From Propioniciclava tarda (lineage in GTDB: Bacteria; Actinomycetota; Actinomycetes; Propionibacteriales; Propionibacteriaceae): a stretch of 64,000 nt of DNA. The position numbers and the translations under genes are program-made. Below the pieces are notes generated by a model. The model had not been told where the DNA came from. It searched no databases and was given only the letters and a program-made list of their open reading frames with translations. The stretch lies in contig NZ_FXTL01000006.1 of the NCBI RefSeq assembly GCF_900182665.1, positions 1 through 64,000 on the forward strand, written 5' to 3'. Shown piece after piece: positions 1 through 64,000 of the stretch (the first letter of the stretch is position 1; each line of letters opens with the position of its first letter).

Positions 1-17
1 CCCCGAACGCGTCACCA

Positions 18-953
18 TCAACGACCCCGCGAAACGAATCCCGAACTACCAACCTCAGAAGGCTTGAGACGTCTCATTTGACTTGACAACTTCCGCGTGG
101 CCGAGCCCGACATCACGGGCAGTTGATGAATCCCCTGGTCGTCGCGGAACACGTTGTCCGTGGCCAGTGACACGCGGCTGAGGTTGCCGACCGAGGCCGA
201 GTAGCCCGTCTGGGCGTACGCCTCGTCACAGGCCGACTTGGGCAGCGCGATCTGCGACGTCTTCATGATCTGGCCGCCGCTGGTCGCGGCCGCCTGGTCG
301 CGATAGACCTCGAAGTGGATGTGGGGCCAGCGTCCGTCGTAGCAGCCCGGGAAGATCGTGGTGAAGGTCACCGAGCCGGAGGCGTCCGTAACCTGGACGC
401 CGCGCAGGTAGTTCTCGCCCGTCACGCCCGTGGAGTACATCGAGTACCTGCCGTCGCGATCGGCGTGCCACAGGTAGACCGCGGCGCCCACGAGGGCCTT
501 CGAGGTGTCCATGTCCTTCAGCGTCATGGTGACCGTCAGGGGCACGCCTTCAGCCTTGCCGGTTGGCCCCCCGAAGCTGGACGTGATGTCGCGACGCACG
601 ATGCCAGCGTCGTCCAGCACGTTGACGGACGCGCCGCCTTGGCCGCCCTTCCCGTCGGCCGGATAGGGTCCGCCCGTCTCGCTCGGGGCTTCGAACAGTC
701 CACCGGACGCCGCTGCCGTGGCTGTCGCCGTTCCGGTGGTGGTTGCGCTCGAGGCGCCCGCCGTGGTGGCGGCGGAGGTCGTCGTGGCGGCGCAGCCGGC
801 GAGCGCGGCAACGCCGAGCCCCCCGAACAGTCCGAGCACTCCGCGCCGGGAGAGTTGCGGAAGGTCGTAGCGCAGGCCGCGGTCCTCTTCGTCGAGCAGG
901 ACGCCGGAGGCGTCGCGCCAGTTGTTGCGGGCGGGTTCGTGGCTGGTGGTCAT
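18..953 (-). CDS. Secreted intradiol ring-cleavage dioxygenase-like lipoprotein
   Basis: Protein of 311 residues. The N-terminus carries a twin-arginine-like segment (SRRGVLGLFGG) and a lipobox LAGC with Cys about residue 54, so export and lipidation are likely. The C-terminal half matches the intradiol dioxygenase fold (protocatechuate 3,4-dioxygenase beta type): ETGGPYP entry motif, then WHADRDGRYS (Tyr about 170) and GCYDGRWPHIHF (Tyr about 205, His about 211 and 213), the expected two Tyr and two His ferric-iron ligands. The start is the ATG at 953 with GAGG about 7 bases upstream; an upstream in-frame GTG at 998 is less likely. Exported homologues exist in actinobacteria and their substrates are mostly unknown, so a catechol-type substrate is inference. 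No aromatic pathway genes lie nearby. Confidence 0.85.
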   Translation of the reverse strand: MTTSHEPARNNWRDASGVLLDEEDRGLRYDLPQLSRRGVLGLFGGLGVAALAGCAATTTSAATTAGASSATTTGTATATAAASGGLFEAPSETGGPYPADGKGGQGGASVNVLDDAGIVRRDITSSFGGPTGKAEGVPLTVTMTLKDMDTSKALVGAAVYLWHADRDGRYSMYSTGVTGENYLRGVQVTDASGSVTFTTIFPGCYDGRWPHIHFEVYRDQAAATSGGQIMKTSQIALPKSACDEAYAQTGYSASVGNLSRVSLATDNVFRDDQGIHQLPVMSGSATRKLSSQMRRLKPSEVGSSGFVSRGR

Positions 954-1101
954 CGAAGTCCTCGTCGTTGGGCGGTGGGGCCGCGTCGGGTCGGTCACGT
1001 TCGTGCGCCGACGACGTCAAAGCTGTGACACCAGATCAGGCGGCTCCGTTGAGTCCGCTGGGCGCATCCTGTGAAGCCTCGCGCTCTCCACCGGGCAAAG
1101 A

Positions 1102-1140
1102 TGGCGGAATGGGTCTCGCCTACCGAGACCCATTCCGCCA
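1102..1140 (-). terminator. Hairpin terminator after clpB
   Basis: A perfect 17-bp stem (1102-1118 with 1124-1140) closes a 5-base loop just past the clpB stop codon. On the minus strand it is followed only by a weak T-rich stretch (TCTTTG). It lies between clpB and the dioxygenase gene, both on the minus strand. Confidence 0.75.
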
Positions 1141-1151
1141 GCCATCGCTGA

Positions 1152-3725
<2,574 letters not shown>

Positions 3726-3747
3726 GGGGGGCCTTTCGTCAAAACAT

Positions 3748-3767
3748 GCCTAGTCGTCAGGCTAGGC
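3748..3767 (-). promoter_or_regulatory. Inverted repeat in the clpB leader
   Basis: GCCTAG (3748-3753) and CTAGGC (3762-3767) are separated by 8 bases between the HAIR operator and the clpB start. It may form a leader hairpin or mark the promoter region. Its function is unknown. Confidence 0.4.
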
Positions 3768-3774
3768 GACAGAA

Positions 3775-3795
3775 GTTGAGTTCACCAGACTCAAC
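3775..3795. promoter_or_regulatory. HAIR operator (HspR site) of clpB
   Basis: GTTGAGT-N7-ACTCAAC, close to the HspR consensus CTTGAGT-N7-ACTCAAG. All 21 bases, including the spacer TCACCAG, are identical to the element at 20015-20035 upstream of dnaK. HspR, encoded in this window, is the likely repressor. Confidence 0.88.
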
Positions 3796-3915
3796 TCTGT
3801 AGGGATGCCTGGTATTCCAGTTCAGGACACCCGTGGACGCCCCGAGGGCTCGGCAGTCGGCGTCCCAGACTGCCCCGCGTCGGGTCCATCGCGACCGCGG
3901 CTTAGACTCACGCCC

Positions 3916-4905
3916 GTGACAGCTCTGGTGACAGCCCCCCTGCTGCTGGCCGCGGTGCTCGTGGCGGCGTCCGTGGCCAAATGGAACGCTCGCGACTCGC
4001 TCGTGTCGGCGACGCAGCTCCTGCGGCTGCCTGCCGTGCTGAACCGACCCGTCCGTTGGCTGCCACCCATCGAACTCGCCCTGGCGATCGCCCTGGTCGT
4101 CGCGCCAGTCTCGCCGGCCTTCATCGTCGTGAGCGCCGCCGTGCTCGCGCTGATGTTGGCCTACACGGCGGTCGTCGCGCGCGGACTCACGTTCGATCCG
4201 CGTCCTTCGTGTGGCTGCTTCGGCGCCGTCGGGAGCCCCATCACCGGCGACACCCTGGCGCGGAACGTGGTCCTGAGCGGCCTGGCCGCAGTGTCGATCG
4301 GCTGGGGCGTCGCCGGGTGGACCGTCCCCGGGGCGCTCGCCGACCTCGACGCGACCGACTGGGCCTGGCTGGGTGCGTTGATCGTCACCGCCGCGGTCGT
4401 CCGGTGGGTCGTCCGCGAACGGGCCGGGCTGCCGCCGAAGCGTCCGGTGAGCGCGGCGCCGGCGGAAGCGTCCGACATCGATGACTACCAGCGCGCGCCG
4501 ATCCCCCCGCTGATGGTCTTGCAGGACGGCACGCCGACCACATTGGCCGCCCTGGCGCGGACCAAGGCTCAGCTCCTGATCTGGGTGACCTGCGGCTGCG
4601 GAGGCACGCGGTCGGTCGTCGATCAGGTCGACCGCTGGCGCGAGGCTGCCCCGGCGATCGACATCCAACTGGTCTCGACCATGAGCGAGGGCTCCACCGA
4701 AGCCACCTACCCCGAACAGAGGCGCTGGCTGTACGACCTCCACGGGCAGGCCCTGGCCTCGCTCGGCGGGGCGTACCCCGCCGCCCTTCTGCTCGGCGCC
4801 GACGGGCTCCTCGCAGGCGGCCCGGTCTTCGGCGAAGCGGACGTCACCGATCTCGCCGAGGCCGTCATCGAGCAGCTCAGCGGCGCTCCCCTGCCGGACG
4901 CGTAG
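3916..4905 (+). CDS. MauE/DoxX-like membrane protein with C-terminal thioredoxin-like region
   Basis: Protein of 329 residues. The first about 180 residues have four to five hydrophobic segments and a conserved SCGCFG motif, as in MauE/DoxX-type membrane proteins that support disulfide or redox maturation. The remainder is soluble, includes another Cys-Gly-Cys (TCGCGG), and resembles a thioredoxin/AhpC-like fold. A TAGACT -10 box seven bases before the GTG at 3916 points to a leaderless transcript, which decides this start over an upstream ATG at 3805. It is divergent from clpB. The redox role is inferred from the motifs and the partner is unknown. Confidence 0.72.
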   Translation: MTALVTAPLLLAAVLVAASVAKWNARDSLVSATQLLRLPAVLNRPVRWLPPIELALAIALVVAPVSPAFIVVSAAVLALMLAYTAVVARGLTFDPRPSCGCFGAVGSPITGDTLARNVVLSGLAAVSIGWGVAGWTVPGALADLDATDWAWLGALIVTAAVVRWVVRERAGLPPKRPVSAAPAEASDIDDYQRAPIPPLMVLQDGTPTTLAALARTKAQLLIWVTCGCGGTRSVVDQVDRWREAAPAIDIQLVSTMSEGSTEATYPEQRRWLYDLHGQALASLGGAYPAALLLGADGLLAGGPVFGEADVTDLAEAVIEQLSGAPLPDA

Positions 4906-5036
4906 CTTGTCGAAGGGTCGGCTCGGCCGAACGGCCATCACGGCTTCGACAGGCTCAGCCACCTGCAACGGTCAACCACATCGGGACGCTCATGACCGGC
5001 CCGTTCCCTGACCCTGTCGAAGAGCCGACGGGCTCA
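4905..5036. repeat. Cluster of TTCGACA-family dispersed repeats
   Basis: Three copies or partial copies of an actinobacterial-type interspersed repeat: GCTTGTCGAAGGG (4905-4917), GGCTTCGACAGGCTCAGCCACC split over 4942-4963, and CCTGTCGAAGAGCC (about 5012-5025). They fill the gap between two convergent genes. Further copies lie near 10.85, 27.65 and 31.9 kb. Confidence 0.75.
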
Positions 5037-5813
5037 GTTGAACTGCCAGGACCGCTTCGAGAGCCCGTACCAGAAACCGTCGACGACGCTGGTCGCGTCG
5101 AGCCCGGACGCCTCTGCCGCGCCGAGCGCCACGTACAGCGGGGCCCAGTGCTCGGTGCGCGGGTGCGCCTCGCGGGCGGCCGGGGCGACCCGCTGGAAGT
5201 CGATCAGGGCATCGAGGTCACCGGCGCTCACCGCCTCGGCGGCCCAGGCGTCGAACTCCGCCGAGGGACGCGGCGGGGCGGCGTCCGGGTCGGCGCCCAT
5301 GCCCCCGAACCAGCGCAGGTTGTGGGTGGTGAAGCCGGACCCGACGATCAGGGTGCCTGAGTCGCGCAAGGGGGCCAACCTACGACCCACCTCGACGAGG
5401 GCGGCCGGGTCGAGCGTGGGCAGCGAGAGCTGCAAGACCGGGACGTCGGCGTCCGGGAACATCTCCTTGAGCGGCACGTAGGCGCCGTGGTCGAGGCCAC
5501 GCTTGGGGTCCTGAGCGACCGCGCCGCCCAGGGCGCGGGCGACGTCGAGGGCGAGTTCGGGCGCGGGGGGCGCGTCGTAAGTCACGCGGTAGTAGCGCTC
5601 TGGGAAGCCGTAGAAGTCGTACAACAGCGGAGTGCCTGGCGTCGTCGAGCTGACCGCGATGGGCGCGTCCTCCCAGTGCGCCGACACCATCAGGACGCTT
5701 GTCGGCTTGGTCAGCGACTGACCCCAGGCGCAGAGCTCGGCGGTCCAGAGGCGGTCGTCGGCCAGCGGCGGTGCGCCGTGCGACAGGAACAAGACGGGCT
5801 GGCGGTCGGTCAT
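5034..5813 (-). CDS. Class III extradiol dioxygenase, 4,5-DOPA dioxygenase (YgiD) family
   Basis: Protein of 259 residues, matching the roughly 260-residue YgiD/DODA family. Conserved metal-site segments are visible: SHGAPP near the N-terminus, SAHWE, GLDHGAYVPL and TTHNLRW. Family members open the ring of catecholic substrates such as DOPA; the real substrate here is unknown. The ATG at 5813 lies six bases after TACGCT, so a leaderless start is favoured over the in-frame ATG at 5831. It is convergent with the MauE-like gene. Confidence 0.85.
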   Translation of the reverse strand: MTDRQPVLFLSHGAPPLADDRLWTAELCAWGQSLTKPTSVLMVSAHWEDAPIAVSSTTPGTPLLYDFYGFPERYYRVTYDAPPAPELALDVARALGGAVAQDPKRGLDHGAYVPLKEMFPDADVPVLQLSLPTLDPAALVEVGRRLAPLRDSGTLIVGSGFTTHNLRWFGGMGADPDAAPPRPSAEFDAWAAEAVSAGDLDALIDFQRVAPAAREAHPRTEHWAPLYVALGAAEASGLDATSVVDGFWYGLSKRSWQFN

Positions 5814-5879
5814 GACCACAGCGTACCGCATCTAGTTGATCCTTCAACCATCAGGTGGATGCGGCGATCGGCTGTTCTC

Positions 5880-5951
5880 GGTACAGCGTGATTCTCGATG
5901 TCCGAAACAGAGCCGTTTCGCCCATGAGGCCATCGACAACCACGCTGTACC
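5880..5951. repeat. 72-base nested foldback element
   Basis: Three nested complementary arms: an 11-bp outer stem (5880-5890 with 5941-5951), a 6-bp middle stem (5895-5900 with 5931-5936) and a 6-bp inner stem (5903-5908 with 5915-5920). It lies between the divergent YgiD and CopD/CtaG genes. It could be a structured RNA, a regulatory DNA site or a miniature repeat; no second copy was seen here. Confidence 0.55.
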
Positions 5952-6073
5952 CGAAACGCCCGCCGCCCCTCGTTCCGGAAACCAGGCAGCGGTCCGGGTT
6001 GGGGACCCCGCTGCAAGTCAAGGCACAATGAGCCCTGAGCCCGAGACGGTCGGGCCCGGGCGAAGGAGTGGCT

Positions 6074-8161
6074 GTGGACGAATCCGCGAGCATCCCGCGG
6101 ACGGACCCCGCTCCACCGCCCCCCGCGCCGGGCTCCGGAGCCCCGGGCACGGAGGACGCCGACTCTGCGCCGGGCTCCCCGAACCCAGCCACCACGTCGA
6201 CCATCAACCCCCAGCCCGGACGCCTCACGCCAGCGGCCCTCGCCGGACCACTCCTCGTCGCCGTCGCCGCCACCGTCGCGCTCTGGTGGGCCATCAGCCT
6301 CGTCAACGCCGGCCCCAAGCTCCCCGGACGCCCCCAGGCCGACCCGTTCACCGCGTACGTCTCGGCGTTCGGCGACCTGGTCGTTCGGCTGGCATCCGTC
6401 GTCACGCTGGGTGCCCTGGTGGCGATCGTCGCCCTCGTCCGCCCGGACGCCGACCACCGCCTCTCCCCCGCCACCGGACGCCTCACGCGCGTCGCCGCGC
6501 ACGCGGGCCAACTCTGGCTGTGGGCGTCCGTACTGCAGACGTTCGCCAACAGCGCCTACGTCAACGGCGTCCCGCTCGGCTACACCCTCCGCCCGGACGC
6601 GTGGTGGCAGTTCCAGTCCGCGACCCCCTCCGGGCTGGCGTGGCTGCTGTCCGCCCTCGTCGCGGCCGGATGCGTGGTGGTCGCCTACGCCGCCCGCACG
6701 GTCGCTCCGGTCGTCCTCGCCTACCTCGCCGGCATCCTGGCCCTGACCTTCGTGGCCGTCACGGGCACGGTCACCATCGGCGCCGACCATGACTGGGCGA
6801 CGGACTCCGCCATCTGGCTCACCCTCGCCTTCGTCGTCGCGGCGACCGTCGCGATCGGCGTCTGGCTGAGTGCGGACGCCGACGGCGCGGCAAGCGCTCG
6901 CATCCGGCGCTACCAGTGGACGGCCCTGCCCCTGCTGGTCGTCGCCCTCGCCGGGCACGCTGTCGTGGCCTGGCAGCAGTTGGCCGGGACCGACCCGACC
7001 GCGAGCCTCTACGGCCGCGTCGCCCTCGGCCAGTTGGCCGTCATCGCCGCGCTCATCGCGATGTGGCTGATCCGCCAAGTGGCCCCGATCACCACCGTCA
7101 TTCCCGACGTGATGCTCATCATCGCGGGCCTCGCGCTGGCGTCCGCCGAGAACCACGTGCCCTCGCCGCGGTTCGGAATCCCACAGAACATCCAGATCAA
7201 CTACCTCGGCTACGAGATGAACGTGCCCGCAACGATCGAGCGGCTGCTGGGCCTCGGGCGTCCGAACGTCCTGTGGGTCGGGCTCGCCGCGGTCGCCATC
7301 GGGACCTACCTGTGGGGCGTCGCGCGCGTGCGCCGCGCCGGACGCCCCTGGCCGATCCAGCGGACGCTGACTTGGTCCGCCGGCTGGCTGCTCATGCTCT
7401 ATCTCGCCGTCTCGGGCCTGTGGGAGTACTCGACCGCCCTGTACAGCTGGCACATGTTCGTCCACATGACGGTGAACATGTTGGTGCCGGCCCTGTGCGT
7501 CCTGGGCGGGCCGATCACCCTGGCGCGCGAGGCGTCCAGGACCGGGACGATCCTGCCGGACGTCCGCGGCGTCACGGACGCGCTTTTCGAGCATCGCCCC
7601 TTATCGCGTGTCTTCAGCCCGCCGGTGCTGTGGCTCAACTACGTAGGCTCGCTGTTCCTGATCTATTACACGCCGCTCTTCCCGTGGCTGATGCGCTACC
7701 ACTGGGCGCACCAGCTGATGCTGCTCTACTTCATGGTCACGGGGTACCTGTTCTTCGCCATGATCGTCGGCGTCGACAAGCAGCTGACGGACCTGCCGCA
7801 CCTGGTCCGGCTGGCGATGGTGATCAGCATCATGCCGTTCCACGCCCTGTTCGCGGTCGGCATTATGAGCTCGCGTTCGCTGATCGGCGGCGACTTCTAC
7901 CGCTCGATCGACATCAGCTGGATCCACGACCTGATGGCCGACCAGAGCACCGCGGGCCAAGTGACCTGGATCCTCGGCGAGATTCCGTTGTTCGTGGTCA
8001 TGATCGCGCTGGCCGCCCAGTGGTTCACCCACGACCGCGCCGAGAACGCCGTCAGCGACGTCGCCCAGGACACCGGCGTGGACGACTCCTTCGACTCCTA
8101 CAACGACATGCTGGCCGCGCTCGCCGAGCGCGATCGTCAGTCCGGACGCAGGGTGCTGTAG
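6074..8161 (+). CDS. CopD/CtaG fusion: copper import and cytochrome oxidase copper assembly membrane protein
   Basis: Protein of 695 residues. After a Pro-rich cytoplasmic tail of about 45 residues, an eight-segment CopD-like copper-resistance domain (to about residue 370) is followed by a caa3-type CtaG domain (about 395-650) with conserved YSWHMFVHM and YHWAHQ-type His motifs. Actinobacterial fusions of this kind are linked to copper supply for cytochrome c oxidase. The GTG at 6074 has AGGAG five bases upstream; the GTG at 6068 abuts the ribosome site and is rejected. The stop overlaps the start of the CopA-type ATPase gene (TAGTG), so the two are translationally coupled. Confidence 0.9.
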   Translation: MDESASIPRTDPAPPPPAPGSGAPGTEDADSAPGSPNPATTSTINPQPGRLTPAALAGPLLVAVAATVALWWAISLVNAGPKLPGRPQADPFTAYVSAFGDLVVRLASVVTLGALVAIVALVRPDADHRLSPATGRLTRVAAHAGQLWLWASVLQTFANSAYVNGVPLGYTLRPDAWWQFQSATPSGLAWLLSALVAAGCVVVAYAARTVAPVVLAYLAGILALTFVAVTGTVTIGADHDWATDSAIWLTLAFVVAATVAIGVWLSADADGAASARIRRYQWTALPLLVVALAGHAVVAWQQLAGTDPTASLYGRVALGQLAVIAALIAMWLIRQVAPITTVIPDVMLIIAGLALASAENHVPSPRFGIPQNIQINYLGYEMNVPATIERLLGLGRPNVLWVGLAAVAIGTYLWGVARVRRAGRPWPIQRTLTWSAGWLLMLYLAVSGLWEYSTALYSWHMFVHMTVNMLVPALCVLGGPITLAREASRTGTILPDVRGVTDALFEHRPLSRVFSPPVLWLNYVGSLFLIYYTPLFPWLMRYHWAHQLMLLYFMVTGYLFFAMIVGVDKQLTDLPHLVRLAMVISIMPFHALFAVGIMSSRSLIGGDFYRSIDISWIHDLMADQSTAGQVTWILGEIPLFVVMIALAAQWFTHDRAENAVSDVAQDTGVDDSFDSYNDMLAALAERDRQSGRRVL

Positions 8162-10500
8162 TGGCCGTTCCCGTCCTTCCAGCCACGCCGGACGCCGATC
8201 GCTACGACGGCCTGAGCAACCGCGTCGAACTCGACATCTCGGGCATGACGTGCGCTGCCTGCGCGGCACGGATCGAGAAACGGCTCAACAAGCTGGACGG
8301 CGTCCGCGCCACCGTGAACTATGCGACCGAGCGGGCGATCGTCCTCGGGCTACCGCCCGACAAGGCGCCGGACGCCGTCGCTGTCGTCGAGGCGGCCGGC
8401 TACGGGGCGTCCGAGGTGGTGGACGGCGAGGAGTCCGAAGGGCACGCGGACCGCGTCAAGATGCTCTGGAAGCGCCTGCTGGTCGCCGCCCTGCTGACCG
8501 TGCCGCTCGGTGACGTGGCGATCGTGCTGGCCCTGGCGCCGCAAATGCGCTTCCCAGGCTGGGAATGGGTGCTGATCGTCTGCTCGCTGCCGGTGGTGTT
8601 CTGGTGCGCGTGGCCGTTCCACAAGGCGGCCTGGCGCAACCTGCGGCACGGCTCGACGTCGATGGACACGCTCGTGTCTCTCGGCATCCTCGCGGCCTTC
8701 ACGTGGTCAGTCGCCTCCACGGTGCTGGGCTCCCCGCCCGGCGAGACGCGGTGGTTCGGCTACGGGCTGGCGCCCGCGGGGGCCGACACGCTCTATCTCG
8801 AGGTGGCGTCCGCGGTCACGACGTTCCTGCTGGCCGGACGCTACGTCGAGGCCCGCTCCAAGCGGGCCGCGCGCGGCGTCCTGTCGGCCCTTGGACGCCT
8901 CGCGCCGACGTCCGTCTGCGTGATCCGGGGCGGGCACGAGGTGGTCGTCCCGATCGGGGACCTGGCCAAGGGCGAGCGATTCCTGGTGCGTCCGGGCGAG
9001 TCAGTGGCAACCGACGGCGTCGTGGTCGTGGGGGCGTCCGCGATCGACACCTCGATGATGACCGGCGAGCCAGTGCCCCGCGAGGTGGGCGAGGGCGACG
9101 CCGTGCTCGGCGGCACGTTGAACACGACCGGCGCGTTGATCGTCGAGGCCACGAAGATCGGCGCGCACACCCAGCTCGCCCAGCTCGCGACGCTGGCCGA
9201 GCAGGCCCAGGCCCGCAAGGCCGCCGTACAGACGCTGGTCGACAAGGTCGTCTCGGTGTTCGTTCCGGTGGTGCTGGGGCTGGCGCTGGTCACGTTGCTG
9301 GGCTGGCTGTTCGTGGCCCAGGCCGGGCCGCGTCAGGCGTTCTCGGCGGCCTTGTCCGTGCTGATCATCGCGTGCCCCTGCGCGCTCGGGTTGGCGACGC
9401 CGACGGCGTTGATGGTCGGGGTCGGACGCGGCGGCCAGCTGGGCATCCTCATCAAGGGGCCCGACGCGCTGGAGGCGTCCGGGAAGATCGACACCGTCGT
9501 CCTCGACAAGACGGGCACTCTGACCACGGGGACGATGGCGCTGGAACGCGTGGTGGCCTTGGGCGACATCGACCCTCTCCCCTACGCGGCCGCCGTCGAG
9601 CGCCATTCAGAGCACCCGATCGCGCTGGCCGTGGCGACGGGGGCGGTCGACGCGGGGCTGGGCGAGTGGGCCGTGCACGACGTCAAGGCGGTACCCGGCC
9701 AGGGCGCGGTGGGTCTGGTGACCCCCGGCGGAAACAGGTGGCGGGATCGGGACGCGAGTACCAGGACCGAACCCACCAGCAATCTCCCCGACGGCGAAGA
9801 CGTGCGCGTCGCCGTTGGAAACACGGGTCTGATGGCCACCGAGGGCGTCGAGGTCTCACCGGAGGCGTCCAGACTGCTGGACGAGGCCGCCGAGGCCGGG
9901 CGCACCGCGGTCTTGGTCGCGGTCGACGGACGCCTCGCGGGCGCGCTCGTGGTCTCGGACAGGCTCAAAGACTCCGCCCCGGACGCCGTCGCGCGCCTCC
10001 GCGGACTAGGGCTACGCACGGTCCTGCTCACCGGCGACCGCCAGCGGGCCGCGGACGCCATCGGCGCCGAGGTCGGCGTGGACGAGGTCATCGCCGAGGT
10101 GCTGCCCACCGAGAAGGCGGCGGTGATCGAGCGGCTGCAGGCCTCCGGACGCCGCGTCGCCATGGTCGGCGACGGCATCAACGACGCCGCCGCACTGGCC
10201 ACGGCGAACCTCGGTTTGGCCGTGCTCTCGGGCACCGATGTCGCCCTCAAGTCGGCGGACGTGATCCTGCTGCGCAGGACGCTCGACGTCATTCCGGACG
10301 CCATCGTCCTGGCCCGCCGCACCCTGCGGACCATCCAGGGCAACCTCGTCTGGGCCTTCGCCTACAACATCGCGGCGATCCCGCTCGCTGCGGCCGGGCT
10401 GCTCAACCCGCTGATCTCGGGCTTCGCCATGAGCCTGTCGAGCGTGTTCGTGGTCAGCAACTCGATGCGGCTGCGTCGCTTCGACCCGTCGAAGCGCTAG
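8161..10500 (+). CDS. copA: Copper-exporting P1B-type ATPase (CopA family)
   Basis: Protein of 779 residues. One N-terminal heavy-metal domain with GMTCAAC (about residue 29) is followed by eight transmembrane segments, the ion-binding CPC motif (about 404-406), phosphorylation motif DKTGTLT (Asp about 449), SEHPIA for nucleotide binding and GDGINDA (about 669). The CPC, the C-terminal YN and the MxxSS motifs fit Cu(I) transport. The start is GTG at 8161, overlapping the stop of CopD/CtaG. The pair points to copper homeostasis, either detoxification or delivery for oxidase assembly. No copper regulator gene is present in the window. Confidence 0.93.
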   Translation: MAVPVLPATPDADRYDGLSNRVELDISGMTCAACAARIEKRLNKLDGVRATVNYATERAIVLGLPPDKAPDAVAVVEAAGYGASEVVDGEESEGHADRVKMLWKRLLVAALLTVPLGDVAIVLALAPQMRFPGWEWVLIVCSLPVVFWCAWPFHKAAWRNLRHGSTSMDTLVSLGILAAFTWSVASTVLGSPPGETRWFGYGLAPAGADTLYLEVASAVTTFLLAGRYVEARSKRAARGVLSALGRLAPTSVCVIRGGHEVVVPIGDLAKGERFLVRPGESVATDGVVVVGASAIDTSMMTGEPVPREVGEGDAVLGGTLNTTGALIVEATKIGAHTQLAQLATLAEQAQARKAAVQTLVDKVVSVFVPVVLGLALVTLLGWLFVAQAGPRQAFSAALSVLIIACPCALGLATPTALMVGVGRGGQLGILIKGPDALEASGKIDTVVLDKTGTLTTGTMALERVVALGDIDPLPYAAAVERHSEHPIALAVATGAVDAGLGEWAVHDVKAVPGQGAVGLVTPGGNRWRDRDASTRTEPTSNLPDGEDVRVAVGNTGLMATEGVEVSPEASRLLDEAAEAGRTAVLVAVDGRLAGALVVSDRLKDSAPDAVARLRGLGLRTVLLTGDRQRAADAIGAEVGVDEVIAEVLPTEKAAVIERLQASGRRVAMVGDGINDAAALATANLGLAVLSGTDVALKSADVILLRRTLDVIPDAIVLARRTLRTIQGNLVWAFAYNIAAIPLAAAGLLNPLISGFAMSLSSVFVVSNSMRLRRFDPSKR

Positions 10501-10814
10501 TCAGAGCCACGATAGGACGCCGTGAGGGCGTCCGGATCGACACGGCTGGCGCGCATCCGGACGCGTCCGTCGGCATGCACGATGCCCTCGGCGTCCCAGT
10601 GCTCGACGGCGCGCTCCATGAGCTGGCCAGGGAGTTCGCCGGAGGCGTTCACGACCCGCCACCACGCCACCTCGGACCCGCGCTCCCGCATGATCGCCCC
10701 CACCTGCCGCGGACCAACGCCCGCGAGGCGTCCGAGATCTCCGTAGGACGCCACGCGCCCGGCCGGCACCAGGGACGTCGCCAGCAGCACCCGCTCGACC
10801 GAGAACTCGTCCAT
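10497..10814 (-). CDS. Alkyltransferase-like protein (ATL, MGMT DNA-binding fold)
   Basis: Protein of 105 residues with the DNA-binding fold of O6-methylguanine-DNA methyltransferase (VPAGRVASYGDLGRLAG, then GPRQVGAIMR). The catalytic PCHR motif is replaced by VAWWRVV, so it lacks the acceptor cysteine. Such ATL proteins bind O6-alkylguanine and hand it to nucleotide excision repair. The ATG at 10814 lies six bases after TAGGGT, a leaderless start. The 3' end overlaps the convergent copA gene by four bases. Confidence 0.88.
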   Translation of the reverse strand: MDEFSVERVLLATSLVPAGRVASYGDLGRLAGVGPRQVGAIMRERGSEVAWWRVVNASGELPGQLMERAVEHWDAEGIVHADGRVRMRASRVDPDALTASYRGSD

Positions 10815-10841
10815 GGTCGAACCCTAGGGCGTGGCGGGGAG

Positions 10842-10945
10842 GCCCTTCGACAAGCTCAGGGAACGGCCTGCGGGCAAGGCCAGGTCCGATGGCTGAGCCT
10901 GTCGAAGCCCGAAGCACCCCCGATGGCTGAGCCTGTCGAAGCCCG
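10842..10945. repeat. TTCGACA-family repeats, three copies
   Basis: One copy reads CCCTTCGACAAGCTCAGGGA (10842-10862). Two direct copies of a 25-base unit (CGATGGCTGAGCCTG followed by TCGAAGCCCG) lie at 10887-10911 and 10921-10945, in inverted orientation relative to the first. This is the intergenic space between the ATL and GNAT genes. Confidence 0.8.
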
Positions 10946-11019
10946 GCGCCTGACCCTCCTCCTTGCCGAGGCCGAGGAACTGAATCGACCAGCGCGGGCG
11001 CGAGTTCTAGGGTGTGGCC

Positions 11020-11634
11020 GTGCAAGCACTGCCCGTGACGTTGACCGGCGACCTGGTCGTCCTCGAACCGCTGGCGGCTGAGCACCACGACGAACTCGTC
11101 GCGGCGGCGTCCGATGGGCGACTCTGGGAGCAGTGGAACACGCTCGTCCCGGCCCCGGATCAGATGGCCGCCGACATCGACCGACGGCTCAGCCTCCAGG
11201 ACGCGGGATCCATGGTCCCCTTCGTGATCCGCAACGCCGACGGACGCCTCATCGGCGCCACGACGTTCATGAATGTCGACGCCTCCGTGCCGCGGGTTGA
11301 GATCGGCTCGACGTGGCAGTCCCGCTCGGCACAGCGCACCGGCACCAATACCGAGGCCAAGCTGCTGATGCTCGCCCACGCGTTCGACGACTGGGGCTGC
11401 GTCCGCGTCGAGTTCCGGACGCACTCCCTCAACGCCACCAGCCGCCGCGCCATCGAGCGCATCGGCGGACAGTTCGAGGGCCTCCTGCGCCAGCACATGC
11501 GCCTGCCGAACGGACTACTGCGCGACACCGCCCAGTACGCGATCCTCGACCGCGAGTGGCCGAGCGTTCGTGTCCACCTGCGCTCCCTGCTGGATGGACA
11601 CGCCGCCTCCGCGTCCGAAACGGCCAACCCGTGA
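11020..11634 (+). CDS. GNAT-family N-acetyltransferase (RimJ/RimL-like)
   Basis: Protein of 204 residues. It has the RimJ/RimL-type layout: an N-terminal strand (LTGDLVVLEPL), acceptor region DGRLIGATTFMNVD, EIGSTW and a late AKLLMLAHAF...GCVRVEFRTHSLNATSRRAIERIGG segment typical of GNATs that acetylate protein N-termini or small amines. The substrate is unknown. The GTG at 11020 follows TAGGGT by six bases, indicating leaderless translation; the GTG at 11014 is too close to the -10 box. Confidence 0.85.
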   Translation: MQALPVTLTGDLVVLEPLAAEHHDELVAAASDGRLWEQWNTLVPAPDQMAADIDRRLSLQDAGSMVPFVIRNADGRLIGATTFMNVDASVPRVEIGSTWQSRSAQRTGTNTEAKLLMLAHAFDDWGCVRVEFRTHSLNATSRRAIERIGGQFEGLLRQHMRLPNGLLRDTAQYAILDREWPSVRVHLRSLLDGHAASASETANP

Positions 11635-11646
11635 CCCCCACCCCGC

Positions 11647-11662
11647 ATACCCCCTGGGGTAT
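11647..11662. promoter_or_regulatory. CsoR/CstR-like operator overlapping a -10 box
   Basis: ATACCCC-CT-GGGGTAT is a perfect 7-2-7 palindrome of the kind bound by CsoR/RcnR/CstR-family repressors. Its right arm shares bases with the -10 hexamer TATCAT (11660-11665), a classic repression position. No gene for such a repressor is in the window. Confidence 0.65.
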
Positions 11663-11671
11663 CATTCGGGC

Positions 11672-11701
11672 ATGCAATCGGAGAGCACGTGCGTAGCCTG
11701 A
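11672..11701 (+). CDS. Leaderless 9-codon leader ORF (MQSESTCVA)
   Basis: The ATG at 11672 lies six bases after TATCAT, the same arrangement as other leaderless genes in this window. The ORF has nine codons, including one Cys codon, and ends at 11701, inside the ABC exporter gene that starts at 11689 in another frame. It covers the GGAG ribosome site of that gene, so ribosome movement through it could tune the exporter. Expression of the peptide is inferred, not shown. Confidence 0.5.
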   Translation: MQSESTCVA

Positions 11702-13494
11702 TCCGCCTCCTGGGCGTCGCCCGCGAGCTGTGGCCCTACTACGTCGGCATCGCGGCGGCGTCCGTGGCGACGGCCGCGCTCGCGTTGCTGACCCCGTTCA
11801 TCATCAAGGGCGCCACCGACGAGGTGGTCGCGCAGACCCAGGGCAACGGCGGCGGCGTCCCGGCGCTGATCTGGCTGGCGGTCGCGCTGCTGGTCGTCGA
11901 ACTGCTGGGCACGGTCGTCTCGAACATCGGCGGCTACCTAGGCGACGTCATGACGACCCGCCTCAAGGCGATCCTGTCGTCGCGCTACTACGCCAAGATG
12001 CTGAGCCTGCCGCAGCGCTACTTCGATTCGAACCTGACCGGCACGATCATCAACCGGCTCACCAGGTCGATCACCGAGACGACGCAGTTCCTGCAAATGT
12101 TCTCCAACAGCTTCTTCCCGATGCTGCTGACCGTGATCGCGGTGCTGGTCATCACGGCGCTGTACTCGCCGTGGCTAGCGCTGTTGCTCGTGATCATCTA
12201 CCCGGTCTTCATGTGGCTGACCGCCCTCACGTCGAAGCGCTGGCAGCCGATCGAGCAGCAGAAGAACACCGAATTCGACATCGCCGGCGGACGCTTCGCC
12301 GAGGCCATCGGACAGATCCGCGTCGTCAAGAGCTTCACCTCCGAACTCCGCGAGCTGGCGCTGTTCGACCGCCACTACGGACGCACCATCGGTCTGACCC
12401 AACAGCAGTCGCGCTTCTGGCACCTCATGGACGTCGCCCGTCGCGGCGCCCTCAACCTGATCTTCTTCGGCGTGTACGCGATCATCTTCACGTCGACGGC
12501 GTCCGGTGCGTTCACGCTCGGCGCGATGGTGCTGCTGATCCAACTGGTGGCAATGGCGAAGCAGCCGGTCACGATGATGAGCTTCCTCGTGGACGCCTCC
12601 CAGCGCGCCATCGCCGGCAGCAAGTCCTTCTTCGAGGCCATGGACGAGGCGCCCGAGCCGCTGGCCGCGATCGGCGCCGGGACCCCCCGCGACACCGCCC
12701 CCTGGCCTGCCCGCGACGACGGCCCGATGATCTCGTTCGACCACGTGAGCTTCGGCTACGACTCCGACACCGAGGTCCTGCACGACATCACGTTCGACGT
12801 CGCGCCGGGCGAGCGGGTGGCGTTCGTGGGCGAGTCCGGCGGCGGCAAGACGACGCTCGTCAACCTCCTGCTCGGCCTCTACCGTCCGGACTCCGGCGTC
12901 ATCCGCCTGCGCGGCGTCGACGTGTCGACCGTGCCCGTCGAGCAGCTGCGCGCCGAGATCGGCGTGGTGTTCCAGGAGGCCGCGCTGTTCTCGGGGACCA
13001 TCCGCGAGAACGTCGCCTACGGACGCCCCGGCGCGTCGGCGTCCGAGATCGAGTCCGCAGCGACCAAGGCGAACGCCCACGAGTTCGTGGCCAAGCTGGC
13101 CAACGGCTACGCCGCCGAGATCGGCGAACGCGGCATCAAGCTGTCGGGCGGGCAGAAGCAGCGCATCGCGGTCGCGCGGGCGATGCTCAAGAACGCGCCG
13201 GTGCTGGTGCTGGACGAGGCCACGAGCGCGCTGGACTCCAAGTCCGAGCGGCTTGTTCAGGCCGGGCTGGAAGAGCTGATGGCCGATCGAACGACCCTGA
13301 TCATCGCCCACCGCCTCTCGACGATCAGTTCGGTCGACCGCATCGTCACCCTCAAGAACGGACGCGTCGACGAGATCGGCTCCCCCGCCGAGCTGGCCAC
13401 CTCAGGCGGCATCTACGCGGAGTTGCTGGCGCTGCAGGCGTCCGCGAGCAAGGCCGATCGCAAGCGCCTCCAGGCGTTCGACATTCGGGCGTAA
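11689..13494 (+). CDS. ABC exporter, fused membrane and ATPase domains (multidrug/lipid type)
   Basis: Protein of 601 residues. Six membrane segments (about 1-310) are followed by a nucleotide-binding domain with Walker A GESGGGKTT (about 380), signature LSGGQKQR (about 484) and Walker B VLVLDEATS (about 508). This is a half-transporter that must dimerise, as in MsbA/LmrA-type exporters. The GTG start at 11689 has GGAG five bases upstream. A CsoR/CstR-like operator and a 9-codon ORF lie directly upstream, suggesting metal- or sulfide-responsive control. The substrate cannot be read from the sequence. It is convergent with the PfkB kinase gene. Confidence 0.9.
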   Translation: MRSLIRLLGVARELWPYYVGIAAASVATAALALLTPFIIKGATDEVVAQTQGNGGGVPALIWLAVALLVVELLGTVVSNIGGYLGDVMTTRLKAILSSRYYAKMLSLPQRYFDSNLTGTIINRLTRSITETTQFLQMFSNSFFPMLLTVIAVLVITALYSPWLALLLVIIYPVFMWLTALTSKRWQPIEQQKNTEFDIAGGRFAEAIGQIRVVKSFTSELRELALFDRHYGRTIGLTQQQSRFWHLMDVARRGALNLIFFGVYAIIFTSTASGAFTLGAMVLLIQLVAMAKQPVTMMSFLVDASQRAIAGSKSFFEAMDEAPEPLAAIGAGTPRDTAPWPARDDGPMISFDHVSFGYDSDTEVLHDITFDVAPGERVAFVGESGGGKTTLVNLLLGLYRPDSGVIRLRGVDVSTVPVEQLRAEIGVVFQEAALFSGTIRENVAYGRPGASASEIESAATKANAHEFVAKLANGYAAEIGERGIKLSGGQKQRIAVARAMLKNAPVLVLDEATSALDSKSERLVQAGLEELMADRTTLIIAHRLSTISSVDRIVTLKNGRVDEIGSPAELATSGGIYAELLALQASASKADRKRLQAFDIRA

Positions 13495-13497
13495 CAG

Positions 13498-14409
13498 CTA
13501 GTCGGCACCGATTTCGTCGCGCGTCGGACCGTAAGCCCCCGCGTGGCCGACGGTGATCGCCGAGGTCGCGATCGCGCGCTTCAGGGCTGGCTCGACGTCC
13601 GTCCAGGACGCCTCGCGCAGCCGCGCGCGGGCCTCCGCGGACCCCAACAGCCCGAGGTCGGCCAGTCCCGAGATCAGTCCGGCCATGAACGAGTCCCCCG
13701 CGCCTACGGTGTCGACGACGGACGCCGCCCCGGGCGCCACCTCGTGCACGACGCCCTCGGACGCCAGCAGCGCGAGCGCCCCGTCCCCGCCCCGCGTGAC
13801 GACCACCAGTGCCGGACCCATCGCCGCCCAGCCGCGCGCCGCGTCGGCGTCCGACAGCTCGGGGTAGAGCCAGGCGAGGTCCTCGTCTGACGCCTTCACG
13901 ACGTCGGCGAGGGCCACCAGCTCGTGGACGCGGGGGAGCGCCTCGGCGGCCGTCCCGAGCAGGGCCGGACGCACGTTCGGGTCGTACGAGCGGGTACCGG
14001 ACGCCGCCCCGAGCGCCTCCACGATCTTGGTCCCGCCCGGCTCGAAGGCGGCCGAGATGCTGCCCGCATGCAGGTGGCCGTAGGCATCCAGGTCAGCGAT
14101 CACAGGCAGGTCGGACGCGAAGTCGAAGGTGTAGGTGGCCTTGCCTGCGGCGTCCACCTCGGCGAACGCGATCGGCGTCCGGTCAGCGCCGTCGCTGCCG
14201 GCCGCCAGCACGACGTCGGACGCCGCCGCGTAGTCGGCGATGCGGCGTCCGCGATCGTCGGGACCGATCCAGCAGGCGAGGGTGGAGTCGTGGCCGAGGC
14301 GTCCGAGACCGCAGGCGACGTTCAGCATGCTGCCGCCGACGTGCTCGACGGTGGTGTCGCCGGCGTGCACCACGTCAACGAGCGCTTCCCCGAGGCCCAA
14401 GATCTTCAT
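13498..14409 (-). CDS. PfkB-family carbohydrate kinase
   Basis: Protein of 303 residues. It has the ribokinase-type N-terminus (GLGEALVDV), the glycine-rich substrate region (VGGSMLNVACGLGRLG) and the PfkB signature DTVGAGDSFMAGLI with the catalytic Asp. Family members phosphorylate fructose, ribose, 2-keto-3-deoxygluconate or nucleosides. A fructokinase is plausible from overall likeness, but no sugar genes are adjacent. The ATG at 14409 with GGGGGAG seven bases upstream decides the start. Confidence 0.88.
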   Translation of the reverse strand: MKILGLGEALVDVVHAGDTTVEHVGGSMLNVACGLGRLGHDSTLACWIGPDDRGRRIADYAAASDVVLAAGSDGADRTPIAFAEVDAAGKATYTFDFASDLPVIADLDAYGHLHAGSISAAFEPGGTKIVEALGAASGTRSYDPNVRPALLGTAAEALPRVHELVALADVVKASDEDLAWLYPELSDADAARGWAAMGPALVVVTRGGDGALALLASEGVVHEVAPGAASVVDTVGAGDSFMAGLISGLADLGLLGSAEARARLREASWTDVEPALKRAIATSAITVGHAGAYGPTRDEIGAD

Positions 14410-14553
14410 GGCCGTCTCCCCCATGTCCGAGTGGATGTCGAGCGAACGCTATCCAATCCGTGCGGCCGAGCGACATGGATCCAGCCCTCGTCGGGGCGTC
14501 ATCGCCGGAGGCGTCCGGGCTCGTGAAAGGCTCGCCGACGAAAGGGGATGCGG

Positions 14554-15141
14554 ATGAGACGGGGAGCGGCGGTGGCCGGCGTGGTGGGGATCGTGCTGGC
14601 GGCGTCCGGCTGTGGGACGCCGTGGGTCGCGACGGGGTCGGCGGCATCGTCCCCGACGCCCACGTACGTCTGCACGCCGCTCGCCGGGGCGCCCGCGCCG
14701 TGCACCGCCGAGGAGTTCTCCAAGCTGCAGGCCCAGGCGCAGCTCGCGGTCGACGCACAGGACGTGTACGGCCGGTTCTTCGCCGAGTTCGTCGCTCAGC
14801 AGCGCAAGGGCGGCTCGACCACGACGAGCACGGCGCTCGGCGCGGTGACCGGCGGGCCCTACCTGGCGGCCCAGCAGGCCAACCTCGCGCGGCTGGCCAC
14901 CGACGGACTGAAGATCACGGGCGACGTCAAGCTGGTGAAGCTCGTGCCGGTCGCCGGCGGACCCTCCCACGGCTACGAGACCGCGCTGCTCGCCTGCATC
15001 GACGCCACCAAGGCCGAGGCCGTTAAAGGCGCGACGGTCGTCAGCCAGGGCAAGATGACGGCCGAGACGGCGTACTTCAAGCGCGACGCCGGCGTCCTCA
15101 AGATCTGGGACGCCGAGAAGGCCGATCCCGGACAGTGCTGA
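14554..15141 (+). CDS. Putative lipoprotein of unknown function
   Basis: Protein of 195 residues. A signal peptide (MRRGAAVAGVVGIVLAASGC) ends in a lipobox, so it is probably a membrane-anchored exported protein. The mature part has no recognised domain; it has several Cys residues and a C-terminal region rich in Val and Lys that looks like a small NTF2-like or secreted alpha/beta domain. The start is the ATG at 14554, six bases after AAAGGGG; the ATG at 14548 abuts the ribosome site. It is divergent from the PfkB kinase and convergent with another lipoprotein gene. Confidence 0.7.
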   Translation: MRRGAAVAGVVGIVLAASGCGTPWVATGSAASSPTPTYVCTPLAGAPAPCTAEEFSKLQAQAQLAVDAQDVYGRFFAEFVAQQRKGGSTTTSTALGAVTGGPYLAAQQANLARLATDGLKITGDVKLVKLVPVAGGPSHGYETALLACIDATKAEAVKGATVVSQGKMTAETAYFKRDAGVLKIWDAEKADPGQC

Positions 15142-15159
15142 GCCCGTCGGGCGGCGGGG

Positions 15160-15768
15160 TTACTCCTGGTACAGCTCGATGAGCACCAGCGGGCTGCCGG
15201 GCTTCGCGCTGAGGACCGCGACGGGGACGCCCCCCTCGTTCATCGGGACGTAGGCCGCAAAGTCCGTCGCTGACAAGGGCTGATAGGCATTCCCCGGGTC
15301 GACGAGGATGACCGAGCCGGCCGGCAGCGAGAGGTTCTCGAACGTGACGACGTCGTTGCGGTAGACGCCGTCCTCGGGCTTGCCGGACGTCACCCGCTCC
15401 ACCCGATCGATGCTGAGGGTGGCGCCGCCGTCGGCCGCCGGGGTGACGCCCATCACCAACGCGTAGTGGTCGACCTTCAATGCCCCGCCGTCCAGGGCGA
15501 CACCGGCGAGCTTGCGCCAGGCGTCCGGGTCGTCGGCAGCACCCGACAGCTTCGATCCGGCGGCCGAAGTCTGCTGGGTCGGCGTCGAGGCCGTGGGGGC
15601 TGACGCCGCGCTCGCGGCGCTGCTCGCCGCCGCCGTTGAGGCCGGCGGCGTGGGCGAACTCGCTGGCCCGGACGGCGTGCAGCCCGTCGCGAGCGTCAGG
15701 GAGGCCGCGGCCAGGGCGGCGGTCCTGGCCAGGCGCGGCGGGCGGACGCGGCCCGAAGAGTCAGTCAT
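15160..15768 (-). CDS. Putative lipoprotein of unknown function
   Basis: Protein of 202 residues. The signal peptide ends with LATGC (lipobox). A low-complexity Ala/Ser/Thr/Pro linker of about 50 residues follows, typical of surface lipoproteins that span the cell wall. The C-terminal part (about 90-202) is a predicted beta-rich domain without recognised motifs. The ATG at 15768 has GGAG five bases upstream. It sits just downstream of hspR but is separated by about 50 bases, so co-transcription from dnaK is possible but unproven. Confidence 0.7.
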   Translation of the reverse strand: MTDSSGRVRPPRLARTAALAAASLTLATGCTPSGPASSPTPPASTAAASSAASAASAPTASTPTQQTSAAGSKLSGAADDPDAWRKLAGVALDGGALKVDHYALVMGVTPAADGGATLSIDRVERVTSGKPEDGVYRNDVVTFENLSLPAGSVILVDPGNAYQPLSATDFAAYVPMNEGGVPVAVLSAKPGSPLVLIELYQE

Positions 15769-15819
15769 GAAGTTCTCCACGAGATCAGAGGGGACGCCGT
15801 CGGCTGCGGCGTCCGATGG

Positions 15820-16245
15820 TCACGCCCCGGTGGTCAGGGCCAGATTGCGCGACAGGGTCGCGTGCCGGCCCATCCGGACCTGCCCGGTCGGACCAGCCGT
15901 GAACGTCCGGACGCCGACGGGCACGTCCACTCGCTGCAGGAGCGCCAGCAACCGGGTGGCCTGGTCCTGCAGCTGCTCGACCTGCGCCTCCAGCGCCAGG
16001 ATCCGTCGGATGCCTTCGAGGTTGATCCCCTCACCCGACAGCGCCTGGATGTGCCGGAGGCGTCCGACGTCGCGCAGCGTGTAACGGCGACCGCGGCCCT
16101 TGGCCCGCGACGGCACCACCAGGCCCAGGCGGTCGTAGCCGCGCAGGGTCTGGGGGTGCATGTCGGCGAGCCGGGCCGCGGTCGTCACGGTGAACAGCGG
16201 CGCGTCCAGGTCGAACTGCTGGGGCAGGAAGGCGGCCACGGTCAC
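15820..16245 (-). CDS. hspR: Heat-shock repressor HspR (MerR family)
   Basis: Protein of 141 residues. The N-terminal MerR-type winged helix reads FTVTTAARLADMHPQTLRGY followed by DRLGLVVPSRAKGRGRRYT, the usual HspR sequence, and a coiled-coil C-terminal half (EAQVEQLQDQATRLLALL) follows. HspR binds HAIR operators and acts with DnaK as co-repressor. It is the last gene of the dnaK operon, its GTG overlapping the dnaJ stop by four bases. Likely targets in this window are its own operon and clpB. Confidence 0.95.
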   Translation of the reverse strand: MTVAAFLPQQFDLDAPLFTVTTAARLADMHPQTLRGYDRLGLVVPSRAKGRGRRYTLRDVGRLRHIQALSGEGINLEGIRRILALEAQVEQLQDQATRLLALLQRVDVPVGVRTFTAGPTGQVRMGRHATLSRNLALTTGA

Positions 16246-17390
16246 GCCTTCTCGAACAAGCCGACCCGCGGATCAGCCGCGGCGACGGCGTCCCGATAGG
16301 CCTCGAGCGCAGCCAAGGCGTCCGGCGACAGCGTCTTCGGCACCTGGACGTCGACGGTGACCAGCAGGTCGCCGTGCCCGTCCTTGCGCGGGACGCCCTT
16401 GCCGCGGACGCGCATCGTGCGCCCGTTGGGGGTGCCGGGCGCGAGTCGCATCCGAACCTTGGCGCCCGACAGCGTCGGCACCTCGATCTCGGCGCCGAGC
16501 GCGGCCTCGGTGAACAGCACCGGGACGGTCACCGTGAGGTTGTCGCCCTTGCGTCCGAACAGGTGATGCGGACGTACGTGCACGACGACGTAGAGATCAC
16601 CCGCGGGGCCACCGTTCTCGCCCGGCGCGCCCTTACCCTTGATGCGGATCTTCTGCCCGTCGGTCACGCCCGCCGGGATCCGCACCTGCATCGTCTTGGC
16701 CGACTTGCCGCGCCCCGACCCGTCACAGGCCGGGCACGGGTCGTCGACGACGATCCCGCGTCCGTGGCACTCGGGGCAGGGCTCCGAGCCGAACGGACCG
16801 TTCATGAGGACGCCCGAGCCCTGACAGGTCGGGCAGATGTGCGGGGTCGAGCCCGACCGCGCACCGGTGCCGTGGCAGACGGCACAAGGGGCGTCCGACA
16901 AGGTCGACAGGGACACCGTGGTGCCCTCGACGGCCTGGACGAAGTCGATCGTGGCTTCACCCTCGATGTCCTGGCCCCGCCGCGGACGCTTCTGCGTGGC
17001 GCGTCCGGCACCCTGGCCGAACAGCCCGCCGAACAGGTCACCGATGTCGGTGCTGCCGCCCGTGGCGCCGCGGAAGAGATCCTCGACGTTGACCTGGCCC
17101 TGCCGGAACTGGCCCGGCTGCCCACCGGCACCCGGGAACCTGAAGCCCCCGCCACCGAACAGCGAGCGCTGCTCGTCGTACTCCTTGCGCTTGGTCGCGT
17201 CCGAGAGCACCGAGTTCGCCTCGGACGCCTCCTTGAAGCGCGCCTCGGCCTTGGCGTCCCCGGGGTGCTGGTCGGGGTGATTCTGGCGGGCGATCTTGCG
17301 GAACGCCTTCTTGATCTCCTCGGGCTTGGCGTCCTTGGCGACGCCGAGGATCTTGTAGTAGTCCTTTTCGAGCCAGTCTTTGGTGCTCAC
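16242..17390 (-). CDS. dnaJ: Co-chaperone DnaJ (Hsp40)
   Basis: Protein of 382 residues. It has a J-domain with HPD about residues 38-40, a Gly/Phe-rich linker, and four CxxCxGxG-type zinc motifs (CAVCHGTG, CPTCQGSG, CPECHGRG, CPACDGSG), followed by two C-terminal substrate-binding domains. It stimulates DnaK ATPase and delivers clients. The GTG start at 17390 has AAAGGAGG four bases upstream. It is the third gene of dnaK-grpE-dnaJ-hspR. Confidence 0.97.
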   Translation of the reverse strand: MSTKDWLEKDYYKILGVAKDAKPEEIKKAFRKIARQNHPDQHPGDAKAEARFKEASEANSVLSDATKRKEYDEQRSLFGGGGFRFPGAGGQPGQFRQGQVNVEDLFRGATGGSTDIGDLFGGLFGQGAGRATQKRPRRGQDIEGEATIDFVQAVEGTTVSLSTLSDAPCAVCHGTGARSGSTPHICPTCQGSGVLMNGPFGSEPCPECHGRGIVVDDPCPACDGSGRGKSAKTMQVRIPAGVTDGQKIRIKGKGAPGENGGPAGDLYVVVHVRPHHLFGRKGDNLTVTVPVLFTEAALGAEIEVPTLSGAKVRMRLAPGTPNGRTMRVRGKGVPRKDGHGDLLVTVDVQVPKTLSPDALAALEAYRDAVAAADPRVGLFEKA

Positions 17391-17414
17391 GGCGCCTCCT
17401 TTCCTCGTCCGCCG

Positions 17415-18091
17415 CTACTCAGGATCGGCCACGCCGACGCGCGCTGGCCTGATGATCCGGTCGCCGAGTTTGACGCCCTTCTGCATGACCCCGCTGATGA
17501 CGACCACGTCGTGCTCGCCGTCGTAGGGCATGTGCATCAGCGCCTCGTGCAGGGTCGGATCGAACGCCTCGCCCAGCTCGCCGTAGGTGACGAGTCCGTA
17601 CTTGGCGCCGACCTTCTCGAGCTCGTCCGCGACCAGCTTGAAGCCGCCCACCAGCTCGCCGTGCTCGCGCGCTGCCTCGATCGAGTCGAGGACCGGCAGC
17701 AGGTCCAGCACGACCGCCTCGACCCCGGCCGCCCGCGCCAGCGCGCGGTCGCGGTCGACGCGACGCTTGTAGTTCGCGTACTCGGCCTGAAGGCGCTGCA
17801 GGTCGCCGGTCCGCTCGTTCGCCAGCTCTTCGAGCTCGGCGATCTTCGCACCGTAGATCGGGTCGGACGCCGCGGCGTCCGCTTGCTCGGTGCCGGGGAC
17901 GAGCGGCGCCTCGGGGCCGTCGCCGACGGCCTGACCGTCGGCCACGAACTCGTTGTCAGCCATGGGGCTCTCCTGTTGGTCGGCCCCGCCGGCCGCGACG
18001 GTCGGGCGGGGCTCAAAGGTGTCTGGGTCGATCCTGCGCTTGTCCCGGATCACCGGACGCCCCGAGGCGTCCGGCGATCCGGTGCGGTCGA

Positions 18092-18095
<4 letters not shown>
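17415..18095 (-). CDS. grpE: Nucleotide exchange factor GrpE
   Basis: Protein of 226 residues. A disordered N-terminus precedes a long coiled coil (about 80-140) and a C-terminal beta domain with [14 protein letters not shown] and [15 protein letters not shown], the GrpE signature. It releases ADP from DnaK. The GTG at 18095 overlaps the dnaK stop (GTGA). This start is preferred over the ATG at 17963 (which has AGGAG) because residues 17-30 ([14 protein letters not shown]) match the conserved N-terminus of actinobacterial GrpE proteins. Both starts might be used. Confidence 0.95.
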
Positions 18096-19942
<1,847 letters not shown>

Positions 19943-19987
19943 GGTGTGTTACCTCCAGTAAGAGTTCTGCTGAACACTCGTTCGGGA

Positions 19988-20008
19988 CTTGAGCCTAGCA
20001 GGCTCAAC
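19988..20008. promoter_or_regulatory. HAIR-like operator 1 of dnaK
   Basis: CTTGAGC-N7-GCTCAAC, a near match to the HspR consensus. Its centre is 27 bases from that of operator 2, so HspR dimers could bind side by side, about 45-90 bases upstream of the dnaK start. Confidence 0.75.
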
Positions 20009-20014
20009 TCAAGG

Positions 20015-20035
20015 GTTGAGTTCACCAGACTCAAC
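20015..20035. promoter_or_regulatory. HAIR operator 2 of dnaK
   Basis: GTTGAGT-N7-ACTCAAC, identical in all 21 bases to the clpB operator at 3775-3795. The rest of the gap up to 20235 holds no convincing gene or structure. Confidence 0.88.
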
Positions 20036-20235
20036 CTTGGACGCCGCCGCGCTATTCCGCGATGGAGGGCCCTTCTTGCGGCCGGGTTGGCCAACTGCGC
20101 ACCCCGACGCCATGAGCGGCAGATCTAGCGTGAACGCAGCGGCAGCACGAGCGCGAGGGCCCGGCAGAACTAGCGCGCGCACCCCTTGCTCACTCGCGAC
20201 GGGCCACTCTGAAGGCGTCCCCACTGCACCCGTCT

Positions 20236-21000
20236 TCAGCGCAGCGCCGGGATCAGCGCCTGCAGTCCGTCGATCACCATCGCCACCGCGATGGCAGCGA
20301 TGATCATGCCCATCAGGCGGGTCATGATGCCGCGGAGGGTCTGCGACATCCGGTTGCCGATCGCTGGCGCGAACCACAGCACCACGAACAGGATCGCCAG
20401 CACGATCAGCAGCGCGGCCACGATCGCGGTCACGCCCGGGACGTCCTTGGCCTGACCGGTGAAGACGATCAGCGCCGTGATCGTTCCCGGACCCAGCAGC
20501 ATCGGAAAGGTGAGCGGATAGAAGGACACGTCGCCGACGGCGTCCGAGGTTCGATCGGACGCCGACCCGGGCGTCCGCTCGAGATCGATGCCCGCGCTCG
20601 GGTGGGCGGCCTTCGCCCGCATGCGAGCCTTCTCGTGCGGCGTCCCGTCGTGGGCGTCGCTTCCGCCGTTGAGCATTCCCAGGCCGATCATGCCCAGGAC
20701 CAGACCGCCGGCGACCCTGAAGTGGTTCACCGAGATGCCGAAGAACGACAGAATCGCGGTGCCACTCAGCATGATCACGACCGCCATGATCAGGCTGTAC
20801 AGCGCAACGCGTACGGCCGTTGCCCGTTGTCGCCGCAGATCATCGCCGCTCGTCAGCGTGAGGAACATGGGCAGCGACACGAACGGGTTCATGATCGCGA
20901 AGAAGCCGCCGAGGGCTTTGACGAAGAGTGCGACATCCACGCCAGCATCCTGGCACTCGGGGTTCGTTGGCGCCGGACGCTGGGTGAGCTCGTCGTTCAT
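20236..21000 (-). CDS. MarC-family integral membrane protein
   Basis: Protein of 254 residues with six predicted membrane segments and the MarC/UPF0056 motifs: FFAIMNPFVSLPMFL early, GTAILSFFGIS with an RVAGGLVLGMIGLGML segment in the middle, and FPLLLGPGTI-like PLTFPMLLGPGTITA later. A hydrophilic loop of about 55 residues (NGGSDAHDG onwards) is typical of the family. Function is unknown despite the name. The ATG at 21000 has only a distant AGAAGGGG; a GTG at 20940, just before the first helix, is an alternative start. Confidence 0.85.
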   Translation of the reverse strand: MNDELTQRPAPTNPECQDAGVDVALFVKALGGFFAIMNPFVSLPMFLTLTSGDDLRRQRATAVRVALYSLIMAVVIMLSGTAILSFFGISVNHFRVAGGLVLGMIGLGMLNGGSDAHDGTPHEKARMRAKAAHPSAGIDLERTPGSASDRTSDAVGDVSFYPLTFPMLLGPGTITALIVFTGQAKDVPGVTAIVAALLIVLAILFVVLWFAPAIGNRMSQTLRGIMTRLMGMIIAAIAVAMVIDGLQALIPALR

Positions 21001-21075
21001 GGCGACGGTCGACCCCTTCTGGGCGGCCAACCGCAGCCAAGACGCCTGCAGCACGGAGGGCCAACGGCGACGCGT

Positions 21076-22674
21076 TCAGTCGGTGACGGACGCGTCCGGC
21101 GGCAGGAGGTGGAGCGCGCGCGGGTCGCGGACGGCGAAGGCGAACGCGGCGTCCTCGATGGCCTGGTCGTCGGCGGTGAGGCGTCCGTCGTGCTGGCGCC
21201 GATGGACCTCCCAGGTCGGCACCTGGAACAGCTCCATGAAGCGGTCCGGCGCCTCGCCGACGCGGTAGAGCTCCCAGCGAGTGGCGCCGCTGCGCAGGCG
21301 CGAGAGGCGCAGGGCGTCCATGGCGACGAGGAACTCGGCCTCGTCCTTGGGGTCGATCTCGATCTCGAGCGTGACCAGCACCGGACCGGCCTGGGGGTCG
21401 GGCTCTGACTCGAACGCCGGCTCGCTCCAATACGCGACCGGCGAGCGGTCGGGGTAGACCCGCTCGGGGAAGGGGAAGAAGTACGAGCCCGCGGCGCTGG
21501 CCGCGACCAGGGCGGCCGCGGCCAGGACAGCCTCGGTCAGCCCGATCCACTGCGTCGCCAGTCCCCAGACCGGGGACGCCAGCGCGAGAGTCCCGAGGAA
21601 CGCCATCAGGTAGACCGCGATCGCGCGGGCGCGCACCCAGCCGGGGACGAGCAGCTGCAACTCGGAGACGACGACCGAGACGGTGGCGGTCCAGCCGAGG
21701 CCGCACACCATCAGCGGGATCAGCGCCACCCACAGCGTGTGCGCGAACGCCAACGCCCCTAGTGAGGCCGCGAACGCGAGCGCCGCCAGGATCAGCGACT
21801 GGTTGGCGGTGAACCGCTCGCGGACGCGTCCGATGATCAACGCGCCGCCCAGCGCGCCGAGCCCGAGGGCGGCGAACAGGACGCCGTAGCCGGCGGCGCC
21901 CAGGCCGAGCTGGCGGCTCGCGATCAGCGGCAGCAACGCCCAGACCGCGGCGGCGGGTCCGACGAAGGACGACAGACGCACCAGCAGGCGGCGGATCATC
22001 GGGTCGTGCCGGACGTAGCGTCCGCCAGCCAGGAGCGCCGGGAAGAACCGCTCGGGGTCGGAGCGTCGAACCCTCGGACGCCGCCACGCGATCAGCACGG
22101 CACCCAGGAACAGTCCACACACGGCGTTCAGCGCGAACACCACCGGGACACCCCACGCGGCGATCAGCGCCCCCGCGATCGCAGGCCCGGCCGCGCGCGC
22201 CACGTTGACGCTGATCATGTCGAGCCTGGTCGCGGCCGGGATATGCGTCCGGGGCACCAGTTCGGTGATCATCGCCTGCCAGGTCGGCGACAACATCGCC
22301 GTTCCGACGCCCACGGCGAAGGTGAACGCGAGCATCAGGGCGGGCGGCATGAGCCCGATCGCGGTGAGGACCGTCAGCAGGATCGCCACCGTCACGAAGT
22401 AGATCTGGACGCCGATCATCAGCCAGCGCCGGTCGAACGAGTCGGCCAGGACGCCAGCGGGCAGCGCCAGAAGCATCATCGGCAGCGTGCTCGCGGTCTG
22501 CACGAGCGTGACGATCGTGGCCGCGTTCGGGTCGTTGACGAACAGCCACTGCGCGCCCACGGTCTGCGCCCACGCGCCGAGGCTCGCGACGATCATCCCC
22601 AGCCACAGCCAGAAGAAGGCGCGCCGCTTGAGCGGCGCCCACATCGACACCCGCTCGGCCGGTTGGTCACTCAC
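21076..22674 (-). CDS. MFS exporter (EntS-like) with C-terminal antibiotic-monooxygenase-like domain
   Basis: Protein of 532 residues. Twelve membrane segments (about 15-415) follow the MFS_3/EntS pattern, with LPAGVLADSFDRRW as the A-motif. The soluble C-terminal tail (about 435-520) resembles a dimeric alpha/beta barrel (ABM/DUF3291-like) domain: VLVTLEIEIDPKDEAEFL then GATRWELYRVGEAPDRFMELF. This fusion is known in actinobacteria and proteobacteria; its purpose is unclear. The GTG at 22674 follows AGGAGG by nine bases. Confidence 0.85.
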   Translation of the reverse strand: MSDQPAERVSMWAPLKRRAFFWLWLGMIVASLGAWAQTVGAQWLFVNDPNAATIVTLVQTASTLPMMLLALPAGVLADSFDRRWLMIGVQIYFVTVAILLTVLTAIGLMPPALMLAFTFAVGVGTAMLSPTWQAMITELVPRTHIPAATRLDMISVNVARAAGPAIAGALIAAWGVPVVFALNAVCGLFLGAVLIAWRRPRVRRSDPERFFPALLAGGRYVRHDPMIRRLLVRLSSFVGPAAAVWALLPLIASRQLGLGAAGYGVLFAALGLGALGGALIIGRVRERFTANQSLILAALAFAASLGALAFAHTLWVALIPLMVCGLGWTATVSVVVSELQLLVPGWVRARAIAVYLMAFLGTLALASPVWGLATQWIGLTEAVLAAAALVAASAAGSYFFPFPERVYPDRSPVAYWSEPAFESEPDPQAGPVLVTLEIEIDPKDEAEFLVAMDALRLSRLRSGATRWELYRVGEAPDRFMELFQVPTWEVHRRQHDGRLTADDQAIEDAAFAFAVRDPRALHLLPPDASVTD

Positions 22675-22834
22675 CCACGGCCCCCTCCTGTTCTGTTCGG
22701 ACGCCGATGCTGCGCGTCGGCGTCTAGCGTCGTCGAGAACGCCGTGCGACTGTCCGGTTTGACCGGCGGACCGGTGGCCCTCGTCAGGGTGGTGGACGAA
22801 CAGTCGTGGCACTGAACCCGAATAGGGTGGTCCG

Positions 22835-22912
22835 GTGATCTTCTCGTCCCGGCTCTCTGCTGCGGGTTCAGCTCCGGAACAGCGCCCTGCCGATCGGGCG
22901 TCCTGCCGATGA
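22835..22912 (+). CDS. Leaderless 25-codon leader ORF before the TRIC gene
   Basis: The GTG at 22835 lies six bases after TAGGGT (22823-22828). The ORF encodes 25 residues, includes one Cys and is Ser/Ala/Arg-rich. It ends in TGA at 22910-22912, overlapping the ATG of the next gene (ATGA), the standard mark of translational coupling. No ribosome site is seen for the downstream gene, which supports real translation of this leader. Confidence 0.55.
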   Translation: MIFSSRLSAAGSAPEQRPADRASCR

Positions 22913-23637
22913 CTATCACCGAAGCCATCAGGGTCATCGACCTGCTCGGCACGTTCGCGTTCGCGGCCAACGGCGCCTATGCGGCCGTCCGCGCCGCGAA
23001 GGTCGACATCGTCGGGCTGATCGTCCTGGGGTCAGTGACGGCCGTCGGCGGCGGGATCATCCGCGACGTCCTGCTGGACGTCCAGCCCGTCGCGCTCGCC
23101 ACCTGGATCTACCCCACCGTGGCCCTGGTCGGCTCCTTGGTTCCCATCGTGTTGCGGCGTCCCCGGCGGCTGCTCGGACGCACCATCGGCATGCTCGACA
23201 CCATCGGACTCAGCCTGTTCTGCGTTGTCGGAGCCCAAAAGGCCCTCGAACACGGGCTCGGCCCGGTGCCGGCCATCTGGTTGGGCGTCGTCACCTGCAT
23301 CGGCGGCGGCATCCTGCGCGACGTCATGACCAAGCGGGTTCCGGCGGTGCTCAAGGAGGGCTTCTATGCGGTGCCCGCCGCCGCCGGTGCGGCCGTCGTG
23401 GCCGTCGCGCCGCTCCTGGGCACGGGCGCCGGGGTGGCGATGGCGACCGGGGCCGCCACCTGCTTCCTGCTGCGCATGATCGGCGTCACCCTCAAGGTGA
23501 ACCTGCCCGCCACCCATCAGTCGCCCGCGCCCGCGGCGTCCGAGTCGCCCACGAGCGAGCGCGCGATCGAGCCACCGTCACCGGGCGCACCCGACGTCGA
23601 GGCGGAGACCAAGTCCCACCGCGCGGACCAGACCTGA
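22909..23637 (+). CDS. TRIC-family cation channel (YicG/UPF0126)
   Basis: Protein of 242 residues with seven hydrophobic segments. It contains the internal repeat of the TRIC family: AVGGGIIRDVLL in the first half and IGGGILRDVM in the second, with a conserved FAANGA motif near the N-terminus. Prokaryotic TRIC proteins form trimeric K+ or other monovalent cation channels. The last about 45 residues are a disordered Pro/Ser/Ala tail. The ATG overlaps a 25-codon leader ORF and has no obvious ribosome site of its own. Confidence 0.87.
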   Translation: MTITEAIRVIDLLGTFAFAANGAYAAVRAAKVDIVGLIVLGSVTAVGGGIIRDVLLDVQPVALATWIYPTVALVGSLVPIVLRRPRRLLGRTIGMLDTIGLSLFCVVGAQKALEHGLGPVPAIWLGVVTCIGGGILRDVMTKRVPAVLKEGFYAVPAAAGAAVVAVAPLLGTGAGVAMATGAATCFLLRMIGVTLKVNLPATHQSPAPAASESPTSERAIEPPSPGAPDVEAETKSHRADQT

Positions 23638-23662
23638 GAGCCCGGACGCCCGCGCGTTGGTC

Positions 23663-23729
23663 CCGACCGAACGCTAGCCCCCGAGCGAACGTCTTTGACC
23701 CCGAGCGGACGCGTGCTCCCGACCGGATG
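23663..23729. repeat. Four iteron-like repeats CCGASCGRAYG
   Basis: CCGACCGAACG (23663), CCGAGCGAACG (23681), CCGAGCGGACG (23701) and CCGACCGGATG (23719) recur at spacings of 18, 20 and 18 bases. They fill the gap between the convergent TRIC and licT genes. Regular helical spacing could suit protein binding, but function is unknown. Confidence 0.5.
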
Positions 23730-23743
23730 CCGCTCTGCGCACG

Positions 23744-24583
23744 TCAGGCCTGGTCGGACGCCACTCGCGCGACGTGCAGCGTCAGGTAGGCGATCTCGTC
23801 GTCCGTCAGCGCGGACCCGAGCCGCAACTCGAGGATCGCCGCCAGCCGGTCGGCGCACTCGAGCGCGCGCGGGTAGGCCTCCCGGATCGCGGAGCCGATC
23901 GTGGAGTGCTCCTGCGCGAGCTGGCGGTGCTGCTCGATCCGCACGAACAGGTATCTCAGGTGCGTGATGAAGCGACCCACGCTGACCGATCCCAGGTCGA
24001 GCGCGAAGCCGTAGGTCCGCTCGATGACCTCGATGAGCTGCTGGATGACGCCGGTCATCGTGTAGGTGAACGACAGGTCGCCGGTTGAGAAACCCGCGTT
24101 GACCAGGTGCAACGCCAAGGCGACGGCCTCGGCGTCCGGCAGCGGCGTCTCGACGCGACGGTTGACGGCGGCCAGCAGGGCGACCGACTGGCGGTACTCC
24201 TCGGGGTACAGGTTCTGGACCTCGGCGAGCAGTGGGTAATCGAACACCATGGCGAGGTCGAGGCGCTTGAGGGCGAAGCTGACGTGGTCGGCGAGCGCGA
24301 TGACGAGCGTCGGGGAGGCTGCCGCGCGGGCGTCCAGGCCGGCTTCGGTCATGGCGGACGCGACCAGCGCGATGTGCTCGGGCGGGATGCCCGCCAGCAG
24401 CGCGGCGAGGTGGTCGGGGTCGCGTCCGTCGGCGGGGACGAACGTGCGAGCGACCTTGTCGGCGGCGACGACCTGACCCGGCCGGGCCTGGTAGCCCAGG
24501 CCACGGCCGGTCAGGATGACTTCGCCACCAGCGTCGTCCAGCGCGAGGACGACGTTGTTGTTGAAGACGCGGACCACCCTCAC
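23744..24583 (-). CDS. licT: PRD-domain transcription antiterminator (LicT/BglG family)
   Basis: Protein of 279 residues. An N-terminal RNA-binding domain (MRVVRVFNNNVVLALDD, LTGRGLGYQARPGQ) is followed by two PTS regulation domains with conserved His residues (LADHVSFALKR, HLVNAGF, HLRYLFVR, LTLHVARV). It binds a ribonucleic antiterminator and prevents early termination when sugar is available; the PTS phosphorylates its PRDs. It lies 34 bases after the PTS gene, whose leader carries a clear target site. The start is GTG at 24583. Confidence 0.93.
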   Translation of the reverse strand: MRVVRVFNNNVVLALDDAGGEVILTGRGLGYQARPGQVVAADKVARTFVPADGRDPDHLAALLAGIPPEHIALVASAMTEAGLDARAAASPTLVIALADHVSFALKRLDLAMVFDYPLLAEVQNLYPEEYRQSVALLAAVNRRVETPLPDAEAVALALHLVNAGFSTGDLSFTYTMTGVIQQLIEVIERTYGFALDLGSVSVGRFITHLRYLFVRIEQHRQLAQEHSTIGSAIREAYPRALECADRLAAILELRLGSALTDDEIAYLTLHVARVASDQA

Positions 24584-24617
24584 GGCCGACCCGCGCCTTC
24601 AACAGTTCTCATGGACG

Positions 24618-26708
24618 TCAGCGAACCACGTCGATGACGGGAGCACCGGCCACGACGGTCTCGCCGACGTGCGGCGTGACCGAGCCCATGGCCTTGGTGT
24701 TGGTGACGGTGACCATCGTGGTCGTGTCGTACCCGGCGGCGCGGATGCCGTCCAGGTTGACCTCGGCCAACAGATCACCGGCGTTCACGTGCGCACCCTT
24801 CTCGACGGCCACGGTGAAATTCTCGCCCTTCAGACGCACCGTGTCGATGCCGATGTGCACGAGCACCTCGACGCCGGAGTCCGTCTTGATGCCGAACGCG
24901 TGACCGCTCTTCGGCACCGTCAGCAGGACGCCGCTCACCGGCGACGTGATGCGTCCGGACGTGGGGATGATCCCGACGCCGTCACCGAGCACCCGGGACG
25001 AGAACACCTTGTCGTTCACGTCGTCGAGCGCGACGACGCGTCCACCGACGGGGGCGACGATCGTCGTCTTCGTCCCGGCGGCGGACGCCGCAGGTGCGGC
25101 CGCGACGGGGGCGGGGGCAACAGCCGCGGCGGCCGGGGCGGCCACCGAACCGGCGCCGACCAGGGCCAGCTCGCGCTCGCGGGCGAGGTCAGCGGCCTCC
25201 TGGGCGCGCTCGGCCTCTTCCTCGGCCTTCTGCTCCGGCGTCCGGTAGTCGGAGATGATGACGAGGATCATGGCCGTGAAGAACGCGGCGGTGATCGCGA
25301 TGACGTAGACCCACACCGGGTTGAAGACGGGGATGGTCAGCAGCGAGGTGAACGCGAACGTCCCCGTCTTCACGCCGCCGGAGCTCCAGCCCAGGATGCC
25401 CGTGACGAGACCGCCGACGAGACAGCCGATGAGCATGCGCGGGTAGATGCGCTTGTAGCGCAGGTGGATGCCGTAGAGGGACGGCTCCGAGATGCCACCC
25501 AGCAGGCCGGCGGCCAGGGCGCCGATGGCGGTCTGCTGCAGCTCGCGGTTCTTGTTGCGCGTCGTCAAGTAGAGGACGCCGGCGGTCGCGCCGAAGCAGG
25601 CGAAGTTCCACGAGCCCATGGGGCCCTGGATGAAGTCCTGATGGTTGGTGGCGGCGCTCGCGATGTTGGCGAGCATCAGGGCGTTCAGCGGCCAGTGCAG
25701 TCCGAGCGGGACGAGGAACGGGTACAGCAGCGGGATGATGATCGCGAACAGGATCGGAGCGTTGCCATTGAGCCAGGCGAGGCCGGAGCCGAGGCCGGTG
25801 CCAAGCCAGATCCCGAGCGGGCCGATGAGGAAGGCCGTGACCGGGATCATGATGAGCATCGAGAAGAACGGCACGAACACCATCTGGATGTTCTCGGGGA
25901 AGATCTTCTTCAAGAACCGGTAGACCAAGGCCAGCACCGCGACCATGATCAGCGGCACGAACACCTGGCCGCCGTAGCCGTTGAGCTGCATCGGCAGGCC
26001 GAAGATCTGGGCGACGCACGAGTCGGTGCCCAGGGTCGGGTTCGTCGTGCAGACGGTGCCCGGGAAGACCTTCGGGTTGCTGAGGCTCATGTACTCAGGT
26101 GTGAACAGCGCCGCCATCACCGTGGCGCCGAGCCACGGGTCGACCTTCAGCTTCTTGGCGGCGTTGTAGGCCACCATCACGGGCAGGAAGTAGAGGACGG
26201 CTCGCCACATCGAATCCCAGAAGATCCAGCTTGCGCCCGCCTCCTTGGCACGGTCGACGCCCTGGAAGGGGACGATGTGGAACGCGTCCAAGACAGCCGC
26301 GATGGCGATGATCAGCGAGCCGCCCAGCAGCACGCCCAGCAGCGGACGGAACGAGTCGGACAGGTACTCGAAGAAGGCGTCAAGCCACGCGAACTTGCCG
26401 CGTGCCTTCGCGCGCTCAGCGGCCTTGACATCGGCGTCGCTGAGGCGTCCGCTGCCAATGCTCTTCATGGCCGGCAGAGCCATGATGTCGCTGAAGTAGG
26501 ACTGGACCGCGCCGCCGATGACGATCTGGTAGCGGTCGCCGGACTGGGGGACGGCGCCCATGACGCCGGGGATGGACTCGACGGTCTTGGTGACGACCTT
26601 CGAAGCATCGTTGAGCTCGAAGCGCAGGCGCGTCGCGCAGTGGGTAAGGGATCGGATGTTTCCTGGACCGCCGACTGCGTCGACGATCTGTTCGGCTGAG
26701 GTGGCCAT
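24618..26708 (-). CDS. PTS beta-glucoside-type transporter, EIIBCA
   Basis: Protein of 696 residues. EIIB domain first, with phosphorylated Cys about 24 (SLTHCATRLRF); a membrane EIIC domain (about 115-475); an Ala/Pro linker; and a C-terminal EIIA of glucose type with VLVHIGIDTVRLKG (His about 616). The domain order and the LicT partner fit the beta-glucoside (Bgl/Asc) subgroup, so aryl-beta-glucosides or a related disaccharide are the likely substrates. No phospho-beta-glucosidase gene is in the window. The ATG at 26708 follows AAGGAG by five bases. Confidence 0.93.
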   Translation of the reverse strand: MATSAEQIVDAVGGPGNIRSLTHCATRLRFELNDASKVVTKTVESIPGVMGAVPQSGDRYQIVIGGAVQSYFSDIMALPAMKSIGSGRLSDADVKAAERAKARGKFAWLDAFFEYLSDSFRPLLGVLLGGSLIIAIAAVLDAFHIVPFQGVDRAKEAGASWIFWDSMWRAVLYFLPVMVAYNAAKKLKVDPWLGATVMAALFTPEYMSLSNPKVFPGTVCTTNPTLGTDSCVAQIFGLPMQLNGYGGQVFVPLIMVAVLALVYRFLKKIFPENIQMVFVPFFSMLIMIPVTAFLIGPLGIWLGTGLGSGLAWLNGNAPILFAIIIPLLYPFLVPLGLHWPLNALMLANIASAATNHQDFIQGPMGSWNFACFGATAGVLYLTTRNKNRELQQTAIGALAAGLLGGISEPSLYGIHLRYKRIYPRMLIGCLVGGLVTGILGWSSGGVKTGTFAFTSLLTIPVFNPVWVYVIAITAAFFTAMILVIISDYRTPEQKAEEEAERAQEAADLARERELALVGAGSVAAPAAAAVAPAPVAAAPAASAAGTKTTIVAPVGGRVVALDDVNDKVFSSRVLGDGVGIIPTSGRITSPVSGVLLTVPKSGHAFGIKTDSGVEVLVHIGIDTVRLKGENFTVAVEKGAHVNAGDLLAEVNLDGIRAAGYDTTTMVTVTNTKAMGSVTPHVGETVVAGAPVIDVVR

Positions 26709-26753
26709 GGCTCTCCTTCGGGCTGGGTCGACGGCCGCGCTCACAAGGCCTCG

Positions 26754-26797
26754 CAAACAAAAAGACCCGAGACGCACACGAAGTGCCTCTCAGGTCT
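26754..26797 (-). terminator. Leader terminator of the PTS operon
   Basis: AGACCTGAGA pairs with TCTCGGGTCT around an inner GCAC/GTGC stem (26763-26797), followed on the minus strand by TTTTTGTTTG. It stops transcription before the PTS gene unless LicT stabilises the overlapping antiterminator. Confidence 0.9.
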
Positions 26798-26821
26798 TGC
26801 CTCATCGAGGAGTAGCAACCC
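26790..26821 (-). promoter_or_regulatory. Ribonucleic antiterminator (RAT) for LicT
   Basis: On the minus strand the site reads GGGTTGCTACTCC, CTCGAT, then GAGGCAAGACCTGA. This closely follows the BglG/LicT target pattern GGxTTGTTACT..GCAGGCAAGACCTAA. Its 3' end is the 5' arm of the terminator, so the two structures are mutually exclusive. Confidence 0.9.
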
Positions 26822-26844
26822 TGCGAACGAACCGTTCGCTGCGC

Positions 26845-26873
26845 ACATTACGGTCGCGTGCGGGAGGCGTCAA
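26845..26873 (-). promoter_or_regulatory. Promoter of the PTS-licT operon
   Basis: On the minus strand, TTGACG (26868-26873), a 17-base spacer and TAATGT (26845-26850) form a near-ideal housekeeping promoter, about 24 bases upstream of the RAT. An inverted repeat GCGAACG-AAC-CGTTCGC (26823-26839) lies between the two and may be a leader hairpin or operator. Confidence 0.85.
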
Positions 26874-26884
26874 GAGAGGCAGCC

Positions 26885-28126
26885 CTAAGCGGCCACGTTG
26901 GCGGTCCACAGGGTCGTGACAGCCGCGTCCGTGGTCGCCAGGTAGATGGACCCATTCCGCTCGACCAGGGCGGTCGGCGTCCCGGGGGGCGCGGTTTGTT
27001 GCCGGACGCCGGCGCCCGCGACGTTGAGCAGCACTCCCCCGGACGCCGTCGGGAAGGCCAGCTGGCCCGTCGTCGGGCTGGGGACCTTGGCGCCCTCCGG
27101 AACGCCGATGGTCGGCAGAGCCAGTTCGGACGCCGCCACGCCACTCAGTCGCCACGCGCGGGCGTGGCCGTCGGCCCCCACGCCGGCGATCAGGCAGTCG
27201 GACGGGCCACAGCCGATCGCCTCCGCGCGTCCGGGCCCGCCGGGGAGCGCGACGCGGGTCCATGGCCCGGACGCCCCGCGCGCGACCCACGCCGCTGGCG
27301 TCTGGCTCGCCTCGCCGGTCAGGTCGATCTCGTCGCCGACGAGAACCAGGCCGGACGCCGTGGCCGCGATGCCCGCCGCCTTGCGGAGCAGCTGCGGCGT
27401 CGATCTCAGGTCGGGCGACGCCGGGAGACGCGTCCAGGTGGCCGGGCTGGCCGGCGTCCAGAGGGCGATGTCGAGGCCGACCGCACCGGCCCAGGAGCCG
27501 GCGATCACCGGACCCTCCGGGCCGGACGTGATCCCGACGAGCGCACCCGCGCCCCAGCCACCGAACGTCTCGAAGGGCTGCGGCTGTTCGACCAACGTCA
27601 GGTTTGAGGAAGTGGCCGCCGAGCCGGCCGTCGGACTAGGGGCTTCGACAGGCTCAGCCACCGTGCCAAAGGTCCAGGACCCGTTCCCGGCCCCTGAGCT
27701 TGTCGAAGGGGAGCTTGTCGAAGGGGAGCTTGCGGAACGCGAGCTTGTCAAGGAACCCCAGACCGACCACCGGACGTTGCTGTGGGCGCCGCCCCGTGCT
27801 CCGCCGACCGCGACCAGTCCGTCCGGACCGGACGCGAACCCCAGCCAGGACGCCTCAGCGCCGTAGCCCGTTGTCGGACGCACCTCGACCGGAGACGACA
27901 GCCCAGCCCGAAACACCAACACCCGCGGCGCCTGCCCCTTCGCCGCGTCCGCGGCTAGGCCGACGATGACGGCGTCCGGCGCCACCCCGAGCGCGGAGAC
28001 GCCCGTCACCTCGACCGGGCGCCAGTCCAGCAGTTGCGCCGGCGGTTGGGCGCAGGCAGCCAACGCGAGGGCGAGGACGACCGTGCCCGCCCAGGCGAGA
28101 GGCGTCCAGGACCGCATCGCCGACAT
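26885..28126 (-). CDS. Putative secreted lipoprotein, beta-propeller-like
   Basis: Protein of 413 residues. The signal peptide (MRSWTPLAWAGTVVLALALAAC) ends in a lipobox. The mature part shows repeating blocks of GLVAVGG, GPVIAGSWAG, SGLVLVGDE and GSIYLATTD type, suggesting a beta-propeller, with no enzyme motif. Residues about 123-165 are encoded by an in-frame insertion of dispersed-repeat DNA and a 15-bp tandem array (27639-27756). The ATG at 28126 lies seven bases after TACAGT (leaderless). Function is unknown. Confidence 0.75.
   Translation of the reverse strand: MSAMRSWTPLAWAGTVVLALALAACAQPPAQLLDWRPVEVTGVSALGVAPDAVIVGLAADAAKGQAPRVLVFRAGLSSPVEVRPTTGYGAEASWLGFASGPDGLVAVGGARGGAHSNVRWSVWGSLTSSRSASSPSTSSPSTSSGAGNGSWTFGTVAEPVEAPSPTAGSAATSSNLTLVEQPQPFETFGGWGAGALVGITSGPEGPVIAGSWAGAVGLDIALWTPASPATWTRLPASPDLRSTPQLLRKAAGIAATASGLVLVGDEIDLTGEASQTPAAWVARGASGPWTRVALPGGPGRAEAIGCGPSDCLIAGVGADGHARAWRLSGVAASELALPTIGVPEGAKVPSPTTGQLAFPTASGGVLLNVAGAGVRQQTAPPGTPTALVERNGSIYLATTDAAVTTLWTANVAA
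27639..27756. repeat. TTCGACA-family repeat plus 15-bp tandem array inside a gene
   Basis: A GGGCTTCGACAGGCTCAGCC copy (27639-27662) is followed by four tandem 15-base units starting AGCTTG at 27697, 27712, 27727 and 27742; the first two are identical and the last two degraded. The whole stretch stays in frame within the lipoprotein gene and is translated as AEPVEA and SPSTS-type blocks. Confidence 0.8.
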
Positions 28127-28186
28127 GCCGGGCACTGTACGTCGTCGTTGTCGGCCCATGCTGCCCCCGAACCCCCCGAGGCGCCT

Positions 28187-28230
28187 CACCTGTGACGTTG
28201 GTGGCGCCTACCCCGACAAAGTCACACGCG
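28187..28230. repeat. Hairpin element copy A (TGTGAC...GTCACA)
   Basis: TGTGACGTTGGTGGCG, CCTACCCC, then GACAAAGTCACACGCG. It is nearly identical to the element at 52472-52514. TGTGAC and GTCACA form the stem. It lies 61-104 bases upstream of the leaderless lipoprotein start at 28126. Confidence 0.7.
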
Positions 28231-28369
28231 AACCGCCTCAGCGCGCCCGCTGGTCGTGCCAGGCGACCCAGGTCCGGGCGCACCCAGTTTGAGCAGCAGC
28301 GGGCGCGCACACCTGGGCGCCCCCTCCCTGGGACCGCGCGACTAGTCTTCACGCAACGAAGGAGGTCCC

Positions 28370-29398
28370 ATGGCTCGACGACTCGGCGGCGCAACGACCT
28401 GGCTCAGCATCGCGGCAACGGGCCTGGCGGCCGCGGCAGTGGTCGGCGACCGCATCCAGAAGGTGAAGCGCATCCCGTCCGAGCTCCGGGCGCCGATGGC
28501 TTACGTGCCGTTGACCTTCAACGCGACCACCCTCGGTTTCCTGCGCAGGGCGCTGGCCAACCTGCCGGCGCCGACGCTGCCGGGGGTGTCGACCCGCGGC
28601 CAGGCGATCGAGGGTCCGGACGCCAACCCCAACCTCACGGTGCTGATCTCGGAGCGACCCGACCGACCGAAGGGCTCGCCGGTCCTGCTGTGGATCCACG
28701 GCGGCGGCTTCGTAGCCGGCAACGCGGCGTCGTCGACGCCCGTCTGTCGTCGCTACGCCAACGACCTGAACGCCCTGGTGGTCAGCGTTGACTATCGCCT
28801 CGCCCCCGAGCACCCGTTCCCGGCGGCGCTGGACGACTGTTTCGCGGCACTCACCTGGGTGCGCGACAACGCCGAGGCCCTCCGCATCGATCCGGACCGC
28901 ATCGCCATCGGCGGCGACTCGGCGGGCGGCGGCCTCGCGGCCTGCCTCGCCCAGCGCGCCACGGACGCGGGCATCCCGCTGGCCCTGCAACTCCTGATCT
29001 ACCCCATGCTGGACGACCGCACCTGCACCAAGACCCCGCCGCCCGGCGTCGGCGAGCTGGTCTGGACGCCGGCGTCCAACCTTTTCGGCTGGACGTCCTA
29101 TCTCGGCGCCGAGCCCGGCGGCCCGGCCGCGCCGCCGTACGCGGTGGCGTCCCGTCGCGCCTCGCTCGCCGCGCTGCCGCCCGCCTGGATCGGCGTCGGC
29201 ACCCCGGACCTGTTCGTCGGCGAGGACGTCGCCTACGCCGAGCGGCTCCGCGCCGAGGGCGTCGACGTCACGATCGAGGTGGTCGAGGGCCTCTATCACG
29301 GCGCCGACGGCCTGGCCCTCAACGCCCCGCAGTCGAAGCTGTTCTACGCCTCCCAGGTGGACGCCCTGCGCGCCGCCTGGGGCGTCGCCGCCCCCTAG
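28370..29398 (+). CDS. Alpha/beta hydrolase, hormone-sensitive-lipase-type esterase
   Basis: Protein of 342 residues. It has an N-terminal hydrophobic anchor (about 8-26), an oxyanion-hole motif HGGGF (110-114), a catalytic Ser in GDSAGG (about 184), an Asp near 276-283 (TPDLFVGED) and a His near 308 (LYHGAD): the HSL/bacterial esterase family IV layout. It hydrolyses short-chain esters; the natural substrate is unknown. The ATG follows AAGGAGG closely, with a TAGTCT -10 box about 25 bases before it. Confidence 0.9.
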   Translation: MARRLGGATTWLSIAATGLAAAAVVGDRIQKVKRIPSELRAPMAYVPLTFNATTLGFLRRALANLPAPTLPGVSTRGQAIEGPDANPNLTVLISERPDRPKGSPVLLWIHGGGFVAGNAASSTPVCRRYANDLNALVVSVDYRLAPEHPFPAALDDCFAALTWVRDNAEALRIDPDRIAIGGDSAGGGLAACLAQRATDAGIPLALQLLIYPMLDDRTCTKTPPPGVGELVWTPASNLFGWTSYLGAEPGGPAAPPYAVASRRASLAALPPAWIGVGTPDLFVGEDVAYAERLRAEGVDVTIEVVEGLYHGADGLALNAPQSKLFYASQVDALRAAWGVAAP

Positions 29399-29490
29399 CC
29401 GCCGAACGCCCCAGCGGCGACCGAGTCCCGCCCCAACACGATTTGACGGACTCCGCACGCGGGTAGCGTGGACGCGTCGAAAGGCCACCC

Positions 29491-30270
29491 ATGCTCACCA
29501 TCACCCACCTCACCAAGCACTACGGCGACAAGACCGCCGTCGCCGACCTGAGCCTGACCGTGCCGCCCGGGGCCATCACCGGCTTCATCGGACGCAACGG
29601 CGCCGGCAAAACCACGACCCTCCGCTCGGCGGCCGGCATCCTCGACTTCGACGCCGGGGTCATCACCATCGACGGCCACGACGTGCGCACCGACCCGGTC
29701 AGCGCGAAGCGCGTGACGGCCTTCCTGCCCGACAACCCCGACCTGTACGAGTTCATGTCCGGGCTCGACTACCTGAGCTTCATCGCCGACATCTACGGCA
29801 TCCCAGCCACATCCCGACGCAGCCTCATCGAGCGCTACGCGACCGCGTATGGCATCGACGGCGACCTGGGCTCGTCCGTCGGCAGCTATTCGCACGGCAT
29901 GAAGCAGAAGCTCGCGTTGGTCAGCGCGTTGATCCGGACGCCGCGGCTGCTCATGCTGGACGAGCCGTTCGTCGGCCTCGACCCGGTCGCCGCGCACAGG
30001 CTCAAGGGCGACCTGCGCTCGCTCTGCGACGCCGGGGGTGCCGTGCTGTTCAGCACGCACATCCTCGAGGTCGCGCAGGCGCTGTGCGACAACATCGCCA
30101 TCATCTCCGCCGGACGCCTCGTCGTCTCCGGACCGACCTCCTCCGTCGTCGGCGACTCGTCGCTCGAGAAGGTCTTCCTCGATCTGCAGGGGGACTCCGC
30201 CGGCGCGGCCCCGCCCGGAGCCACGCCCCAGCCGGCCCAGGAAGGTCCGCAGCCGGGGGCGTCCGCATGA
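29491..30270 (+). CDS. ABC transporter ATP-binding protein
   Basis: Protein of 259 residues. Walker A is GRNGAGKTTT (about 34-43), the signature is a variant SYSHGMKQKL, Walker B is LLMLDEPFVGLD, and the switch His is in STHILE. It resembles EcsA-type ATPases that pair with a separate membrane subunit. A Pro/Ala tail of about 25 residues follows. The stop overlaps the ATG of the permease gene (ATGA), so they form one transporter. The ligand is unknown. Confidence 0.9.
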   Translation: MLTITHLTKHYGDKTAVADLSLTVPPGAITGFIGRNGAGKTTTLRSAAGILDFDAGVITIDGHDVRTDPVSAKRVTAFLPDNPDLYEFMSGLDYLSFIADIYGIPATSRRSLIERYATAYGIDGDLGSSVGSYSHGMKQKLALVSALIRTPRLLMLDEPFVGLDPVAAHRLKGDLRSLCDAGGAVLFSTHILEVAQALCDNIAIISAGRLVVSGPTSSVVGDSSLEKVFLDLQGDSAGAAPPGATPQPAQEGPQPGASA

Positions 30271-31862
30271 CGCTGTTGTGGACGCTGACGCGCGTCCAGT
30301 TGCGCGGACTGCTGACCTCGATCGGCGCCCGCAACACGCGCAAGTCGAAGGTGCGGTCTGCGTGGCTGATCCTGGCGCTGTTCGGGGCACTCGCGGTCTA
30401 CATAAGCTCGGTCTACTCGTTCGCGCTGGCCGCCATGCTGGCCCCGACCGGCAACGCCGATCTGGTGCTCATGCTGATGCCCGCCCTCGGCCTGATCTTC
30501 GCGGTGCTGATGGGCTCGCAGGCTGCCGGCATGTTCGTGTTCGCGGGACGCGACAACGACCTGCTGCTGGCGCTGCCGATCTCGCGGCTGACGCTCGCAC
30601 TCGCCAAGCTCGCTGCGGTCGGCATCGAGAACCTGCTGCTCATGGCCTGCATGCTGCTGCCCGCGGGCCTCGCCTACTCGATGCACGGCGTCACGCCGGG
30701 CTGGTTCTGGCCAGTCCTGATCCTGGACGCGGTGCTGCTGGCTCTGCTCGCCACGGCTGCATCCGTCCTGTTCGGACTAGGGATTTCGGTGATCCGCAAC
30801 CTGCGCCAGGGCACCACGATCGTGAACGTCGCGGGCATGGTGCTGCTGCTCGCGCTGGTGGGCGGCTCGGCGGTTGCGCAAGTGCCGCTCATGGAGCGCC
30901 TGACCTCGAACCCGGGTTCGGTGCGGGCAGGGGTGCGGACGTGGTTGGCCCCGCTGGCGTGGGTCCGCGACGGCGCGATCGACGGCTCGCCGGGGGCCAT
31001 CGCGTTGCTCGGCCTCGCCACGGTCGTGCCGTTCGCTGCCGTTGCCTGGCTGGTCGGGCGCGCCTTCGTCGCCCTGGTCTCGGGGGCGTCCGCACGGCGG
31101 GGCACGGCAGTGAGGGTCGACCTCGACGCCCTGCGCACCCGATCGCCGTTCGCCGCGCTGGTGCGACGCGAGGCGAAGCGGTTCTTCGGCACGTCGATCT
31201 ACTTCCTCAACACCGGCATCGGGCTCGCCTTTCTGCTCGTCGGCGCCGGCTATCTCCTGGTCGTCCGCTCACTGCCCAACGAGTGGTGGACCGTGGCGTC
31301 CGTGATCGCCGTGACCCCAGCGACGCTGGCCGCGCTGGCGGCGTCCGGAATGCTCACGACCGTGACGACGACGGCACCGTCCATCTCGCTGGAGGGGCAG
31401 CGTCTGTGGATCGTGAAAAGCGCCCCGCTGGCGACCTCCACCATCCTGGGCGCGAAGCTCGCGTTCAACGTGCTGCTCATGGCCGTCGGCATCGTCCCGT
31501 TCGCCATCGCGGCCGCCATCGCCACCCGGGCCGGCATCGCGGACGCCCTGCTGCTGGTCGCCCTGCCGCTGGCCGTGGGCGTGCTGGTCGCGGAGTTGGG
31601 CCTGATCTACAACCTCGTGTGGACGAACCTCAACGCCGCCAACGACACCATCATCGTGAAGCAGAGCGCGGCCGTCGTGGTGACGCTGTTCAGCGGGATG
31701 GCGCTCGTCTTGCTAGCGGCGGTGGCTGGTCTCGCGATGGCGAGGCCGCTGGGGGCCTCCGCAGCGTTCGGCCTGGTCACTGGCGTTCTGGCCCTGCTGG
31801 CCCTCGGTGGCTGGACGCTGATCCGCACCTGGGGCGTCCGGCGGTTCGCGACGCTGCTGTAG
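30267..31862 (+). CDS. ABC transporter permease, large ABC-2-like membrane subunit
   Basis: Protein of 531 residues with about twelve to fourteen hydrophobic segments in two halves, separated by a hydrophilic region near residues 275-300. It has no recognised catalytic motif; its size and pairing fit the two-gene exporters with an ABC-2-type permease. The ATG at 30267 overlaps the ATPase stop. Direction and substrate are not evident. Confidence 0.82.
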   Translation: MTLLWTLTRVQLRGLLTSIGARNTRKSKVRSAWLILALFGALAVYISSVYSFALAAMLAPTGNADLVLMLMPALGLIFAVLMGSQAAGMFVFAGRDNDLLLALPISRLTLALAKLAAVGIENLLLMACMLLPAGLAYSMHGVTPGWFWPVLILDAVLLALLATAASVLFGLGISVIRNLRQGTTIVNVAGMVLLLALVGGSAVAQVPLMERLTSNPGSVRAGVRTWLAPLAWVRDGAIDGSPGAIALLGLATVVPFAAVAWLVGRAFVALVSGASARRGTAVRVDLDALRTRSPFAALVRREAKRFFGTSIYFLNTGIGLAFLLVGAGYLLVVRSLPNEWWTVASVIAVTPATLAALAASGMLTTVTTTAPSISLEGQRLWIVKSAPLATSTILGAKLAFNVLLMAVGIVPFAIAAAIATRAGIADALLLVALPLAVGVLVAELGLIYNLVWTNLNAANDTIIVKQSAAVVVTLFSGMALVLLAAVAGLAMARPLGASAAFGLVTGVLALLALGGWTLIRTWGVRRFATLL

Positions 31863-31882
31863 GCAAGCACTGATCTGTCGCT

Positions 31883-31930
31883 GGAGCCGGTCGAAGCCGT
31901 CTCGGCAAGGGGCTTCGACAAGCCCAGCCA
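31883..31930. repeat. TTCGACA-family repeat pair
   Basis: GCTGGAGCCGGTCGAAGCC and GGGGCTTCGACAAGCCCAGCC form a degenerate inverted pair between the convergent permease and VOC genes. It could act as a terminator-like structure. Confidence 0.65.
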
Positions 31931-31952
31931 ACGAATGACCCCTCAGTGTTTC

Positions 31953-32669
31953 TTAGAGGCCCGTGGCCGGATCGCGGTCGGTGAGGCAGTAGACCTGGCC
32001 GCCCGGCGCTCGCAGGACCGTCCAGCGCTCGCGGACGTCGACCACCTCCGCGCCCAGCCCGACGTGCCGCTGGGTGACGGCTGCACGGTCGCGCACCGCC
32101 AGGTCCGGATGCGCCCGCACCGGCCCCGACGCCTCCCCCAGCTTCTGCAGCAGGACGCGCGCGCCGGCGTCCGGGTCGGGCAGGAAGACGAACTCCGGAC
32201 GCCTGCCCTGGACCGGCTCGCGGCCCAGGACCTGCGTCCAGAACGCGACTTCGGCGTCCCACCACAGGGCCGGGATGTCGATCGCCACCTGGTCGGCCAC
32301 GGTGTCGCCGCCGCGGTAGAGGCGTCCGGGCCGGCCGAGCGTGCAGCAGAACAGCAGCCCGCCCGGCGACCGCAGCACCTCGACGTCGTGGTAGCGCCAC
32401 GCCGGGGACGCCCCCGCCGCCAGGACCGCGCGGACGGCCTCCGGCCTGGTCAGGCCGTCAAGATCGAGATGGACGCCGCCCTCGGCGTCCATGCGCTGCA
32501 GCTTGACCCAGGCGTCCCCGGACGGCGGCACCAGCGTGACGAACTGGCCGGTCTCGCCGCGCGCGGGTGAGACCGTGCAGCCCAACGCCGCGGCCCAGAA
32601 GGGCACCGCGGCGTCCCACCCGGACGCAGGAACGTCGATGAACAGCTGCAACCAGACGGGACGGGTCAT
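31953..32669 (-). CDS. VOC-superfamily protein with two glyoxalase-like domains
   Basis: Protein of 238 residues made of two VOC (vicinal oxygen chelate) domains, about 1-112 and 120-235. Each has the pattern of a substrate strand, a WDAAVPFWAAALGC or WDAEVAFWTQVLGR helix and a closing DPxG strand (RSPGGLLFCC; RAPGGQVYCL). Metal ligands are incomplete, so it may be a binding or resistance protein rather than an enzyme. The ATG at 32669 lies six bases after TAGCGT (leaderless). Confidence 0.78.
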   Translation of the reverse strand: MTRPVWLQLFIDVPASGWDAAVPFWAAALGCTVSPARGETGQFVTLVPPSGDAWVKLQRMDAEGGVHLDLDGLTRPEAVRAVLAAGASPAWRYHDVEVLRSPGGLLFCCTLGRPGRLYRGGDTVADQVAIDIPALWWDAEVAFWTQVLGREPVQGRRPEFVFLPDPDAGARVLLQKLGEASGPVRAHPDLAVRDRAAVTQRHVGLGAEVVDVRERWTVLRAPGGQVYCLTDRDPATGL

Positions 32670-32703
32670 GCCCGGACGCTACTCCACGCCCACGCAACGA
32701 CTG

Positions 32704-32744
32704 GTGGCGGAGTTGTTGTTGCCCCACAACACCAACTCCGCCAC
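32704..32744. repeat. 12-bp inverted repeat between divergent genes
   Basis: GTGGCGGAGTTG (32704-32715) and CAACTCCGCCAC (32733-32744) are perfect arms around 17 bases that can pair further (GTTG/CAAC). It lies between the divergent VOC and GH13 promoters and may be an operator or transcript hairpin. Confidence 0.55.
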
Positions 32745-32883
32745 GTAACGTCGCCAGCGTCGCGCGCGGTGGGGTTGAAGACGCATTTCTAGTACCCACC
32801 ACACCCACCGGACGCCCCCGTGGTCAGGCGCCCCGGCCAGGCGCCCTACGATGACGATGAACGTGAACAGAGGAGCGAAACTC

Positions 32884-34665
32884 GTGAGCGACGGTCAAGC
32901 ACTGTCCGGGATGGGCGCGATCATCGGCGACGGCGGCATAGGCTTCCGCGTCTGGGCGCCGCATGCCGAGGCCGTCACCGTGATGGGTGACTTCAACAGC
33001 TGGGACGCCGGCGCGACCCCGCTGGCGTCCGAAGGCAACGGCTACTGGTACGGCTTCGCCGCGGGGGCGTCCGTCGGCCAGCAGTACAAGTACTCGATCA
33101 CCAACGGCGGCAACACCGTCGCCCGACGCGACCCCTACTCGCTGCAGGTGACCAACTCGGTCGGCAACTCGGTGATCTACGACCACGGCGCCTTCGACTG
33201 GGAGGGCACCTCGGCCCACTGCCCGCCGCATAACGAGCTCGTCGTCTACGAACTGCACGTCGGCACGTTCAACAAGGCCTTTGGCAACGTCGGCAACCTC
33301 TACGACGCCGCGTACCGCCTCGACCACCTCATCGACCTAGGCGTGAACTGTGTCCAGATCATGCCGGTCGCCGAGTTCGCCGGGGACGTCTCCTGGGGTT
33401 ACAACCCGTCCGACCCCTTCGCGGTCGAGAGCTCCTACGGCGGCCCGGACGCCCTCAAGACGTTCGTCCGCGAGTGCCACAAGCGCGGCATCGCCGTCAT
33501 CCAGGACGTGGTCTACAACCACTTCGGACCGTCCGACCTCGATCTCTGGCAGTTCGACGGCTGGAGCGAGAACGGCAAGGGCGGCATCTACTTCTTCAAC
33601 GACTGGAAGAGCTCGACGCCCTGGGGCGATACGCGTCCTGACTACGGTCGCGGCGAGGTCCGGCAGTACATCAACGACAACGCCATGATGTGGCTGCGCG
33701 ACTACCAGATGGACGGCCTGCGCCTCGACATGACCCCCTATATGCGCTCCGTGGACGGCTCCGGCTTCGAGATCCCCGAGGGCTGGTCGTTGATGCGCTG
33801 GATCGCCGACAGCGTCCGCACCGACTTCCCTGGACGCATCCTGATCGCCGAGGACCTGCACGGCAACGCCGCGGTGACGAGCCTGGACGCCGACGGCGCC
33901 GGCTTCCATGCGCAGTGGGACAGCCATTTCGTGCACCCGATTCGGGAGGCCCTCACCACGACGAACGACGAGTGGCGCTCGATCCCGAGCGTCGTCGACG
34001 CGATCAGCACCAACTACGGGGACGCCTTCGCGCGCGTCATCTACACCGAGAGCCACGACGAGGTCGCCAACGGCAGCGCCCGGGTGCCGGCCGAGATCGA
34101 TCCGGGCGACCAGTCCGGCTGGGCGGCGCAGAAGCGCTCGACGTTGGGGGCCGCCCTGGTGCTCACGTCGCCGGGCATCCCGATGCTCTTCCAGGGTCAG
34201 GAGTTCCTGGAGGGCGCGTGGTTCCGCGACAACGTGCCGCTGGACTGGGCTCGTGACGGCCACTTCCAGGGCATCGCCAACCTCTACCGCGACCTGATCA
34301 ACCTGCGCCTCAACCGGGCCCAGCAGACCCGCGGGCTCACCGGCCAGGGCCTCAACGTCTACCACGCCAACGACGACGACAACCTGATCGTCTTCCACCG
34401 CTTCGCCGACGGAGGCCCCGGCGACGACACGATCGTGGTCGTCAACCTGTCGAACGAGGCGCAGTCCGACCTCACCATCGGGCTGCCGCGTCCCGGTCTG
34501 TGGAAGCTGCGGTTCAACTCGGACGCCGCCGCCTATAGCGCGCTCTTCGGCGACTTCGACTCGTTCGATGCTGAGGGCTTCGAGGGCGAGGCCGATGGCC
34601 AGGCCTGGCACGGCACCGTGTCGATCGCGCCCTATTCGGCCTTGGTCTATAGCCAGGACGCCTGA
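32884..34665 (+). CDS. GH13 alpha-glucan enzyme with N-terminal CBM48
   Basis: Protein of 593 residues. An N-terminal CBM48-like domain (FRVWAPHAEAVTVMGDFNSW) precedes a GH13 barrel with DVVYNHFG, nucleophile Asp in DGLRLDM (about 281), acid/base Glu in LIAEDL (about 322) and Asp in ESHDEV (about 390), then a C-terminal beta domain. The layout is that of branching enzymes and malto-oligosyltrehalose trehalohydrolases; the length is short for GlgB, so exact activity is open. The GTG at 32884 follows AGAGGAG by eight bases. Confidence 0.85.
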   Translation: MSDGQALSGMGAIIGDGGIGFRVWAPHAEAVTVMGDFNSWDAGATPLASEGNGYWYGFAAGASVGQQYKYSITNGGNTVARRDPYSLQVTNSVGNSVIYDHGAFDWEGTSAHCPPHNELVVYELHVGTFNKAFGNVGNLYDAAYRLDHLIDLGVNCVQIMPVAEFAGDVSWGYNPSDPFAVESSYGGPDALKTFVRECHKRGIAVIQDVVYNHFGPSDLDLWQFDGWSENGKGGIYFFNDWKSSTPWGDTRPDYGRGEVRQYINDNAMMWLRDYQMDGLRLDMTPYMRSVDGSGFEIPEGWSLMRWIADSVRTDFPGRILIAEDLHGNAAVTSLDADGAGFHAQWDSHFVHPIREALTTTNDEWRSIPSVVDAISTNYGDAFARVIYTESHDEVANGSARVPAEIDPGDQSGWAAQKRSTLGAALVLTSPGIPMLFQGQEFLEGAWFRDNVPLDWARDGHFQGIANLYRDLINLRLNRAQQTRGLTGQGLNVYHANDDDNLIVFHRFADGGPGDDTIVVVNLSNEAQSDLTIGLPRPGLWKLRFNSDAAAYSALFGDFDSFDAEGFEGEADGQAWHGTVSIAPYSALVYSQDA

Positions 34666-34685
34666 GCAGCGACCTGAACGACGAC

Positions 34686-34715
34686 GAGGGCCCCGGGAGT
34701 GATCCCGGGGCCCTC
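34686..34715. terminator. Bidirectional terminator after the GH13 gene
   Basis: A perfect 13-bp stem, GAGGGCCCCGGGA with TCCCGGGGCCCTC, closes a GTGA tetraloop. It lies between the convergent GH13 and HbhA-like genes. Confidence 0.85.
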
Positions 34716-34737
34716 TCGCTTAGCTACTGCGCGCGAG

Positions 34738-35325
34738 TCAGGACTCCTGGCGCTCGTCGACCTCCGTGGTCTCGACGTGCAATGGCTCGTGGTCGAGGAT
34801 CTCGGCCTCGTCGATGGCGTCCTCGGCAACCGTGGACGCCGGCTCGGCGGTCTCGGCGCCGTCGACGAGGTCGAACATGCCGGGAGCGTCGTCCTTGGCG
34901 ACGGACTTAGCCTGCGCCTGGGCCTTGGCCAGAGCGTCGCGTCCGCGATCGGCGAGGTCCTTATAGGTGTGGCCCAGTTCCTCGACGAACTTGTTCACCT
35001 GGGCCGTGAACTGCTCGAGGATCGCCTTGCCCGGGTCGCCTTCGCCGGCCTCGGCGAGCGTTGCCCGCTGCTTGTCGGCGAACTCGCGCTGCTTGTCCGC
35101 GAACTCGCGCGCCTTGTCGGCGACGAGGTTGGCGAAGCCCGCGGCGGCGTAGGCGGTCTCGGACGCGAACTTCATCGCGAGGTCGCCCAGCTGGTTCGGG
35201 GTCACCTTGTCGATCTTGTCGATCGTCAGCTTGTCGTCGGCCTTGTCGACGATCTCCTCAGCGGTGACGTCGGCGGGGGCGTCCGGAGTCTGAAACTCGT
35301 CGGCCTGGAACTCGTTGTCGGACAT
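34738..35325 (-). CDS. HbhA-like coiled-coil protein
   Basis: Protein of 195 residues, highly charged and almost wholly helical. A long coiled coil (about 60-145) includes the near-repeat AREFADKQREFADKQRA. It is followed by an acidic C-terminus instead of the Lys-rich heparin-binding tail of mycobacterial HbhA. Pairing with an upstream XRE regulator mirrors Rv0474-Rv0475 (hbhA) of Mycobacterium tuberculosis. It lacks a signal peptide. Adhesion is therefore unlikely to be conserved; a role at the membrane or in lipid inclusions is a guess. Confidence 0.7.
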   Translation of the reverse strand: MSDNEFQADEFQTPDAPADVTAEEIVDKADDKLTIDKIDKVTPNQLGDLAMKFASETAYAAAGFANLVADKAREFADKQREFADKQRATLAEAGEGDPGKAILEQFTAQVNKFVEELGHTYKDLADRGRDALAKAQAQAKSVAKDDAPGMFDLVDGAETAEPASTVAEDAIDEAEILDHEPLHVETTEVDERQES

Positions 35326-35345
35326 GGGTTCTCCTTCTCTGCCGG

Positions 35346-35762
35346 TCAGCCGGCGTGGGTGGGCTCGGGGTTACCGCCCTGGATCGGACCAGGGGCGGCG
35401 AGGAAGGCGGCGTACACGTCGAGCAGGGCGTGCTTCTGCGCGTCGGTCAGCCGCGGGTCGTTGCGGATCGCGCCCTGCACCGACGTCGGACGCGCCTCGT
35501 CGGTCGGGTCGATGCCCGCGTAGGAATAGAGGGTGCCTGCGGAGACTTGCAGCGCCGTCGCCAGCGACTGCAGCACCTCGGCCGATGGACGCCGCAGGCC
35601 GCGTTCGATCTGGCTCACGTAGGGATTGGAGATGCCGGCCCGCTCGGCGAGCTGGCGTAGCGACAGCTCCGCGGCGCGCCGCTGGGTGGCGATGAAGTCG
35701 CCGAGGCTCGCCGGACGCGCGTCCGTCTCCTTGGTCGACTCCCAGTCCTGCATGCGCACCAT
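35346..35762 (-). CDS. XRE-family transcriptional regulator
   Basis: Protein of 138 residues. An N-terminal helix-turn-helix of XRE/Cro type (LRQLAERAGISNPYVSQIERGLRRPS) occupies about residues 25-90, followed by a short C-terminal region ending in DPRLTDAQKHALLDVYAAF. It resembles mycobacterial Rv0474, which also precedes hbhA. ATG codons at 35762 and 35753 are both possible starts. It probably controls itself and the adjacent genes: repeated CTAGC motifs lie upstream (35764-35783 and 35842-35855). Confidence 0.82.
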   Translation of the reverse strand: MVRMQDWESTKETDARPASLGDFIATQRRAAELSLRQLAERAGISNPYVSQIERGLRRPSAEVLQSLATALQVSAGTLYSYAGIDPTDEARPTSVQGAIRNDPRLTDAQKHALLDVYAAFLAAPGPIQGGNPEPTHAG

Positions 35763-35763
35763 G

Positions 35764-35855
35764 CTGCTAGCTGGAGTTAGCAGATTCAAGGGCACGGCAT
35801 CCGCCTGGACCCTGAGGCGTCCCTGACGCCGACCGCCGGACGCTAGCGGGCTAGC
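35764..35855. promoter_or_regulatory. Candidate operators for the XRE regulator
   Basis: Site 1 reads CTGCTA-N8-TAGCAG (35764-35783), just upstream of the XRE gene. Site 2 reads GCTAGC-GG-GCTAGC (35842-35855), just upstream of the -10 box of the divergent phzF pseudogene. Both share the TAGC half-site, which suggests binding by one regulator. Confidence 0.45.
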
Positions 35856-35871
35856 AGCTTAGGCTCGTCTC

Positions 35872-36445
35872 ATGCGCCGCTTCACCCACCTGGAGTCTTC
35901 GCGTCCGGACCCTGCTCCGGCAACCCGCTGGCCGTCGTCCTGGACGCCGAGGGCCTGACCGACGTCCAACTCCAGGCCTTCGCGCACTGGACGCTGCTGT
36001 CGGAAACGACCTTCCTGCTGCCCCCGACCCGCCCGGACGCCGACTATCGGGTTCGGATCTTCACGACGTCGGAGGAACTGCCGTTTGCGGGGCACCCCAC
36101 CCTGGGGTCGGCCCATGCCTGGCTGGAGGCGGGCGGCGCGCCGCGGCGTCCGGGCGTCGTCGTCCAGGAGTGTGGGGCCGGCCTGATCCAGGTGAAGGGC
36201 GCCGACGGCGTCCTGTGGTCCGGGCCTTCGTCGCAGGGTCACCCGCCGAAGACCCGGTCACCGGCTCGCTCAACGCAGCGGTCGCCGCTTGGCAGCGGGC
36301 CAAAGGCGCCGCGCCGGCGTCCTCTCAGGTGAAACAGGGCATGCAGCTGGGCTCGGACGGGCTGATCCACGTCCGGGACGACGCCGACGGACTGTGGATC
36401 GGCGGGGCCGTCCGGACGATGGTCCGCGGCACCGTCGAGCTCTGA
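35872..36445 (+). pseudogene. Broken PhzF-family isomerase/epimerase gene
   Basis: The N-terminal start MRRFTHL is followed at about 35893 by a one-base loss; the next frame reads VFASGPCSGNPLAVVLDAE, then the active-site SETTFL and FAGHPTLGSAHAW. At about 36215 the frame changes again and jumps to AFVAGSPAEDPVTGS and the C-terminal end. The middle of the protein, about 80-100 residues in normal PhzF proteins, is missing. An intact leaderless promoter (TAGGCT, six bases, ATG) remains, so inactivation looks recent. PhzF proteins are usually about 280 residues. Confidence 0.82.
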
Positions 36446-36572
36446 GCCCGCTCCGGCGGACGTCCGCACTGGGCCGGGAGACCCACGCCGCGGACGGGCG
36501 TTGAGCGGCTGCGGGGCGCCGTGTGGTGAACGGAAGTGGCGATTGGACGCCGACCTTGCGACGATGTGCGGC

Positions 36573-38561
36573 ATGAGCCACACCGCGGGGCCGTCCTCGC
36601 CTGAGCCCGACAGCTCCACCACCCCGGATCCGTTGACGGACCCACCGCGACCCGCGGTCCCCGCGGAGCCTCAGGACACCAAGCACGGCCCGGCTACCGG
36701 TCTGGCGCTCGCCGCACTCGGCGTCGTTTTCGGCGACATCGGCACCTCGCCGCTGTACTCGCTGCAGACCGTCTTCAGCATCAACCACAACACCGTCGCC
36801 GCCACGCGCGAAGACGTCTTCGGCGTCATCTCGATGGTGTTCTGGACGCTCATGATCATCGTCACCTTCAAGTACGCGATGCTCGTCATGAGGGCCGATA
36901 ACGACGGCGAAGGCGGCATCTTGTCGCTCGTCGCACTGCTGCGGCTCAAGCTCGGCGGCAACACCAAGTTCGTCGGAATCGCCACCATCCTGGGCATCAT
37001 CGGCGCCTCCCTCTTCTACGGCGACTCGGTGATCACTCCAGCGATCACCGTGATGTCGTCGATCGAGGGCCTGAAGGTCGTCAATGAGGGCTTCGCCGCC
37101 TGGGTGCTGCCCGCCTCTCTGGTGATCTTGTCGGCGCTGTTCGCGGTGCAACGCAAGGGCACGGCAGCGGTCGGCAAGTTCTTCGGACCCATCATGGCCC
37201 TGTGGTTCTTGGCCCTCGCGGCCGCAGGCCTACCGTGGGTGTTGGCCAACCCCGAGATCTTGGGCGCTCTCTCGCCCCACCACGCCTTGTTGTTCGTGGT
37301 CCGGACGCCGTGGGTCGCGTTCATCGCCTTGGGCGCCGTCGTCCTGGTCATCACCGGCACCGAGGCGCTGTACGCCGACATGGGCCATTTCGGCCGTGGC
37401 CCCATCCTGCTGGCGTGGTTCATCCTCGTGTTGCCCTGCCTCACCGTGTGCTACATGGGCATGGGAGCCATGATCCTGCTGCACCCCGACTACGTCGACA
37501 ATCCGTTCTTCAGGCTCGCGCCTGACTGGGCGAAGGTGCCGATGGTCGTCCTGGCGACCATGGCGTCCGTCATCGCCTCGCAGGCCGTGATCTCGGGCGC
37601 GTACTCCGTGTCCCGCCAGGCCACCCGACTCGGACTGCTGCCCCGGCTCAACGTCAAGCACACCTCCAAGGAAGAGGGCGGGCAGATCTACATCGGCTCC
37701 ATCAACTGGATCCTGTTCTTCGGCGTCGTCACGCTCGTCGCGGTCTTCCAGAGTTCGGAGCACCTCGCCGCCGCGTACGGCTTGGCCGTCACCGGCACCC
37801 TGCTGCTGGAGTCGTTCCTGTTCCTCTGCCTGGCTGCGTGGGTCTGGAAGGTCGGGCCACTGAAGATCGCGGTCGCGGTCTGCACCTTCGTGGCGCTCGA
37901 GGTGGTCTTCTTCGCCGGCAACGTGACGAAGATCGTCAGCGGCGGCTGGCTTCCGCTCCTCATCGCCGCCATCGTCATCACGATCATGACGACCTGGATG
38001 AAGGGGAACGCGAACGTCAAAGCAGAGCGGGCCGGCATCGAGGGTCACCTCGACGAGTTCATCGCGGACCTGCACCAGCGGAAAATTCCCCGCGTTCCCG
38101 GTCTCGCCGTCTTCCCGCACCCGGACCGGCAGACGACACCGCTCGCGCTGCGCCAGCTGGTCGACTTCACCCACGTCCTGCACGACCAGGTGGCGATCGT
38201 CAGCATCATCAACGAGAACGTGCCGCACATCCGGCACGTTGATCGGGCGTCCGTTCACGACCTCGGGTACACCGACGACGGCATTGTCCACGTGTCGTAC
38301 CGGGTCGGCTTCAACGACTCCCAGGACGTCCCGAAGGCGCTGCTGTGGGCCCAGGGCAAGTGCCCGGAGATGGATCTCGATCCGGATGAGGCGCGCTACT
38401 TCCTGTCGTCGCTGCGACTGGACGCCGCGGACGTCCCGACGCTGCGGACCTGGCGCAAGCAGCTGTTCTTGACGTTGGCGTCCGCCGCCGCGAACCGCAC
38501 GTCGGTCTTCCACCTCCCGCCGGAGCGGACGGTCGTCATGGGAGCCCAGCTGCGCTACTAG
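36573..38561 (+). CDS. kup: Potassium uptake protein Kup
   Basis: Protein of 662 residues. After a Pro/Ser-rich tail of about 45 residues come twelve membrane segments with Kup signatures GVVFGDIGTSPLY, DNDGEGGI and GASLFYGDSVITPAI, then a cytoplasmic C-terminal domain of about 190 residues. It is a secondary K+ importer. The ATG at 36573 is the most plausible start by family alignment; no strong ribosome site is visible. The leader (36446-36572) has no riboswitch I could recognise. Confidence 0.95.
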   Translation: MSHTAGPSSPEPDSSTTPDPLTDPPRPAVPAEPQDTKHGPATGLALAALGVVFGDIGTSPLYSLQTVFSINHNTVAATREDVFGVISMVFWTLMIIVTFKYAMLVMRADNDGEGGILSLVALLRLKLGGNTKFVGIATILGIIGASLFYGDSVITPAITVMSSIEGLKVVNEGFAAWVLPASLVILSALFAVQRKGTAAVGKFFGPIMALWFLALAAAGLPWVLANPEILGALSPHHALLFVVRTPWVAFIALGAVVLVITGTEALYADMGHFGRGPILLAWFILVLPCLTVCYMGMGAMILLHPDYVDNPFFRLAPDWAKVPMVVLATMASVIASQAVISGAYSVSRQATRLGLLPRLNVKHTSKEEGGQIYIGSINWILFFGVVTLVAVFQSSEHLAAAYGLAVTGTLLLESFLFLCLAAWVWKVGPLKIAVAVCTFVALEVVFFAGNVTKIVSGGWLPLLIAAIVITIMTTWMKGNANVKAERAGIEGHLDEFIADLHQRKIPRVPGLAVFPHPDRQTTPLALRQLVDFTHVLHDQVAIVSIINENVPHIRHVDRASVHDLGYTDDGIVHVSYRVGFNDSQDVPKALLWAQGKCPEMDLDPDEARYFLSSLRLDAADVPTLRTWRKQLFLTLASAAANRTSVFHLPPERTVVMGAQLRY

Positions 38562-38570
38562 GGTGCGATC

Positions 38571-38613
38571 GGGGAGGGTTGACGCCGACGGGCGGCCGCC
38601 CTCCCCTTTCGTT
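38571..38613 (+). terminator. Intrinsic terminator after kup
   Basis: GGGGAGGG (38571-38578) pairs with CCCTCCCC (38599-38606) around a GC-rich loop, followed by TTTCGTTT. It lies ten bases after the kup stop and before msrA. Confidence 0.75.
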
Positions 38614-38655
38614 TCAGCGCCGCCTACCCTGGGCAGGGAACCTTCAGGAGGCTTC

Positions 38656-39279
38656 ATGGGACTGTTCGCCAAGACGACCCTGGTCGACCCGCGGGTCGCC
38701 CTGCCCGGACGCGAGGCGTCCATTCTCGGGCCGTGCCAGCACCTGGTGTTCGGGGTGGACGTCCATGACACGCCGCCCGGTTCGGAGGTCGCCTACTTCG
38801 CGCTGGGCTGCTTCTGGGGCGAGGAAAAGCTGTTCTGGTCGATGCCGGGCGTGACCAACACGGCCGTCGGCTACATGGGCGGCATCACGCCCAACCCGAC
38901 CTACGAGGAGGTCTGCTCGGGACGGACCAACCACACCGAGACGGTCCGAGCCTGCTTCGACCCGACCATCGTCAGCTACGAGGCGCTCGTACGGCACTTC
39001 TTCGAGGCGCACGACCCCACGCAGGGCATGCGTCAGGGCAACGACGTCGGCACCCAGTACCGCTCGGCGCTGTTCGTGTCGGACGCCCAACGGAGCGTCG
39101 CCGAGGGCGTCCGGGATCAGTTCGCGGAAGCCTACGCGCGGGCCGGATACGGGGCGATCACGACCGAGATCACGGACGCGGGTCCGTTCTACTTCGCCGA
39201 GGGCTACCACCAGCAGTACCTCATCAAGAACCCGGGGGGCTACTGCCCGATCCATGCCACCGGGGTGTGCTTGGCGTGA
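38656..39279 (+). CDS. msrA: Peptide methionine sulfoxide reductase MsrA
   Basis: Protein of 207 residues with the catalytic motif GCFWG (Cys 52), NTAVGYMGG, a conserved YEEVCSGRTNHTE and a C-terminal EGYHQQYL followed by GGYCP with a likely resolving Cys. It reduces the S-form of methionine sulfoxide in proteins. The ATG follows AGGAGG by four bases. The roughly 40-residue N-terminal extension is usual in the longer MsrA class. Confidence 0.95.
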   Translation: MGLFAKTTLVDPRVALPGREASILGPCQHLVFGVDVHDTPPGSEVAYFALGCFWGEEKLFWSMPGVTNTAVGYMGGITPNPTYEEVCSGRTNHTETVRACFDPTIVSYEALVRHFFEAHDPTQGMRQGNDVGTQYRSALFVSDAQRSVAEGVRDQFAEAYARAGYGAITTEITDAGPFYFAEGYHQQYLIKNPGGYCPIHATGVCLA

Positions 39280-39319
39280 ACGCTCGCTGCGGCCGAGGCT
39301 TGCGTCCTCGCTGTCCACG

Positions 39320-39655
39320 ATGAGTGCGTCGTACGAGGCTGCCATCAGCGAGATTGCTGGGTCCTTCACCGACCATGCACCGATATTGAGGTCGCCCGAC
39401 GGATGGTTCGGACGCCCCATGGACAACTGTCACCGCTTGACCTCCGTCACCGTACGGGACGACGGCCTCGCGATCGGCTTGGACAACCTCCAGACCCTGA
39501 CCATCCGTGGCCCCTTCCGGGTGGTCCGGGCGGGCAAGGAGCTCGCCATGACGGGCTTCTCTACGGCGGTCTTCGGGTGGCGCGCAGATGGATCGCGGGC
39601 CCCTCAGCCCACGAAGAGCTACACCTCGGGGACCATCGACTTCGTCAGCCTCTGA
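39320..39655 (+). CDS. Hypothetical protein
   Basis: Protein of 111 residues, not recognised. It has no signal peptide or membrane segment; the middle shows beta-strand-rich alternation (LTSVTVRDDGLAIGLDN, LTIRGPFRVVRAG). It may begin at the ATG at 39320, 40 bases after msrA, without an obvious ribosome site. Reality as a gene is judged mainly from composition and frame length. Confidence 0.5.
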   Translation: MSASYEAAISEIAGSFTDHAPILRSPDGWFGRPMDNCHRLTSVTVRDDGLAIGLDNLQTLTIRGPFRVVRAGKELAMTGFSTAVFGWRADGSRAPQPTKSYTSGTIDFVSL

Positions 39656-39768
39656 GCGAGAGGTCCGGCACGGCCCCGAGCGGCACCGGACCCTCCGCCC
39701 GAGCCCGTGGCGACGTCGCTGGCGATCGCCTCGCCATGAACCAACCGATTCGCTCTCCCAGGACGACC

Positions 39769-40044
39769 ATGACCAACGCCCTTGCTCCCGGCTTCCTCGC
39801 ACCCACCCCGACCCAGGCACCGCCGTGGCGGCGCGGGAGCTGGCCGGTCTGGATCGCCGCCGTCATATGGGTGCTGCTGTTCGTTCGCGACGTGCCGAGC
39901 CTTGTTCAGGGCCTGCTGGGCGAGCAGCCGCTGCTCAGCACGGGCGCCGTCACGCTGCTCGGGCTGGTGCTGCTCTTCCTCGCCGCGCTGGCCGTCGCCG
40001 CCCTGGCCCCCGGACGCCTGACCGCCGGCCACCTCGGACTCTGA
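39769..40044 (+). CDS. Small membrane protein
   Basis: Protein of 91 residues with two hydrophobic segments (about 27-40 and 55-80) and a Pro-rich N-terminus. The ATG at 39769 follows AGGA by five bases; an in-frame ATG at 39736 is an alternative. It is not a known family that I recognise. A modest hairpin (40123-40156, TGCACGAC/GTCGTGCA) lies between it and the convergent CDF gene. Confidence 0.55.
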   Translation: MTNALAPGFLAPTPTQAPPWRRGSWPVWIAAVIWVLLFVRDVPSLVQGLLGEQPLLSTGAVTLLGLVLLFLAALAVAALAPGRLTAGHLGL

Positions 40045-40186
40045 CGAGGCGTCCACACAAGGTTGGCACCCTGGTGCTGCCTGCTCGACGTGCGGTTCCC
40101 GTTGGGGGACCGTCAGAGGCCTTGCACGACAAGATCGCCGGCACCGTCGTCGTGCAGGTGCCGCGGCGCCGCTGAGGCGTCCGACC

Positions 40187-41116
40187 TCAGTCGTGGTGGG
40201 CCGGGTCAAAGGCATCGAAGCCCGGCGTTTCCAGTTCGATCGTCGAGTGTGCGATCTCGAAGTGCGCCGAGATGCACTCCTTGAGCGCCCGCAGGATCTC
40301 GGGCGCGTGCCCGTCGTTGAAGCACTCGTCCGCCACCACGACGTGCGCCGACAGCACCGGTAGCCCGGACGCCACGGTCGACGCGTGGAGCTCGTGGACG
40401 CCCTGCACGTGCTCGACCTCGAGGATGTGGCGACGTACCTCGTCCAGGTCCAGCCCGGTCGGGGTGAACTCCATCAGCACGGACGCCGTCTCGCGCAGCA
40501 GCATGACCGCCCGGGGCACGATGAGGGCCACGATGGCGAGCCCGGCGACGGCGTCCGCCGCCTGCCAGCCGGTCAGTGAGATCACGACGGCGGCCGCGAT
40601 GACGCCGACCGAGCCGAGCGCGTCGCTCGCCGCCTCCAGGAAGGCGGCTCTCATGTTGAACGTGGACGCCCGCTGGGAGGCCAGCACGGCCACGGAGATC
40701 AGATTGCCGACCAGCCCGATCACGCCGAACGCCAACAGCTCGGCCCCCGGAACCTTCGGCGGATCGGACAGCCGGTGCAGCGCTTCGACGGCCGCGAACA
40801 CCCCGACGGCCAGCAGAATGCCGGCTTGGGCCTGCGCGGCGAGCACCTCGATGCGGCGGAAGCCCCAGGTGCGCCGGGCCGATGACGGACGCAACATCAG
40901 GTGCGACGCCACGAAGGCGACAGCGAGCCCCAGCACGTCGGTGAGCATGTGGGCGGTGTCGGTGAGCAGGGCCAGCGAGCCGGTCCACACGGCCCCGACG
41001 AGCTGCGCCACCAGGATCGCGCCGGTGATCCCGAGCGCCACGCCGATGCGGCGACGCTGGTCCGGGGCCGCGGTGGCATGCGAGTGCCCGTGACCGTGAT
41101 CGTGACCGTGCCCCAC
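40187..41116 (-). CDS. Cation diffusion facilitator (CDF) metal exporter
   Basis: Protein of 309 residues. A His-rich N-terminus (GHGHDHGHGHSHA) precedes six membrane segments with metal-site motifs LTDTAHMLTDV (segment 2) and EAASDALGS (segment 5), and a C-terminal cytoplasmic domain with conserved VHELHA and LSAHVVV. It exports Zn(II) or a similar divalent ion by proton antiport. The GTG at 41116 lies six bases after TACGGT (leaderless). The start codons of this gene and the divergent S9 peptidase are only 91 bases apart. Confidence 0.92.
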   Translation of the reverse strand: MGHGHDHGHGHSHATAAPDQRRRIGVALGITGAILVAQLVGAVWTGSLALLTDTAHMLTDVLGLAVAFVASHLMLRPSSARRTWGFRRIEVLAAQAQAGILLAVGVFAAVEALHRLSDPPKVPGAELLAFGVIGLVGNLISVAVLASQRASTFNMRAAFLEAASDALGSVGVIAAAVVISLTGWQAADAVAGLAIVALIVPRAVMLLRETASVLMEFTPTGLDLDEVRRHILEVEHVQGVHELHASTVASGLPVLSAHVVVADECFNDGHAPEILRALKECISAHFEIAHSTIELETPGFDAFDPAHHD

Positions 41117-41207
41117 GTCGACACCGTAGCCGCCGGAGTGGACAACTGAAGAGCCCCAACGCCCTCGCGCGGGGCCCCAAGAGCGTCGATCTGGCTACTG
41201 TCGATCC

Positions 41208-43241
41208 ATGCGTCCCGACCATCTGCCGCTGCTGCCGTCCGTCTCCGCCCCGCAGGTCCACCCCGACGGCACCTGGGCCGTCGTGGCCGCGTCCTACCCC
41301 AGCCTGGATGCCGACGCGTACGTCGGCCAGCTGTGGCGCATCGACCTGCGGGGCGCCGAGCCGCCCCGCCGCCTCACCAGAGGCAAGGCGGACGCCGCCC
41401 CGCAGTTCTCCCCGGGCGGCTCTCTCATCGGTTTCCTGCGCGCCCCCGCCGACGGACGCCCCCAAGTGCACGTCATCCCTGCGGCCGGCGGCGAACCCGT
41501 CCAAGCCACGGACGCCAAGCTGGGCGTCGGCGAGTTCACCTTCGCGCCCGACGAACGTCTGCTCGCCTTCACGGCCCGGACGCCCGAAGAGGGCCGCTAC
41601 GGCACCCTCGATGGGGTCGGCGCCTCCGCCGAGGACGCGCGCCGCATCACGACCCTGCAGTTCCAGTCCAACGGCCTGGGCTGGACCAACGACCGCCGCC
41701 GCCAGCTGTTCGTGACCGAGGTGCCGGACCCCTACGGCGAGCCGTTCGTCGAGCCCAAGGGCCGGGCGGCGAAGGCCCTGGCCGACGCCAAGCTGGCGGC
41801 CGCGGCGTCCGATCTCGACAAGCCGGTCGACGTGCCGGGGGCGGTACGTCCGGCGACGCAGCTCACCCGCGGCGACTTCGACCACAGTGACCCGACGTTC
41901 GTCCCGGACGGCACCCTGCTCGCCGCCTCGTCCCGCCACGACGAGCGCGACCTGGACCTCCTCACCGAGGTCTTCGCCTTCGCCCTGACCCCGGACGCCG
42001 ACCCGCGCCCGATCGCCCCGGGGCTGAACGCCTACGAAGCGTGCGGTGCCGCGGACGGCGCCACCATGTTCCTGATCGGCGCCGACCTGGGCGACACCAA
42101 CCGCGACTTCGTCGGACGCCTCGGTGGCGTCTTCGCCCTGGACGCCTCGGGCGAGCCCCGGCGGCTCACCGACGCCCAGACCGTGCAGGTCGAGCACGGG
42201 CTGACGCCCTTCGGACGCGACGGCGTCCTGACCATCGTCAACGAGCGGGGGACGACGCGTCCGCTGACGGTCCGCGCGGACGGCACCGTCGCAACGTGGC
42301 CGACGGGCGAGGCGTCCGTGCTGGGCGCCGCCGAGATCCCCGGCGACCCCACCCGCATCGTCGTCACCGTCACCACCCCCGACTCCCCGCCCGAGGTCGG
42401 CATCCTGGACGCCTCCGGCGCGCTGACCGTGCTGACCGACTTCTCCGGACGCCTCCGCGCGGCCTCGCCCGGGGTGCGTCCGATCGAGCTCACGGCCACG
42501 GCGTCCGACGGCTACCCGGTCCACGGGTGGGCCTACGTCCCTGCGGGGGATGGCCCGCACCCCGTCCTGCTCAACATCCACGGCGGACCGCACTCCACCT
42601 ACGGTCCCACGTTCTTCGACGAGTTCCAGGTGTACGCCGAGGCCGGCTACGCCGTCGTCGCCTGCAATCCGCGCGGCTCGGGCGGCTACGGCGAGCACCA
42701 CGGACGCGTCATCAAGGACGCCATGGGCGACCTGGACGCCTCCGACATCCTGAGCTTCCTCGACCACGCGCTGGCGAGCGTCCCGGGGTTGGACGCCTCG
42801 CGCGTCGGCGTCCAGGGCGGCAGCTACGGCGGCTACATGACGGCGTGGCTGATCGGCCACACCGACCGCTTCGCCGCCGCGATCGTCGAGCGGGGCTTCC
42901 TCGACACCGAGAGCTTCATCGGCCACTCCGACATCGGCTGGTTCTTCGTCGAGGAGTACAACGGCACGGACGCCGCCCATCGCGTCACGCAGTCGCCGAT
43001 GTCGTTCGCGTCGGAGGTGCGGACGCCGACGCTGGTGATCCACTCCGAGGACGACCTGCGCTGCCCGCTCGGACCCGCCCTGCGCTACTACACGACGCTG
43101 AAGCTCAACAAGGTGGACGCCGAACTGCTGGTCTTCCCGGGCGAAAACCACGAGCTGTCGCGCTCCGGGACGCCGCACCACCGCAAGCAGCGGTTCGACG
43201 CCATCCTCGACTGGTGGGGACGGCACCTGCCGCTCGCCTGA
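41208..43241 (+). CDS. S9-family serine peptidase (acylaminoacyl/dipeptidyl-peptidase-like)
   Basis: Protein of 677 residues. An N-terminal seven-bladed beta-propeller (about 1-420) is followed by an alpha/beta-hydrolase domain with NIHGGPHSTYG, catalytic Ser in GGSYGGYMT (about 541), Asp in HSEDDLRCP (about 615) and His in ENHELSRSG (about 647). It cleaves short peptides in the cytoplasm. The ATG at 41208 lies six bases after TACTGT (leaderless). This gene is very rich in the GGACGC word (27 copies in 2.03 kb). Confidence 0.93.
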   Translation: MRPDHLPLLPSVSAPQVHPDGTWAVVAASYPSLDADAYVGQLWRIDLRGAEPPRRLTRGKADAAPQFSPGGSLIGFLRAPADGRPQVHVIPAAGGEPVQATDAKLGVGEFTFAPDERLLAFTARTPEEGRYGTLDGVGASAEDARRITTLQFQSNGLGWTNDRRRQLFVTEVPDPYGEPFVEPKGRAAKALADAKLAAAASDLDKPVDVPGAVRPATQLTRGDFDHSDPTFVPDGTLLAASSRHDERDLDLLTEVFAFALTPDADPRPIAPGLNAYEACGAADGATMFLIGADLGDTNRDFVGRLGGVFALDASGEPRRLTDAQTVQVEHGLTPFGRDGVLTIVNERGTTRPLTVRADGTVATWPTGEASVLGAAEIPGDPTRIVVTVTTPDSPPEVGILDASGALTVLTDFSGRLRAASPGVRPIELTATASDGYPVHGWAYVPAGDGPHPVLLNIHGGPHSTYGPTFFDEFQVYAEAGYAVVACNPRGSGGYGEHHGRVIKDAMGDLDASDILSFLDHALASVPGLDASRVGVQGGSYGGYMTAWLIGHTDRFAAAIVERGFLDTESFIGHSDIGWFFVEEYNGTDAAHRVTQSPMSFASEVRTPTLVIHSEDDLRCPLGPALRYYTTLKLNKVDAELLVFPGENHELSRSGTPHHRKQRFDAILDWWGRHLPLA

Positions 43242-43276
43242 GCTGGACGCCTCGGCGGCGCGCCTCACCGGGCACC

Positions 43277-43314
43277 TGATCCGGTCGCGATAGACAAGAA
43301 CCGCGACCGGATCA
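43277..43314. repeat. 13-bp palindrome after the S9 peptidase gene
   Basis: Perfect 13-bp arms (TGATCCGGTCGCG with CGCGACCGGATCA) enclose 12 bases. It lies between the S9 peptidase stop and the leaderless lipoprotein gene at 43368. There is no T tract, so it is either a weak terminator or an operator. Confidence 0.6.
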
Positions 43315-43367
43315 CGTATGAGGTGACCCGGTCGAACGCTTCGCCGGGAAGGTCATAGGCTCGCCAC

Positions 43368-44333
43368 ATGCTCTGGACGCGACAGGCCGCCGCCGTGGCC
43401 GTCACGGCGCTCCTGGCTGGCTGCGTTCCGGCCAACTCGGCCCCTCTGGCTGGCTCCCCCAGCGCTGGATCAACGTTCACCCCGACGCCGTCGGCGTCGC
43501 CCACCTCTGACGTCCTCGACTTCACCCAGCCCGGCGTGGCGAAGACCATGATCCGCGACCTGGTGCGGGCGTCCAGCAGCACCCAGGTGATCATGGTGTC
43601 GGTCCGCCAGCACGAGGCCACGGTCAGCGTCCTGCGCGACGGGAAGCCGTACACCTGGGCGTACCGCGAGGGCCTCATCCGGCAGATCGACACCGACCTC
43701 GTCTACGTGGGCCAGGTCACGTTCAGCCCGGACGCCTTCGACCTGTCGGACGTCGGCAAGTTGTTCAAGACGGCGAGCTACCTGGCCGGCTCGTCGGCCA
43801 ACCAGGAGCTGCAGATCATCGACCTGCGGCGCGTCGAGCATGCCGCCAGCGAGCTGAAGATGAGCGTCTCGACGAACCCCGAGACCCGGACCGTGTTCTT
43901 CGATCCGGACGGCACCCCCGTCCGCGAGTTCAACTTCAACACCGCCTACGGCATCACGGAGGGCCTGGCCGAGGCGCTCGGCTCGCACACCAGCGCGACC
44001 ACGGTGTCGGTGTCGTCGGCCGCCGGGGCCTACATCGAGTACCCGGGCGAGGACGGCTCCACGATCGTGCGGCGCGAGCGGCGTCCGAGGTTTCCGGTCC
44101 TGGACGCCAGCCGCAGCGGCAACGAACGACTCCCGCCCTTCGACCCGCGCACCGTCAGCGGATCGGTGATCTGGAGCGTGCTGCAGCGGCAGACCGGTGG
44201 CACGTTCGGCGCGGACACGGTGTGGTCGGTGGTGGCGGACGCCCGCGACAGCCTCACCGCCCCCCGGCTGTACTTCACGATCAAGGGCACGCGGCTGGTC
44301 ACCGACCTGACCGGCAACGAGATCAAGCCGTAG
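43368..44333 (+). CDS. Putative lipoprotein of unknown function
   Basis: Protein of 321 residues. A short signal peptide (TRQAAAVAVTALLAGC) with a lipobox is followed by a Pro/Ser/Thr-rich linker (about 22-50) and two similar regions of about 120 residues (QVIMVSVRQHEATVSVLRDGK and TTVSVSSAAGAYIEYPG) that may be repeats of one domain. Not a family I can name. The ATG lies six bases after TAGGCT (leaderless). Its 3' end overlaps the convergent methyltransferase gene by 11 bases. Confidence 0.72.
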   Translation: MLWTRQAAAVAVTALLAGCVPANSAPLAGSPSAGSTFTPTPSASPTSDVLDFTQPGVAKTMIRDLVRASSSTQVIMVSVRQHEATVSVLRDGKPYTWAYREGLIRQIDTDLVYVGQVTFSPDAFDLSDVGKLFKTASYLAGSSANQELQIIDLRRVEHAASELKMSVSTNPETRTVFFDPDGTPVREFNFNTAYGITEGLAEALGSHTSATTVSVSSAAGAYIEYPGEDGSTIVRRERRPRFPVLDASRSGNERLPPFDPRTVSGSVIWSVLQRQTGGTFGADTVWSVVADARDSLTAPRLYFTIKGTRLVTDLTGNEIKP

Positions 44334-45399
44334 CCGCCGACACCAGGTGGGCCGGGCCCGCGGCGACCACCATGGCACGCAGCCGGTCCTCAGAACCGAC
44401 GAGCACCAGAAACTCGGTGTTGCGGCTGCGTCCAGGCTGGCCGACCTTGACCCCGGACGGGCTGTACACGCCGATGGTCGACCCCACGTAGCGCCTCGAG
44501 TCGAACGCCAGCACCCGCACGGCCCCGCCCCGGGCGGCGCAGAAGGCGACCACGTCGTCGATGCCGACCAGCCCCTCGTCGCTGAAGGACACGACGACCA
44601 CCTCAGCCCGCACCTGCGCGATGGTGTCGGCGAGGGCGGCGTGAATGGTCCGGCGGGAGTTGAAGGCGCTGCGGGTGGCGTCGTCGCGCGCGTCCACCCG
44701 CTTGCAGGCGATGCCGTAGTGCTCGGGGGCGTCCCAGCGGACCAGCGTCTCCCACACGTGGTAGTTCGTGAAGTACCGGTGCTGGTTGTAGGGCGGGTCC
44801 AGGTAGGCCAGGTCGACCGACGGCATCGTCGCGACGTAGGCCTGGGCGTCCGCCCGGACGGCCGTGCCGCGACCCGGCGTCAGGACCGGCGCCCGCAGCC
44901 GCAACGGACGCAGCGCCCGCGGCGGGTACTGCTTCAGAAACGCCATCTGGACGCCGACCGTCGCGTCCACCCGGTCGGCGGCCTCGAGCAGCGACGTCAG
45001 CAGGAGGGGCCGCAGGGGCGAGTCGGCGTACAGATCGTCGATGCCGTCGCGGATGGCGTCGATCCGGACGCCGTTGTCGGGGTGGAAGTAGCGCGCCCGC
45101 TCGCAGAACACCTCGGTGACGTACCCGCGTCGCGACGCCAGCGCGGACAGTCGGGCGAGGGCGTCCGCCACCTCGTCGGCGTCGACCGCTGCGGCGTCCG
45201 TCTCGACGTAGCACTGGGCGAGCACCTCTGAGTAGGCGGCGGTGTCGACAGCCACGGTGTCGAGTCCGCGACGGCAGAACTCTTGGGCCACGCGGGTCGT
45301 CCCGGTGAACAGGTCGACGGCCGAGCGCGCGCCGGCGGCGTCCGCCAACGACCCCAGTACCCCCACCAGCGCGCGCTTGGAACCCAGGTACTTGATCAT
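44323..45399 (-). CDS. D12-class adenine-N6 DNA methyltransferase
   Basis: Protein of 358 residues. It has the N-terminal KYLGSKR segment, SAM-binding motif I (AVDLFTGTTRVA, about 27-38) and the catalytic motif IV LDPPYNQHRYF (about 199-209), as in Dam/D12 enzymes that methylate adenine in DNA. No restriction endonuclease gene is adjacent, so it is an orphan. It starts at ATG 45399, 18 bases after the stop of the metallopeptidase gene, so the two are probably co-transcribed. The recognition sequence is unknown. Confidence 0.88.
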   Translation of the reverse strand: MIKYLGSKRALVGVLGSLADAAGARSAVDLFTGTTRVAQEFCRRGLDTVAVDTAAYSEVLAQCYVETDAAAVDADEVADALARLSALASRRGYVTEVFCERARYFHPDNGVRIDAIRDGIDDLYADSPLRPLLLTSLLEAADRVDATVGVQMAFLKQYPPRALRPLRLRAPVLTPGRGTAVRADAQAYVATMPSVDLAYLDPPYNQHRYFTNYHVWETLVRWDAPEHYGIACKRVDARDDATRSAFNSRRTIHAALADTIAQVRAEVVVVSFSDEGLVGIDDVVAFCAARGGAVRVLAFDSRRYVGSTIGVYSPSGVKVGQPGRSRNTEFLVLVGSEDRLRAMVVAAGPAHLVSAATA

Positions 45400-45417
45400 G
45401 CGCGCGAGGCGTCCGGG

Positions 45418-46284
45418 TCACTGCCCGTTGGTGAAGACCTTCGAGCAGGACTGCGGATCGCCGGTCTTGAAGCCGACCGCCAGCCAGTGCTGACGCATGG
45501 CCGAGCTGCCGTGCGTCCAGGACTCGGGGTTGACCTGGCCGGTCGACATCTTCTGGATGCTGTCGTCGCCCACCGCCCGGGCCGCGTCGGCGACGCGGTT
45601 CAGGTCGTCTTGGGTGATCTGCGAGATCGGCGAGTTCGGCTGCTGGGCGACGTGTGCAAGGTAGGCACCGGCATAGCAGTCGGCCTGCAACTCGAGCGCG
45701 ACCTGCGCCGAGTCGGCTCCGGTCGACTGGCCGGCCGACTGCACCTGGGCCAGCGTCCCCACCATGTCCTGGATGCCGTGGCCGTACTCGTGGCCGATGA
45801 CGTACGCCTCCGCCGCGTCGCCGCCCCTGCCGCCCAGTTGCTTGACGAGCATCTGCTCGGTGAACGTCGGATCGAGGTAGACGTTCTTGTCGTTCGGGCA
45901 GTAGAACGGGCCGACCTGGGTGCTGGCGGTGCCGCAGCCGGTGGGCGTCTGGCCGTCGAACAGCACCGTCTTGATCGGCTGGTATCCCTGCAGGAGGCCG
46001 GCCCAGTAGGCATTGGCCGTGTTCGCGTAGACGACGAAGCGGCAGTTGCGGTCCTTCGCGACGTCAGCGCCCGTCTGGCACTGCGTCAGGTCGGTGCCGG
46101 ACGCCGAGCCGCCGGCGGACCCGCTGGTGCCGCCCATCAACTCGCCGGGATTGATGCCGAAGACCAACGCCAGGATCAGCATGATGATGCTGACGCCGCC
46201 GCCGACCGCGACGCGACCGCCGACTCCCCCGCTGCGGTATTCGACCTGCGACGGATCGAGCTGGGCTCCCGAGTTGTACTGCAC
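45418..46284 (-). CDS. Membrane-anchored neutral zinc metallopeptidase
   Basis: Protein of 288 residues of the KPN_02809/YpfJ-type family (Pfam Zn_peptidase). One membrane segment (about 26-45) is followed by a catalytic domain with HEYGH (165-169), the HExxH zinc site, and a downstream ELQADCYAG containing the third ligand. The N-terminal segment QYNSGAQLDPSQVEYRSGG is the family hallmark and sets the GTG start at 46284, preceded closely by GGAGGA. Substrates are unknown. It is the first gene of a two-gene unit with the methyltransferase. Confidence 0.9.
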   Translation of the reverse strand: MQYNSGAQLDPSQVEYRSGGVGGRVAVGGGVSIIMLILALVFGINPGELMGGTSGSAGGSASGTDLTQCQTGADVAKDRNCRFVVYANTANAYWAGLLQGYQPIKTVLFDGQTPTGCGTASTQVGPFYCPNDKNVYLDPTFTEQMLVKQLGGRGGDAAEAYVIGHEYGHGIQDMVGTLAQVQSAGQSTGADSAQVALELQADCYAGAYLAHVAQQPNSPISQITQDDLNRVADAARAVGDDSIQKMSTGQVNPESWTHGSSAMRQHWLAVGFKTGDPQSCSKVFTNGQ

Positions 46285-46409
46285 GGCTCCTCCAAGGGCT
46301 GAGTGACGCGCCAACGATACCCGTACGGACCCAACCCGGACGCTCCCGATACGCCCTCGACTGTGTGCGTCGACTGGATTGTCCGCCATCGGGGGGCGAT
46401 CATGGCGGG

Positions 46410-47135
46410 ATGGAGATCGTCGGGGTCGAGGTGGGGGGCGCGGCGCCGCTGTTCGCCTACACCCTCGGCCACGGCGAGGATCCTCACCAGGTCACGTGGG
46501 AGCTGGGGTACAAAGTCGTCCGGCCGCTGTCGGCGTCCGGCACCAAAGACGATCTGGCGGTCACCCTGCAGGTGACGCGCCACCGGCGGGCCGTCGTCCC
46601 GCGCGGCCCCCAGCGGACCCGCACGATGGTTCCGGACGCCCGCGTCCGAGTCGCGCCGGTGTTTCGGCAGCGGCTGGCCGCCTACGCGCTGGTGATCTCG
46701 GAGCGGGGCATCCTGGCGACCGAGTTCAGCGATCGGACGGCCGTCCCCGGGCTGTGGTCGCTGCCGGGAGGCGGCATCGACGAGGGCGAGAACCCGGCCC
46801 AGGCTGTTCAACGGGAGATCCACGAGGAGACCGGCCAGTTTGTCGACGTCCGCCAGTTCATCGACCTGCAGACCGACCACTGGATCGGCATGTCCCCCGG
46901 CGGCGTGCTCGAGGACTTTCACGCCGTCCGCCTGATCTACGTGGCCCACTGCGCCGCCCCCACCGACCCCGTGGTGCACGACGTGGGCGGGACCACGGCC
47001 AGCTCGGCCTGGATCCCGGCCGACCGATGGCGGGACCTGCCGTGGGCGACCGGGGCACGCGCGTTGCTGCAGCGGCACGCGCCGCTCCAGCTTCGCCAGT
47101 GGCGCTGGGATCGCCAGCAGCAGCGGCTCACCTAG
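46410..47135 (+). CDS. Nudix hydrolase
   Basis: Protein of 241 residues. A Nudix box is present (GGIDEGENPAQAVQREIHEE followed by TGQ), so it hydrolyses nucleoside diphosphates linked to another moiety; the natural substrate is unknown. The N-terminal 95 residues precede the Nudix fold and carry no known domain. The ATG at 46410 lacks a clear ribosome site and is chosen from protein likeness. It is divergent from the metallopeptidase gene. Confidence 0.82.
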   Translation: MEIVGVEVGGAAPLFAYTLGHGEDPHQVTWELGYKVVRPLSASGTKDDLAVTLQVTRHRRAVVPRGPQRTRTMVPDARVRVAPVFRQRLAAYALVISERGILATEFSDRTAVPGLWSLPGGGIDEGENPAQAVQREIHEETGQFVDVRQFIDLQTDHWIGMSPGGVLEDFHAVRLIYVAHCAAPTDPVVHDVGGTTASSAWIPADRWRDLPWATGARALLQRHAPLQLRQWRWDRQQQRLT

Positions 47136-47145
47136 CACAACGCAA

Positions 47146-47179
47146 CAGAGCGGCCCTCCCGATCGGGAGGGCCGCTCTG
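47146..47179. terminator. Bidirectional terminator between Nudix and Bax1-like genes
   Basis: A perfect 15-bp stem (CAGAGCGGCCCTCCC with GGGAGGGCCGCTCTG) around GATC, placed between the two convergent genes. Confidence 0.85.
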
Positions 47180-47191
47180 CTTGGTGCGGGG

Positions 47192-48094
47192 CTAGTTGCT
47201 GCGGAAGTAGGACAGGATGCGCAGCAGCTCGGTGTAGAGCCAGACCATCGTGACGGTGAGGCCGAAGGCGGCGCGCCACGACTCGGACGCCGGGGCCTGG
47301 GCCGCGACGCCGCGCTCGATGTAGTCGAAGTCCATGATCAGGTTGGCGACCGCCAGGGCGACGGCCACGGCCGACACGAGCCAGGACAGCGGCCCGGCCG
47401 TGGGGCCGATCTGGACAAGTCCGGTGCTCACGCCGAACAGCGAGACCACCAGGTTGATCAGGTACATCGCCGCGATGCCGATCGTGGCGATGGTGACGAT
47501 CTTGCGGAACTGGCTGGTGACGCGGATGCGCAAGTACTTGTAGGCGGCGAGCGTCACGCCGGCCGCGACGAAGGTGGCCAGCACGGCCTGCACCACGATG
47601 CCGGGGTACAGAGTCTGGAACATCTTCGACAGGGCGCCGATGAAGACGCCCTCGACCACGCTGTAGGCGAGAACGGCCGCGGGGTTGACCACGCGCCGCA
47701 TCGACACGATGAGCACCGTGACGAAGCCCACGATCGCCGAGACGATGATCGCCGGGAACAGCAGGTTCATCGGCAGGAAGATGAAGGTGATGGCGGCCAC
47801 AACGAACAGCGCGCCCATGATCGTGCCGGACTTGGCGAGCACGTCCTCGATCGTCATGACACCCTGCGCGGGAGCCTGCGGCGTGTAGCCGGGCTGCGAG
47901 TACTGGCCCGGAGCGTACGGGGCCTGCTGGTAGCCCTGCTGGGGGTACGGCTGGCCGTACTGGGGCTGGCCCGACTGAGGCTGGCCGTAGGGGGCCTGCC
48001 CGTAGGGCGCCTGGCCGTACTGGGACTGGTCGTACTGACCGCCCGAGCGCTGGAACGCCTCAGGACGGGACAGAACCGGATTGGTGCTTCGCAT
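47192..48094 (-). CDS. Bax inhibitor-1/YccA-like membrane protein with QYGQ-rich N-terminus
   Basis: Protein of 300 residues. The first about 75 residues are low-complexity with repeated QYGQAPYGQ-like blocks. Seven membrane segments follow, with family signatures ITFIFLPMN, LYPGIVVQAVLATF and DFDYIERG. Related Bax1-I proteins are linked to Ca2+ leak or stress; function in actinobacteria is unknown. The ATG at 48094 (MRSTNPVLSRP) matches the family start; AGAGGA lies 11 bases upstream and a TATCGT -10 box near 48136. Confidence 0.87.
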   Translation of the reverse strand: MRSTNPVLSRPEAFQRSGGQYDQSQYGQAPYGQAPYGQPQSGQPQYGQPYPQQGYQQAPYAPGQYSQPGYTPQAPAQGVMTIEDVLAKSGTIMGALFVVAAITFIFLPMNLLFPAIIVSAIVGFVTVLIVSMRRVVNPAAVLAYSVVEGVFIGALSKMFQTLYPGIVVQAVLATFVAAGVTLAAYKYLRIRVTSQFRKIVTIATIGIAAMYLINLVVSLFGVSTGLVQIGPTAGPLSWLVSAVAVALAVANLIMDFDYIERGVAAQAPASESWRAAFGLTVTMVWLYTELLRILSYFRSN

Positions 48095-48341
48095 GTGCGG
48101 ATTGGTCCTCTCAAGATGGGGATCGCTCATCACGATATCCAACGCCGCCGGTGCCGCCTATGTTCCTGCGGCTCGTTCCGGGGTGAACCAGGGCGGGCCC
48201 GGGCTTTTGGGGGGCGGCGATCGCACCGGGATGGGGAGCCGGGACGCCGCATCGCGGTCCTCGGCGAGCAGCGAGGTTCCCGGACGCCGCAGGTTCGGCC
48301 CGCGCGTTCAGCCTCGGGCGCACGGTGTGGAACCGGAGGGC

Positions 48342-50711
48342 TCAGCCGACAGAGGCCAGAGCGAACGGGAGCACCGGCCCCGAGCCCGAGGCGCGCAGGA
48401 GGCGTCCGGCCACGGTCATCGTCCAGCGGGAGTCGATCAGGTCGTCCACGAGCAGGACCGGCCCGCCCGCCAGGTCGGCGAGGGCCCCCGCCAGCTCGGG
48501 CGGGACGCTGAAGCGGTGCCAGACATCGCGGAGGCGGAAGGCGCTGTTGGTGGACGCCGACAGAGGTCCGGCGCCGGGGGCGAGCGCCAGCGGGCCGAGA
48601 TCGGCGAAGCGTCCCGCCGCCGCGATGCCGGAAGCCAACGACGCGACCAGCCTCGGACGCGTCACCGAGGGAACGCTCACCACCGCCACCGGCCGCTCGG
48701 ACCACCCCCAGCCGGCCAACACCCGGACGCACGCGCGCGCCAGGTCGGGCGGCACGTCGGCGTCCACCGGTCCGCCGTCGGGGCCGGGCGCGAACAGGTC
48801 GCGGAGCGCGCCACCCCAGCCCAGGTCCGAGAGCCGGGCGACCACCCGACCCTCGTCGCAGGCCTCGTCGGGGGCGATCTTGCCCTTGACCGGACGCCCG
48901 TCGGCCGTGATGCCCAGCCGGTCGGCGCCCGTCGGCCACAGGGCCCGCGCCGCGATGGGGACGCCGACGCGATCGAGGTCGGCGCGCGCCTTCTCGGCGG
49001 CTGGGATGGTGACCGACGACGGATACCACGGCTCGGCGCAGACATCGCAACGCCCGCACGGGGCCGAGTGCGGGTCGTCCAGGGCGGTCGTCAGGAAGGC
49101 CATGCGGCAGGCCTGCAGGCGCTCGTACTCGAGCATGGACTGCTGCTCCACCCGACGCGCCTCGGCGATGCGGTCATAGCGCTCTGCGTCGTACGCCCAG
49201 GCCAGACCGGTGCTGCGCCAGCCGCCCGGACCGTTCTCGACGGCACCGTCCACCGCCAGGACCTTCAGCAACAACTCAAGCTGACTACGGCGAATGTCAA
49301 CGCGGGCCTCGAGTGCCGCGACGCTGAGCGGCCCGGGGGACGAACGGAGGGCGTCCAGGATCGCGTCGGCCTTGGCCTGCGTGGGCATGGCGTTCGTGGC
49401 GAAGTAGTGCCAGATCGCGCGGTCTTCCTCGCCGGGCAGCAGCAAGACGTCCGCGGAGGCGGTCGCTCGCCCGGCGCGTCCGACCTGTTGGTAGTACGCG
49501 ACCGGCGAGCTGGGCGCGCCCAGGTGGATGACGAAGCCGAGGTCGGGCTTGTCGAAGCCCATGCCGAGGGCGCTCGTGGCGACGAGGGCCTTCACCTCGT
49601 TCTTCTTCAGCGCCTCTTCGGCGGCCACGCGCTCGGCGGCGTCGGTGCGTCCGGTATAGGCGAGCACCTGGTGGCCCGCCTTGGCCAGGAGGTCGGCGGT
49701 GTCGTCGGCGGCCGCGACCGTGAGGCAGTAGACGATGCCCGAACCAGGCAGGTCGCCTAGGTGCTCGGACAGCCAGGCCAGCCGGCGCCAGTTGGTGCCG
49801 AGTTCGAGGACACCGAGCCGCAGGGACGCGCGCGCCAGCGGACCCCGCAGCGTGTGCACGGGATGGCCGCCGGCGGCCAACTGCTCTTCGACGTCAGCCA
49901 CCACGCGCGCGTTGGCGGTCGCGGTCGTGGCCAGGACGCCGACGCCTTCAGGCAGGTCGGCGATGAGGTCGCGGATGCGCCGGTAGTCGGGCCGGAAGTC
50001 GTGGCCCCAGTCCGAGATGCAGTGCGCCTCGTCGACCACCAGCAGGCCGCAGCGCGCGATGAGCGTCGGCAGCTGCTCGACCCGGAACGTGGGGTTGACC
50101 AGGCGCTCCGGTGAGACGAACAGCACGTCGACGGCGTCCCGATCAAGCAGGTCGCGGATGTCGGACCACTCCGTCACGTTCGACGAGTTGATGGACGCCG
50201 CCCGCACGCCCGCCCGCTCGGCCGCGGCCACCTGGTCGCGCATCAGGGCGAGCAGCGGCGACACGATCAGCGCCGGACCCGAACCTCGGCGGCGCTGCAG
50301 CAAGGCGGCGATGAAGTACACCGCCGACTTGCCCCAGCCCGTGCGCTGGACCACCAAGGCCCGCTCGTGCCGCTGGACCAGCGCCTCGATCGCCTCGAAC
50401 TGGCCGTCGTGGAAGGCGGCGTCCGAGCGGCCAGTCAGCGCCCGAAGAGCATCAAGCGCCTCGGATCGCAGGTCGCCGCCGAAGGCGTCCGGTCGTGGGA
50501 GCGCGGACGGTGCGGCTGGTGCCCGGGGAGTCGAGGACTCTGGTCGTGACCCCGCGGGTCGGCGGCCCGCGGGCCGGGGTGTCGGGGCGGCGTCCGGCGC
50601 GCGTCGCGCGACAGGGAGGGCCTCCGCGAACAGCGCGCAGTCGTCGTCGAGTGGGTCGGGCGGCAGCTCGTCCCACTCCGGCGGGGGCTCGCTCAGCCAG
50701 AACTCGGTCAC
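48342..50711 (-). CDS. recQ: RecQ-family DNA helicase with C-terminal phosphoribosyltransferase-like domain
   Basis: Protein of 789 residues. A Pro/Ala-rich N-terminus precedes the helicase core: Walker A RTGWGKSA (about 124), DEAHCISDWGHDFRPDYRR (about 225) and YQQVGRAGR. A zinc-binding CGRCDVC follows. The last about 130 residues include LLVDDLIDSRWTMTVAG (about 754), which resembles the PRPP-binding loop of phosphoribosyltransferases. The HRDC domain seems absent. The GTG at 50711 follows GAGAGG by nine bases. It unwinds DNA during repair or recombination. Confidence 0.9.
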   Translation of the reverse strand: MTEFWLSEPPPEWDELPPDPLDDDCALFAEALPVARRAPDAAPTPRPAGRRPAGSRPESSTPRAPAAPSALPRPDAFGGDLRSEALDALRALTGRSDAAFHDGQFEAIEALVQRHERALVVQRTGWGKSAVYFIAALLQRRRGSGPALIVSPLLALMRDQVAAAERAGVRAASINSSNVTEWSDIRDLLDRDAVDVLFVSPERLVNPTFRVEQLPTLIARCGLLVVDEAHCISDWGHDFRPDYRRIRDLIADLPEGVGVLATTATANARVVADVEEQLAAGGHPVHTLRGPLARASLRLGVLELGTNWRRLAWLSEHLGDLPGSGIVYCLTVAAADDTADLLAKAGHQVLAYTGRTDAAERVAAEEALKKNEVKALVATSALGMGFDKPDLGFVIHLGAPSSPVAYYQQVGRAGRATASADVLLLPGEEDRAIWHYFATNAMPTQAKADAILDALRSSPGPLSVAALEARVDIRRSQLELLLKVLAVDGAVENGPGGWRSTGLAWAYDAERYDRIAEARRVEQQSMLEYERLQACRMAFLTTALDDPHSAPCGRCDVCAEPWYPSSVTIPAAEKARADLDRVGVPIAARALWPTGADRLGITADGRPVKGKIAPDEACDEGRVVARLSDLGWGGALRDLFAPGPDGGPVDADVPPDLARACVRVLAGWGWSERPVAVVSVPSVTRPRLVASLASGIAAAGRFADLGPLALAPGAGPLSASTNSAFRLRDVWHRFSVPPELAGALADLAGGPVLLVDDLIDSRWTMTVAGRLLRASGSGPVLPFALASVG

Positions 50712-50909
50712 GTCCGTCACCCTCTCACGGGCATCCGACAAAGAACGGCTCGACCGGGGTCGACCTGTGGACAAGTCGGAGAGGTCTGCGACGGTCGCGC
50801 CGGAGCACGCCTGGCTGAGCCGCCTGGCGCAGGCGTCCGATCGAGTGCGGACTGCAACTCGGGGCTGGGGTCGGGCAGGACGGCGCGGCCGGCAGCCGCG
50901 GCGAGCCGG

Positions 50910-50982
50910 TGCCCTCGGCGGGACTCGAACCCGCACTGGAGCGGGTTTAAGCCGCCTGCCTCTGCCGTTGGGCTACGAGGGC
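50910..50982 (-). tRNA. tRNA with UAA anticodon, short variable loop (class I)
   Basis: 73 bases. Acceptor stem GCCCTCG/CGAGGGC, a 3-bp D stem, anticodon stem GGCGG/CCGCT with loop CTTAAAC (anticodon UAA at 34-36), variable loop of 5 bases, T stem GCGGG/CCCGC with TTCGAGT, discriminator A73. The encoded 3' end is CCGG, not CCA, so CCA is added later. UAA would read the Leu codon UUA, but bacterial tRNA-Leu normally has a long variable arm, absent here. It starts 11 bases after the ppx stop. Confidence 0.88.
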
Positions 50983-50993
50983 CGGAGACAACT

Positions 50994-51917
50994 TTACGGG
51001 CGCAGCAGATCGAGGACGATCCCGTCGAGGATGTCGGCCTCAGACACCCGCAGGTCGACCGAGCAGCGCACCCCCACCCGCGCCGCAATCAGCGCCCCGG
51101 CGCAGATGACGTCGGCGCGCTTCGGCTGCATGGTCGGCATCGCCGCCACCTCGGCCACCGGCAACTGCAGCAGCAGAGCCGCCAGCGCCTGCACCTGGGC
51201 GCGCGTCATCACGGAACCCTGGACGCGCGTCCGGTCGTAGAAATCGAGGCCGAGGTTGATCGCCGACAGCGCCGTGGCGGTACCGCCGACCCCGATCCAG
51301 GTCCGGGCGGCGCCGACGTCGACGCCCGAGGCGTCGATCAGCTCGTCGATGTAGCCGGACGCCGACGCGACCTGGTCGGCGGTGGGCGGGTCCGAGGCCA
51401 GGAAGCGCTCCCGGAGCCGGACCGACCCGACGTCGAGCGAGCGTGCGGCTTCGACGGCCACCGCGCCGGAGGCGTCCGGACGCCCCAGCACTAGCTCGGT
51501 CGAGCCGCCGCCGATGTCCATGATCAGGACGGGCCACTCAACATCCCGAGCCACCGATAGCGCGCCGGTGAACGACAGGCGGGCCTCCTCGTCGCCGGTG
51601 ATGATCTCGGCCTCGACGCCGACCCGCTCGCGGACGCCGACGAAGAACTCGTCGCGGTTCGTCGCGTCGCGGGCCGCGGAGGTGGCGACGAAGCGCACCC
51701 GCTGGGCCCCGGCGGCTCGGATGCGGGCGCCGAAGTCGGCGACGGCGTCCAGGGTGCGCGCGAGCGCGTCCGGGGCGAAGCGTCCGGTGGCGTCCACGCC
51801 CTGGCCGAGGCGGGTGAGGTGCAGGTCCCGGTCCAGGTCGACGAAGCCGGCGTCCGTGCCCTCGGCGATCAACAGCCGGACCGAGTTCGTCCCGCAGTCG
51901 ATCGCAGCGACTCTCAC
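50994..51917 (-). CDS. ppx: Exopolyphosphatase/pppGpp phosphatase (Ppx/GppA)
   Basis: Protein of 307 residues. It has ASKHA-type motifs: IDCGTNSVRLLI near the N-terminus, FVATSAARDA, IMDIGGGSTELV and VGGTATALSAI. It is a short Ppx lacking the C-terminal domains of E. coli Ppx. Mycobacteria place a similar gene (Rv1026) after DUF501. It removes phosphate from polyphosphate or pppGpp. The GTG at 51917 overlaps the DUF501 stop (GTGA). Confidence 0.93.
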   Translation of the reverse strand: MRVAAIDCGTNSVRLLIAEGTDAGFVDLDRDLHLTRLGQGVDATGRFAPDALARTLDAVADFGARIRAAGAQRVRFVATSAARDATNRDEFFVGVRERVGVEAEIITGDEEARLSFTGALSVARDVEWPVLIMDIGGGSTELVLGRPDASGAVAVEAARSLDVGSVRLRERFLASDPPTADQVASASGYIDELIDASGVDVGAARTWIGVGGTATALSAINLGLDFYDRTRVQGSVMTRAQVQALAALLLQLPVAEVAAMPTMQPKRADVICAGALIAARVGVRCSVDLRVSEADILDGIVLDLLRP

Positions 51918-52414
51918 TGCTCCCCCAGGCACGGCTTCGCCCAGAACTCGCCGAGCAGGTCGAGCGCCTCGTCGCCGAGTGGATTGACGCCGCGTCCGGC
52001 TGCGAGGGCGTGGCCCACCAGCACGTGCAGACACTTGACCCGGGTCGGCATCCCGCCGGCGCTGATGCCGCCGATCTCGGGTACGGCCGGGCCGAACTCG
52101 GCGCGCGCGGCCAGGTAAGCCTCATGCGCGCGGTAGTAGTGGGCCGCCAGAGCGGGGTCGTCGACGAGGCGCTGCGACATCTCCGCCATGACCCCGTCGG
52201 CCTCCATCGTCGACACCGCCGCCACGGCCCGGGGGCACGTCAGGTAGTACGTGGTCGGGAACGGCGTCCCGTCCGGCAGGCGCGGCTCGGTCGCCAGCAC
52301 TCCCGGCTTTCCGCACGGGCACCGCCAAGCCACCCCGGCGACCCCGCGCGGCTGGCGTCCGAGCTGCTGTTCGACGACGGACGCGTCGGCGTCCGAGTAA
52401 GGCTCGACAGGCAT
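51914..52414 (-). CDS. DUF501 family protein
   Basis: Protein of 166 residues. Conserved features are EQQLGRQPRGVAGVAWRCPCG near the N-terminus (written as two blocks: EQQLGRQPRG and VAGVAWRCPCG), TTYYLTCPRAVAAVS and a C-terminal RVKCLHVLVGHALA with the GRGVNPLGDEAL tail. DUF501 proteins occur between divIC and ppx in actinobacteria; function is unknown. The ATG at 52414 follows TAGATT by seven bases (leaderless). The stop overlaps the ppx start. Confidence 0.92.
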   Translation of the reverse strand: MPVEPYSDADASVVEQQLGRQPRGVAGVAWRCPCGKPGVLATEPRLPDGTPFPTTYYLTCPRAVAAVSTMEADGVMAEMSQRLVDDPALAAHYYRAHEAYLAARAEFGPAVPEIGGISAGGMPTRVKCLHVLVGHALAAGRGVNPLGDEALDLLGEFWAKPCLGEQ

Positions 52415-52471
52415 GGGGGCAAATCTAGCGGGGACGCCGAGTGCGGCGTCCTGGCGATCGTGCCGGGCGTT

Positions 52472-52514
52472 CACGTGTGACGTTGTTGGCGTGTACCCGA
52501 CAAAGTCACACGTG
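52472..52514. repeat. Hairpin element copy B (CACGTGTGAC...GTCACACGTG)
   Basis: A perfect 10-bp stem, CACGTGTGAC (52472-52481) and GTCACACGTG (52505-52514), encloses 23 bases. It is a near copy of the element at 28187-28230. It lies 58-100 bases upstream of the leaderless DUF501 start, the same distance as copy A from its gene. Confidence 0.75.
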
Positions 52515-52556
52515 GAGCCGGTTCGTGAGCCGAATCGTGGCACCGCCGCCAGGCGG

Positions 52557-53111
52557 TCAGCCCTTCGGTGGCAGGGCGTCGGCGGCCTGGACGGAACTGG
52601 ACAGCCGTTCCCACCAGCGGATCTGATCGGTCGTGGCCGTGGTCGAGATCGTCGAGCTCGCGCCGTCCTCGGTGACGACCTTGCCGTCGAGCCCGATGAC
52701 CCGGTAGCCGGTCTCCCCCGGCATCACCCAGCCCAGTTGCGTTCTCGCCTGGCTCTTGACGTAGGCCGGGTCACGCCAGCGCTGCAGCTGGGCGTCCAGC
52801 TCTGCAATCTGGGCGGAGCGTCCCGCAATCTGCGCGTTGGCCGTAGCCAGGTCGCGCTGCTGGTTGATCATGATGCGCAGCGAGTTGGCGTACGAGAGGG
52901 CAAGGATCGCCACCACGCCGACCAGCACGAGGGCCCGGCGAGTGAAGCCGATGTCGCGGAACCGGGGAGCGATCGGACGCCTCCGCGGCTTCGCCGTGAC
53001 GAGCTTCTGGGTCGGGGCCTCCGAGGCGGACACGGCGGATTTGGGCGAGCGGGGACGCCGGACGGTACGTCCGGGCCCGGCCGGCTGGCGGGTGGTGCGC
53101 TCGCGTGCCAT
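52557..53111 (-). CDS. Septum formation initiator DivIC/FtsB
   Basis: Protein of 184 residues. A basic, disordered N-terminus (about 1-55) is followed by one membrane segment (about 59-75), a coiled coil (INQQRDLATANAQIAGRSAQ) and a DPAYVKSQARTQLGWVMPGE motif, the DivIC/FtsB signature. It belongs to the FtsQLB division complex. The ATG follows GGGGAGGA. It is the second gene after eno, as in mycobacteria (Rv1023-Rv1024). Confidence 0.9.
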   Translation of the reverse strand: MARERTTRQPAGPGRTVRRPRSPKSAVSASEAPTQKLVTAKPRRRPIAPRFRDIGFTRRALVLVGVVAILALSYANSLRIMINQQRDLATANAQIAGRSAQIAELDAQLQRWRDPAYVKSQARTQLGWVMPGETGYRVIGLDGKVVTEDGASSTISTTATTDQIRWWERLSSSVQAADALPPKG

Positions 53112-53350
53112 TGGTCCTCCCCTCGGACAGCCAGGATAGGCGGGGCCGGACCGCTGCCCTTGGAGCGACCCGCGAGACAGGCTGCCCGAGTCTCAGCCCG
53201 GTTCGTTCTGGCGCCTTGGCGCACCCCGAGGGGCCACCCCCACGCTGAGACCCCAAGCTGACGACGGGAACCGGACGCACGGCGTCCGATGTCGGCCAAA
53301 CGCAACAGTGGCCGGATCCCGAAGGATCCGGCCACCGATTGCTGGTGTGA

Positions 53351-54760
<1,410 letters not shown>

Positions 54761-54820
54761 TCAAACAGCCTAGTTGGCCCTCGGGCAGCCGCGGCGCGGC
54801 TCCGTCCCACTCGGGCGTCT

Positions 54821-54948
54821 TCAAAGAATCCTCGGACGCCGTGGCCGGCCTGCGCACGACTCGCGTCGGCGTCCGAGCGAGCAGCTCGGAAGTCAAAGAA
54901 ACCTCGGAGGCCGTGGCCGCCCTGCGCGCGACTCGCGCCGGCGTCCGG
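54821..54948. repeat. Imperfect direct repeat, period 72 bases
   Basis: Two 56-base copies (starting TCAAAGAATCCTCGGACGCC and TCAAAGAAACCTCGGAGGCC) match at 50 of 56 positions and are offset by 72 bases, so the unit would be a multiple of three. Three of the few GGACGC/GCGTCC words of this area lie inside them. Confidence 0.65.
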
Positions 54949-54959
54949 GTGATGCGAAA

Positions 54960-54988
54960 CGGCCCGCCGCCCCAGGGGCGGCGGGCCG
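54960..54988 (-). terminator. Terminator after the sugar ABC operon
   Basis: A 14-bp GC-only stem (CGGCCCGCCGCCCC with GGGGCGGCGGGCCG), followed on the minus strand by GTTTCG. It lies 15 bases downstream of the permease stop. Confidence 0.7.
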
Positions 54989-55003
54989 AAACGGTCGTGC
55001 AGG

Positions 55004-55924
55004 CTACTTCAGGGCGCCGGCGGCGAGGCCACCGATGATGCGGCGCTGGAAGAAGAGCACCAGGACGATCAGCGGGATCGTGATGATCACGCCCGCCGCC
55101 ATGATCGTGCCGAACGGCGTGTTGAAGCCCAGCGAGCCGGTGAACTGGTTCACCGCCACGGGGGCCGTCATCATCGCCTTCGTCGTGCCGAACGTGTTCG
55201 CGATCATGAACTCGTTCCACACAGCGATGAACACCAAGATGGCGGTCGTGAAGACGCCCGGTGCGGCCAGCGGCATGATGATGAGCCGGAACGCCTGGGC
55301 CGGCGTGCAGCCGTCCACCATCGCGGAGTGCTCCAGCTCGACCGGGAGCTGACGGAAGTAGGCCGTCAGGTTCCACACGCACAGCGGCAGGCCGAACGAG
55401 AGCGACGGGATGATCAGCGCCTGGTAGGTGTTCATCCAGTTCGGGAACCACTCGTACGTTCCGGTGAACATCTTCAGCAGCGGGATGAGCAGGGTGATCC
55501 CCGGGAACATCGAGCAGCCGATGATCAGCGCCAAGACCAGACCCTTGAGCGGGAAGCGAAGGCGGGCCAGGGCGTACGCGCCGAGGATGCCGAACAGCAG
55601 GGTCAGGATCGTCGTAACGAACGAAACGATGACCGAGTTGATCAGCGCCTGGCCGAAGTTGTTCGCGGGGCTGAAGACGGCCGCGAAGTTCTCCAGAGAC
55701 GGCGGGTTGGGCAGGAAGTCGTTGCTCATGCCCATCGTGGGCAGGCGCAGCGACGACACGATCATCCAGTAGAAGGGCAGGACGCAGTACAGGACGATCG
55801 CGGCCATGCCGACGATCGAAGCGATCGTGCCAAACCAGTACTTGCCGTCGCGTTCCTTCCTGGCCAGGCTCGCGACCTCTGCAGCGGTCGTCTTGAACTC
55901 AGTCGTTGATGCCGGTGCGGTCAT
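55004..55924 (-). CDS. Carbohydrate ABC transporter permease (MalG type)
   Basis: Protein of 306 residues with six membrane segments and the inner-membrane EAA loop (HSAMVDGCTPAQAFRLIIMPLAAPG; the core is EHSAMVDG and RLIIMPLAAP) that binds the ATPase. It is the MalG-like half of an importer. The ATG overlaps the MalF-type stop (ATGA). The sequence is motif-poor compared with neighbours. Confidence 0.93.
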   Translation of the reverse strand: MTAPASTTEFKTTAAEVASLARKERDGKYWFGTIASIVGMAAIVLYCVLPFYWMIVSSLRLPTMGMSNDFLPNPPSLENFAAVFSPANNFGQALINSVIVSFVTTILTLLFGILGAYALARLRFPLKGLVLALIIGCSMFPGITLLIPLLKMFTGTYEWFPNWMNTYQALIIPSLSFGLPLCVWNLTAYFRQLPVELEHSAMVDGCTPAQAFRLIIMPLAAPGVFTTAILVFIAVWNEFMIANTFGTTKAMMTAPVAVNQFTGSLGFNTPFGTIMAAGVIITIPLIVLVLFFQRRIIGGLAAGALK

Positions 55925-57018
55925 TGCTGGGCCTCCCCACTCGTGGTCGTGACAACCCCTGCGCCGCCGCCGGTGTGCCCACCGCCGGACAGTTCGGCCT
56001 TGTGGGCGGCCTTGGCGCGCTTGCGCTGAGCCGACACTGCCTTGACCTCTTCGTCACCGATGACGTCGGCACCCAGGAGTTTGATGAACAGGTACGCCAC
56101 GAGGGCCACCAGCAAGAACATCAAGACTGAGTACGCCGCTGCCTGGCCGTACCGCGTGGCACGAGCCTCGGTGAAGGCGAAGGTCGACAGCGTCTCGACC
56201 GAGTATTTGTTCGGGCCCATCATGCCCCAGGGCAGTTCGAAGACCGCCATGGTGGCGAGCGTGCGGAAGAGCACGGCTACGACCAGGGCGGGCTTCATGA
56301 GTGGCAACGTGATCCTCACGAACTGCTGCCACTTGTTCGCGCCATCGACGGACGCCGCCTCGTAGACCTGCGTGTCGATCGTCTGCAGGCCAGCCAGCGC
56401 CAGCAGGCCGATGAACGGGGCGGTCTTCCAGACGTCGGCGATGATGATCGCCCACTGGCTGTACGCGTTGTCCTGAAGCCACAGGATCTTCTGGCCCAGG
56501 ATCTTGTTGGCCACACCGTTGGAGTCGAAGATGAGCTTCCACATCATGGCCGACACGATCGTCGGGATAGCCCACGGGATCAGGATCGAGGCGCGCACGA
56601 GGCCCTTGCCACGGAAGGCCTTGGCCATGATCAGAGCCATCGCCACGCCGAGCACCGTCTCCAAGGAGACAGCAACGACCGTGAAGTACATGTTGTTGAT
56701 GAAGGCGTTCACGAGGCGCGGCATGGTGCCGAAGACGCCCGTGACGTTCTCACCGCTCGCCGAGGTGAAAGCCGTGATGTAGTTGCCGAGGCCCACGAAC
56801 GGCTCGCCAGCCAACACTTCACCGGTGTTCGGGTCGACGCCATCCAGCTTGCGGTACATCGACTCACGGATCGACATGATCACCGGGATGATCACGACGA
56901 CCACGAGGATCAAGAGCGTCGGCGAGAGCAGCATCGCTGCCAGACGTCCCTGCCCATCGCTCAGAGAGTTCTTCTTACGATTGACCGGCGGCGCGGCCGC
57001 CTGCGTTGTAACAGACAA
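55921..57018 (-). CDS. Carbohydrate ABC transporter permease (MalF type)
   Basis: Protein of 365 residues with six membrane segments and an EAA-loop (YEAASVDGANKWQQF and RITLPLMKPA). The basic/Gln-rich C-terminus has a short Gly/His tail. The TTG at 57018 is the likely start, six bases after AGGAGG. The other, longer reading from an ATG at 57051 begins inside an intercistronic hairpin. It pairs with the MalG-type permease; the ATPase is encoded elsewhere and may be a shared MsiK-like protein. Confidence 0.92.
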   Translation of the reverse strand: MSVTTQAAAPPVNRKKNSLSDGQGRLAAMLLSPTLLILVVVVIIPVIMSIRESMYRKLDGVDPNTGEVLAGEPFVGLGNYITAFTSASGENVTGVFGTMPRLVNAFINNMYFTVVAVSLETVLGVAMALIMAKAFRGKGLVRASILIPWAIPTIVSAMMWKLIFDSNGVANKILGQKILWLQDNAYSQWAIIIADVWKTAPFIGLLALAGLQTIDTQVYEAASVDGANKWQQFVRITLPLMKPALVVAVLFRTLATMAVFELPWGMMGPNKYSVETLSTFAFTEARATRYGQAAAYSVLMFLLVALVAYLFIKLLGADVIGDEEVKAVSAQRKRAKAAHKAELSGGGHTGGGAGVVTTTSGEAQQ

Positions 57019-57037
57019 GAGTGGCCTCCTAGAAGAC

Positions 57038-57072
57038 GGGGCGGCTGGCACCCATGGGTTACCAGCCGCCCC
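57038..57072 (-). terminator. Intercistronic hairpin between SBP and permease genes
   Basis: Perfect 11-bp arms (GGGGCGGCTGG and CCAGCCGCCCC) enclose 13 bases. Such hairpins after binding-protein genes usually attenuate transcription or protect the upstream mRNA, giving more binding protein than permease. Confidence 0.75.
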
Positions 57073-57097
57073 AGGTGGACGTTGACGCTTACCAGAA

Positions 57098-58432
57098 CTA
57101 CTTGGTGAGATCCGTCAGCTTCGTCTGCAGGGTGTCGAGAGCCGCCTTGACGTCGGTCGTGGGGGTCTTGACGATCGAGTACGCCGCATCCTGGATGGCC
57201 AGGGTGACGTCGGAGTACTTGACGGCCTTCGGACGAGCCTTCGCGTTGCCGATGGACGCCTGCAGGACCGGCAGGTACGGGAACTGCTTCACCAGGTCGG
57301 CGTCGGTGTACAGCGCCTCGAAGGTGGGGGCGTTCGACGTCTTGATGACGTTGGCCTTCTGCTGCTCCTTGGCATTCCACCACTGGATGAACGCCTTGCA
57401 GGTCCCGGCGTTCTTCGCGGTCGCCGTGACGGCCATGTTGTGGCCACCGAGGGTCGACACGCCCGTGCCGGACTTGCCGGGCAGCGGCGCAACGGCGAAC
57501 TTGCCGTTGACCTTGGACGAGCCGTCGGTCTTGTTGGCCAGCGAGTACTGGTACGGCCACTGACGGTGGAAGATGACCTTGCCGTCCTGGAAAGCGGTGC
57601 GAGACGGCTCCTCCTGCCAGGTGGACTCCTCAGCGGCGATGACGCCGTCCTTGAACAGGTTGGCCATGTACTGGGCGCCAGCAACCGCTTCGGCCGTGTT
57701 GACCGAGGGCTTGCCCTGGTCGTCGAGGAAGTTGCCGCCGCCGCCGTTCACCCACTCGGCGAAGTTGCAGGTCAGGCCCTCGTACTTCTGGAACTGGCCG
57801 CCCCAGATGATCATGCCGGGGTTCGCAGCCTGGACCTTCTTGCCCGTGGCGACCATCTCGTCCCACGTCTTGGGGGCCTGGGCGCCGACGGCGTCCAGCA
57901 GATCCTTGCGGTAGTACATCATCGCGCCGTCAGAGGTCGCCGGGAAGCAGTACAGCTTGTTGAAGTACTTGCAGGCGTCAACAGCCGGCTTGATGTAGCC
58001 GTCGGTGGACATGTCGGACGGCAGTTCGACGATCATCTTGTTGGCGGCGAACTGAGCGGTCCAGACGACATCGACGGACAGCACGTCGTAGCCGTACGAG
58101 CCCTTCGTGTTGAAGTTCTCGATCATCTTGGCCTGCTGCTCGTCGGCCTTGTCGGCCAGCTCGATCAGGGTGACCTTCTGATCGGGGTTGGCCTTGTTCC
58201 ACTCGTCGATGGTGGGCTGGACGAACCCGGAGGTGTCCTTGCCCTGGACGTAGTTGATGGGACCCTTCTTGGTCCAGTCGATGCCGGCAGCCGCGGCGGA
58301 GGACGAGCCCCCCGCAGGAGCGGCGGTGCTGCCACCCGTGGAACCGGTGCTGCAGGCGGAGAGCGCGCCAACGGCTGCGACACCCAGGGTGCCAATCAGC
58401 AGGGAGCGACGGGTGAGTTCGGGACTCGACAT
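57098..58432 (-). CDS. Sugar ABC transporter solute-binding lipoprotein
   Basis: Protein of 444 residues. A Tat-like signal (ELTRRSLLIGTLGVAAVGAL) ends in a lipobox SAC (Cys 27), followed by a Ser/Gly linker. The mature domain is a family-1 (MalE-type) binding protein with EWNKANPDQKVTL, MMYYRKDLLDAVG, GGHNMAV and a W-rich ligand region. A disaccharide or oligosaccharide (for example trehalose or maltose) is likely, but the exact ligand is unknown. The ATG at 58432 has GTGAGG five bases upstream. Confidence 0.93.
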   Translation of the reverse strand: MSSPELTRRSLLIGTLGVAAVGALSACSTGSTGGSTAAPAGGSSSAAAAGIDWTKKGPINYVQGKDTSGFVQPTIDEWNKANPDQKVTLIELADKADEQQAKMIENFNTKGSYGYDVLSVDVVWTAQFAANKMIVELPSDMSTDGYIKPAVDACKYFNKLYCFPATSDGAMMYYRKDLLDAVGAQAPKTWDEMVATGKKVQAANPGMIIWGGQFQKYEGLTCNFAEWVNGGGGNFLDDQGKPSVNTAEAVAGAQYMANLFKDGVIAAEESTWQEEPSRTAFQDGKVIFHRQWPYQYSLANKTDGSSKVNGKFAVAPLPGKSGTGVSTLGGHNMAVTATAKNAGTCKAFIQWWNAKEQQKANVIKTSNAPTFEALYTDADLVKQFPYLPVLQASIGNAKARPKAVKYSDVTLAIQDAAYSIVKTPTTDVKAALDTLQTKLTDLTK

Positions 58433-58764
58433 TGAAACCTCACTTTTGTTTGCTTCATACCTTCAGCTTCTCGGTCTCAGACTGAAGGCGCGGCCCCAGC
58501 GCAGAGGACGAGCGCAGGGGCCGCTAGGCCTCCGAGTTGAGAAAACGCAAATCCTTTTGCTTGTTTGTGTCCGTTCTCGCAGGTGTGACGTCTCCGCAAC
58601 CTGCCCGAATGTGGGTTTTGGCGCGTCAACGAGCCTGCATCAAGGGTTCTTACAGGCGCCCAACCGTCGCCATCGCATCTAGTCAACCGATTTACCGTCC
58701 CAGGACTGTGGTGTTGGAACGCACCCATGGCCCACACTGGTGGCGCCCAAGGAGGTGAGCATCC
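58433..58764. promoter_or_regulatory. Divergent regulatory region, SBP and LacI-type regulator
   Basis: 332 bases without a gene. It includes an 8-bp stem GCGGCCCC/GGGGCCGC (58490-58524) that could form in the SBP leader, and a small palindrome GCAAA-TCCT-TTTGC (58547-58560) that is the best, though weak, candidate for a LacI-type operator. The region has more A and T than its surroundings. Confidence 0.45.
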
Positions 58765-59793
58765 GTGCCGCGACCCGACGATTCGTCCACCCGGAGTCGG
58801 CCCACCAGCGCCGATGTCGCGCGTCTCGCGGGCGTCTCCCCCACCACCGTCTCTCTCGTGCTCGCTGACAAGGCAGATCGCATTAGCGATGTCACCAAGG
58901 AGAAGGTCTTCGCCGCCGTCGCCCAGCTCGACTACCGACTTAACCGCACCGCCCAAGGCCTGCGCCACGGCCGATCGTCGACCATCGGACTCATCACGGA
59001 CCACATCGGGGTGCAGCCCTACTCGGGGCCCATGGTGTCGGCGGCCCACGATGTGACGTGGGAAAACCGCCAGATGATCCTGATGGTCAACACGACGCTC
59101 GAAGACGACCGCACTCGCTCTGCGGTCGAGGATCTGCTCGCTCGCCAGGTCGACGGGATCCTCTTCGCGGCCATCGGCACCAGGACGATCCATGTGCCGG
59201 CGCCCGCCCGTCGAGCAAGGGTGGCGCTAGTCAACGCATTCGCGAATGATGGCGACTTCCCCACGTTTCTGCCCGACGAGCGGGGTGGGGCGCGGGCGCT
59301 TGCGCGCCACCTGGTCCAGCTCGGCCATCGCGAGATCGCCACGCTCGCCGGAACGCGTGAGGCCTGGGCCACCTCCGTTCGAGTGCAGGAGACGCAGGCG
59401 GTTCTCAGGTCTGCGGGACTGTCGCTGGGCAACAGGCTCTTCTACGGCGACTACACCTTCACCACCGGCTACAGCCTCGCCCAACGGGTCCTCGAGCTGA
59501 CGCCTAGCCCCACGGCGCTCATCTGTGGCAACGACCAGATGGCGGCGGGCGCCTACCTGGCGCTGGCCCGTCATGGCCTCCGGGTGCCTCAGGACATGAC
59601 GGTGGTGGGTTATGACGACGAGCCCGTGGCGACCATGCTGACGCCCACCCTCACGACCGTCCGGCTGCCCTTCTACGAACTAGGACGGCGAGCGACCCTT
59701 GCCCTGTTGGGCAAGGAGCCCCTGGAACCCGGCGAGGAACTGATTCCCACCACCCTCCGGATCCGTGAATCGAGCGCACCACCCGCGAGTTAG
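58765..59793 (+). CDS. LacI-family transcriptional regulator
   Basis: Protein of 342 residues. The N-terminal HTH (TSADVARLAGVSPTTVSLVL, about 13-33) with a hinge helix is followed by a periplasmic-binding-type sugar-sensing domain ending in GYDDEPVATMLTPTLTTV. It probably represses the divergent sugar transporter. The GTG at 58765 follows AGGAGGT by eight bases. The last four bases overlap the convergent mazG gene. It contains no GGACGC word at all. Confidence 0.92.
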   Translation: MPRPDDSSTRSRPTSADVARLAGVSPTTVSLVLADKADRISDVTKEKVFAAVAQLDYRLNRTAQGLRHGRSSTIGLITDHIGVQPYSGPMVSAAHDVTWENRQMILMVNTTLEDDRTRSAVEDLLARQVDGILFAAIGTRTIHVPAPARRARVALVNAFANDGDFPTFLPDERGGARALARHLVQLGHREIATLAGTREAWATSVRVQETQAVLRSAGLSLGNRLFYGDYTFTTGYSLAQRVLELTPSPTALICGNDQMAAGAYLALARHGLRVPQDMTVVGYDDEPVATMLTPTLTTVRLPFYELGRRATLALLGKEPLEPGEELIPTTLRIRESSAPPAS

Positions 59794-60431
59794 GGATGAC
59801 GGCGTTTCGCGCCCTCCTCCACTGCCCGAATGTGGGATTCAACATGCCCGAGTTCGGCTCTGAGGGCCGCGTCGGCGTCCACGCCGGACGCGTGCGCGCG
59901 ACTTACGATCGAAAGCAGACCGGCGCCGACGGCGTCCGGCTCGATCGGCTCGGACGGGAGCGTGAGTTGGACGCCGTGGGCGCGCGCCCGTCCGATGACT
60001 TTGGTCGCCCGGACCAGGGTCGCGAGCGAGGCGGGAATGCCGTCGAGGGCTGAGGTGCGGGCCTTCTCTTGGCGCTTGCGCTGCTCCCAGGAAGCCACCA
60101 CGTCCTCGGGCACGGCCTCGTCGGTGAACACGTACGGATGGCGGCGAACGAGCTTGTCGGCGATCTCGGACGCCACCTCGTCGAGCGTGAACCGCCCTTG
60201 TTCGGCCGCGATCTCGGCGTGGAAGAAGATCTGCAGCAACAGGTCGCCGAGCTCTTCGCGCAGGTCGGCGTCGTCGCCTGAGTCGATCGCGTCCACGAGC
60301 TCAGCCGACTCTTCGACGAGGTACGTCACGAGGGACGCGTGGGTCTGTTCCGCGTCCCAGGGGCAGCCGCGTCGGATGGAACGCATCACCTCCGCCAGTC
60401 GGGCTAGGCCCGACTGCGCTGAGGCGTCCAC
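59790..60431 (-). CDS. mazG: MazG nucleoside triphosphate pyrophosphohydrolase
   Basis: Protein of 213 residues. The MazG domain has CPWDAEQTHASL, EESAELVDAID and the helical EELGDLLLQIFFHAEIA with the Glu/Asp metal-binding set; the C-terminal part is shorter than in E. coli. It hydrolyses NTPs, removing damaged nucleotides. The GTG at 60431 lies four bases after the upstream lipoprotein stop, so they form one unit with it. In mycobacteria the same gene (Rv1021) lies between mfd and eno. Confidence 0.93.
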   Translation of the reverse strand: MDASAQSGLARLAEVMRSIRRGCPWDAEQTHASLVTYLVEESAELVDAIDSGDDADLREELGDLLLQIFFHAEIAAEQGRFTLDEVASEIADKLVRRHPYVFTDEAVPEDVVASWEQRKRQEKARTSALDGIPASLATLVRATKVIGRARAHGVQLTLPSEPIEPDAVGAGLLSIVSRAHASGVDADAALRAELGHVESHIRAVEEGAKRRHP

Positions 60432-60435
60432 GACC

Positions 60436-60954
60436 TCAGCCCTTGGTGGTGGGGGTCGGAGCCGGCTTGCTCAGGCTGCCGACAGCGCTCTCGAACCCGC
60501 AGAGTTCCTTCGACCAGACGCCGTAGCGGGGATTGGCCGCCACGGACATCGTGGAGCACTGCTCCGCGAAGACCCCCGGGTCGAGCTTGCCCGCGACGAT
60601 CGCGGTGTCGGCGAGGCGGACGGCGAGCTGCTTGCCGTCGGCGGTAGCCGCGAGATCAGCCAGCACGCCGTTGGACTTGAAAACCTCCGCGCGGGCAACG
60701 TCGCTCAACTCGATCTTCTGCGCGGCCGCGATCTTCTGGGCGATGACGCCCTGGATCTCTGCCTGGACGATCGTGGGCGTGAGGTCGTTCGCCGACTGGC
60801 CCACGAGCGGCGAGGCCACCTTGGCCGCTGCCGACACGTCGGAGATCGAGAGGGGGACGCCGTCCACGACGGCGGCGTCACCGGCGGACGTCGCGCAGCC
60901 GGTGAGTGCGAGGACGGCCGAGACTGCGGCGACGGCGCAACGGGCGGTTTTCAT
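60436..60954 (-). CDS. SurA N-terminal-like lipoprotein
   Basis: Protein of 172 residues. The signal peptide MKTARCAVAAVSAVLALTGC ends in a lipobox. The mature part has an N-terminal DGVPLSISDV segment as in SurA/PrsA-type chaperones, but no parvulin domain, so only a chaperone-like helical domain is present. Actinobacteria often carry such a lipoprotein between mfd and mazG. The ATG at 60954 follows AAGGAG by six bases. Confidence 0.82.
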   Translation of the reverse strand: MKTARCAVAAVSAVLALTGCATSAGDAAVVDGVPLSISDVSAAAKVASPLVGQSANDLTPTIVQAEIQGVIAQKIAAAQKIELSDVARAEVFKSNGVLADLAATADGKQLAVRLADTAIVAGKLDPGVFAEQCSTMSVAANPRYGVWSKELCGFESAVGSLSKPAPTPTTKG

Positions 60955-61064
60955 CGTGCTCTCCTTGGTGCGTGAGTCGGGCTGAATCCTAGCCGTCCGG
61001 CGGGCTGGTGGCCGCCCTGGCCCGGGCTTGTCGGGCTCCCGGATGCCGCACCGGTGGCCAAGGC

Positions 61065-64000
61065 TCACAGGAACAGGTCGGTCACCACCCGAGTGGCCCA
61101 GGCCAAGAGCTCGGCGTCCTTGAGCGGCGACCCGGTGATCGGACGCGTCAGGGGGCGGGGCACCAGCAGGTGTCCCAGGGCCTTGCGGAGCTGGGCGCCC
61201 GGGTACAGGCGCGCCAGCCGCAGCGCGCGACTGTCGGGCAGTTCGGCCGGAGCGAACCGGATCATGGTGCCCGCCGACAGCACTTCGGTGATGCCGGCAG
61301 AACGGCACAGCAGCCGGAAGCGGGCGACCTCGAGCAGCGCCTCGACCGGCGCCGGCGGCGTCCCATAGCGGTCTTGAAGTTCGTCGCGGATGGCGTCCAG
61401 GTCGGCGTCCGACCGAACGGACGCGAGCCGCTTGTACATCTCGAGCCGGAGCCGCTCGGATTCGACGTAGTCGCCGGGCAGATGCGCCTCGACAGGCAGC
61501 TCGATCTTCATCTCGGGCTCGGGCTCGGGGGTGGTGCCGCGATAGTCCGCGACGGCCTCGCCCACGAGCCGCAGGTAGAGGTCGAAGCCCACGTCGGCGA
61601 TGTGACCCGACTGCTCGCCGCCCAGCAAGTTGCCGGCGCCGCGGATCTCGAGGTCCTTCATGGCGATCGCCATGCCGGCGCCCAGGTCGGTGTGGGCGGC
61701 CATGGTGGCCAGCCGATCGTGGGCCGTCTCGGTGAGGGGCTTCTCGCCGGGATAGAAGAAGTACGCGTAGCCGCGCTCGCGTCCGCGGCCGACGCGTCCG
61801 CGGAGCTGGTGCAGTTGGGACAGCCCCATGAGGTCGGCGCGCTCGATGAGCAGGGTGTTGGCGGTCGAGATGTCCAGGCCCGCCTCGACGATCGTGGTGC
61901 AGACCAGGACGTCGAAGCGGCGCTCCCAGAAGTCGACCATGACCTGCTCGAGTGCCTTCTCCCCCATCTGCCCGTGCGCGACGGCGACGCGCGCCTCCGG
62001 CACCAGATCGGCCAGTTGCTTGGCGGCCTTCTCGATCGAGTTCACCCGATTGTGGATGTAGAACACCTGGCCCTCGCGGGCCAGCTCGCGCCGGATGGCC
62101 GCCCGCACCTGTCCCGTGTCGTAGGGCCCGGCGAACGTCAGCACGGGGTGGCGCTCTTCGGGCGGGGTCGAGATGACGCTCAGCTCACGGATGCCGGTGA
62201 CGGCCATCTCCAGCGTGCGCGGGATCGGCGTCGCCGACATCGCGAGCACGTCGACGTTGAGCCGCAGCTTCTTCAGAGCCTCCTTGTGCTCGACGCCGAA
62301 GCGCTGCTCCTCGTCGATGATGACCAGGCCGAGGTCTTTGAACTGCACCGAGTCGGACAGCAGGCGATGCGTCCCGACCACGACGTCCACGGCACCGGAC
62401 GCCAGCCCTTCGACGGTGCGCTTCACCTCGGCGTCCGACTGGAAGCGGCTGAGCGGGGCGACGGTGACCGGGAAGCCCGCGTAGCGGTCGGCGAACGTGG
62501 CGTAGTGCTGCTGGACCAGGAGCGTCGTCGGCACCAGGATCGCGACCTGCTTGCCGTCCATGACTGCCTTGAAGGCCGCGCGGACCGCGATCTCGGTTTT
62601 GCCGTAGCCGACGTCACCGCAGATGAGGCGGTCCATGGGAACGAGCTGCTCCATGTCGGCCTTCACCTCGGTGATGGCCGCGAGCTGATCGGGGGTCTCG
62701 ACGTAGCTGAAGGCGTCCTCCAGCTCGCGCTGCCAGACCGTGTCGCTCGAGTAGGCATGCCCCGCGGACGCCTGCCGCGCGGCGTACAGCTTGATCAGCT
62801 CCGCCGCGATCTCGCGGACGGCCTTGCGGGCCCGCGACTTGCGCTTGGCCCAGTCGCCGCCACCAAGTCGGTCGAGGCTCGGCGCCTCGCCCCCGACGTA
62901 GCGGGTGATCTGGTCGAGCTGGTCCATGGGCAGGAACAGCCGGTCTCCGGGCTGACCGCGCTTGCTGGGGGCGTACTCGACGACGAGGTACTCCCGGGTC
63001 GCGCCGGCCACGGTGCGCTGCACCATCTCGACGTAGCGTCCGACCCCGTGGGCATCGTGGACGACGTAGTCGCCCGACTTGAGTTCCAGCGGATCGATCG
63101 TGTTGCGCCGACGCGTCGGCATTTTCCGGGACGCCTTGTCGACGTCGGTCTGTCCCGAGAGATCGCCGGCGGTAAACACGGCGAGCGGCGGACTGACCAG
63201 GCGGAAGCCGTGCGGAAGGTCGGCGACCAAGACGCTGACGCGTCCGGCGAGGTCGGCCTCGCCCAAGACCTCGGTCATCCGGGACGCGCGTCCCGGCGAG
63301 TCGGCGACCAGGACCGTCGTCGCACCGGCGGCGACGGCGTCCGAGATGGCACCGAGCGCACGCTCGACCTCGCCCCGGAAGACCTCGCCGGCGACCCCGG
63401 CGACCTGGCGGGACTCGGGATCCTCGGCGAAGGCCGACAGCGTCCACCAGGCCTGGCCCCTGTCGAGCGCCGCGCCCCGAACGTCGCCCAGGCTGCGGTA
63501 GGCGGACGCGTCCAGGTCGATCGGCGCCTTACCGCCCTCGGCGGCCGCAGCCCAGGACGCCTGCAGGAACTCCTGCGAGGTGGCGTGCAGCTCGAGCGCC
63601 CTGGCCCGCACCTTCTCGGGATCGCTGACGAGGACGATCGTGTCGGCGGGCATGACGTCGATGAGCAACTCCAGCCCGTCGACCAGGGCCGGCGAGAGGG
63701 CCTCCATGCCGTCGACGGCGTGCCCGTCGGCGATCCGCTCGAAGAGCTCGCGCAGGTGCGCCGGGATGGCTCCGTTGTTGGCGTGGGCGCGGGCACGCGC
63801 GCGGACGGCGTCCGAAATCAGCAGCTCGCGGCACGGGGACGCGGTGATCTCGGGCAGGGTTTCGGCGTCCGACCGCTGGTCCGCGACCTGGAAGTGGCGG
63901 ATCTCCTCGATCGTGTCGCCGAAGAAGTCGATGCGGACCGGGTGCTCCTGGGTGGGCGGGAAGACGTCCACGATGCCGCCCCGGACGGCGAACTCGCCGC
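61065..64000 (-). CDS. mfd: Transcription-repair coupling factor Mfd (partial, N-terminus outside)
   Basis: About 978 codons are visible; the gene continues beyond the right edge. It reads from the end of the UvrB-like region ([10 protein letters not shown]), through the RNA-polymerase-interaction domain ([19 protein letters not shown]) and a translocase with [17 protein letters not shown] and QLRGRVGR, to the C-terminal TRCF domain. It removes stalled RNA polymerase and recruits UvrA. The stop lies at 61065 with a gap of about 110 bases before the lipoprotein gene. Confidence 0.97.

Follow-up and report, generated by a model that had tools for sequence, protein, structure and literature searches.

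The window, that is, the whole stretch of 64 kb of Propioniciclava tarda DNA analysed, carries a predicted S9-type peptidase gene and, inside and outside this gene, many copies of a short word, GGACGC/GCGTCC, which is the commonest of all 6-mers in the window at about 7.0 per kb (Table 1). The interval 13501-43241, where the first-pass annotation noticed the word, holds 226 of the 449 copies, and its limits are arbitrary, the word being spread over the whole genome. Two parts of the interval had been counted by eye. The 16 hexamers reported for the first were found again on recounting; in the peptidase gene the 12 octamers CGGACGCC/GGCGTCCG were also confirmed, and the hexamers rose from 27 to 29. 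Both parts, at about 14 per kb, are about twice as dense as the window mean. In the peptidase gene alone, synonymous shuffling gave 13.0 +- 2.5 hexamers and at most 21 in 2000 shuffles. The name of this gene is that of the first-pass annotation; its top NCBIfam match is Dpp5-like and lies under the cut-off.

Table 1. Occurrence of the word in the window
Feature	Position	Strand	Content
Whole window	1..64000	both strands	449 GGACGC/GCGTCC, 300 GGACGCC/GGCGTCC, 176 CGGACGCC/GGCGTCCG
First stretch counted earlier	13501..14640		9 GGACGC + 7 GCGTCC = 16 hexamers; 10 octamers, starting at 13719, 13758, 13846, 13998, 14174, 14217, 14244, 14298, 14510, 14601
Two words head to head, GGACGCCGGCGTCC	29064..29077		example of close inverted pair
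S9-type peptidase gene	41208..43241	+	19 GGACGC + 10 GCGTCC = 29 hexamers, in all six frames; 12 octamers, starting at 41389, 41453, 41509, 41577, 41804, 41992, 42113, 42311, 42446, 42500, 42967, 43020
Two words in the opposite inverted order, GGCGTCCGGACGCC	51471..51484
Longest interval free of GGACGCC/GGCGTCC in the window	57897..59873		2.0 kb, G+C 0.646

Genome-wide excess and arrangement of the word

Across the 2.97 Mb of the genome, 7320 copies of the octamer CGGACGCC were counted (3513 + 3807 on the two strands), against 426 (202 + 224) of the reversed control; at 8 bases each, the octamers alone make up about 2% of the 2.97 million bases. Statistics were obtained on 464 kb, consisting of the window and 20 stretches of 20 kb, or 16% of the genome. 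In this sample GGACGC was seen 3080 times, compared with 854, 1367 and 1995 expected from Markov models of second, third and fourth order, and CGGACGCC 1151 times, compared with 119, 222 and 495, respectively; models of higher order include the 6- and 7-mers of the word itself and hence predict CGGACGCC (1190 at sixth order). Comparison with a third-order model and with permuted words had been proposed in the first-pass annotation as the decisive checks, and the word stands in both: among words of the same composition it ranks first of 60 as a 6-mer, first of 140 as a 7-mer and first of 280 as an 8-mer.

The word can be written nGGACGCC, with a strict core GGACGC, a strongly preferred final C and a disfavoured preceding G. 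Its density is about 2.5 octamers (2.46) and 4.5 heptamers per kb, strands alike. GGACGC is present at 9.7 times the level of a first-order model, and its single-letter variants at 0.4-1.9 times. Compared with five genomes of the family that lack the word, the heptamer stands at 4.54 versus 0.67 per kb, and its 21 neighbours summed at 11.3 versus 10.0 per kb; AGACGCC, CGACGCC and TGACGCC are at 0.8-1.0 of the word-less genomes, and the first G is thus required.

The excess is genuine and extends throughout the genome, and it depends neither on codons or reading frame nor on strand or the limits of genes. In 406 predicted genes of the sample, 2732 hexamers were found versus 1103 +- 28 after synonymous-codon shuffling, with a 1.6- to 7.9-fold enrichment across all six frames, and the density is 5.4 per kb in intergenic and 6.8 per kb in coding DNA. 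As many as 425 of 1219 GGA codons (35%) and 197 of 866 CGT codons (23%) lie inside the word. It is highly improbable that the word is a consequence of base composition, codon choice or a preference for codon pairs: other frequent words do exceed synonymous shuffles (z mostly 6-8, and up to 14 for CTCGAC in G050) and many genomes of the class show CGGACGCC mildly above its control, but codon preference, already judged a poor explanation in the first-pass annotation, or codon-pair preference is, as a full explanation, ruled out by the six frames, the intergenic density, the share of GGA and CGT codons taken up, the lack of like enrichment in permuted words and the family genomes of similar G+C without the word. 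The word shapes rare-codon use and, slightly, some dipeptides. The dipeptides AS (1.28 versus 0.96) and DA (1.30 versus 1.01) are raised in this genome and RP, at 1.10, is not.

A check for skew with strand or replication origin had been proposed in the first-pass annotation. Over 23 stretches of 20 kb no strand polarity was seen, copies being near equal on the two strands (skew -0.14 to 0.13); the word skew did not follow GC skew (rho -0.02) or, clearly, gene strand (rho 0.35, p 0.10). Chi and like words are polar and show an orientation bias. The present word resembles them in being short, over-represented and non-palindromic, and differs in its larger excess and in its lack of strand bias; the near-equal strand counts rule out a polarity of the Chi or segregation type. 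Even spacing was rejected as well, the gaps being spread wider than exponential (CV 1.33).

Close copies in this genome are mostly inverted, with 133 inverted versus 31 direct pairs within 22 bp. Among pairs 9 to 17 bp apart, the order GGACGCC-GGCGTCC occurs 53 times versus 13 for the opposite order, and no single spacing is dominant. Inverted pairs within 20 bp fall in coding DNA in 104 of 118 cases, the same share as for all words (1858 of 2107). They are not concentrated between genes, which rules out terminators, and their flanks are no more complementary than those of distant pairs, which rules out extended hairpins. The inverted preference was not seen in relatives of the same genus (19 versus 15) and is not clear in g17 (10 versus 6); close pairs of the hexamer in g9 number 30 versus 15.

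Distribution and dialects among relatives

The genome falls in a genus of Propionibacteriaceae to which Nigerium massiliense (G003) also belongs. In the comparison with related genera suggested by the first-pass annotation, the 13 genomes analysed of this genus were all enriched in the word, 3- to 17-fold, and so were genomes of three other genera. Of the genus, the G001 sample gave a weak signal (149 versus 95), and in G050 (g17) CTCGAC leads rather than GGACGCC. Elsewhere in the class CGGACGCC stays below 0.6 per kb, versus 2.46 here, and a few genomes of other families reach 3- to 4-fold over control, equal to the weakest members of the word-rich set. Shuffle tests across genomes covered 24 of 25 samples, G024 being left out because the simple codon-based caller gave no genes for it.

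In other genera of the family a one-letter dialect, GTACGCC, is found, in G016, G025, G021 and, more weakly, G069; it shares G[G/T]ACGC with GGACGCC and is likewise non-palindromic. The dialect is enriched in all six frames and in intergenic DNA of G016, G025 and G021, and among its permutations it ranks first of 420 in G025 and G021 and sixth in G016. Whole genomes contain GGTACGCC in 3442 (G016), 3243 (G025), 2740 (G065), 1915 (G079) and 1819 (G021) copies, against 132, 175, 106, 326 and 139 copies of the control, respectively; the present genome has 159 against 180. In no case among 147 genomes are the two words strongly enriched together. A further form, the palindromic CGTACG, was found in G033, where it ranks fifth of 102 permutations. 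The dipeptide YA stands at 1.48 in G025 and 1.35 in G021, with no rise in G016 and G033.

Alignments with relatives, in which several relatives cover the same loci so that counts are not independent, show 32% of the words of this genome shared within the genus, versus 24% of permuted words pooled or 26% over 11 controls (range to 52%). Sharing is therefore not clearly above that of permuted words. Words of the relatives were shared with this genome in 48% of cases versus 28% (11 controls, up to 65%). Single-letter differences at the genome's own words fall on all seven positions and comprise 35 transversions and 8 transitions (n=43), with 14 and 9 in the other direction (n=23). These transversion shares disfavour an origin by Vsr-type repair of deaminated cytosine. 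An origin at silent sites was also rejected: 37 of 169 differing own words carried no amino-acid change, versus 1011 of 2951 for pooled permuted words (113 of 139 after filtering). In a group of 26 phage contigs, the word exceeds codon shuffles in the four that were tested; the contigs were found through 14-letter inverted pairs and are thus selected for the word, which biases their density.

Possible roles of the word

These data suggest that the word is recognised by a protein, perhaps as a mark of the cell's own kind of DNA. The reading which we favour, although we hold it at somewhat less than an even chance, is that of a word for recognition, with dialects by lineage, which would work like a DNA-uptake word. 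A sequence-specific protein would read the word, and its specificity may have shifted between genera; DNA with the word would be preferentially kept, and the word would build up where proteins tolerate it. By analogy only, the most likely step would be binding during natural transformation via a Tad-pilus/ComEA-ComEC route. The word would then mark DNA of its own lineage and, as with the DNA uptake sequences (DUS) of Neisseriaceae, be spread by molecular drive. In the fullest form of this proposal, about which we are slightly more doubtful, GGACGCC, GTACGCC and CGTACG might be self-recognition words for uptake or retention, with a putative Tad/Com reader, and might thereby restrict gene flow among the genera of Propionibacteriaceae. 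To our knowledge, no dialect system of this kind has been described for families other than Pasteurellaceae and Neisseriaceae, and the present one would be the first.

The DUS receptor is a ComP-like minor pilin. As described in PMC3630211, uptake words with dialects govern which DNA enters Neisseriaceae; the dialects have a common core and follow phylogeny, a genome usually has one of them, some members have none, and kingDUS reaches 5918 copies in 2.4 Mb. Thousands of copies at comparable density, lineage dialects with a common core, mostly a single dialect to a genome, and relatives in the family lacking any are also found here. The present case differs in concerning a high-G+C Gram-positive family, in its core of 6-7 letters instead of 10-mers and in its preferred inverted pairs. 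The first-pass annotation had likened the word to both HIP1 and DNA uptake sequences; its genome-wide type is upheld, and the lineage dialect and non-palindromic word make the uptake comparison the closer one. The family offers a separate case, in which genomes hold anything between background numbers and about 7300 octamers and genera differ by a one-letter dialect, and a natural experiment for finding the reader protein and for separating uptake, methylation and architecture.

In this genome comEA- and comEC-type genes adjoin (L084), and a defence-type island is word-poor, as expected of a recent arrival. Several observations count against the uptake reading. Of 45 family genomes, 43 have ComEC and all 45 have TadE above the cut-off, those without the word as much as the others; no ComEC match was obtained in G007, which belongs to the genus and is word-rich (2994 octamers; assembly in 330 contigs). 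The heptamer density exceeds what uptake of kb-sized fragments needs, the core is shorter than that of 10-letter uptake words, and inverted close copies are not predicted by an uptake model. The sharing of words with relatives, the weak signal in G001, the lead of CTCGAC in G050 and the ratios of 3- to 4-fold seen outside the family argue in the same direction. Searches of the open-licence PMC literature yielded no transformation or uptake preference for Propionibacteriaceae and, in titles and abstracts, no description of a GGACGC word.

It is possible, though unlikely, that an abundant protein inside the cell binds the word, in the nucleoid, in replication priming, or in recombination or repair, and that the word is selected or driven on that account. 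The very high density irrespective of genes, the occurrence in phage contigs, the inverted close pairs, which have the same genic share as all words, and the preferred order of these pairs would suit this explanation, the inverted preference perhaps pointing to a dimeric reader or hairpin. The lack of orientation bias, unlike polar words such as Chi, the lack of a dominant spacing and the absence or uncertainty of the inverted preference in relatives, the hexamer in g9 apart, weigh against it.

Still less probable is an origin like that proposed for HIP1, in which a solitary DNA methyltransferase would have the word as its target and methylation-directed mismatch repair, or selection in favour of methylated sites, would make the word accumulate, dialects being different targets. 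As treated in PMC4390886, the account of how HIP1 arose in cyanobacteria has so far the standing of a model, HIP variants vary with the resident methyltransferase, which would lead one to expect dialects, and GRCGYC, of which the GACGCC within GGACGCC is an instance, is among the targets discussed. HIP1 and the alternate HIPs of related genomes are, as set out there, short, G+C-rich, dense genome-wide words, as is the present one, but they are palindromes linked to resident methyltransferases, whereas the main words here are non-palindromic, clearly denser than the once per kb of the HIP model and accompanied by a patchy distribution of the two methylase families searched. Of the word-rich genomes, G003, G016 and G036 gave no match to C5 methylases (PF00145), and G025, G036 and G039 no match to N6/N4 methylases (PF01555), so that G036 is without either family and neither contains one methylase common to all word-rich genomes. 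The sole C5 match of the present genome sits in the word-poor island, and the need for the first G also speaks against this origin. The palindromic form of G033 would fit it.

Abundance and sharpness of the word

The hexamer GGACGC/GCGTCC occurs 449 times in the 64 kb window and has the highest count of any 6-mer there. The first-pass annotation had counted 16 hexamers in one stretch and 12 copies of the octamer CGGACGCC in the S9-type peptidase gene (see table); both counts were reproduced exactly, while its 27 hexamers in that gene became 29. In a 464 kb genome sample, comprising the window and 20 stretches of 20 kb each, the densities per kb are 6.64 for the hexamer, 4.54 for the heptamer GGACGCC (the word; 0.67 in five word-less genomes of the family) and 2.48 for CGGACGCC. 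The whole genome (2,974,143 bases, 40 contigs) contains 3513 + 3807 copies of CGGACGCC on the two strands, against 202 + 224 of a reversed-letter control.

The excess, which the first-pass annotation held open to refutation by a third-order Markov model or by equally enriched permuted words, withstood both. In the sample, 3080 hexamers were observed vs 854 predicted by a second-order and 1367 by a third-order Markov model, and 1151 octamers vs 119 and 222; the 6-, 7- and 8-mer forms rank first among 60, 140 and 280 permutations, respectively. The view that codon preference is a poor explanation was also borne out, since gene-by-gene shuffles of synonymous codons in 406 predicted genes yielded 1103 ± 28 hexamers vs 2732 observed, 535 ± 21 heptamers vs 1859 and 210 ± 13 octamers vs 1001, the hexamer enrichment is present in all six frames, and its density is 5.4/kb between genes vs 6.8/kb in genes. 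For the S9 gene alone, 2000 shuffles gave 13.0 ± 2.5 hexamers vs the 29 found. Rare codons are carried along by the word, which includes 425 of 1219 GGA and 197 of 866 CGT codons; the encoded dipeptides AS, DA and GR are mildly raised.

The word is sharply defined. Single-letter variants of GGACGC within CGGACGCC occur at 0.4-1.9 times the first-order expectation vs 9.7 times for the word; terminal C is strongly preferred (1.8-2.1 times for other last letters), and the letter preceding the core is less important, G being least favoured. The 21 one-letter neighbours of GGACGCC total 11.29/kb vs 10.01/kb in the five word-less genomes, relative to which variants lacking the final C are raised (GGACGCG 3.4-fold) and some inner C and G changes are lowered (0.5-0.6-fold). 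The excess did not originate by depletion of one neighbour through one mutation type.

Coordinates of the features discussed
Feature	Sequence	Positions	Strand
Hexamer-rich stretch	window	13501-14640	
S9-type peptidase gene	window	41208-43241	+
Example inverted pair	window	29064-29077	
Example inverted pair, other order	window	51471-51484	
ComEC, two partial matches	G051 contig 1	3721636-3723718	

Distribution and dialects within Propionibacteriaceae

Comparison with related genera, proposed earlier as a check, covered 147 family genomes. The octamer CGGACGCC is enriched over control in all 13 genomes examined of the window's genus, with G002 lowest at 3.2-fold (1681 copies in 3.0 Mb) and the own genome highest at 17-fold, and clearly so in genomes of genus g25, in several from g17 and in some from g9; most others are near control or up to about 2-fold. 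Among 393 genomes of the class (four in-family), none outside the family exceeded about 0.6/kb vs 2.46/kb in the own genome, and the highest control ratios there (3.5-4.2, in G402, G463, G176 and G208) equal those of the weakest genus members.

Synonymous shuffling was applied to 25 samples, most 100 kb long with a few at 20-60 kb, and some pooled; G024 gave no genes, leaving 24. Because z values of 6-8, and as high as 12 in G016, also arise for other words, only larger excesses were taken as signal. GGACGCC is prominent in the own genome, G003 (Nigerium massiliense, a member of the window's genus) to G005, and G028 and G081/G094 of g17, and weak in the G001 sample. Micropruina glycogenica (G050, g17) is led by CTCGAC (281 vs 122 shuffled) rather than GGACGCC, and a Propionibacteriaceae bin (G125, g9) favours GGACG followed by C or G. 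A second dialect, GTACGCC, is prominent in G016 (GGTACGCC, 95 vs 7.9), G025 (62 vs 9.1) and G021 (GGCGTAC, 138 vs 42), and weaker in G069 (75 vs 30). Other forms are the palindrome CGTACG in G033 (171 vs 47), CCGTACG in G034 (73 vs 26) and CGGACGA in Aestuariimicrobium (G047, 105 vs 40).

Whole-genome counts of GGTACGCC confirm the GTACGCC dialect: 3442 in G016 (control 132), 3243 in G025 (175), 2740 in G065 (106), 1915 in G079 (326) and 1819 in G021 (139), vs 159 (180) in the own genome. None of the 147 genomes is strongly rich in both words, the closest being G144 with 740 (control 130) and 600 (control 260). In G016, G025 and G021, GTACGCC exceeds the shuffle in all six frames and has a like density between genes. 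The strict cores are GGACGC and GTACGC; the dipeptide YA is mildly raised in two of four GTACGCC or CGTACG genomes. ClpB identities to the own protein (78-80% in other GGACGCC genera, 75-77% in GTACGCC/CGTACG genera, 76-79% in word-less ones) are compatible with dialects following descent.

Candidate readers and close inverted pairs

As the word is sharp, free of frame and strand, and dialect-bearing, a sequence-specific reader appears to be called for. Among known systems the best anatomical match is the DNA uptake sequences of Neisseriaceae, with thousands of copies, lineage dialects, a shared core and some family members with none (PMC3630211); the present word likewise has thousands of copies, dialects with a shared core and word-less family members. 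As far as sequence tells, it may work like a DNA uptake sequence. At own-genome locus L084, comEC comes directly after a ComEA-type gene with SLBB and helix-hairpin-helix domains. ComEC scored above cut-off in 43 of the 45 family genomes searched, irrespective of their word content, the exceptions being G030 and the word-rich G007 (330 contigs), and TadE was found in all 45; in the actinobacterium Micrococcus luteus, Tad pili are described as required for transformation (PMC4322843). In G051, moderately rich in GGTACGCC (848, control 216), comEC may be interrupted, since its two partial matches lie about 1.3 kb apart.

A binding role inside the cell is a possible alternative, and may better suit the close inverted pairs. 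In the sample, words up to 22 bp apart form 133 inverted and 31 direct pairs (about 76 of each expected, p = 3e-16), vs 339 and 349 at 23 to 80 bp. All 133 differ from one another in sequence, and genes contain 104 of the 118 pairs spaced within 20 bp, a share equal to that of all words. Six control words lack the preference; among the genome's commonest 7-mers, only CGTCCGC, which overlaps the word, reaches a like ratio (13 to 2). Genus relatives showed no such preference (19 inverted vs 15 direct), g17 gave 10 vs 6, and g9 30 vs 15 with the hexamer counted.

Accumulation through methylation and repair, as put forward for HIP1 of cyanobacteria (PMC4390886), is a rival reading, weakened by the word's lack of a palindrome, its density, and the patchiness of methylases (N6/N4 above cut-off in 30 and C5 in 31 of 45 family genomes, neither in word-rich G036).

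Change at individual copies

About 60 kb of alignments to 11 relatives from the genus, at 73-83% identity and in part covering the same loci, were compared. Relatives share 80 of 253 own words, and the own genome 80 of 168 of theirs, vs averages of 26% and 28% for 11 permuted controls, which spread widely. Own words differ by a single letter in 43 cases, spread over all seven positions; 35 of these are transversions. Where an own word is absent in a relative, amino-acid changes are commoner (132 of 169 vs 1940 of 2951 for pooled permuted words), so the words concentrate where the protein sequence varies.

An additional DnaK gene with 87-88% identity to that of the own genome is present in G004 (contig 38, L233) and in G002 (contig 19). 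The DNA around the G004 gene has 0.21 words/kb vs 3.50/kb at that genome's other copy, and is either a recent arrival or stray assembly sequence. IMG/VR contigs without assigned host (L271, L293, L423-L448), retrieved by a search that itself selects for the word, form a tailed-phage group with major head, protease, portal and terminase genes and 0.4-3.3 GGACGCC/kb. In all four tested of 26 such contigs the word exceeds 200 synonymous shuffles (26 vs 10.4 in L424), and its copies are more numerous on one strand.
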